20,979 bases of DNA from positions 1 through 20,979 of IMG/VR virus record IMGVR_UViG_3300017708_001557; one strand, written 5' to 3'. The notes beneath the pieces are model-generated. The model did no database searches and had not been told where the DNA came from. It worked only from the letters and a program-made list of their open reading frames with translations. Below are positions 1 to 20,979 of this stretch, piece by piece (within the stretch, counting starts at the first letter, position 1; each line of letters begins with the position of its first letter). This stretch comes from a virus. The position numbers and the translations under genes are program-made.

Positions 1-221
1 AAAAGTGTTATTGCGTATTATGGGAGGAAAGACTGAAAGAAGATTTGTCTATTAAAATAGCAGAAGTTCTTTCAAGTAAGATAACAAAAGAGAGGCTAGC
101 ACTTAGTTTGGCTTCTCTAATTGTAGATAAGCACAGTGATGAAGAAGAATCCGTTAGGGCTTTAGAATACAGTTGTGAAAATGGTAATGCCCAATACTTG
201 ATGAATTGGGCGTTGCTTTGA
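1..221 (+). CDS. 3' end of an unknown gene (partial)
   Basis: An open frame enters from the left edge (codons in phase from base 3) and ends at TGA 219-221, giving about 72 C-terminal residues. The peptide is mostly helical and charged. It begins with a Cys-rich stretch (KCYCVLW) and ends with NAQYLMNWALL. I do not recognise the family. The next gene starts 26 bases downstream with its own ribosome site. The codon use and A+T richness match the neighbours, so this is probably a real gene whose start lies outside the window. Confidence 0.6.
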   Translation, partial: KCYCVLWEERLKEDLSIKIAEVLSSKITKERLALSLASLIVDKHSDEEESVRALEYSCENGNAQYLMNWALL

Positions 222-247
222 AATAGATGATTGAAGGTGTTTCAAAT

Positions 248-487
248 ATGCCCAAAAACATACAGACAATACAGAGGCTTGAGAAGGTCTTAGAACAAGG
301 CCCGATGAACCCACATGAAATAATGTACGCTTACAAACAAAGGTGGCCTAAGCACCAACCAACAATGTCTAGACTAGGTAATTTATTATCTAGACACCCA
401 CAATTCATATCTACGGGTATGGATAAGATAGAAGGTCCCATAGGTGCTGATAAAGTAAAAATATGGGCTTTAAATCAAACAGTATAG
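248..487 (+). CDS. Small winged-helix-like protein
   Basis: This is a protein of about 79 residues whose pattern suggests a winged helix-turn-helix: helix (IQTIQRLEKVLEQGP), helix (NPHEIMYAYKQRW), recognition-like helix (TMSRLGNLLSRHP), then a short wing with GADKVKIWAL. The same layout recurs in the gene at 13178-13405 (GP..s..qvY....L......MS.LGRLL..H), so the two look like paralogues. I chose the ATG at 248 because GAAGGTG sits 8 bases upstream. An in-frame ATG at 227 has no ribosome site. The likely role is DNA binding, perhaps as a viral regulator, but that is inferred from fold pattern only. Confidence 0.65.
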   Translation: MPKNIQTIQRLEKVLEQGPMNPHEIMYAYKQRWPKHQPTMSRLGNLLSRHPQFISTGMDKIEGPIGADKVKIWALNQTV

Positions 488-511
488 TAGTATCTGCAAA
501 GACTACCGATA

Positions 512-524
512 GGGTGCAAAGCCC
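512..524 (+). other. Short GGG/CCC hairpin with TGCAAAG loop
   Basis: In the 57-base spacer between two genes, GGG-TGCAAAG-CCC forms a 3-bp stem with a 7-base loop. A second TGCAAAG lies 20 bases upstream at 495-501. The same loop flanked by GG/CC recurs in the longer hairpin at 16446-16464. No T run follows, so this is not a clear terminator. It may be a protein-binding site, an RNA element or chance. Confidence 0.25.
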
Positions 525-544
525 GATGAAAATGAGGAATAAAT

Positions 545-784
545 ATGAATGTAGAATTTAGATTGATAGACGAAGAAGAATTACCACCATTGGTAATAAG
601 TATGAATGAGAACGACGAACCAAAGGTAGTGATTAACAGCCATCACCGTATTTGGATGAGTCTGCATAGAAGGACAATAGCAGGTGTAGTTGATGCACTG
701 CAAGATAAGTTAGATGAATTACTTACAGGTTTCTTGAAAGAACAGAGAGCAAATGAAAAAATGGACATGGGGGATTGGGAGTGA
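545..784 (+). CDS. Unknown 79-residue acidic protein
   Basis: I do not recognise the family. The protein has an N-terminal beta-like stretch (MNVEFRLID), a central strand (PKVVINSHHRIWMSL), then a long amphipathic helix (RTIAGVVDALQDKLDELLTGF) and an acidic tail. GAGG lies about 8 bases before the ATG. The stop codon overlaps the GTG start of the next gene (GTGA), so the two are probably translationally coupled. It is soluble, with no membrane segment and no cysteines. The paired His-His followed by IWMSLHRR is a distinctive signature for a homology search. Confidence 0.65.
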   Translation: MNVEFRLIDEEELPPLVISMNENDEPKVVINSHHRIWMSLHRRTIAGVVDALQDKLDELLTGFLKEQRANEKMDMGDWE

Positions 785-969
785 AGACTTGTTTGTGTGG
801 AAAAACAGGATTAACTGTTACTACAACATGCGATAAGTGTTTGAAACCATTGTGTCGAAAGTGCGCAACTATTGTTGTGCCTAAACAGTTAAATGGTGAC
901 ATAAAAATAAACCATGTACAATGTATGCCCAAGGCATTTCAAAAAAAATACTATGAGGTGAAAGCATGA
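781..969 (+). CDS. Small zinc-finger protein
   Basis: This is a protein of about 62 residues with CxC near the start (KTCLCGKTG), then CDKCLKPLCRKC and a last Cys in NHVQCMPK. The spacing suggests one treble-clef or two interleaved zinc sites. I chose GTG 781, which overlaps the previous stop and has GGGGGA just upstream. A TTG two codons earlier is less likely because it lies almost within that ribosome site. The 3' end overlaps the next start (ATGA). The function is unknown. It could be an adaptor or a nucleic-acid-binding protein, as many small viral zinc proteins are. Confidence 0.65.
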   Translation: MKTCLCGKTGLTVTTTCDKCLKPLCRKCATIVVPKQLNGDIKINHVQCMPKAFQKKYYEVKA

Positions 970-1229
970 TTGAGACACTAATTGGCAGGAATTTTTTATT
1001 ATATCCAAGGTCTACTCTTCGCAAAGAGGGAATATTACTAAGTGTTGATGAACACGGTTTCTGTTTTAGAATAACATATCAAACTGACAGCACAAGATAC
1101 AAAGTTGGTGATATTTACTTTATATCAAAAGGTGAAGGTCTTACTTGTGTTTTAATGGAAGAGGAATTTGGAAAGAAAATAGAGGCTCAAAAGATAGAGG
1201 CTGAAAATAAAAAAATAAAAGGTGAATAA
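966..1229 (+). CDS. Unknown 87-residue protein, beta-rich with charged tail
   Basis: I do not recognise the family. The first 65 residues look like a small beta barrel (GILLSVDEHGFCFRITYQ, then YKVGDIYFIS, then LTCVLMEEEF), and the last 20 are a Lys/Glu-rich helix. The ATG overlaps the previous stop (ATGA) and has GAGGTGA 5 bases upstream. The last codons (GGTGAATAA) supply the ribosome site of the next gene. A small SH3- or OB-like barrel is possible from the pattern but not demonstrable by eye. Confidence 0.6.
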   Translation: MIETLIGRNFLLYPRSTLRKEGILLSVDEHGFCFRITYQTDSTRYKVGDIYFISKGEGLTCVLMEEEFGKKIEAQKIEAENKKIKGE

Positions 1230-1230
1230 A

Positions 1231-2343
1231 ATGCAAATACCAAGAGAAGCAATTGAATTAACATATGAAAAAGAAGAAAGAAACTTTAAGAGAACATTAG
1301 GCGAAGGCCGATGGGATAGAAAACTAAAACAGGAAATGATTGAACTTTCTGTAGCGGATAATTACGAAGATGCTAAACATGAATGGTCTGCTACCGGAGA
1401 AATTTGGTGGAATATGGGTCACGGACATGCTCCCGATTGGGTTGTCAATTCTAAGAATGGTTTTGAACAATGTTTGTGTGGTCACAGAATTGTTTATCAC
1501 TTTGAGATAGAAAACAAACTAACAGGTGTCAAAGAATGTGTGGGTTCCGACCACATCAATTCATACTTGATTCTTAATGAAATCAAAGAAAGAACAGGTT
1601 TGAGTGATGAGGAAATCACTGACGAAATGATTGAAGAGTGGATAAATGTTAAGATTAAGTCCATGAAATGTGAAAAATGGTGGGATGAACAAGGTGATGA
1701 TTTCATTGACAAGTTTGAAGCAATTAGAGAACTAGACTTGCGAATAAATGTCAACGAAAAGGGCCATTATTGGGATAAGCAATTAAGCATGTATAGACCA
1801 AGAACTCGCATTCGTAAGCGTTCTAGTGGGGGTAACATGGCTTCTATTGTATGGAGGTGGAATCACCCCAACAACCCTAGGAATCAACAAGAAGTTCATG
1901 GTTATCCCAACAAGAAACTATTGGATGACCTAGATGAGTTTTATGAAATGTCGGAGTCTCTTATCGAACAGATTAACAAAGAAGACATGGTTCTAGTAAA
2001 TAGAATCAAACTGATAAACGATAAAAAGGGTAAGTTAGTTAGGCGAACTGATGATGATGCAATTCAAGAAATGGCTGCATTCTATGATTTGAAGAATCTA
2101 AATGAATATAGTCAACAATACTTAACTGATTGGGAGAGTAACTTCTTTACAGACATGAAAAGAAAACTATCTAAATACGAAACATTGAGCAATGCACAAT
2201 TAGAAACATTGGGTAGATTGCTAATTCCTGCAACGGAAAAACAAATTAAATATTTGCTTGCACTAGGCTTTGAAGGCAATACAAATTTATCAAAGCGGCA
2301 AGCATCAAACGCTATTAAGGAGCAAAGAAACAAGACGGCTTAA
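1231..2343 (+). CDS. Zinc-binding protein with KQIxxL tail, probably DNA-related
   Basis: This is a protein of about 370 residues. Around residues 85-110 it carries CLCGHRIVYHF followed by N-K-L-T-G and ECVGSDHI. That resembles the phage zinc module in which CxCG...I.N..TG....VGS.C binds a metal. Here the last ligand would be His rather than Cys. The C-terminus has ATEKQIKYLLALGF then LSKRQASNAI, a short motif I associate with helicase and phage replication proteins (KQI..L..LG....L.K.xAS..I). The middle is charged and helical. I chose ATG 1231, with AAGGTGA 5 bases upstream, over an in-frame GTG at 1222 that lies inside that ribosome site. I cannot assign an activity. A recombination or replication accessory role is inferred. 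Confidence 0.7.
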   Translation: MQIPREAIELTYEKEERNFKRTLGEGRWDRKLKQEMIELSVADNYEDAKHEWSATGEIWWNMGHGHAPDWVVNSKNGFEQCLCGHRIVYHFEIENKLTGVKECVGSDHINSYLILNEIKERTGLSDEEITDEMIEEWINVKIKSMKCEKWWDEQGDDFIDKFEAIRELDLRINVNEKGHYWDKQLSMYRPRTRIRKRSSGGNMASIVWRWNHPNNPRNQQEVHGYPNKKLLDDLDEFYEMSESLIEQINKEDMVLVNRIKLINDKKGKLVRRTDDDAIQEMAAFYDLKNLNEYSQQYLTDWESNFFTDMKRKLSKYETLSNAQLETLGRLLIPATEKQIKYLLALGFEGNTNLSKRQASNAIKEQRNKTA

Positions 2344-2346
2344 ATA
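2339..2346 (+). promoter_or_regulatory. Possible archaeal TATA box upstream of the Ubl gene
   Basis: CTTAAATA spans the stop codon of the upstream gene, about 42 bases before the ATG at 2385. A start of transcription 25-30 bases downstream would leave a leader of about 15 bases carrying the AGGTGA ribosome site. The 41-base gap here is one of the longest in this half of the window. This is a weak pattern match in AT-rich DNA. Confidence 0.25.
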
Positions 2347-2384
2347 GTCGTAGAACATGAGAAAAACACAGACAGGTGAAGATT

Positions 2385-2591
2385 ATGATTAAACTAAGAA
2401 TATTGAATGAAACTGGACACACGGAATTAGAGATGGCTTCAGCAGAAGTTATTGAGCAGATTGACCAACACCCTACCCATTGGCTTTTTGTCGATGGTGA
2501 GATTGTTAGCAGAGAAAATATCACAGAGATAAATTGGGACACTGTTGAATCAGTAGATTTGACTCCCGCTATCGTTGGAGGCGGCTATTAA
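2385..2591 (+). CDS. Ubiquitin-like (beta-grasp) protein ending in GGGY
   Basis: This is a 68-residue protein that lines up with ubiquitin by pattern. Strand 1 is MIKLRILNETG, strand 2 HTELEMA, the helix SAEVIEQIDQH, strand 3 with its turn THWLFVDGEIV (compare RLIFAGKQL in ubiquitin), then a loop and the last strand VESVDLTPAIV. It ends G65-G66-G67-Y68. A C-terminal Gly-Gly followed by one extra residue is typical of ubiquitin-family precursors that a peptidase must trim. It could also be a ThiS/MoaD-type sulfur carrier, which uses the same fold and tail. I chose ATG 2385 with AGGTGA just upstream rather than the GTG at 2376. An E1-like gene lies about 2.6 kb downstream and a JAMM peptidase about 4 kb downstream, which fits a Ubl pathway. 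Confidence 0.7.
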   Translation: MIKLRILNETGHTELEMASAEVIEQIDQHPTHWLFVDGEIVSRENITEINWDTVESVDLTPAIVGGGY

Positions 2592-2631
2592 AACTAGCAG
2601 TACCAACTATATTTTTCTCAAAAGGTGTATC

Positions 2632-2910
2632 ATGCCCCTCTTCCGGAATTTTGAAGAGTGTAAGAGTATTGTCTCTCTTATGCTTGGAGATTTCTCGGAG
2701 GAGGGGCGAAAAAAAATAGAAGACACCATTATTTATTGTCAGCATTTAGATAGCGATGCTGACAAAACTTTCGCACTCACTCGTTCCGTAAAAAAACAAT
2801 TATGGGACATACCTAAAGCAGTTGATATAGGCTTTGTAGAATATCTAAAAGAAAAAGTATTGGAGATTTCAATACTTATTGAATATAAAAAGGTGAATAA
2901 TGATGAATAA
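2632..2910 (+). CDS. Unknown 92-residue helical protein
   Basis: I do not recognise the family. It appears all-helical: FRNFEECKSIVSLMLGDF, then EEGRKKIEDTIIYCQHL, then KTFALTRSVKKQLWDI and GFVEYLKEKVLEISIL. I chose ATG 2632, which has AAAGGTG 4 bases upstream, rather than a TTG at 2575 inside the previous gene. The end overlaps the next small gene by 8 bases. It has no membrane segments. It lies directly after the ubiquitin-like gene, so it may be a partner or substrate, but nothing in the sequence proves this. Confidence 0.55.
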   Translation: MPLFRNFEECKSIVSLMLGDFSEEGRKKIEDTIIYCQHLDSDADKTFALTRSVKKQLWDIPKAVDIGFVEYLKEKVLEISILIEYKKVNNDE

Positions 2911-3058
2911 TCCGGACTATGTACCTAACACTAGAGGTAGACCGATAGCAACTAGATGTAGAATATGTGGAGGACAATTAGTGAATCCAAAAGACTTCAA
3001 AAATGAAGCACATGAGAGTTGTCTCAAAAAATACAAATCGAATAAATATATGATGTGA
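2903..3058 (+). CDS. Short C2HC zinc-finger protein
   Basis: This is a protein of about 51 residues, easily missed because of its size. It holds TRCRICGG near residue 18 and HESC near residue 40, a Cx2C...Hx3C set of four zinc ligands. The tail is Lys-rich. Two ATG codons stand in tandem (2900 and 2903). The second lies at a better distance from AGGTGA at 2891-2896. The stop is followed at once by the next gene. Its size and ligand set resemble small treble-clef adaptors or DNA-binding knuckles. It belongs to the tightly spaced run that follows the Ubl gene. Confidence 0.55.
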   Translation: MNNPDYVPNTRGRPIATRCRICGGQLVNPKDFKNEAHESCLKKYKSNKYMM

Positions 3059-3063
3059 AAAAC

Positions 3064-4383
3064 ATGGATGTAGAAATAAGAATTAGAAGAAGAGGAATAA
3101 AATACGAACAAAACACTACAGTAGGTGTTTCTTTTATAAATAAAGAAACCAATGAAAAAAGAGAGTATGATGTTTTCATACCTCAAAGAGTTGCACAATT
3201 GACCCACATTTGGACTTTAAGCGACCAAAATGCAGTAAATAAAGCAGATGCTATAGCAGAAAGTCTTGCACAAAAGTTCTTTAAAGGTCTTAAAGAATAT
3301 TTTAGTGTTTGTCCCAATGACGAAATAGTTTATTCTTTTTGTGACATAGAAGTTTTTGTAGAAAAACCCTATGCTCTTAATGGCGTGAAGTTTTCATTGA
3401 AAGAATTAAGCAACAAACTTTCTAGATTTTCTTTGGCTTCTATGATAGTCGACGAAAGAGAAAACGACATAGAAAATAAAAGAAAGTCTATGAAGAAAAA
3501 AATAAGAACAATTATGAAAACTCCCGAAGATATCTTGTATGCTCTAGAGAACAGAGTACCGTTTTACTTCTTCAAAAAAGAAGATGACGACTACCGCACT
3601 ACAAAGCACGATGTTAGACTAAATCTAAAAAGAATAGGACACTCTAATTACGCACTAGAAATTAGTGATGGTGTTTGGGGTGAAATTTCGGAAAAAGAAT
3701 TGTTGACATATTTAGGTCACTACCGTCACGGATATAATCGTGGCACTTGGAAATTATTAAGTCCTTCAAAACTTTACTATAAAATATTAGGTAAAATGCC
3801 GTTAGATTCCGACCTAAAGGTTATGATTGCATTCTTATTACAAAACAGAACTCAAGACATAGTAGAAAAGAGAGCAAGGTCTTTGATGGCAGACATGGCA
3901 GAGAAATACAAAGACCGTGTTTTAATTGTCGAAGACTCCCAATACACGGCCACCAATAAAAGCAAACCAATAACTAAGGTATTAGTCAAAGGCCAAAGAA
4001 CAGATTGGCTTCTAGTTGAAAACTATTACTCTCGGAACAATAGAAACGACCCACAAAGAGTTTCTACTTATTGCTTAACTACTATAGTATATGAGGAGGG
4101 CGACACACTGCCGGATGGTTCAATAGCAAATAAACAAACAAGATTGGCCAAATGGAATGGCCCTATTTGTATAAATACAGGAGGAAAAAATCCATCGCTA
4201 GGAGACCAATTCGCATCAAGAATGTTATCTTTAATGAATGACAGTTCAGTTTCGGAAAGGGTTTCAACAATCAGCAATTATTATACAGTTGAAGATGAAA
4301 ATAGAATAAGAATACCTTTAATGGAGGAATATACAAATGAAAAAGATACCTATGATGAGATGTGTAGAGTGCGAGAGCAATAG
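3064..4383 (+). CDS. Large unknown protein between Ubl and TFB genes
   Basis: This is a protein of about 439 residues that I do not recognise. Residues 1-110 look beta-rich (VEIRIRRRG, VGVSFINK, EYDVFIPQ). Residues 135-165 are Lys/Arg-rich and helical. The middle, near 165-245, has a WGEISEKELLTYLGHYRHGY stretch. The C-terminal third has a strand (DWLLVENYY), then TYCLTTIVYEEG, then NGPICINTGGKNPSLGDQF and a helix. The isolated Cys of PICINTG, before a Pro and a helix, vaguely recalls the active-site loop of E2-like enzymes, but this is weak. ATG 3064 is preferred. A GTG at 3055 overlaps the previous stop and has no ribosome site. The last 47 bases overlap the TFB gene. Confidence 0.65.
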   Translation: MDVEIRIRRRGIKYEQNTTVGVSFINKETNEKREYDVFIPQRVAQLTHIWTLSDQNAVNKADAIAESLAQKFFKGLKEYFSVCPNDEIVYSFCDIEVFVEKPYALNGVKFSLKELSNKLSRFSLASMIVDERENDIENKRKSMKKKIRTIMKTPEDILYALENRVPFYFFKKEDDDYRTTKHDVRLNLKRIGHSNYALEISDGVWGEISEKELLTYLGHYRHGYNRGTWKLLSPSKLYYKILGKMPLDSDLKVMIAFLLQNRTQDIVEKRARSLMADMAEKYKDRVLIVEDSQYTATNKSKPITKVLVKGQRTDWLLVENYYSRNNRNDPQRVSTYCLTTIVYEEGDTLPDGSIANKQTRLAKWNGPICINTGGKNPSLGDQFASRMLSLMNDSSVSERVSTISNYYTVEDENRIRIPLMEEYTNEKDTYDEMCRVREQ

Positions 4384-5179
4384 TTTTAGTTTTGATGATA
4401 GGCTAGGAGAACAGGTTTGTGATGAATGTGGTTTAGTTTTGATAACAGAACCATTTGAACAAAACTCATACTCGTATGATGCTAATGGACAATTAGTTAG
4501 AGAAGCATGGAAATTACCTTCAACGAATGTTTCGTCAATGAAAAGTTGGGGTAAAACAGACAGGGCAATACATACAGGTATTGCCATGTGTAAGATTCTT
4601 CTTTCGTCATTAAGTTCTTCTAGTGCTTTAAGAGAAAGAGTAGATATACTCTATAGAGAGTTGTACAGAAAGCATGTATTTACTACATCTACATTAGAAG
4701 ATAGGTCGGCAGCATTAGTATATTACATACTAAGAGAATGCAATTTACCTTACACTCTAGAAGAAGTTTGTAGAGAATATGATTGCGCCTCAAAAAGAGT
4801 ATTCAAACTATCTAAAAAAATTGCATTAGCAATGAACAACACTAGTATTTTTCTAATAAATGATAGTAGACCATTTGCAGAAAAGTATGCTAGTAAAATA
4901 GGAGGTCCTTCTTTTGTATCTAAAGTTGGCCGACTAGCAGTTTATTTCGATGACTTTGTTGTTAAAAGTGGAGAAAATCTTAGACCTTCTTCACCCGCAG
5001 CGTTTTGTTACATTGTTTGTTTATTAGAAAACAGCGAAGTTTCACAAAAAACATTATCGGAAAAAACAGGTTTCTCAACTAGAACAATTTATAGAGAAAC
5101 GGAAAGACTACTAAAATTTAAAAATTTAAATAAAAATGAAATAAAAGGAAAGGGAATAGAATGGATAGAAATATATTGA
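4337..5179 (+). CDS. tfb: Transcription initiation factor TFB (TFIIB-like)
   Basis: This is a 280-residue TFB, the archaeal TFIIB homologue that recruits RNA polymerase to a TBP-bound promoter. An N-terminal zinc ribbon has C9, C12, C28 and C31 (CVEC...CDECGLVL). It is followed by a linker with REAWKLPSTN and KSWGKTD, then two cyclin-like repeats from about residue 85 to the end. The second holds a helix-turn-helix near KTLSEKTGFSTRTIYRETERLL. It is slightly shorter than cellular TFBs (about 300). GGAGG lies 9 bases before the ATG, inside the end of the previous gene. A viral TFB could redirect host polymerase to viral promoters, which is inference. Confidence 0.85.
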   Translation: MKKIPMMRCVECESNSFSFDDRLGEQVCDECGLVLITEPFEQNSYSYDANGQLVREAWKLPSTNVSSMKSWGKTDRAIHTGIAMCKILLSSLSSSSALRERVDILYRELYRKHVFTTSTLEDRSAALVYYILRECNLPYTLEEVCREYDCASKRVFKLSKKIALAMNNTSIFLINDSRPFAEKYASKIGGPSFVSKVGRLAVYFDDFVVKSGENLRPSSPAAFCYIVCLLENSEVSQKTLSEKTGFSTRTIYRETERLLKFKNLNKNEIKGKGIEWIEIY

Positions 5180-5739
5180 TAATAGGAGCAGGAGGAATCG
5201 GTAGTCATTTGATTAGGATTCTAGAAAGCGTAACAGGCGACGGAACAAAGGAACAATTGTATAGCATCAATGTTTCCGACCCCGATACAGTAGAAGAAAA
5301 GAACTTGACATATCAAGACTTTACTAAAGAAGACATAGGTAAAAAGAAAGTTCACTGTATGAAAAAGCACAGTCAAGTGAATGGTACAAACCCATATCCA
5401 ATATTGACTGAAACACAGTTGAAAGGATATGATTTGGTTGTATGTTGTGTAGATAATTTAGACGCTAGAAGGCTCTTGTATCGTTCACAGGTTAAATGGC
5501 TAGACTTGCGTTCTCAAGGGCGTAATGCGGCCTTTATTTCATACAAGGCTGACCCATCAATGTATGATACTATGTTGGCCGGTCCGGATGGTTCTTTTAG
5601 TTGTCAAGGTGATTCTTGGGATGGCTCTAATAAAGGACTACATTTCATGCATGTTGCTATTGCAGGAATGGCAGCAGAATGGATTCAGCGTTGGTTTAAT
5701 GGTGAATCAGTGAATGACTTCATGGTTGTGAATGTATGA
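5161..5739 (+). CDS. E1/ThiF/MoeB-like adenylating enzyme (compact)
   Basis: This is a 192-residue Rossmann-fold protein of the E1-like superfamily, which adenylates the C-terminal glycine of ubiquitin-like proteins or of ThiS/MoaD. Visible motifs are GAGGIGS (residues 9-15, nucleotide loop), VSDPDTVEEKNLTYQDF (D40, D42, N48, Q52), DIGKKKV (59-64) and DLVVCCVDNLDARR (91-104). A late Cys in SFSCQGD (C148) could be the thioester or persulfide residue. It lacks the Arg usual in the NxxRQ motif (Tyr51 here) and lacks the zinc CxxC pairs of MoeB. It is only a bare catalytic domain. Its ATG overlaps the TFB end by 19 bases, with AAGGGA upstream. The next gene overlaps it as ATGA. Confidence 0.85.
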   Translation: MDRNILIIGAGGIGSHLIRILESVTGDGTKEQLYSINVSDPDTVEEKNLTYQDFTKEDIGKKKVHCMKKHSQVNGTNPYPILTETQLKGYDLVVCCVDNLDARRLLYRSQVKWLDLRSQGRNAAFISYKADPSMYDTMLAGPDGSFSCQGDSWDGSNKGLHFMHVAIAGMAAEWIQRWFNGESVNDFMVVNV

Positions 5740-6329
5740 ATATATTTGCACTATCAACAGACCCCGTAGAATCAGCACAACAAATGCTAGACAAACATGT
5801 AATTAAAATGCCAACTGAAAGTTGTCAAATGTTACACACAAATTGTCTTTACTTTTTGTTTTGGAATTGTCATGGTAGAGAACCTTCATTGAAAGAGTTG
5901 AAGGAATTTCATAAAGAGTCGCACTTTAACTATTTGATGAAACCCGCTATGCTTAATCACCCTAGCACTATTTGGGCTAGACAAAATAAAGCAAATTACA
6001 TGTGGTTATACAATCATGCTATGGCACTATGTAAAGAATATACCTTTAGATATGGAAAGATTCACGGAACAGAAAAAAGAATACTGGATAGTTTTACATT
6101 CCCCTATGAAGAAGAAGACTTAACTCCTGTATCTATTGCTATGGCTGATATTTACAGACTACCAAAAGAAAAACATACTTGGGACTTTGTAATCAAGTCA
6201 TATCGCCATTATTACTTACAAGGGAAATGGGATTTCGCCTTTTGGAGTAAAAGAAAAGAACCGGAATGGTGGCCGGAAAACCACAGATATAATATGATAA
6301 AAAATAGAAAACCCTTTGGAGGAATATAA
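5736..6329 (+). CDS. Conserved phage-type DKHV/KMPTE protein
   Basis: This is a 197-residue protein with the pattern MNIFALSTDP...AQQMLDKHVIKM...ESCQML, then HPSTIWARQNKANYMWLYNH and EYTFRYGKIH. I know this arrangement from hypothetical proteins of marine bacteriophages and cyanophages. Some are labelled pyrimidine-dimer-glycosylase-like, a label I cannot verify here. Conserved Asp, Lys, His, Glu and the W-R pair suggest an enzyme, perhaps acting on DNA. The start overlaps the E1 stop (ATGA), and the next gene begins directly after the stop, so it is co-translated with the E1 and JAMM genes. It has no membrane segments. Its presence inside a Ubl-pathway cluster may be incidental. Confidence 0.7.
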   Translation: MNIFALSTDPVESAQQMLDKHVIKMPTESCQMLHTNCLYFLFWNCHGREPSLKELKEFHKESHFNYLMKPAMLNHPSTIWARQNKANYMWLYNHAMALCKEYTFRYGKIHGTEKRILDSFTFPYEEEDLTPVSIAMADIYRLPKEKHTWDFVIKSYRHYYLQGKWDFAFWSKRKEPEWWPENHRYNMIKNRKPFGGI

Positions 6330-6548
6330 ATGAAATATACAAATGAAGATTTAGGAAAAAGAATTGATTATAGCGATGATAGCGGTAGTTATTACGATGA
6401 GAGAATTGTAGAAGTCTATTGTGCAATATGCAGTTCTAGATTTGTAGGGCCGATTAGACATGCAGGTGGATTTATTGCAGGACATGAAGCGTTTCATGCT
6501 TGGGAATTTAAAATCGCTATGAATGCTGATGATGGGATGGTGGCTTAA
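6330..6548 (+). CDS. Small C2H2-type zinc-finger protein
   Basis: This is a 72-residue acidic protein with YCAICSSRF (Cx2C, near residue 31) followed by RHAGGFIAGHEAFHAW (Hx3H, near residue 52), a likely single zinc site. GGAGG lies before the ATG, which directly follows the previous stop. The next ATG likewise follows this stop. The finger sits between the E1-like and JAMM genes. In some archaeal Ubl operons, such as that of Caldiarchaeum, a small RING-like gene holds a comparable place. This finger has too few ligands for a RING, so an E3-like role is speculation. Confidence 0.65.
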   Translation: MKYTNEDLGKRIDYSDDSGSYYDERIVEVYCAICSSRFVGPIRHAGGFIAGHEAFHAWEFKIAMNADDGMVA

Positions 6549-7103
6549 ATGGGTAAAAGTGGAGAATGGCATTTGAGAGAAGAAGAAAAATCTATTCGTG
6601 ATGCTGAACAATATTGGGAATACCAAGACTCTATTGCTGCTGCTAGAAATGACATAATTCCTTTCTTACAAGGAGTATGGTCGAAGTTGTTTTTAGAATG
6701 GGGAGAAGATGCAATACACACAAAAGAATTGCAGGATGCAATATGGAAAGCATCGACGGTAATGTTACCTAATCTTGAAGTTCAAGTAGTAATTGATGGT
6801 AAAAATAGAGCCCATATTTCTTCGGGAACTTCGGGATATGTTAGTTTCTTACAACAACCTATAGGACTGAGTGTTCCGATTAAATGTTGGTTTCACACAC
6901 ATCCCTTTGGTGCTGCTTATTTTAGCGGTACTGATTGGAGTACTGTTATACCTTGGACTCCTCTAATGTCTTGTGCTTATGTTATTGGTGGAGATGACCA
7001 CTATGGTTTTTGGTCGAATCTTAGACCTAATGAATTAGAGATTAAACAAAAGGATGGTTCTTGGACTAATCAATATTATACTAAAGCAGGTGAAGAAGAA
7101 TGA
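6549..7103 (+). CDS. JAB/JAMM metallopeptidase
   Basis: This is a 184-residue protein with a complete JAMM zinc motif. H116 and H118 lie in WFHTHPFG, followed after seven residues by S126 and then D129 (FSGTDW). The upstream acidic residue may be E77 in the strand LEVQVVIDG. Residues 1-60 form a helical extension, and the JAB core spans about 62-165. Family members cleave isopeptide or C-terminal peptide bonds of ubiquitin-like proteins (Rpn11, PRTRC protein A, bacterial Mec+ and phage tail JAB). The obvious candidate substrate is the GGGY-ended Ubl at 2385-2591. It starts directly after the zinc-finger gene stop, and the next small gene overlaps its end as ATGA. Confidence 0.85.
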   Translation: MGKSGEWHLREEEKSIRDAEQYWEYQDSIAAARNDIIPFLQGVWSKLFLEWGEDAIHTKELQDAIWKASTVMLPNLEVQVVIDGKNRAHISSGTSGYVSFLQQPIGLSVPIKCWFHTHPFGAAYFSGTDWSTVIPWTPLMSCAYVIGGDDHYGFWSNLRPNELEIKQKDGSWTNQYYTKAGEEE

Positions 7104-7246
7104 ATAATATATTCAAGCAAATAATACGAAAGAAAATAATTGAAGATTGGGAAAAAGAATTTGACACTGCGTTTCTAGGAGATTCATCAAATGATGAACA
7201 CATAAAAATATTGGTTGAGGCATTAGTTAGGAGGGAAGAAGAATGA
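7100..7246 (+). CDS. 48-residue unknown protein
   Basis: This is a very short gene between the JAMM and GroES-like genes, overlapping both by 4 bases (ATGA at each junction). AGGTGA lies 8 bases before the ATG. The product begins MNNIFKQIIRKKIIEDW and is a charged amphipathic helix throughout, ending in VRREEE. The double stop/start overlap and the ribosome site make it likely to be translated. I do not recognise it. Confidence 0.6.
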   Translation: MNNIFKQIIRKKIIEDWEKEFDTAFLGDSSNDEHIKILVEALVRREEE

Positions 7247-7503
7247 TTGACACTTTAAATACTGCTAATAGCGATAGTAAAAACATGCAAGCGATTGGAG
7301 AATGGGTAGTAATTAAAAAAGACACAACAACAACTGCATCCGGTATCATCTCTGTAGGAGATAACACAGGAGTAGTTCTTGACTGTAAAGTAGATACTTA
7401 CTTGATAGGAAAGAGGGTTTGTTACAATGCAGAAAATAAACACTTTACACATGAAGGATATACCTTTGTAAAACATAGTGAATTGTATGGGGTGCTTGAA
7501 TGA
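7243..7503 (+). CDS. GroES-like co-chaperonin
   Basis: This is an 86-residue protein that follows the Hsp10 pattern: GEWVVIKKDTTTTASGIISV (compare DRVIVKR...GGIVL in GroES), NTGVVLDCK (the GxVLAVG strand), then YLIGKRVCYN and a last strand ELYGVLE (compare SDILAIVE). The mobile loop is shorter than in GroES. It is the lid that closes the folding chamber of a group I chaperonin. Its stop overlaps the ATG of the GroEL-like gene (ATGA), the usual gene pair, which strongly supports the call despite low identity. GGAGGG lies 8-12 bases before its own ATG. Confidence 0.75.
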   Translation: MIDTLNTANSDSKNMQAIGEWVVIKKDTTTTASGIISVGDNTGVVLDCKVDTYLIGKRVCYNAENKHFTHEGYTFVKHSELYGVLE

Positions 7504-9011
7504 TTCTACATGGAAACGATGCTAGACAAAAGATTCTAGAAGGAATAAATCTAGTAGCAAATACAGTAAAACCAACTCTAGGCCCACAGGCTAGAACAGC
7601 AATACTTCAAGGAAACCCTCCGGTAGTAATTAACGATGGAGTTACTATATCCAAGTATGTATCTAGTAACGACCCTTATGTTCAAATGGGTGTTCAACTA
7701 GTTCAAAATTTAGCAAGTAAGGCTCAATCTAAAGCAGGTGACGGTACAACTACAGCGTGTGTCTTAGCACAGGCTCTTTGTAATAACATTTCCGAAAAAG
7801 ACCTACAAAACATAACATCCACTAGACAACAATTACAGAACGATAGGGACACTATTCTTAGAAACTTGGATAAATACTCCAAGCCGGTAGAAGATGAAGA
7901 CATTGGTAAAATTGCTACTATTGCATCGAACAATGATGAACAATTAGGTTCTATCATAGCAGAAGTTTTCAAAGAAGTAGGTAGAGATGGAGTAGTTAGT
8001 GTAGAAGAAGGACATGGTCTGCATACTGAATACGAAATTAGAGAAGGTTTAGAGTTAGATAAGGGATTCATAACACATCTGTTTGCTAACCAAGACAACG
8101 GAGATTGTGTGCTAGAGAAGCCATTAGTTTTTGTAACAAATAAAATCATTAGAAAATTTCAAGATATTTTACCGGCATGTGAATATGCTGCCAATGCAGG
8201 TAGGCCTTTGTTTTTAATATGTAGAGACTTACAAAATTTAGCATTGCAGAATATCCTTGCTAATGTTATACAAGGCCGATTAGACATTGGAGTTATTCAA
8301 GCCCCTAATTATGGAGATAGTCAACTAGATGAGTTAAAAGATATAACTGCCATTGTTGGTGGTCGAGTTTATTCGGATGAAGCAGATGATGATTTGAGAA
8401 TAATCAATGAAGAGTCTTTTGGTTCTTGTGACAGGGTTGTAATAGACCAACTAAAAACCACCATTATTGGTGGTGATGGTGGAGATGTCAAAGAAAGAAT
8501 AGAAACACTAAGGGCCTTATACGAAGCGGGTTCTAATGAATGGGTGAAAGAAAGCATCTCTAGTAGAATTAGTAAATTAAAGGGTGGAGTTGCAGTGATT
8601 AAAGTTGGTGCAGGTTCAGCAGTTGAAATGAGAGAAACTAAAGAAAGACTAGATGATGCTCTTAATGCTACTAAAGCAGCACTAGACGGTGGCTACATTG
8701 TCGGTGGAGGATTGTCAATTATCAAAGCATCAGTTGGGCTAGGTCTAGCGAGTACGACAACCCAATCTATGTTTGCGCCATTAAAGACTTTACTTTCAAA
8801 CAGCAGTGCTGATGTCGATGAAATTTTCAAAGACATGATTCATGAAATACAACAGGATATTGGTTTCAATGCCAAGAATGGTAAAAAAGAAAATCTTCTT
8901 GAAGCAGGAATAATCGACCCAACTAATGTTACTAAGAGTAGCCTAAGTGCAGCCTTTTCTATTGCGCTAATGTTTTTAACTACAGAAGTTGCAGTGCTAA
9001 TTGAGGAATAA
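7500..9011 (+). CDS. groL: Group I chaperonin (GroEL/Hsp60-like)
   Basis: This is a 503-residue chaperonin of the GroEL type, not the thermosome type. It has GNDARQKILEG at the N-terminus, TLGPQARTAIL, then AGDGTTTA with the ATPase Asp D81, an apical domain including EGLELDKGF and IQAPNYGD, KLKGGVAVIKVGAG, and ERLDDALNATKAA with the second ATPase Asp (D386), and GGGLSII. It is about 45 residues shorter than GroEL and lacks the GGM-rich tail. It should form a ring folding viral proteins, with the GroES-like protein directly upstream and overlapping by 4 bases. Most archaea rely on group II chaperonins, so a group I pair points to horizontal transfer or to a host that also has it. Confidence 0.9.
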   Translation: MILHGNDARQKILEGINLVANTVKPTLGPQARTAILQGNPPVVINDGVTISKYVSSNDPYVQMGVQLVQNLASKAQSKAGDGTTTACVLAQALCNNISEKDLQNITSTRQQLQNDRDTILRNLDKYSKPVEDEDIGKIATIASNNDEQLGSIIAEVFKEVGRDGVVSVEEGHGLHTEYEIREGLELDKGFITHLFANQDNGDCVLEKPLVFVTNKIIRKFQDILPACEYAANAGRPLFLICRDLQNLALQNILANVIQGRLDIGVIQAPNYGDSQLDELKDITAIVGGRVYSDEADDDLRIINEESFGSCDRVVIDQLKTTIIGGDGGDVKERIETLRALYEAGSNEWVKESISSRISKLKGGVAVIKVGAGSAVEMRETKERLDDALNATKAALDGGYIVGGGLSIIKASVGLGLASTTTQSMFAPLKTLLSNSSADVDEIFKDMIHEIQQDIGFNAKNGKKENLLEAGIIDPTNVTKSSLSAAFSIALMFLTTEVAVLIEE

Positions 9012-9013
9012 TC

Positions 9014-9412
9014 ATGAAAAGAGCAGTCACCGTTACACTACCGGCCCCTTATGCGGCGAATATATTATGTCCTATTTGCGAAGGAAACAAATGTAAAATT
9101 TGTGAAATGACAGGAAAACTGAGTATTAAAGTTGCTCCAAAAATACCTATCCAAAGAGCACACATAATCAAATATGTAGTTGATAACTTGGCTGATGTTG
9201 CTTCGGAAATAACTAGGATGTACGGGCTTGTTCCCGAAATAAATACTAAAGAAGTTATTGAAGTTAATTCCTTACAATATGAAGTAGTTCAAATATCTAG
9301 TTTGGGCGGTGCTTGTTGGGTAGTTAATTGTTTATCGGAATTAGAAATGCCTAGATATTTCATGAATAGGCATGAACTAAGTAAATTCAAGGAGGGGAAT
9401 TTTGTTGAGTGA
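9014..9412 (+). CDS. Protein with DnaJ-like Cys-rich zinc motif
   Basis: This is a 132-residue protein. Near residues 19-35 it has CPICEGNKCKICEMTGKL, a CxxCxG..CxxCxxTG set that resembles half of the DnaJ central zinc domain. The rest alternates helix (IIKYVVDNLADVASEITRMY) and strands (YEVVQISS, ACWVVNCL). It begins 2 bases after the GroEL-like stop with GAGGA upstream, so it may be a cofactor for the chaperonin, though that is inferred from position. It lacks a J domain. It overlaps the next gene by 11 bases. Confidence 0.65.
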   Translation: MKRAVTVTLPAPYAANILCPICEGNKCKICEMTGKLSIKVAPKIPIQRAHIIKYVVDNLADVASEITRMYGLVPEINTKEVIEVNSLQYEVVQISSLGGACWVVNCLSELEMPRYFMNRHELSKFKEGNFVE

Positions 9413-9614
9413 AGAAAAAGGATTGAAATTCAGTAATCAAATCATTCGTAATGAAATAGATGCACTCAAAATACATTCGGGAGAATACTATTCAATAGAA
9501 GTAGTAGACATACGATGGTACAAAGACGACAAACCAACTAGAAAGGGAGTTCGTCTAAATAAGAAAGAAGCAAAAATTCTCTTGAATATACTTGAGGAAA
9601 TACTAGGTGATTAA
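9402..9614 (+). CDS. PC4-like ssDNA-binding/transcription cofactor
   Basis: This is a 70-residue protein whose core YYSIEVVDIRWYKDD, then KPTRKGVRLNKKEA and a helix (KILLNILEEIL), matches the PC4/p15 pattern (VDIREYY...GKKGISL....W..L). PC4 domains dimerise, bind single-stranded or melted DNA and modulate transcription or replication. Length and order agree with a minimal PC4 domain. There is no ATG. TTG at 9402 or 9405 is likely, given a strong AAGGAGGGG at 9389-9396. The stop region contains the GGTGA of the next gene. Call based on pattern, not on search. Confidence 0.65.
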   Translation: MLSEEKGLKFSNQIIRNEIDALKIHSGEYYSIEVVDIRWYKDDKPTRKGVRLNKKEAKILLNILEEILGD

Positions 9615-9615
9615 A

Positions 9616-9966
9616 ATGAAACAGTTTAAGAAAAGATTGAAGCCCAAACACTTTGCAGTTTGGTGTATAAACGCAGAAAAGAAAATGCCAAAGGTTCATT
9701 TGGATTCATTCAAAGAACTTTGGCCCTCAGTTCAAAATACAAATGATGTAGTTAGAGGTTCCTTTGTTGCACATTGGAGTATGGTTTTGGGCGGAGATAT
9801 AAATGAAGTCGCCATGCCAATTACTATTGGCACACTAACATACTTACAATTAGCCGCTATGCACTTAGAAAGAACCGACTTAGTAGAGGTTTTGAATAGC
9901 ATGATAGCAAATATCCCTAGAATTCGACATGAAATAGAGGGAGGAATGTTGAATGAAGAAGAGTGA
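9616..9966 (+). CDS. Unknown 116-residue helical protein
   Basis: I do not recognise the family. It has a basic N-terminus (MKQFKKRLKPKHFAVWC), then HLDSFKELWPSVQ and a set of helices (TIGTLTYLQLAAMHLERTDLVEVLNSM) with an acidic end. I chose ATG 9616 with AGGTGAT just upstream, not the in-frame GTG at 9607 that lies inside it. It overlaps the next small gene by 14 bases. It is soluble. The repeated Leu/Ala helix near residues 72-95 could pack as a bundle or dimer interface. Confidence 0.6.
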   Translation: MKQFKKRLKPKHFAVWCINAEKKMPKVHLDSFKELWPSVQNTNDVVRGSFVAHWSMVLGGDINEVAMPITIGTLTYLQLAAMHLERTDLVEVLNSMIANIPRIRHEIEGGMLNEEE

Positions 9967-10177
9967 ATGGAATGAACTTGCTAAATATTTGTGGAAAATA
10001 TCTACAATGAACAGCAAGCACTCTAAACCATTAAAAGAACTAATACAATTAGTTAATGAAAAAATATTTTATTCTAATGAAATACTTGAGGTGAATACAA
10101 ATGACAATGAGCAGACTAGCAAGACTATTAGAAACGACACAAGACTTAACCCCGACAGCGAAAACGCAAGTTATTGA
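9953..10177 (+). CDS. Unknown 74-residue protein overlapping the ligase start
   Basis: This is a small protein with a helical N-terminal half (EWNELAKYLWKISTMN, then KPLKELIQLVNEKIF) and a polar, low-complexity C-terminal third. Its last 77 bases overlap the DNA ligase gene in another frame. GGGAGGA lies before the ATG, inside the end of the previous gene. The polar tail is what one would expect from a frame constrained by the ligase. The ribosome site makes translation plausible. I do not recognise it. Confidence 0.5.
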   Translation: MKKSEWNELAKYLWKISTMNSKHSKPLKELIQLVNEKIFYSNEILEVNTNDNEQTSKTIRNDTRLNPDSENASY

Positions 10178-11627
10178 TAGGGCATGGAATAACTTCAACC
10201 CAACTTTATTGTGTAAGATTCTAACTTTAGATTTAGAAAATAATAACATAGGAATGACAAAGGGAAAAAAATGGATAGCAAGAGCCTTTGAAGTTTTTGA
10301 GGATGAAATAGACGGCCTGTATTCTGCCTTTGAAGATATAGGTACAGCAACAATGTATTTAGAAAGTGATAAAGAAAAAGACCAAGATTATTCTTTATCT
10401 CAAGTAATTGCTTTGCTAGAGCATGATTGTTCGGCACACTCAAGTTCTTTTGATTTGATAAAGGAAACTTTGATTTCTTTATCAGCATTAGAAAGAAAAT
10501 GGTTTGTTAGGTATTGGTTAAGAAATCCTAATAACGGAATAGGGCTAGGGACAATAACTAAATCTATAGCAAGCCACTATGATAAAAAAATAAATATCGT
10601 AAAGAAAGACCTCTCGATGAATAGTGTAGAGTCAGTTTTAACTCACTATGAAAAAGGAGAAACCCCACCTATGAATTTAGTTCATGGCAAATTTGTAAAG
10701 CCTATGCTAGCAAAAGAAATTCCGATGGCCGAATGGCCTAAAGATAAAATTGTAGATTATAAGTATGATGGCAACAGATATCAAATTCACAAAAAAGGAG
10801 ATAGTGTAATTGTCTTTAATAGAAAGGGTAATATCGTTACTCCTCAGTTTCAAGATGTAGTTGAAACCGTTAGACAATACGATGTAGATTGTATTCTAGA
10901 TGGAGAAATATATCCAATTAAAGAAGACGGTTCTCCTGCTGAACACAAACTCATGGGAACAAGAGTTCACTCTAAAAACCATGCAGAAGCAAGAGAAAAG
11001 GTAAAAGTCAAATGGGTAATATTCGATTGTTTAAAATATGCAGAAAAAACAATAATGGATTTACCCTATGTCGATAGATTAGAATTTATGCAAAATTTAC
11101 CCAACCAAGCACATAGAATGGAAAGGGATGGTGATGTTCTAGCCTTTTACAACCAAGCAATAAACGATGGTTTTGAAGGCATCATAGTTAAAGATGCTAA
11201 ATTAGAGTATGAACCATCTAAGCGTTCAAAGGGTTGGGCCAAATACAAACCACCTAGAATAGAACTGGATGTTGTTATTATTGGTGCATGTTATGGTGAA
11301 AATTCAAAGTCATCTGTTTTCAGCAGTTTTGAAATAGCCGCTAAAGATGGTGACGGATTTATTAGTTTAGGAAATGTAGGAAATGGATTTACAGATAAAG
11401 AACTACTATCTATGACTAACTCTCTTAGAAAGATTATAGATAGTTATGAAAATAATCAATACAGGATTTTGCCTAGAAAAGTACTGACAGTAACAGCAGA
11501 CCTAGTAACTCAAAACAAAGACGGTTCAATAGGACTTAGGTTTCCTAGAAAAACTAGAATTAGAGATGATAAATATGTTCAAGATATAGACACCATCGAA
11601 ACAGTAGAAGGATATTTATTTGGGTGA
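10101..11627 (+). CDS. lig: ATP-dependent DNA ligase
   Basis: This is a 508-residue ligase that seals nicks using ATP. The nucleotidyltransferase motifs are intact: motif I DYKYDGNR with the AMP-accepting K221, motif III ILDGEIYP (E269), IIIa VKWVIFDCL, motif IV FEGIIVKD (358-365) and motif V WAKYKPPR (379-386). An OB-fold domain follows with LRFPRKTRIRDDK near the end. Residues 1-190 form the helical DNA-binding domain (ERKWFVRYWLRNPNNGIGLG). Layout matches archaeal/eukaryotic ligase I but it is 50-100 residues shorter than cellular archaeal enzymes. AGGTGA precedes the ATG. A second in-frame ATG lies two codons on. It probably joins viral Okazaki fragments. Confidence 0.93.
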   Translation: MTMSRLARLLETTQDLTPTAKTQVIDRAWNNFNPTLLCKILTLDLENNNIGMTKGKKWIARAFEVFEDEIDGLYSAFEDIGTATMYLESDKEKDQDYSLSQVIALLEHDCSAHSSSFDLIKETLISLSALERKWFVRYWLRNPNNGIGLGTITKSIASHYDKKINIVKKDLSMNSVESVLTHYEKGETPPMNLVHGKFVKPMLAKEIPMAEWPKDKIVDYKYDGNRYQIHKKGDSVIVFNRKGNIVTPQFQDVVETVRQYDVDCILDGEIYPIKEDGSPAEHKLMGTRVHSKNHAEAREKVKVKWVIFDCLKYAEKTIMDLPYVDRLEFMQNLPNQAHRMERDGDVLAFYNQAINDGFEGIIVKDAKLEYEPSKRSKGWAKYKPPRIELDVVIIGACYGENSKSSVFSSFEIAAKDGDGFISLGNVGNGFTDKELLSMTNSLRKIIDSYENNQYRILPRKVLTVTADLVTQNKDGSIGLRFPRKTRIRDDKYVQDIDTIETVEGYLFG

Positions 11628-11631
11628 TACA

Positions 11632-11946
11632 ATGGGAAAGGAAATCTCTTACTTTGTTAAAAAATTCGGAGCAGCGACCGTTTTTGTTTTTGAATTGATG
11701 GATGAACTAAGTGATGTAGAAATAGCACACATGGGTTATGTGAATGGATTGATGTTAAGCAAAAAAGGAGTCAACACTCCTCAACAAATAATACTTGAAG
11801 AACATGACAGTTTTGACATGTTGAAATTTATATTAGCAGGAGATGTTTCAAAACATGAAAATTATATTTATAGAAATATTTTGATGGGGTTCTTTGGTAA
11901 AGAACATGGCTATTTAGGAATGAGTGTGGAGAGAAATGTTTCCTAA
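11632..11946 (+). CDS. Unknown 104-residue protein after ligase
   Basis: I do not recognise the family. The start YFVKKFGAATVFVFELMDEL looks like a strand-helix pair. Then come VEIAHMGYVNGLML and a C-terminal half with FDMLKFILAGDVSKHENYIY. It has no cysteines and no clear membrane span. I chose ATG 11632 with GGGTGAT upstream, which lies at the ligase stop. A TTG at 11620 overlapping the ligase is less likely. It overlaps the next gene by 11 bases. Confidence 0.55.
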   Translation: MGKEISYFVKKFGAATVFVFELMDELSDVEIAHMGYVNGLMLSKKGVNTPQQIILEEHDSFDMLKFILAGDVSKHENYIYRNILMGFFGKEHGYLGMSVERNVS

Positions 11947-12352
11947 GCAAACTATAGTTGGGATTTTAATATCCAAAGCAGTATTTGAAATACAGTTTTC
12001 TAGAAAGGAAACTTCTAGAATCGGCTATATTGTATTACCGTCAATATCTGTAAGAGCAGAAAAACGCTTTCTAGACGATTTAAAGAGGAGCCTAGCCCAA
12101 CACCAAGTAAAGTCAAACATTAGAGAGATAGAGAGCGTACAACGCCAAAAACCAATACTCAAAATATCCGGTATCAAAAACACTCACAAAGCAATAACTT
12201 TGATACCCGAATATTACTCCGACGCAAATAATAGTCTTAACACATATAAAGAGATTATACTAAAACTTGTAAATAAAGAACACCTCACTTTAGAGGGATT
12301 AGAATTGATAATGAAAATGAGAGGGATTTTAAATGGGACTAACGACGATTAA
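11936..12352 (+). CDS. LAGLIDADG-fold protein with degenerate active-site motif
   Basis: This is a protein of about 138 residues. Its order of motifs fits a single LAGLIDADG domain: FEIQFSRKETSRIGYIVLPSI (the strand pair after the active helix), FLDDLKRSLAQHQVKSNI, LKISGIKNTHKAI, then IILKLVNKEHLTLEGLELI and RGILNG. The helix that should carry the acidic LAGLIDADG residues reads TIVGILISKAVF, with no Asp or Glu. A nuclease activity is therefore unlikely. It may be a DNA-binding relic or a domesticated regulator. It is free-standing, not inside an intron or intein that I can see. It overlaps its neighbours on both sides. ATG 11936 has GGAGAG close upstream, and GTG 11924 is an alternative. Confidence 0.6.
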   Translation: MFPKQTIVGILISKAVFEIQFSRKETSRIGYIVLPSISVRAEKRFLDDLKRSLAQHQVKSNIREIESVQRQKPILKISGIKNTHKAITLIPEYYSDANNSLNTYKEIILKLVNKEHLTLEGLELIMKMRGILNGTNDD

Positions 12353-13178
12353 AAAAGAAAGAACAATAGTTATTACCGGAAAACACGGAACAGGTAAAAC
12401 TACCAAGGCAAGGGAAATGTTGCCTAACGCATTGATTTACTATGCTAATGTTATGGATATCAAAGACCCTTATTCTATACCTATAGAAAATGGAGTAATA
12501 ATAGAGGACCTACATTACAAACCTAAAAAAGAAATTATTCTAGATGTACTTAGAAAATATAGAGGTAAAATAATAATGACAAGCATTAACCAAAAGTCAA
12601 TACCTAGTGATATTAAAAACATGATTAAATTCAAAAGAGCAGGTAGTGTTTCTCATCTAAGAGATAACATTAGAGAGTTAGCCCCTAGAAGCGAAACACC
12701 TTATTCTCTTGAAAGAGATATGTTTTCTTTGATAGATGAATACATGAAAGAATCAAATAGAGAAAAAATAGTTGCTTTATTGAAATACAACAAACCCTCG
12801 GACACTCAAATAATAAATTGGCTAGCAGAAAATCAACATCCTAATAAGTTAGTTTTTATTGATGGGGTTGTAAAGAGGAGATGGAATGCCGACTACTTTT
12901 ATGAAATGCTTGCATATAATCATACAGGTCGAAACTTTGGTAGGCCAAGAATGCCTAAAAGAAAAAAGTATTCTAAAATACCTTCTTTGTGTAGGAGACT
13001 TGGAGTAAAATCCGGTGGGGAAAGACTACTAAAACAATTATTAGAAGATGAAGAATTCAAAAAATTCGCAAAAACAAAACTGAATAACAGCGAATGTAGG
13101 TTGCTAGGATTAGGAGAAAAGAAAAAATCTAAACCTAAACCAAAGAAAATAAAACAAATGAGTTTGGGTGATTTCTAA
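12333..13178 (+). CDS. P-loop ATPase with C-terminal PIP box, RFC-large-like
   Basis: This is a 281-residue protein. Walker A is GKHGTGKTT (residues 16-24), a Walker-B-like strand is GVIIEDLH (54-61) and a sensor-1-like strand is KIIMTSINQ (79-87). A basic region (RPRMPKRKKYSK) and a Lys/Pro-rich tail lead to the very end, KQMSLGDF. Q275-x2-L278-x2-F281 fits the PCNA-interacting peptide found at the C-terminus of archaeal RFC large subunits. With the RFC small subunit about 1.1 kb downstream and a PCNA further on, the best guess is a reduced, divergent clamp-loader large subunit. It could also be another PCNA-tethered ATPase. GAGGGA lies before the ATG. The next gene overlaps by one base (TAATG). 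Confidence 0.7.
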   Translation: MGLTTIKKERTIVITGKHGTGKTTKAREMLPNALIYYANVMDIKDPYSIPIENGVIIEDLHYKPKKEIILDVLRKYRGKIIMTSINQKSIPSDIKNMIKFKRAGSVSHLRDNIRELAPRSETPYSLERDMFSLIDEYMKESNREKIVALLKYNKPSDTQIINWLAENQHPNKLVFIDGVVKRRWNADYFYEMLAYNHTGRNFGRPRMPKRKKYSKIPSLCRRLGVKSGGERLLKQLLEDEEFKKFAKTKLNNSECRLLGLGEKKKSKPKPKKIKQMSLGDF

Positions 13179-13405
13179 TGGCCAATATTGTAGCAATAAG
13201 AATGATGAAAGCATTCCTAAAAACAGGGCCTAAGTCAACAGACCAAGTGTACAATCACTTGAATCAAAAAATGAAGTGGGGAGTATCTATGTCCGAATTG
13301 GGCAGACTCCTTGCGAACCATGCCGAACTTGTAGGCATACAAAATAAAAATGGATATTGGAGAAATAAAAATGAAACACAAGAGAGCGCAGAAGATAATA
13401 ACTAA
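13178..13405 (+). CDS. Small winged-helix-like protein (paralogue)
   Basis: This is a 75-residue protein with helix AIRMMKAFLKTGP, helix STDQVYNHLNQKM, recognition-like helix SMSELGRLLANHAEL and a wing (GIQNKNGYWRNKN). It matches the gene at 248-487 in length, order and key residues (GP, S-LG-LL--H). GGGTGAT lies before the ATG, which overlaps the previous stop by one base. The next gene overlaps its end by 35 bases. It probably binds DNA. Whether it regulates viral genes or assists replication cannot be told. Confidence 0.65.
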   Translation: MANIVAIRMMKAFLKTGPKSTDQVYNHLNQKMKWGVSMSELGRLLANHAELVGIQNKNGYWRNKNETQESAEDNN

Positions 13406-13634
13406 AATGTTAGATGAAGAAAAAGAAATGACTACAGGAGAAATATATGATAGGTTGAGAAACTATCAAGCATATTCTTCTAAAAGACATAGAAGAAATA
13501 CATCGCTAAATGTACCTATGAATGCTTTAGTCAACATTATGAAAAGAAAGGGTTTTGTCAAAGTTGGTTTCATAAAAAGAAACCTAAGAACAGGGGCTAA
13601 GGCCCAAGCAATTTGGAGTAATTCGGAGGAATAA
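13371..13634 (+). CDS. Small basic winged-helix-like protein
   Basis: This is an 87-residue, strongly basic protein: helix KRAQKIITKMLDEEKEM, helix TTGEIYDRLRNY, a basic loop (SSKRHRRNTS), helix MNALVNIMKRKGF and a wing with GAKAQAIWSN. The layout resembles the two other winged-helix-like genes (248-487 and 13178-13405), although this one has a longer basic loop. I chose ATG 13371 with GGAGA upstream. An ATG at 13350 is in frame but lacks a site. It follows its probable paralogue in tandem, which suggests local duplication. Confidence 0.6.
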   Translation: MKHKRAQKIITKMLDEEKEMTTGEIYDRLRNYQAYSSKRHRRNTSLNVPMNALVNIMKRKGFVKVGFIKRNLRTGAKAQAIWSNSEE

Positions 13635-13636
13635 AA

Positions 13637-14254
13637 ATGAAAGAAGATATATACGAAGGAAGCAACATACAAGATAGCGTAGTTACAGTTGATGTAACAC
13701 ATAACCACTATTCTAACAAAATAGTGAAACCACCTAATCATTATCCTAGCAAAATAGTGAAACCGATATTAACATTATCCGTGGCAATAATGTTAATAGG
13801 AGTTATAGGTTCTGTTGTATTGTATATTGATGATAATAGTTCCCCTAGTAATATAGAAGAAGAAGAACAACCGCCCTATCATAAGATTACATTTACTGTT
13901 TCCGATGATGATAAAGACTGTTACTCGGATGAGGACTATTTCTTAGTATTAAAGGTAGAGAACCAAGACTACCGACAATTAACAGCCATTGATTGTTTGA
14001 ACGGAAAGATTCAAGCAGATTCATGGGATATGTCATGGGGTGAAGGTTCATCAAATGATGGGGGAGATACTTATTCTACTTATTTAGGCCTAAGAAAATA
14101 CTTTGGCGAATGGACAACTGATGAATTCTATATGTTCATAGGTCGTTTTGATGACACAGATGAAAGATGGAAGACTACTTGTAAGACTCCGCACATAGAA
14201 AATGGCTATGATGTTTCTGCCGAGTATTGCGGAGAATGGTATTCTAATGATTGA
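13637..14254 (+). CDS. Single-pass membrane protein with acidic ectodomain
   Basis: This is a 205-residue protein. Residues 1-43 are a polar N-terminal region containing a tandem NKIVKP / SKIVKP repeat. Residues 44-63 (ILTLSVAIMLIGVIGSVVLY) form one membrane span. The rest is a very acidic domain with five cysteines that could pair as disulfides outside the cell. By the positive-inside rule the basic N-terminus would be cytoplasmic. The acidic, low-Lys ectodomain suits a marine surface protein. I do not recognise it. GGAGG lies 7 bases before the ATG. It ends 14 bases before the RFC gene, with the stop close to that gene's ribosome site. Confidence 0.65.
   Translation: MKEDIYEGSNIQDSVVTVDVTHNHYSNKIVKPPNHYPSKIVKPILTLSVAIMLIGVIGSVVLYIDDNSSPSNIEEEEQPPYHKITFTVSDDDKDCYSDEDYFLVLKVENQDYRQLTAIDCLNGKIQADSWDMSWGEGSSNDGGDTYSTYLGLRKYFGEWTTDEFYMFIGRFDDTDERWKTTCKTPHIENGYDVSAEYCGEWYSND
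13717..13764 (+). repeat. Short direct repeat, two 15-base copies
   Basis: CAAAATAGTGAAACC occurs at 13717-13731 and again at 13750-13764, exactly 33 bases apart and therefore in the same frame. It encodes the doubled KIVKP motif just before the membrane span of the surface-protein gene. It looks like a small internal duplication. Confidence 0.8.
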
Positions 14255-14268
14255 AAGGAGATGATATA

Positions 14269-15174
14269 ATGCTATGGACAGAAAAATACAGACCAAACAG
14301 ACTAAGTGAAGTTGTAGGACAAGAACACTTTGTAATGGATGCAACTAATTGGGCAGTCAATAAAGAAATGCCCAATGTATTAATTTACGGAGGTTCCGGT
14401 ACAGGAAAAACAACGGTAGCACTTGCTTTAGCAACAACTATCTTAGGAAAAGATGCTTCTAGTAATTTCTTTGAAGTGAATGCTTCGGATGATAGAAGAC
14501 TAGAAACCGTAAGGACTAGAATAAAAGAGATTGCCCAAAGTGCAAAAATGGGTGATGTTCCTTTCCGAATAATTCTATTGGATGAAATGGATGGAATGAC
14601 TAATGATGCACAAGCAGCCCTAAAAAGAATGATGGAAAGATATTCTAAAAATATTAGATTTATTATAACATGTAATAATCGAAACAAAATAATTTATGCA
14701 CTACAATCTAGGTGTGCAAACTATCACTTCAAAAGAATAACTTTTGAAACAGTTGAAGAAGTTGTTACAACTATTCTCAAGAGAGAAGGTCATCCGATTC
14801 CGGATGGATTGAGACAGTTTATATATTGCTTTGATGGTGATTTAAGACGAACAATAACCGAACTACAAGCATCAATCGCTACAGGTAGTAGGCTAAATGT
14901 TCAAGTCGAGAAATCGCTGAAACAATATGAAAATATAATAACTGAAATAACAAATAAAAATCCAAATGAAGTTTTAACAAAATTACATAATCTAATCTAT
15001 GACGGATTCTCCATTAAGGAAATCTGCATAGGTCTACATGACATTGTTATTGCATCCGAAATGGATAGTAATACGAAATTGAAATTCCTGCGAGTAATTG
15101 GAGAAGGTGAATGGCGTTCCCTAAACATGACCCCGAAATTACTTGCTTCATGGATGGTGGGAAATCTCATATAA
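14269..15174 (+). CDS. rfcS: Replication factor C small subunit (clamp loader)
   Basis: This is a 301-residue AAA+ ATPase that opens PCNA and loads it on primed DNA. It starts MLWTEKYRPNRLSEVVGQEH, the classic RFC N-terminus. It has Walker A GGSGTGKTT (41-49), Walker B LLDEMDGM (103-110), a sensor-1 region FIITCNNRNK and the SRC arginine-finger motif (147-149). A lid and a helical collar fill the C-terminal third. Cellular archaeal RFC-S proteins are 315-330 residues, so this is slightly trimmed. I chose ATG 14269 with AAGGAGATGAT upstream, not TTG 14251. It should assemble with the PIP-box ATPase at 12333-13178 and the clamp at 17694-18452. Confidence 0.95.
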   Translation: MLWTEKYRPNRLSEVVGQEHFVMDATNWAVNKEMPNVLIYGGSGTGKTTVALALATTILGKDASSNFFEVNASDDRRLETVRTRIKEIAQSAKMGDVPFRIILLDEMDGMTNDAQAALKRMMERYSKNIRFIITCNNRNKIIYALQSRCANYHFKRITFETVEEVVTTILKREGHPIPDGLRQFIYCFDGDLRRTITELQASIATGSRLNVQVEKSLKQYENIITEITNKNPNEVLTKLHNLIYDGFSIKEICIGLHDIVIASEMDSNTKLKFLRVIGEGEWRSLNMTPKLLASWMVGNLI

Positions 15175-15186
15175 GGAGGTATAAAT

Positions 15187-16398
15187 ATGCAAAATGAAAT
15201 AAGCAAAGCAGCAGAGAAGTTGGGCATCAGTGTTACTGAGGCTCAATCGAAATTTGAAAGTATATGTGAAGAGAACAAGGTGTCTACGGATTCCCCTCTA
15301 GCAAAAGGTTTGTGGAGAAGTTACGCTTCTCAACAAATCCGAATGATACAGACCGAAAAAACAGACGGAAAGAAAGGAAAGAAAGGATTTGGCGATGACG
15401 CTTTTGGATTCTTTATTTCACTTGAAGAACCTAGAGATATGATGGCATATAATCGAAAGAGAGCCATTGACGAATGGAACCGTGACCCGTTTAACGCACA
15501 TCAAAACGGACTAGTAGCAACAGCAGAAAAGAATACAGAGGGCAATTATGTCGTATCTAGATTCTTTAATGGTGAAGAACAAACCCGAACAATGGGCAAA
15601 CTAGCAGAAGGAGCAGAATACTTAGAAGATGGTAGTATTATCATTCCTCTAGATTCTCAACAACGATATCAAAATGGTGGAGAAAATGCCAACTACGGAA
15701 AGCCTCTAGCAAAGGAACTAATGCGAAGAAGTGGTGTCTTTATCGGAAAGGTAGGAGATGATACTGAATACAATAAGTATTATTTCTCATACAAGAATGA
15801 AGGTGGAATTAAGTTTAACCCCTCAACATTTGAGTGGGTTCATATGTCTGTAATTAAAGACTCAAACAGAGACGGATATATTTACGGATATTCTATGAAG
15901 ACATTAGGTTCTCTTGTCATGAATGCAGATGTTGACCCCGAAGGAGATATTTACAGAGATGTCTCTTCTATCAATGTCTTTGACAAGGCAAGTGAATTAG
16001 TTGCAGAAAACATTGCTTCTTTGACTCTACTAGATGCAAAACATCTTGAGTTACGAGAAAATGCAGCAGTGGACAGGTTTGTAATGACGATGGGTACAGT
16101 TTGTAACATGAATATGACTCCAACTTCAAATGGAAACCGTATTCTAAACTTGACTGATTTGAATGCAGACTTCGACTATGATACTGACGGAATGACAACT
16201 TGTTGGATTCCCGAACACATTAACATTGACTTTGGTATTGGTTCCGAAGTCGTAGTGGTTGGTAGAACTTCTCAAAGAGAAGGTGAAGATGGTTATGAAC
16301 CTGCAACAATTAACCTTTCGGGACTTTATGTAACAGAAAGAAAAGGACAAGTAGAGGAAATTGGTGATGCCCAAGAAGAAGACCTTGATTGGTTTTGA
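15187..16398 (+). CDS. RPA-like ssDNA-binding protein
   Basis: This is a 403-residue protein. Residues 300-385 fit an OB fold (GTVCNMNMTPTSNGNRILNL, then TTCWIPEHI, FGIGSEVVVVGRTSQ and INLSGLYV). Residues 70-270 probably hold one or more further beta domains. The extreme C-terminus is acidic and ends DLDWF, like the tails by which SSB and RPA proteins recruit partners. It has the strongest ribosome site in the window (AAGGAGGT, 6 bases from the ATG), fitting high expression. It lies between RFC and the RecA-like ATPase. Assignment as RPA rests on the OB pattern, tail and context. Confidence 0.75.
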   Translation: MQNEISKAAEKLGISVTEAQSKFESICEENKVSTDSPLAKGLWRSYASQQIRMIQTEKTDGKKGKKGFGDDAFGFFISLEEPRDMMAYNRKRAIDEWNRDPFNAHQNGLVATAEKNTEGNYVVSRFFNGEEQTRTMGKLAEGAEYLEDGSIIIPLDSQQRYQNGGENANYGKPLAKELMRRSGVFIGKVGDDTEYNKYYFSYKNEGGIKFNPSTFEWVHMSVIKDSNRDGYIYGYSMKTLGSLVMNADVDPEGDIYRDVSSINVFDKASELVAENIASLTLLDAKHLELRENAAVDRFVMTMGTVCNMNMTPTSNGNRILNLTDLNADFDYDTDGMTTCWIPEHINIDFGIGSEVVVVGRTSQREGEDGYEPATINLSGLYVTERKGQVEEIGDAQEEDLDWF

Positions 16399-16445
16399 TT
16401 GAGTAATTCTCAAGCCGTGTATATGTGGCGGTTGAATGACATACG

Positions 16446-16469
16446 AATAGGTGCAAAGCCTATTTTTTT
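16446..16469 (+). terminator. Hairpin plus T run after the RPA gene
   Basis: AATAGG-TGCAAAG-CCTATT makes a perfect 6-bp stem with a 7-base loop, followed by a run of T (16463-16469). It lies 48 bases after the RPA stop and just before the likely start of the next gene at 16480. It may terminate or attenuate the abundant RPA transcript. Archaeal termination depends mainly on T runs, so the hairpin may have a different role. The stem-loop core GGTGCAAAGCC is shared with the spacer at 512-524. Confidence 0.45.
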
Positions 16470-16479
16470 AGTGATTGAT

Positions 16480-16677
16480 ATGATAACAATAGAAAATAAA
16501 ATGATAATAACGAACAGGGCAATGATGCCCGTAGAAAAACTGCAACATGTTTCTTGGAAAATAACACAGAGTAAATGTGAAATAAAACTATACTCTTGTA
16601 ATTCTAATCCTATAGTGCAGGAATGTAATAATAGTGAATTAGAAACATTCCTACAACACCTAAAGGGGGTTGTCTAA
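16480..16677 (+). CDS. Unknown 65-residue protein
   Basis: I do not recognise the family. It looks like a small beta-rich fold (MITIENKMIITNRAMM, then VSWKITQSKCEIKLYSC) with a C-terminal helix (ELETFLQHLKGVV). The frame is open from TTG 16399, directly after the RPA stop, which would add 27 residues. However, that start has no ribosome site, and the extension would run through the hairpin and T run at 16446-16469. ATG 16480 has GTGAT 4 bases upstream, so I prefer it. The stop overlaps the next ATG by one base (TAATG). Confidence 0.5.
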   Translation: MITIENKMIITNRAMMPVEKLQHVSWKITQSKCEIKLYSCNSNPIVQECNNSELETFLQHLKGVV

Positions 16678-16922
16678 TGACTGATACAATTTACATTGTA
16701 GATGGGTTTGTTGAAAAACTAACTGATGGTCAAGGTATTTGGGTCGTAGATTTACAGAGTGTAGAGTTTATTACATGGAGACAAAACTACGAAACTAACG
16801 AATATTTTACAAAAATGCATATTGGAGATAAAGATGCCAAACTACTTTTAGAAACTAAAGAAGAAGTAGAAGAATTAGTTTCGGCATGGAAAACCCGTAG
16901 GGGAGATTTAAATGATGAATAA
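16677..16922 (+). CDS. Unknown 81-residue protein
   Basis: I do not recognise the family. Beta strands predominate in the first 55 residues (DTIYIVDGFVEKL, GIWVVDLQSVEFITW, YFTKMHIGDK), then an acidic helix (TKEEVEELVSAWKTR). Length and strand pattern are similar to the gene just upstream, so they might be distant relatives. AAAGGGGG precedes the ATG, and the 3' end overlaps the RecA-like gene by 11 bases. Its place among replication genes suggests an accessory role, without direct evidence. Confidence 0.6.
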   Translation: MTDTIYIVDGFVEKLTDGQGIWVVDLQSVEFITWRQNYETNEYFTKMHIGDKDAKLLLETKEEVEELVSAWKTRRGDLNDE

Positions 16923-17697
16923 AAATAAGAAAACAGAAATAAATATTGAAGGACTTAGAAGCAAACTTCTAAAACAGACTGAACAGCATAAGAATGCTCC
17001 TAAAAGAATTAGGGTAGGAATTGAAGGTGATGCCAAAACGGGTAAAACTGGATTAGCAATGGATTGTGAAAAGAAAACATTCTATTTGGATGTAGACAAT
17101 GGCTCCGTTCCTACATGGAAAGCAAACCATAATTCTACAGACAGGATTATTATTTTTAATCCTGCTGAACATGATGATGAGGGAGAGTTTTTGCCTTATG
17201 AAACACAAGGAAACATTCGTTCTTTTATTGCTTTGGCTAAAGAAACTGCAAAGACAGAAGACATTCTTTTTGTTTGGGATGGAGTAGATACATGGTTAGA
17301 TTGGTGTACTCTATACATGGCAGGAATGGAAACATCTAGAATGCGACCAATGAAAACTGCTAAACAACAAGATTGGTTTCATCGAAATCAACCATTTAGA
17401 GAAGTAATGAAAGAAGTAGAAGCAATTGATTGTGACCAAATTTACATTACTCACACTAAACCACCATTTAGGGATGAACCGCCGCAACCAATTTGGAACC
17501 GATGGGATTCTCATTTGTGGACAGTTCTGCAAACTTATCAAAGAAATACACAGAAAGGAATGGAGTATTTTGTAACAGTCAAGAGTAGTAAATACAAGCC
17601 TTCTCTTTTAGGAAAAAGAACTTCATTCTTATCTGTTAATAGAGATGGCCAAGTTAATTGGACTGGATTTAAGGAATTGAAGGAGGGAGATGTATGA
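16912..17697 (+). CDS. RecA-core ATPase, Sak4-like
   Basis: This is a 261-residue P-loop ATPase. Walker A is EGDAKTGKTG (K45, T46). A strand FYLDVDNG follows it, and Walker B is ILFVWDGVD (118-126). A later strand QIYITHTKPP fits the position where RecA-type ATPases have their sensor. Size and order fit the Sak4/RadA-core proteins that phages use for single-strand annealing or recombination, often encoded beside an SSB as here. It has no zinc finger or N-terminal domain of cellular RadA. ATG codons at 16912 and 16915 are both possible, with GGGGAGAT upstream. It overlaps the PCNA start by 4 bases (ATGA). Confidence 0.75.
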   Translation: MMNKNKKTEINIEGLRSKLLKQTEQHKNAPKRIRVGIEGDAKTGKTGLAMDCEKKTFYLDVDNGSVPTWKANHNSTDRIIIFNPAEHDDEGEFLPYETQGNIRSFIALAKETAKTEDILFVWDGVDTWLDWCTLYMAGMETSRMRPMKTAKQQDWFHRNQPFREVMKEVEAIDCDQIYITHTKPPFRDEPPQPIWNRWDSHLWTVLQTYQRNTQKGMEYFVTVKSSKYKPSLLGKRTSFLSVNRDGQVNWTGFKELKEGDV

Positions 17698-18452
17698 AAT
17701 TTACAGTAGACGCAAAAGCATTTAGAACAGCATTAGAAGATGTAATGGGTGGAGGAAAGTATGCTCAAAGTGGCGGAGTTAAATCCGGCATTCTAAGTGA
17801 ATATGTATATTTAGATATGGGAACTACTGGACTAGACCTATGGAACGGTGATGGCAGTTACATAAACAAAATAACTCTAGACATTACTATACTAGATGAC
17901 TCCACAAGAAACGCAGTTGTGAATATCAAAACACTACTACCTTTTCTTAAAAAACTGAAAGAAGAAATAGAGATAACCATTTATGATAATGTTTTAATTT
18001 CTACACAAGATACTGACATTACTCTACCTAGAGTAACACAACACCCACATCACGAAGTAATACAGAGACTTCTTCTAATGGATTTAAAACTAGAAAATGA
18101 ACTGCCTCAATTTAATGGTGTTTCATTTGAAGGAAAGTTTGACTTGCCTGTTTCAGTTTTCAAAGATGCTATCGAAAGATGCGAACTTATAGGAACAGGC
18201 GTGTATAAAATAGATTGGAATGTAAAAAACATAAACGAACTGAAAATTTCTTCTTCTGTAACAGGTGTAAAAGAATACATTACTACAGTAGAAGTTTCAA
18301 ATGGTTTTGGAGATTCTGCCACAGTATGTTTTACCGGACCGCTTCACCGATTCTTTGATAACGGTGATATTACCTTTTATGTAAAGGATGAATTCCCTAT
18401 TTTAATAGTAGGAGAAGACCGTCTTTTAGTTAAAGTTCCGCACATGGAATAA
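17694..18452 (+). CDS. pcn: PCNA-like sliding clamp
   Basis: This is a 252-residue protein, the normal size for archaeal PCNA (about 245). The first domain begins MKFTVDAKAFRTALEDVM and includes TGLDLWNGDGSYINKITL, matching the first clamp repeat. The second half repeats the topology (FKDAIERCELIGT, then INELKISSSVTG, VEVSNGFG) and ends ITFYVKDEFPILIVGEDRLL and VKVPHME, like the last strands of PCNA. Sequence conservation is low, so the context (RFC small subunit, PIP-box ATPase, polymerase next door) is part of the case. AAGGAGGGAG precedes the ATG, which overlaps the previous stop. It should ring DNA as a trimer and tether the polymerase. Confidence 0.75.
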   Translation: MKFTVDAKAFRTALEDVMGGGKYAQSGGVKSGILSEYVYLDMGTTGLDLWNGDGSYINKITLDITILDDSTRNAVVNIKTLLPFLKKLKEEIEITIYDNVLISTQDTDITLPRVTQHPHHEVIQRLLLMDLKLENELPQFNGVSFEGKFDLPVSVFKDAIERCELIGTGVYKIDWNVKNINELKISSSVTGVKEYITTVEVSNGFGDSATVCFTGPLHRFFDNGDITFYVKDEFPILIVGEDRLLVKVPHME

Positions 18453-18460
18453 GTGATAAA

Positions 18461-20206
18461 ATGATTATAACAAATAACAATAACAATGTGTATCTTTCTT
18501 GGAGAGATAAAAATGGAATTAAAGTGATTAAAAATGATACTTACAAGCCTTACTTTTTTGTTAAAGAAGATGCTAGAGAACCGACTAACTACCAAGTGAC
18601 AAAAACGATTAGTAGAGAATATGAATACGAACACGGCGATTGGTTTAATTTAGAAGGGGATAAACTAAAGAAAGTTTATGTTGATATGCCAAAAGACATT
18701 TACCAAGCAAAAGAAAACTTTTCTCAAACCTATGAAGCAGATGTTCCTTTTCATTACAGGTATGCAATAGATAACATAAATGAAATGCCCGAATACAATT
18801 TAAGAAAGTGGTATTGGGATATGGAATGGCAACAAGGTGGAGAACATGATGGAAAGATTACTGCTATTGTAGCCTATGATAATTTTGACAATCAATTCTA
18901 TACATGGACTTGGCAACCTTCTAAAAACGATACTATTGTAGAGCCTAAAGTTGATGGCTACAATTGTGTAATGTTTGCAGAAGATAGCGAAAGTGCAATG
19001 ATTCAACAGTTTTTAATGTGCATGGAACTTTGCGACCCCGATATGTTAATTGCTTGGTTTGGACTAAAGTTCGATTTGCCTAAACTACTAGAGAGGTGTT
19101 GTGCCAATAATATTAGCCCACTAAAAATATCTCCACTAGGAGTTATTGAGGGAGTACACTACAAAAATGAAAAGTGGACATTTAGTAAATCGAATGGTTA
19201 TGGTCCAACTGCTCAACCCATTAAGGGTAGAATAACTCTTAACTTAGACTTGGCCTTTGAAAGACAATGGAATGATGCTCAAAGAGGCACACTACCTAGT
19301 CTATCATTGGACTATGTTTCTAAGACACTATTCGGTGAAGGAAAGCATACTGAGACTAAGTTTGAAGACCCTAATGAGTTCTACCGTAGAGCATGGATTG
19401 AAGACCCATCAGCCTATTTACAATACGCAATAATAGATGTAGAACTTCTTAGAAAAATAGACGAAGAGAACTTTACTTCGGAGGCTATTCTATCTTTGCA
19501 GAGATTACTACTAGCACCATTCGATGCTTGTTTCTTTGCATCTAATATGGGTTCTATGTACTTTATGCGTAATGCTTGGTGGAAAGCACCAACAGGTAGT
19601 AAGCCTAAGCATAAGGTATGTGATTCATGTGGTTACAAAAACCCTAATGATAAGAAACTGAAAATATGCAAAAAGTGTAAAGAGAGTCTTTCTTATTCCG
19701 GTGCTATGATTTACAATCCCTTGGATGAAAATACCAATGGGTTGCACTACAATGTAGCAGCGTTTGACTTTGCAGGACTATATCCTAGTATGATTATTGC
19801 TAGGAATATTTCTTTTGAGACTAAGAGTAATGTAGAAACAGTATTTGGTGCTGATTTGAATACTCCTCAAAACTTGAAAGAAGTTGATGATGACTATGAA
19901 AGAAAAATGTTGTACTACACTACAGAAGAATTGGGACTATTGCCTAAGTCTTTGTTGGCTTTGAAAGATTTGAGAAACGAATACAAGGCTAATATGAAAG
20001 AGGCTAGAAACAATGGTGACAAAGAACAGACTGCCAAGTGGAATAATAATCAAATGGCTGTTAAGAGACTAATGGCATCCTTTTATGGCATCCTTGCATA
20101 CAAAGGGTTTGGTTGGTCCGATGTAGATTTAGCCGCTAGTATTACTGCTAGTGCTAGAGAAGCAATTAGATTGGCGGCGTTTAAGGCTAAGGAGATGAAA
20201 GTATGA
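18461..20206 (+). CDS. polB: Family B DNA polymerase, N-terminal part (lacks motif C)
   Basis: This is a 581-residue large fragment of a replicative family B polymerase. Exonuclease motifs: Exo I WDMEW (D120, E122), Exo II WFGLKFDLPKL (D205) and Exo III YAIID (Y322, D326). Palm motif A is DFAGLYPSMI (D436) and motif B KRLMASFYG (K535, Y542), with Ala where Asn is usual. The protein then ends at residue 581, about where motif C (DTDS) and the thumb should begin. No DTDS is encoded in the rest of the window. A four-Cys zinc ribbon (C387, C390, C403, C406) is inserted before motif A. It is either a split enzyme, as in Methanothermobacter, or interrupted. The following gene overlaps its stop (ATGA). 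GTGAT precedes the ATG. Confidence 0.92.
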   Translation: MIITNNNNNVYLSWRDKNGIKVIKNDTYKPYFFVKEDAREPTNYQVTKTISREYEYEHGDWFNLEGDKLKKVYVDMPKDIYQAKENFSQTYEADVPFHYRYAIDNINEMPEYNLRKWYWDMEWQQGGEHDGKITAIVAYDNFDNQFYTWTWQPSKNDTIVEPKVDGYNCVMFAEDSESAMIQQFLMCMELCDPDMLIAWFGLKFDLPKLLERCCANNISPLKISPLGVIEGVHYKNEKWTFSKSNGYGPTAQPIKGRITLNLDLAFERQWNDAQRGTLPSLSLDYVSKTLFGEGKHTETKFEDPNEFYRRAWIEDPSAYLQYAIIDVELLRKIDEENFTSEAILSLQRLLLAPFDACFFASNMGSMYFMRNAWWKAPTGSKPKHKVCDSCGYKNPNDKKLKICKKCKESLSYSGAMIYNPLDENTNGLHYNVAAFDFAGLYPSMIIARNISFETKSNVETVFGADLNTPQNLKEVDDDYERKMLYYTTEELGLLPKSLLALKDLRNEYKANMKEARNNGDKEQTAKWNNNQMAVKRLMASFYGILAYKGFGWSDVDLAASITASAREAIRLAAFKAKEMKV

Positions 20207-20310
20207 AATGCAAAAAACCACTAAAACACAACCCTCAATTTGAAGGAAAGATTAACTGCAAACAGTGTGAAAAAGAAGCAAAGGAGGATGAAACTAATGT
20301 GGGCATGTAG
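20203..20310 (+). CDS. 35-residue zinc-knuckle-like peptide
   Basis: This is a very small gene overlapping the polymerase stop by 4 bases (ATGA), with AAGGAGATGA upstream. The product starts MKCKKPLKH and later has NCKQCEKEAK, so three cysteines (one, then CxxC) and a His could bind one zinc. Its end overlaps the next zinc-protein gene by 14 bases. It sits exactly at the polymerase break, so it is either a true small gene or the start of an insert dividing the polymerase. Confidence 0.5.
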   Translation: MKCKKPLKHNPQFEGKINCKQCEKEAKEDETNVGM

Positions 20311-20563
20311 AGAAGAGGATTGTGAATCATATGGCAAATACAACATAGGAGACAGACAGGACAAAGAAACCGGATATGAAGAACACTACTGTAAGTCTTG
20401 TGATGTTCCTTTAGTCCGGTATAGTCCCGACCCCGACAACCCTAAAGCAATGTGGGCATGGAGAAGAGTAGGTTGGAAAACAATAAAAGAAGTTGAAGAA
20501 TACGATGTCGTTGTCACTAAAACAAAAATAACATATAGAGATGTGAGGGTTGAAGATGATTGA
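20297..20563 (+). CDS. Small zinc-ribbon protein
   Basis: This is an 88-residue protein with MWACREEDCESYG (Cx4C) and later YCKSCDVPL (Cx2C), a likely zinc ribbon, followed by WAWRRVGWKTI and a charged beta-rich tail (VVVTKTKITYRDV). I chose ATG 20297 because AAGGAGG lies about 9 bases upstream. ATG 20288 is too close to that site, and a TTG at 20240 has none. It overlaps the next gene by 8 bases. I do not recognise the family. Confidence 0.6.
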   Translation: MWACREEDCESYGKYNIGDRQDKETGYEEHYCKSCDVPLVRYSPDPDNPKAMWAWRRVGWKTIKEVEEYDVVVTKTKITYRDVRVEDD

Positions 20564-20810
20564 ATACAGTTTAGGAATTGTAGCAGGTTATGTTATAGCC
20601 AAAACACTAACTCCCTATTCTCCTAGTATAATAATTAAAAATTATCACATACACCATTGGATGTGGGGCAGCGCATTATTGCTTATTATTTTGTATCTAG
20701 GAGTAGATAACTACGCATTTAACGGGCTAGTAACAGGTGTAGTATTAGAGGGATTAACATATAAAAATTGGAAACTTAGGAGTGATAAAAATGGGAAACG
20801 GAGCAAGTAA
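20556..20810 (+). CDS. Small multi-pass membrane protein with HIHHW motif
   Basis: This is an 84-residue hydrophobic protein with spans near residues 4-18, 37-51 and 53-67 and a basic tail (NWKLRSDKNGKRSK). Between spans one and two lies NYHIHHWMWG, a cluster of three His and two Trp that could bind a metal or sit at the membrane surface. GAGGG lies before ATG 20556. The function is unknown. A viral membrane or envelope-related or lysis-related role is possible. It overlaps the next gene by 20 bases. Confidence 0.6.
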   Translation: MIEYSLGIVAGYVIAKTLTPYSPSIIIKNYHIHHWMWGSALLLIILYLGVDNYAFNGLVTGVVLEGLTYKNWKLRSDKNGKRSK

Positions 20811-20979
20811 AAGCATAGACAGAAAACTATTGAAAGCATGTATTGATTTAACCTTTGATAATTTAGAAGACGATAAAATATATCTTAAGAAAGAATTGTA
20901 TAGTTTCGCCATTGAAAATTATACTGTAGTTAGTAAGCAATTGACAGGAAACCCCTCTACGCAATTCTCAAACTCAAGA
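20791..20979 (+). CDS. 5' end of an unknown gene (partial)
   Basis: The frame opens at ATG 20791, with GGAGTGAT about 7 bases upstream, and runs off the right edge after 63 codons without a stop. The visible part begins MGNGASKSIDRKLLKACIDL and continues as mixed helix and strand (KKELYSFAIENYTVVSKQL). I see no motif C of a polymerase in it, so it does not appear to be the missing polymerase half, at least in this stretch. Function unknown. Confidence 0.55.
   Translation, partial: MGNGASKSIDRKLLKACIDLTFDNLEDDKIYLKKELYSFAIENYTVVSKQLTGNPSTQFSNSR

Follow-up and report, generated by a model that had tools for sequence, protein, structure and literature searches.

Complete loss of short palindromic words has been described in tailed viruses of haloarchaea. 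Isolates of the HF1 group lack both GATC and CTAG, and in HRTV-7 AGCT is missing as well (PMC7230728); haloarchaeal viruses that carry no Dam methyltransferase lack GATC, while carriers of Dam keep it (PMC8651126). In our counts GATC was absent from HVTV-1 (0 against 208 expected) and from HRTV-25 (0 against 121), the latter also lacking TGCA (0 against 47 expected). Among phages, Rusinov et al. (2018) recognized the elimination of palindromic type II restriction sites by an observed/expected ratio <0.1 at an expectation >15, and found it preferentially in non-temperate viruses (PMC6286503). A split family B DNA polymerase (PolB), replication factor C (RFC), a DNA ligase, a TFB protein, and a GroEL-type chaperonin make up the gene set described for magroviruses (PMC10768690).

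The window analyzed here is the whole of one IMG/VR record, 20,979 bp at a GC content of 0.35, with all of its recognizable genes on the plus strand. It has in common with the Magrovirales (Aoguangviridae and Apasviridae; PMC10768690, PMC12999244) the chaperonin, a TFB-like protein, the RFC small subunit, the ligase, and a split PolB (Table 1), and it also encodes a Sak4-like ATPase. This gene set marks the window as a magrovirus fragment, magroviruses being tailed dsDNA viruses. The predicted hosts of magroviruses, taken from the literature, are the Poseidoniales (marine Group II archaea); a search for archaeal 16S patterns among the viral contigs gave no match, and one magrovirus contig has been binned in a Maricaulis MAG. 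Like the haloarchaeal tailed viruses (PMC7230728, PMC8651126), magroviruses have tails, a family B polymerase, predicted archaeal hosts, and a dsDNA genome from which GATC is fully missing, and they share with the HF1 group and other haloarchaeal tailed viruses the loss of further palindromic tetramers and of many 6-mers.

Table 1. Genes that place the window among the magroviruses, and the positions of avoided and residual words
Feature	Position	Strand	Evidence or remark
TFB-like protein, N-terminal zinc ribbon	4337..5179	+	Pfam Zn_Ribbon_TF, E 1.3e-6, slightly below the curated cut-off
GroEL-type chaperonin	7500..9011	+	Pfam Cpn60_TCP1, E 1.1e-41; PHROG 5725, E 4.5e-114
ATP-dependent DNA ligase	10101..11627	+	Pfam DNA_ligase_A_M, E 2.5e-36
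Replication factor C small subunit-like clamp loader	14251..15174	+	Pfam AAA and Rep_fac_C
Family B DNA polymerase, N-terminal part	18461..20206	+	PHROG 262, E 3.5e-67
Six residual CCAG words	2413..17830	-	CTGG on + at 2413, 6084, 11265, 17048, 17663, 17827
GATC, AGCT, ACGT, CGCG, YCWGR, CCNGG missing	1..20979	both	Counts against Markov and codon-shuffle nulls

An initial annotation, made by reading the letters, held that GATC, AGCT, and ACGT are absent from the whole window although several tens of each should occur by chance, and that other palindromes are retained. Computed counts bear this out, with zero occurrences of each of the three words. A Markov model built from the trinucleotides and dinucleotides of the window itself predicts 50.9 copies of GATC, 49.2 of AGCT, and 19.6 of ACGT, giving Poisson probabilities of zero of 8e-23, 4e-22, and 3e-9. 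A second null, 1000 shuffles of synonymous codons that preserve all proteins and the codon usage, gave means of 50.2, 56.1, and 36.2 and minima of 37, 37, and 22 for the same words. There are 191 single synonymous changes in the coding sequence that would create a GATC, 246 an AGCT, and 146 an ACGT, so that mutation keeps offering ways to create these words. As claimed, the palindromes used for comparison do occur, CTAG being the most common (109 copies), followed by CATG (82), TGCA (80), TCGA (30), and GTAC (25); CTAG, CATG, TGCA, and also GGCC are close to the Markov expectation, with TCGA down to about 0.7 of it and GTAC to about 0.5.

The initial list of missing words was incomplete, as CGCG, YCWGR, and CCNGG are missing too. 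The absence of CGCG (0 against 6 expected) is weak taken alone. A deficit of CCAG/CTGG, with 6 copies against 63 expected, resolves largely into two degenerate palindromes: the pentamers CCAGA, CCAGG, TCAGA, and TCAGG and their complements, which together are exactly YCWGR, are all at zero (0 against 92 expected), and CCNGG is likewise absent (0 against 22 expected). As CCAGC also stands at zero, YCWGR is not the full explanation of the deficit. The six residual copies of CCAG fall outside YCWGR because each sits within RTCCAGT. A strand bias of CCAG in the window (0 on the plus strand, 6 on the minus strand) was considered and set aside, since the genes are all on the plus strand and RTCCAGT, a tolerated context, holds each of the six copies. 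At least six recognition-like motifs are thus avoided in the window, and by the ratio and expectation used by Rusinov et al., GATC (0/51), AGCT (0/49), ACGT (0/20), and YCWGR (0/92) have been eliminated. We know of no prototype enzyme for YCWGR.

Searches with the chaperonin and PolB retrieved relatives at about 100 loci, the PolB relatives being the best 80 of 475 in IMG/VR. Group counts were made on 78 PolB contigs (1.01 Mb) after exclusion of near-identical copies of the window, and each total includes only contigs with a word expectation of >=8. Over these contigs GATC occurs 0 times against 2,706 expected, AGCT once against 2,665, ACGT 16 times against 954, and CGCG twice against 347. Both GATC and AGCT are at zero in five long contigs, G006 (90 kb), G008 (96 kb), G033 (95 kb), G026 (86 kb), and G007 (185 kb), where 206 to 513 copies of either word would be expected in each. 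The absence is complete in contigs that span about 67 metagenome identifiers and GC contents of 0.33 to 0.46. In viruses further removed, whose chaperonins are 35-39% identical, AGCT is missing and GATC nearly so, and some of these viruses keep ACGT. Avoidance thus extends to essentially every magrovirus contig examined, as the initial reading would lead one to look for in related viruses, and the group has in common a core of GATC, AGCT, mostly ACGT, CGCG, and CCNGG, to which lineage-specific sets are added.

T4-like phages of the same collection are depleted only in part, unlike magroviruses. Across 76 contigs of T4-like phages, GATC is at 0.42 and AGCT at 0.41 of expectation, and the words are at zero in 1/76 and 14/64 contigs, respectively; T4-like contigs from metagenomes that also yielded magroviruses, for example L165 and L167 (3300006735 and 3300006737), keep both. 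Among five named viruses, GATC is at zero in two haloviruses and present in a cyanophage, a pelagiphage, and a Vibrio phage. No word was strongly avoided in a 20-kb stretch of Escherichia coli.

Beyond the core, the missing words differ among magrovirus lineages. GTAC is avoided in 27/61 scored contigs, with about 13 changes on the PolB tree, and TCGA, CCGG, GGACC, GCAGC, CAGAG, CACTG, and CCAG are variable as well. A comparison of the window with the relative L006, 79% identical in DNA where the two align, shows extra sites being purged per lineage while control sites persist at equal divergence: none of the window's sites for GTAC (0/22), CTTGC (0/23), or CTAAC (0/28) is conserved in L006, as against 40/90 of its CTAG and 30/73 of its CATG sites.

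The form of the avoided words was surveyed in 28 magrovirus sequences. Dyad symmetry was found in 119/124 of the strongly avoided tetramers (14 expected), 58/87 pentamers (5 expected), and 54/121 hexamers (1.4 expected), for which p-values are nominal only because related contigs share history and are not independent. A scan of degenerate palindromes in the 95-kb G033 found 27 motifs missing or nearly so, including CCNGG, GGWCC, GCWGC, CTSAG, TGSCA, GTYRAC, GGYRCC, GRGCYC, RGCGCY, GAATTC, and ATGCAT, several of which we take to be recognized by familiar type II enzymes. Many of the longer avoided words have the degeneracy or form of type II recognition sequences. Non-palindromic words are also purged, with GTAGA at 0/157 expected in G008 and CATCC at 0/99 in G033, as would be required by enzymes of type IIS or III. 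Evasion of type III enzymes by strand bias was considered and rejected, as none of the contigs >30 kb has a word that is missing from one strand and normal on the other; two isolated strand-biased 5-mers occur in contigs shorter than 30 kb.

Methyltransferases that could protect the viral DNA are rare. Searches with PF02086, PF00145, and PF01555 found none in the 14 magrovirus contigs >50 kb, the window itself being a fragment, and a complete gene in about one of 80 records (G003); in one other record a partial and weak match lies where the contig ends. The G003 enzyme is most similar, among solved structures, to M.RsrI. GTAC as its target was considered, with an ambiguous outcome: the word is kept in four of six carriers and missing in two, and relatives with no detected gene of this type also keep GTAC. 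The 110 proteins of the near-complete G033 were compared with four HMM libraries; the 25 top-ranked families listed per library comprise virion, replication, and repair proteins and include no DNA methyltransferase and no restriction enzyme, the latter being poorly covered by HMMs. As recognizable methyltransferases are nearly missing from magroviruses, purging appears to be the main defense against restriction, and these viruses seem to rely on it rather than on self-methylation.

We consider, with a probability of roughly 0.87, that the words are missing because type II restriction enzymes of the predicted Poseidoniales hosts exert purifying selection against them. The initial annotation had already favored host restriction, and it gains support from the symmetry of the words, the group-wide pattern, the lineage-specific purging, and the scarcity of methyltransferases. 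Type II restriction-modification systems in the host populations would cut incoming DNA at the avoided words; a virus genome gaining such a site by mutation would likely be destroyed on entry, and purifying selection would keep the site count at zero, mostly via synonymous changes. The core sites would then correspond to restriction systems encountered by all magroviruses, and the variable ones (GTAC, TCGA, CCGG, GGWCC, GCWGC, and others) to enzymes of particular host lineages. A published SMRT methylome of MGIIA archaea lists CGCG, TCGCGA, and GGTAG as methylated (PMC9516812), and the methylated CGCG, which agrees with one avoided site, is the nearest direct evidence from a host. Counting against host restriction, a constant core in very divergent viruses is unexpected if host systems turn over quickly, and part of the avoided words are non-palindromic.

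That same constancy of the core over very divergent magroviruses would be expected if the viruses themselves encoded a nuclease with GATC or AGCT as its specific target, directed at the DNA of hosts or competitors, a site-free virus being immune without a methyltransferase and host restriction explaining only the variable sites. Restriction enzyme-like nucleases reported in Apasviridae and an HsdS-like protein reported in Aoguangviridae (PMC12999244, PMC10768690), and the PD-(D/E)XK and ERCC4 nuclease domains in G033, are in keeping with such an arrangement. The G033 domains, however, are typical of replication and repair, the top-ranked families listed for its proteins include no restriction enzyme, and haloviruses, for which host restriction is documented, are also without GATC; we regard a viral nuclease as improbable. 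The non-palindromic GTAGA and CATCC could instead reflect selection by host defenses other than type II enzymes, whether phosphorothioation- or modification-dependent, BREX-like, or of types IIS, IIG, or III, and a haloarchaeal phosphorothioation system with a GATC motif has been reported (cited in PMC7230728). Against this, the avoided tetramers are nearly all self-complementary, fitting dimeric type II enzymes, site purging is rare for type I, IIG, and III systems (PMC6286503), and in the larger genomes the strand bias that marks type III evasion is missing, all of which makes defenses of this sort a quite improbable source of the pattern. Composition, mutation bias, or an assembly or library artifact, with no selection on words, is hardly credible. 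Mild depletion of several palindromes is seen in many genomes, the control phages included, but the expectations are already based on observed tri- and dinucleotides or codon usage, the absence is complete across the whole GC and metagenome range, a single contig of 185 kb lacks both GATC and AGCT, and palindromes of equal composition are retained. A library or assembly artifact in particular was rejected, as T4-like contigs of shared metagenomes keep the words.

Selection by host restriction, as we favor it, places magroviruses beside known cases and also sets them apart. The examined haloviruses lack GATC and CTAG, whereas magroviruses lack GATC and AGCT and mostly ACGT, CGCG, and CCNGG, with CTAG retained by the majority of their lineages; methyltransferases are frequent in haloarchaeal viruses (PMC8651126), and recognizable ones are very rare in magroviruses. 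The elimination of palindromic type II sites at a ratio <0.1 is shared with phages, in which it is complete or nearly so in about one-tenth of viral genomes (PMC6286503), whereas about 27 motifs are missing from one 95-kb magrovirus genome and the core is missing in essentially all members. The phenomenon is therefore known in kind, from the HF1-group haloviruses, and what stands out is how complete it is across the group and how many motifs it involves. Neither of two magrovirus papers searched (PMC10160649, PMC5628999) mentions restriction-site avoidance; the group was first described in PMC5434244, and priority is uncertain.

As a tentative proposal, which we hold at somewhat less than even odds, restriction may be dense and stable worldwide, so that a fixed core (GATC, AGCT, mostly ACGT, CGCG, and CCNGG) is purged group-wide and 10 to 20 more sites per lineage, the resulting fingerprint mapping the host restriction repertoire. 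If true, the missing-word fingerprint of each virus would be a map of the specificities of its uncultured host, YCWGR among them. Poseidoniales are abundant in surface oceans and uncultured, and their defenses are little covered in publications; words missing group-wide and those missing from single lineages offer a way to predict, from sequence alone, which restriction specificities the hosts have and which viruses belong to which hosts. Sites have here been eliminated throughout a virus group that makes very little use of self-methylation, a sign that restriction can act as a main constraint on these genomes.

Elimination of words lacking dyad symmetry was found in several of the related viral genomes (G008, G033, G013, and G026), including GTAGA in G008 (0/157, observed/expected) and CATCC in G033 (0/99), with further zeros among these four records for GCTCC (0/49) and CTCTTC (0/64). 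These losses run against the published rule that purging is rare for non-palindromic sites (PMC6286503).

The degenerate word YCWGR is missing from the window (0/92, observed/expected) and from the related records G001 (0/138) and G004 (0/117), and it occurs once in the related locus L027 (1/83). We know of no prototype restriction enzyme for YCWGR.

The GATC-poor relative G013 (L116), at 71 kb, contains seven GATC sites in total, all of which are confined to a single 4.3-kb stretch (45807-50082) from which AGCT and GTAC are still absent. This stretch is probably a cassette whose donor was a virus that avoids another set of words. GATC and AGCT are absent from L144 (NZMJ01000151.1), a magrovirus-like contig whose family B DNA polymerase (PolB) is 51% identical and which has been assigned to a Maricaulis MAG bin, a placement that is probably due to contamination.

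Five virus contigs at a greater distance (L156-L160) carry genes related to the methyltransferase of record G003, and no target word for the G003 enzyme was readable from word counts. The small protein present in 69 loci has a LAGLIDADG-like C-terminal helix and appears to lack the usual acidic catalytic residue; it is perhaps a DNA-binding derivative. The ThiF gene and the JAB-domain match lie near each other in the window and possibly represent a virus-encoded ubiquitin-like conjugation/deconjugation pair.

Coordinates and supporting matches of selected genes
Feature	Location	Remarks
Small protein, present in 69 loci	window 11924-12352	weak homing endonuclease model match, E 7e-5
ThiF (E1-like) protein and weak JAB-domain match	window 5161-5739 and 6549-7103	JAB below curated cut-off
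M.RsrI-like DNA methyltransferase gene	L150 1408-2184 (record G003, contig IMGVR_UViG_3300011254_000441)	between two PolB parts

Follow-up and report, generated by a model that had tools for sequence, protein, structure and literature searches.

The magrovirus-like genome fragment analysed here likely encodes a complete ubiquitin-like (Ubl) conjugation and deconjugation cassette, consisting of a Ubl, an E1, an E2 and a JAMM peptidase (probability about 0.66). The window, that is the whole stretch of DNA analysed, is a 20,979-nt fragment (IMG/VR record IMGVR_UViG_3300017708_001557), and all genes given with coordinates below lie on its + strand. Computation shows the fold predicted for the Ubl, the families to which the E1 and JAMM proteins belong, the invariance of the needed residues and the strict co-occurrence and order of the genes. 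Conjugation, E2 catalysis and indeed every chemical step of the cassette are inferred, as are its targets. A first-pass annotation, made from the sequence alone, had reported a Ubl, an E1-like protein and a JAMM protein together at positions 2385-7103. This observation held, all three ORFs being found where it had placed them, and its interpretation was supported overall and extended by a probable E2 gene, which it had missed.

Source genome

The Magrovirales gene set (PolB, RFC-S, ligase, TFB and GroES/GroEL) was used as the criterion for assigning the virus. PolB, RFC, ligase, TFB and GroEL were detected in the window, in agreement with PMC10768690, and terminase matches were found in most of its long relatives. 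By gene content, and without formal classification, the virus is thus magrovirus-like. Magroviruses occur widely in surface ocean waters and are thought to infect abundant ocean archaea.

The predicted Ubl

The first gene of the cassette (2385-2591, ATG at 2385) encodes a 68-aa protein ending in AIVGG-GY. Failure of this protein to fold as a beta-grasp had been named beforehand as grounds for refutation, and the structure prediction passed this test. AlphaFold2 predicts a beta-beta-alpha-beta-beta-alpha-beta fold (pLDDT 83) with residues 65-68 disordered, whose best structural matches are MoaD, which heads the list, ThiS, TtuB and ubiquitin (Z 4-5). Since Z reaches only about 5 and the best Foldseek E is 0.09, the assignment as a ubiquitin/ThiS-type beta-grasp protein with a disordered Gly-Gly tail is a model prediction of moderate strength. 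Family searches with the Ubl (Pfam, PHROGs, NCBIfam, PADLOC, PDB profile) returned nothing useful. The tail itself is unlikely to be due to chance, because the relatives, at 61-87% identity, all end in AIVGG or AVVGG followed by 0-2 residues (85 of 85 distinct sequences). One or two residues follow the GG in 65 of these and 20 end exactly at GG; the mature Ubl is expected, by inference, to terminate at Gly66.

The E1

The gene at 5161-5739 encodes a minimal adenylating domain of 192 aa. Its match to Pfam ThiF (1.1e-15) bears out the bare E1/ThiF-like domain annotated earlier. The best NCBIfam match is PRTRC_ThiF (6.6e-14, 51.8 bits), under the cut-off of 144.75 bits, and a profile of the viral E1s is homologous to PRTRC ThiF by hhalign (3.2e-21). 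The match to UbaA is poorer (28 bits against a cut-off of 450, compared with 52 bits for PRTRC ThiF), and matches to the PADLOC E1-E2 models are weak. The protein is a ThiF-family enzyme nearest to the PRTRC E1. No rhodanese domain and no CxxC zinc sites were found in it. Residue alignment places D40, K63, D98 and C148 at the positions of MoeB D62, K86, D130 and C187, and the GxGGIGS motif and the Asp, Lys, Asp and Cys residues are all invariant among viral E1s. Cys148 (codon 5602-5604), which fits the criterion of a catalytic cysteine, also aligns with the PRTRC PSCS motif. However, the Arg of the NLxRQ motif, an ATP contact in E1s, is replaced by Tyr51 in every viral E1. This substitution calls for caution in reading the protein as an adenylating enzyme, for which there is no biochemical test.

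The JAMM peptidase

The product of the gene at 6549-7103 is a putative JAMM metallo-isopeptidase with the motif HTHPFGAAYFSGTD at 6894-6935 and an invariant E77 upstream. It matches Prok-JAB at 9.7e-4, under the Pfam cut-off, and a profile built from 46 relatives matches AMSH-LP (E 0.0015), STAMBP, Sst2 and Rpn11 over the motif stretch. The complete HxHx7SxxD motif noted in the first-pass annotation held, since HTHPFGxAYFSGxD is conserved across 83 distinct sequences. The protein resembles the AMSH/Rpn11 deubiquitinases; its activity is inferred. An intact JAMM is kept in all 20 viruses whose distinct Ubl ends exactly at GG, and the enzyme must therefore do more than mature a precursor.

A probable E2

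New here is an always-present gene between Ubl and E1 (3055-4383), whose 442-aa product is a probable E2. The N-terminal half of the protein is variable, and the UBC-like C-terminal domain spans about 3847-4320. In the AlphaFold2 model this domain is ordered as alpha, four strands, Cys and helices, which matches the alpha-beta4-alpha3 order of E2 enzymes with weak Z. The only strictly invariant Cys (C369 of the model, C372 in 442-aa numbering, codon 4168-4170) lies at the E2 active-site position after beta4. Most of the 50 matches listed by VIA are E2, UEV or RWD proteins, aligned over residues of about 262-419 at Z 3.5-5.7; the tool warns that such values may reflect a common arrangement. A Foldseek search with the model alone gave nothing significant and was uninformative, and a BFVD search recovered three unnamed, full-length viral homologues (E below 1e-23).

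By sequence the assignment is weak. No Pfam match, to UQ_con or any other E2 family, was obtained in 46 members, and a PF00179 search of 14 viral genomes found none. The profile aligns colinearly with human E2s over 92 columns, Cys on Cys and GPICID on GSICLD, with an hhalign probability of just 3.5%; the score was equalled in 2 of 300 column shuffles. The gene is found alongside the other three in long contigs. These features give moderate support to the reading of the protein as an E2; the E2-like (UBC) fold of its C-terminal half is a model prediction, and catalysis is inferred.

Gene order and co-occurrence

Of 113 stretches, 99 carry the Ubl, E1 and JAMM genes in this order on the same strand, and the others are truncated by the end of the stretch. 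As an independent test, contigs were chosen by the unrelated gene RFC-S, and those reaching at least 15.5 kb upstream were counted: all three genes were present, in this order, in 18 of 18, and in shorter contigs the cassette genes drop out from the far end. The order and the independent test together argue that the three-gene set is not due to chance. Relatives with E1 and JAMM but without a GG-ended Ubl, which would have counted against the first-pass reading, were not found among sufficiently long contigs. It is likely that magrovirus-type viruses always carry their own gene set for Ubl attachment and removal.

Several further genes belong to the conserved block. A small, poorly conserved gene with an uncertain start (2575-2910, 111-aa ORF) follows the Ubl and was found at 91 loci after iteration. 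Next to it, a gene at 2900-3058 encodes a 52-aa mini zinc protein (CRxCG...HxxC) with invariant C20, C23, H38 and C41, a possible accessory factor, which overlaps the E2-like gene and adjoins it in 100 loci. A TFB-like transcription factor gene (4337-5179; Zn_Ribbon_TF 1.3e-6, PRK00423 TFIIB 3.5e-11) overlaps both the E2-like gene and E1; it always lies between them and adjoins the former in 107 loci. The E1-JAMM and zinc-E2 gene pairs frequently abut or overlap. The block (to 9011) ends with a GroES-like gene assigned by position (7243-7503) and a GroEL-like gene (7500-9011; phrog_5725 GroEL 4.5e-114, Cpn60 1.1e-41). No E3 was identified.

INPHARED searches with the Ubl, the JAMM and the E2-like protein returned no relatives. 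A cellular origin was rejected: the only genome-contig matches were magrovirus-like contigs inside a single Altibacter MAG and are likely contamination. The Ubl/JAB context of phage tails (lambda I/K, PMC1779556) was also rejected, because the block lies with replication genes and not with tail genes.

Comparison with known systems

The closest analogy is with the PRTRC cassette (operon type 6d; Iyer et al. 2006, PMC1779556), found on bacterial plasmids and mobile elements, which likewise unites Ubl, E2-like, JAB and E1-like proteins on mobile DNA. In the E2-like proteins of both, the Cys follows a conserved Gly and the classical His is missing. However, hhalign comparisons of the Ubl, the E2-like protein and PRTRC F were not significant, the gene order differs, and NCBIfam gave no match to PRTRC C for the Ubl, PRTRC B for the E2-like protein or PRTRC_A for the JAMM. 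The viral cassette also differs in belonging to an archaeal virus, with TFB inside the block and chaperonins beside it. Membership of PRTRC was rejected, as part-by-part tests relate the E1 only; the cassette is analogous to PRTRC, with demonstrable kinship limited to that protein.

The SAMP/UbaA/HvJAMM system of Haloferax (PMC4443979, PMC4895103) shares the beta-grasp GG modifier, the ThiF-type E1, the JAMM and the archaeal setting, but is located on the host chromosome. It runs on one E1 and is not known to use an E2. The Caldiarchaeum Ub-E1-E2-RING-Rpn11 operon (PMC5654768) is also an archaeal Ubl, E1, E2 and JAMM cascade, but it is cellular, with eukaryote-like sequences and a RING E3, whereas in the virus the proteins diverge far more strongly and the only zinc protein beside them is the small CxxC...HxxC one. 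Bacterial Bil and type II CBASS (Cap2/Cap3) combine E1, E2-like and JAB proteins, with a Ubl too in Bil. These are host defence systems; the viral E1, by contrast, is not fused to an E2, and no CD-NTase was found among the scanned window proteins.

Among viruses, crAss-like phages encode gp76 (ThiF) and gp77 (Prok-JAB) within their replication module, close to a gene for a DNA glycosylase, but no Ubl or E2 was recognised in them, and over 54-59% of its length the viral E1 shows about 28-30% identity. The gp76 N-terminus was considered as an E2 and received no support (single sequence). Borg elements encode many JAMM proteins, in one case with a SAMP (PMC12660748). The earlier claim that a free-standing set in such an archaeal virus was without precedent held in part and is tempered by the crAss-like pair and the Borg JAMM/SAMP case. 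The magrovirus Ubl set was not described in the literature searched, which did not include the main magrovirus paper PMC5434244.

Alternative explanations

The first-pass annotation had left protein tagging and a sulfur-carrier cycle undecided. This held in part: the balance has moved toward protein conjugation, because a probable E2, overlooked at first, is present at 3055-4383. In a sulfur-carrier cycle, the E1-activated Ubl would gain a thiocarboxylate and pass sulfur to a small molecule, tRNA or DNA, and the JAMM would trim the tail (as in QbsE/QbsD) or free the product (as in CysO/Mec+). In its favour are the Ubl fold nearest to MoaD, ThiS and TtuB, the ThiS-like size (66-68 aa), the ThiF-family E1 with Cys at the ThiF/MoeB position and the 1-2 residue tails in 65 of 85 Ubls. 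Against it, the E1 lacks rhodanese, neither a sulfurtransferase nor a desulfurase turned up in the window proteins that were scanned, the E2-like gene is always present, and the JAMM is isopeptidase-like and retained where the Ubl has no tail. This alternative is considered unlikely.

A mainly anti-host role, in which the virus would use its Ubl, E1 and JAMM to compete with or reverse host SAMP-type modification, is also improbable. It is favoured by the JAMM family match, by the proposal that Borg JAMM proteins (deSAMPylases) counter the host, with host SAMP defence suggested (PMC12660748), and by the use of bacterial Ubl conjugation against phages (PMC10097602). However, mere removal of host tags needs no viral Ubl, E1 or E2, and all four genes are conserved together. 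Least credible is a non-enzymatic or repurposed complex tied to replication or transcription, with an E1 that lost adenylation (Arg to Tyr) and a 442-aa protein that is no E2: Tyr51 and the weak E2 statistics favour it, but dead enzymes would not be expected to hold a complete JAMM metal site and the GxGGIGS motif, Asp, Lys, Asp and Cys of the E1 invariant.

Proposed mechanism and significance

Under the preferred reading, protein conjugation, the JAMM would remove the 1-2 residues after Gly-Gly in those Ubls that have them. The E1 would adenylate the Gly66 carboxylate and hold the Ubl as a thioester on Cys148, from which it would be transferred to the cysteine that is invariant in the E2-like protein. 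The latter, perhaps helped by the adjoining small zinc protein, would join the Ubl to its targets, and the JAMM would take it off again. Host transcription factors are a first candidate as targets, because a TFB gene invariably separates the E2-like gene from E1 and because TBP2, a basal transcription factor of Haloferax, undergoes SAMP modification and proteasomal degradation (PMC4895103). This is a guess by analogy and no more than a possibility. A bolder reading, which could as easily prove wrong as right, is that an entire lineage of archaeal viruses has among its core genes a self-sufficient cascade of E1, E2, Ubl and deubiquitinase that includes a new E2 family, does not depend on the host E1 and re-programs host proteins to favour the viral TFB, with basal transcription factors or proteasome clients as possible targets.

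If confirmed, a Ubl cascade fixed in the magrovirus core genome would represent virus-run protein modification with its own E1. Its very small parts (68-aa Ubl, 192-aa E1) would be useful for biochemistry, and it would add a new branch and a new E2-like family to the origin of ubiquitin signalling from ThiF/ThiS-type chemistry. With their own genes for Ubl attachment and removal, magroviruses may control protein fate by means of a pathway known chiefly from complex cells.

Viral setting and conservation of the gene set

The window is a 20,979-base IMG/VR record and encodes a B-family polymerase, an RFC small subunit (RFC-S), an ATP-dependent ligase, TFB and GroEL, as identified by family searches. 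This gene set fits what has been published on magroviruses, which are viruses linked to marine archaea of the Poseidoniales (PMC10768690), as judged from gene content only, in 20 kb without formal classification. The first-pass annotation had assigned to an archaeal viral stretch of about 5 kb a ubiquitin-like protein (Ubl, 2385-2591), together with an E1 (5161-5739) and a peptidase of the JAMM type (6549-7103). This held, all three ORFs being present; the observation is confirmed, and its interpretation as a ubiquitin-like pathway is supported and strengthened. Of 14 long viral records carrying the set, 9 gave terminase matches, which confirmed its viral setting.

Ubl, E1 and JAMM lie in that order on one strand in 99 of the 113 stretches compared; the other 14 break off where the contig or the stored stretch ends. 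Because the 113 stretches had been selected via these same genes, an independent set of 40 contigs was picked by RFC-S, which in the window lies at a distance of about 9 kb. Ubl, E1 and JAMM are present in each of the 18 contigs whose sequence extends 15.5 kb or more upstream of RFC-S. In contigs of ever shorter upstream reach, Ubl goes missing first, E1 next and JAMM last, the pattern that truncation predicts. One more contig begins with RFC-S and bears all three at the opposite end.

The genes keep a fixed arrangement: Ubl, a small gene of low conservation, a zinc protein of 52 aa, an E2-like protein, TFB, E1, JAMM, GroES and GroEL, with additional genes inserted at some points. Wherever a locus shows the E2-like gene, TFB and E1, TFB lies between the other two. 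The 52-aa protein (2900-3058) has an invariant CxxC...HxxC, and in almost every magrovirus its gene overlaps that of the E2-like protein; the zinc protein could be an accessory factor. Just upstream of Ubl are two uncharacterised families, of 79 aa (545-784, present in 98 loci) and 373 aa (1222-2343, with an invariant CLCGH, present in 87 loci). A Pyr_excise/phrog_624 family gene (5736-6329), probably a DNA glycosylase, varies in position around the block between viruses.

The GTDB genome Altibacter sp. EAC109 (stretches L193, L194 and L195) includes several magrovirus-like contigs, so this MAG is probably contaminated; of all copies of the set, the one in L195 diverges most (Ubl identity 48%). 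Two other stretches, L049 and L102, form one contig of 184,733 bases, about twice the usual size, which carries the set in two differing versions; assembly may have fused two viruses.

Ubl, E1 and JAMM

The Ubl had no match in any sequence library searched. In its AlphaFold2 model (pLDDT 83, 53 relatives in the alignment), the predicted elements follow one another as in ubiquitin (beta-beta-alpha-beta-beta-alpha-beta), and residues 65-68 are disordered. After VIA-align re-alignment, the list of structural matches was filled by MoaD, ThiS, TtuB and many ubiquitins at Z 4-5; these values are modest, yet most rows show the expected fold, itself a model prediction. Relatives share 61-87% identity. 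Among 85 distinct sequences, 84 have the C-terminal motif AIVGG and one has AVVGG. The GG is followed by two residues in 51 AIVGG sequences and in the AVVGG one, by one residue in 13 and by none in 20, and these tail residues are not conserved.

The E1 matches Pfam ThiF (1.1e-15) as a bare domain, without rhodanese or CxxC zinc sites. Its top NCBIfam match is PRTRC_ThiF, named after the bacterial PRTRC cassette, at 51.8 bits, which is under the family cut-off but above ThiF, UbaA and MoeB; against seven plasmid PRTRC ThiF proteins hhalign gave 3.2e-21. When the viral E1 is aligned with those of PRTRC and with E. coli MoeB, residues D40, K63, D98 and C148 correspond to MoeB D62, K86, D130 and C187. 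The Arg position of NLxRQ is occupied by Tyr51, invariant across the viral family, and this is the chief biochemical doubt.

Invariant features of the JAMM family are the HTHPFGxAYFSGxD motif and, upstream, a Glu (E77); the family profile matches AMSH-LP, STAMBP and Sst2, and Rpn11 more weakly. Intact JAMM and E1 are kept at the loci of all 20 distinct Ubls ending exactly at GG, which indicates that JAMM is not retained merely for precursor maturation. The probable reason is cleavage of conjugates (or of a Ubl-product bond).

A probable E2

Known cassettes contain an E2, and one was therefore sought among the genes lying between Ubl and E1. The 442-aa product of 3055-4383, found in 107 loci and in 14 of 14 long viral records tested, has a single strictly invariant cysteine, within WxGPICIDN...GDQFAxRALALLND. 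In the AlphaFold2 model, residues 262-438 form a helix, strands, the cysteine directly after the last strand, then helices. On this stretch, the majority of the 50 best VIA-align rows were E2 enzymes or UEV/RWD relatives, including FANCL, BRE, UBE2S, UBC9, UbcH5 and Ubc13. An hhalign comparison with a profile of eight human E2s aligned 92 columns in a single run and placed the invariant cysteine on the E2 catalytic one; among 300 E2 profiles with shuffled columns, 2 reached this score, and no other family tried did so. Against this identification, the hhalign probability is low, Z is below 6 and the Pfam search gave no match. Overall, the protein is judged likely, on a predicted fold, to be an E2. 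Profile comparison detected no relation to PRTRC B.

Proposed mechanism

In the working mechanism that we consider most likely, JAMM would trim the Ubl tail where one is present, E1 would charge the Ubl, the E2-like protein would transfer it, and JAMM would remove it again. In Haloferax, TBP2 is modified by the ubiquitin-like SAMP and degraded by proteasomes (PMC4895103), so tagging of host factors could benefit a virus that brings a TFB of its own. By this analogy host factors are possible targets, a lead and not evidence; the targets are unidentified. A sulfur-carrier cycle instead of protein conjugation appears unlikely, and is retained on account of the Ubl fold, which comes closest to MoaD/ThiS.

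Relation to known systems

Bacterial operons with Ubl, E1, E2-like and JAB components were predicted in 2006 (PMC1779556); in our own reading, their type 6d corresponds to present-day PRTRC. AMSH-like JAMM proteins are numerous in Borg elements, which also have one SAMP (PMC12660748). In crAss-like phages, a ThiF and JAB pair is sited between primase and uracil-DNA glycosylase, within the replication module, as in crAss001 (gp77-gp76, Prok-JAB and ThiF, L207:6256-8654) and in a second crAss-like stretch (L215:4225-6657). The pair, annotated as metalloprotease and thiamine biosynthesis, may be a bacterial-phage counterpart. No report of the set in magroviruses was found in the literature searched; the main magrovirus paper lay outside that search, so an earlier mention is not excluded. 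Taken together, the genes make up a full Ubl cassette, in which the Ubl belongs to a new family and the E2-like protein probably to a new E2 family; the cassette is apparently fixed in this magrovirus-like group of archaeal viruses.
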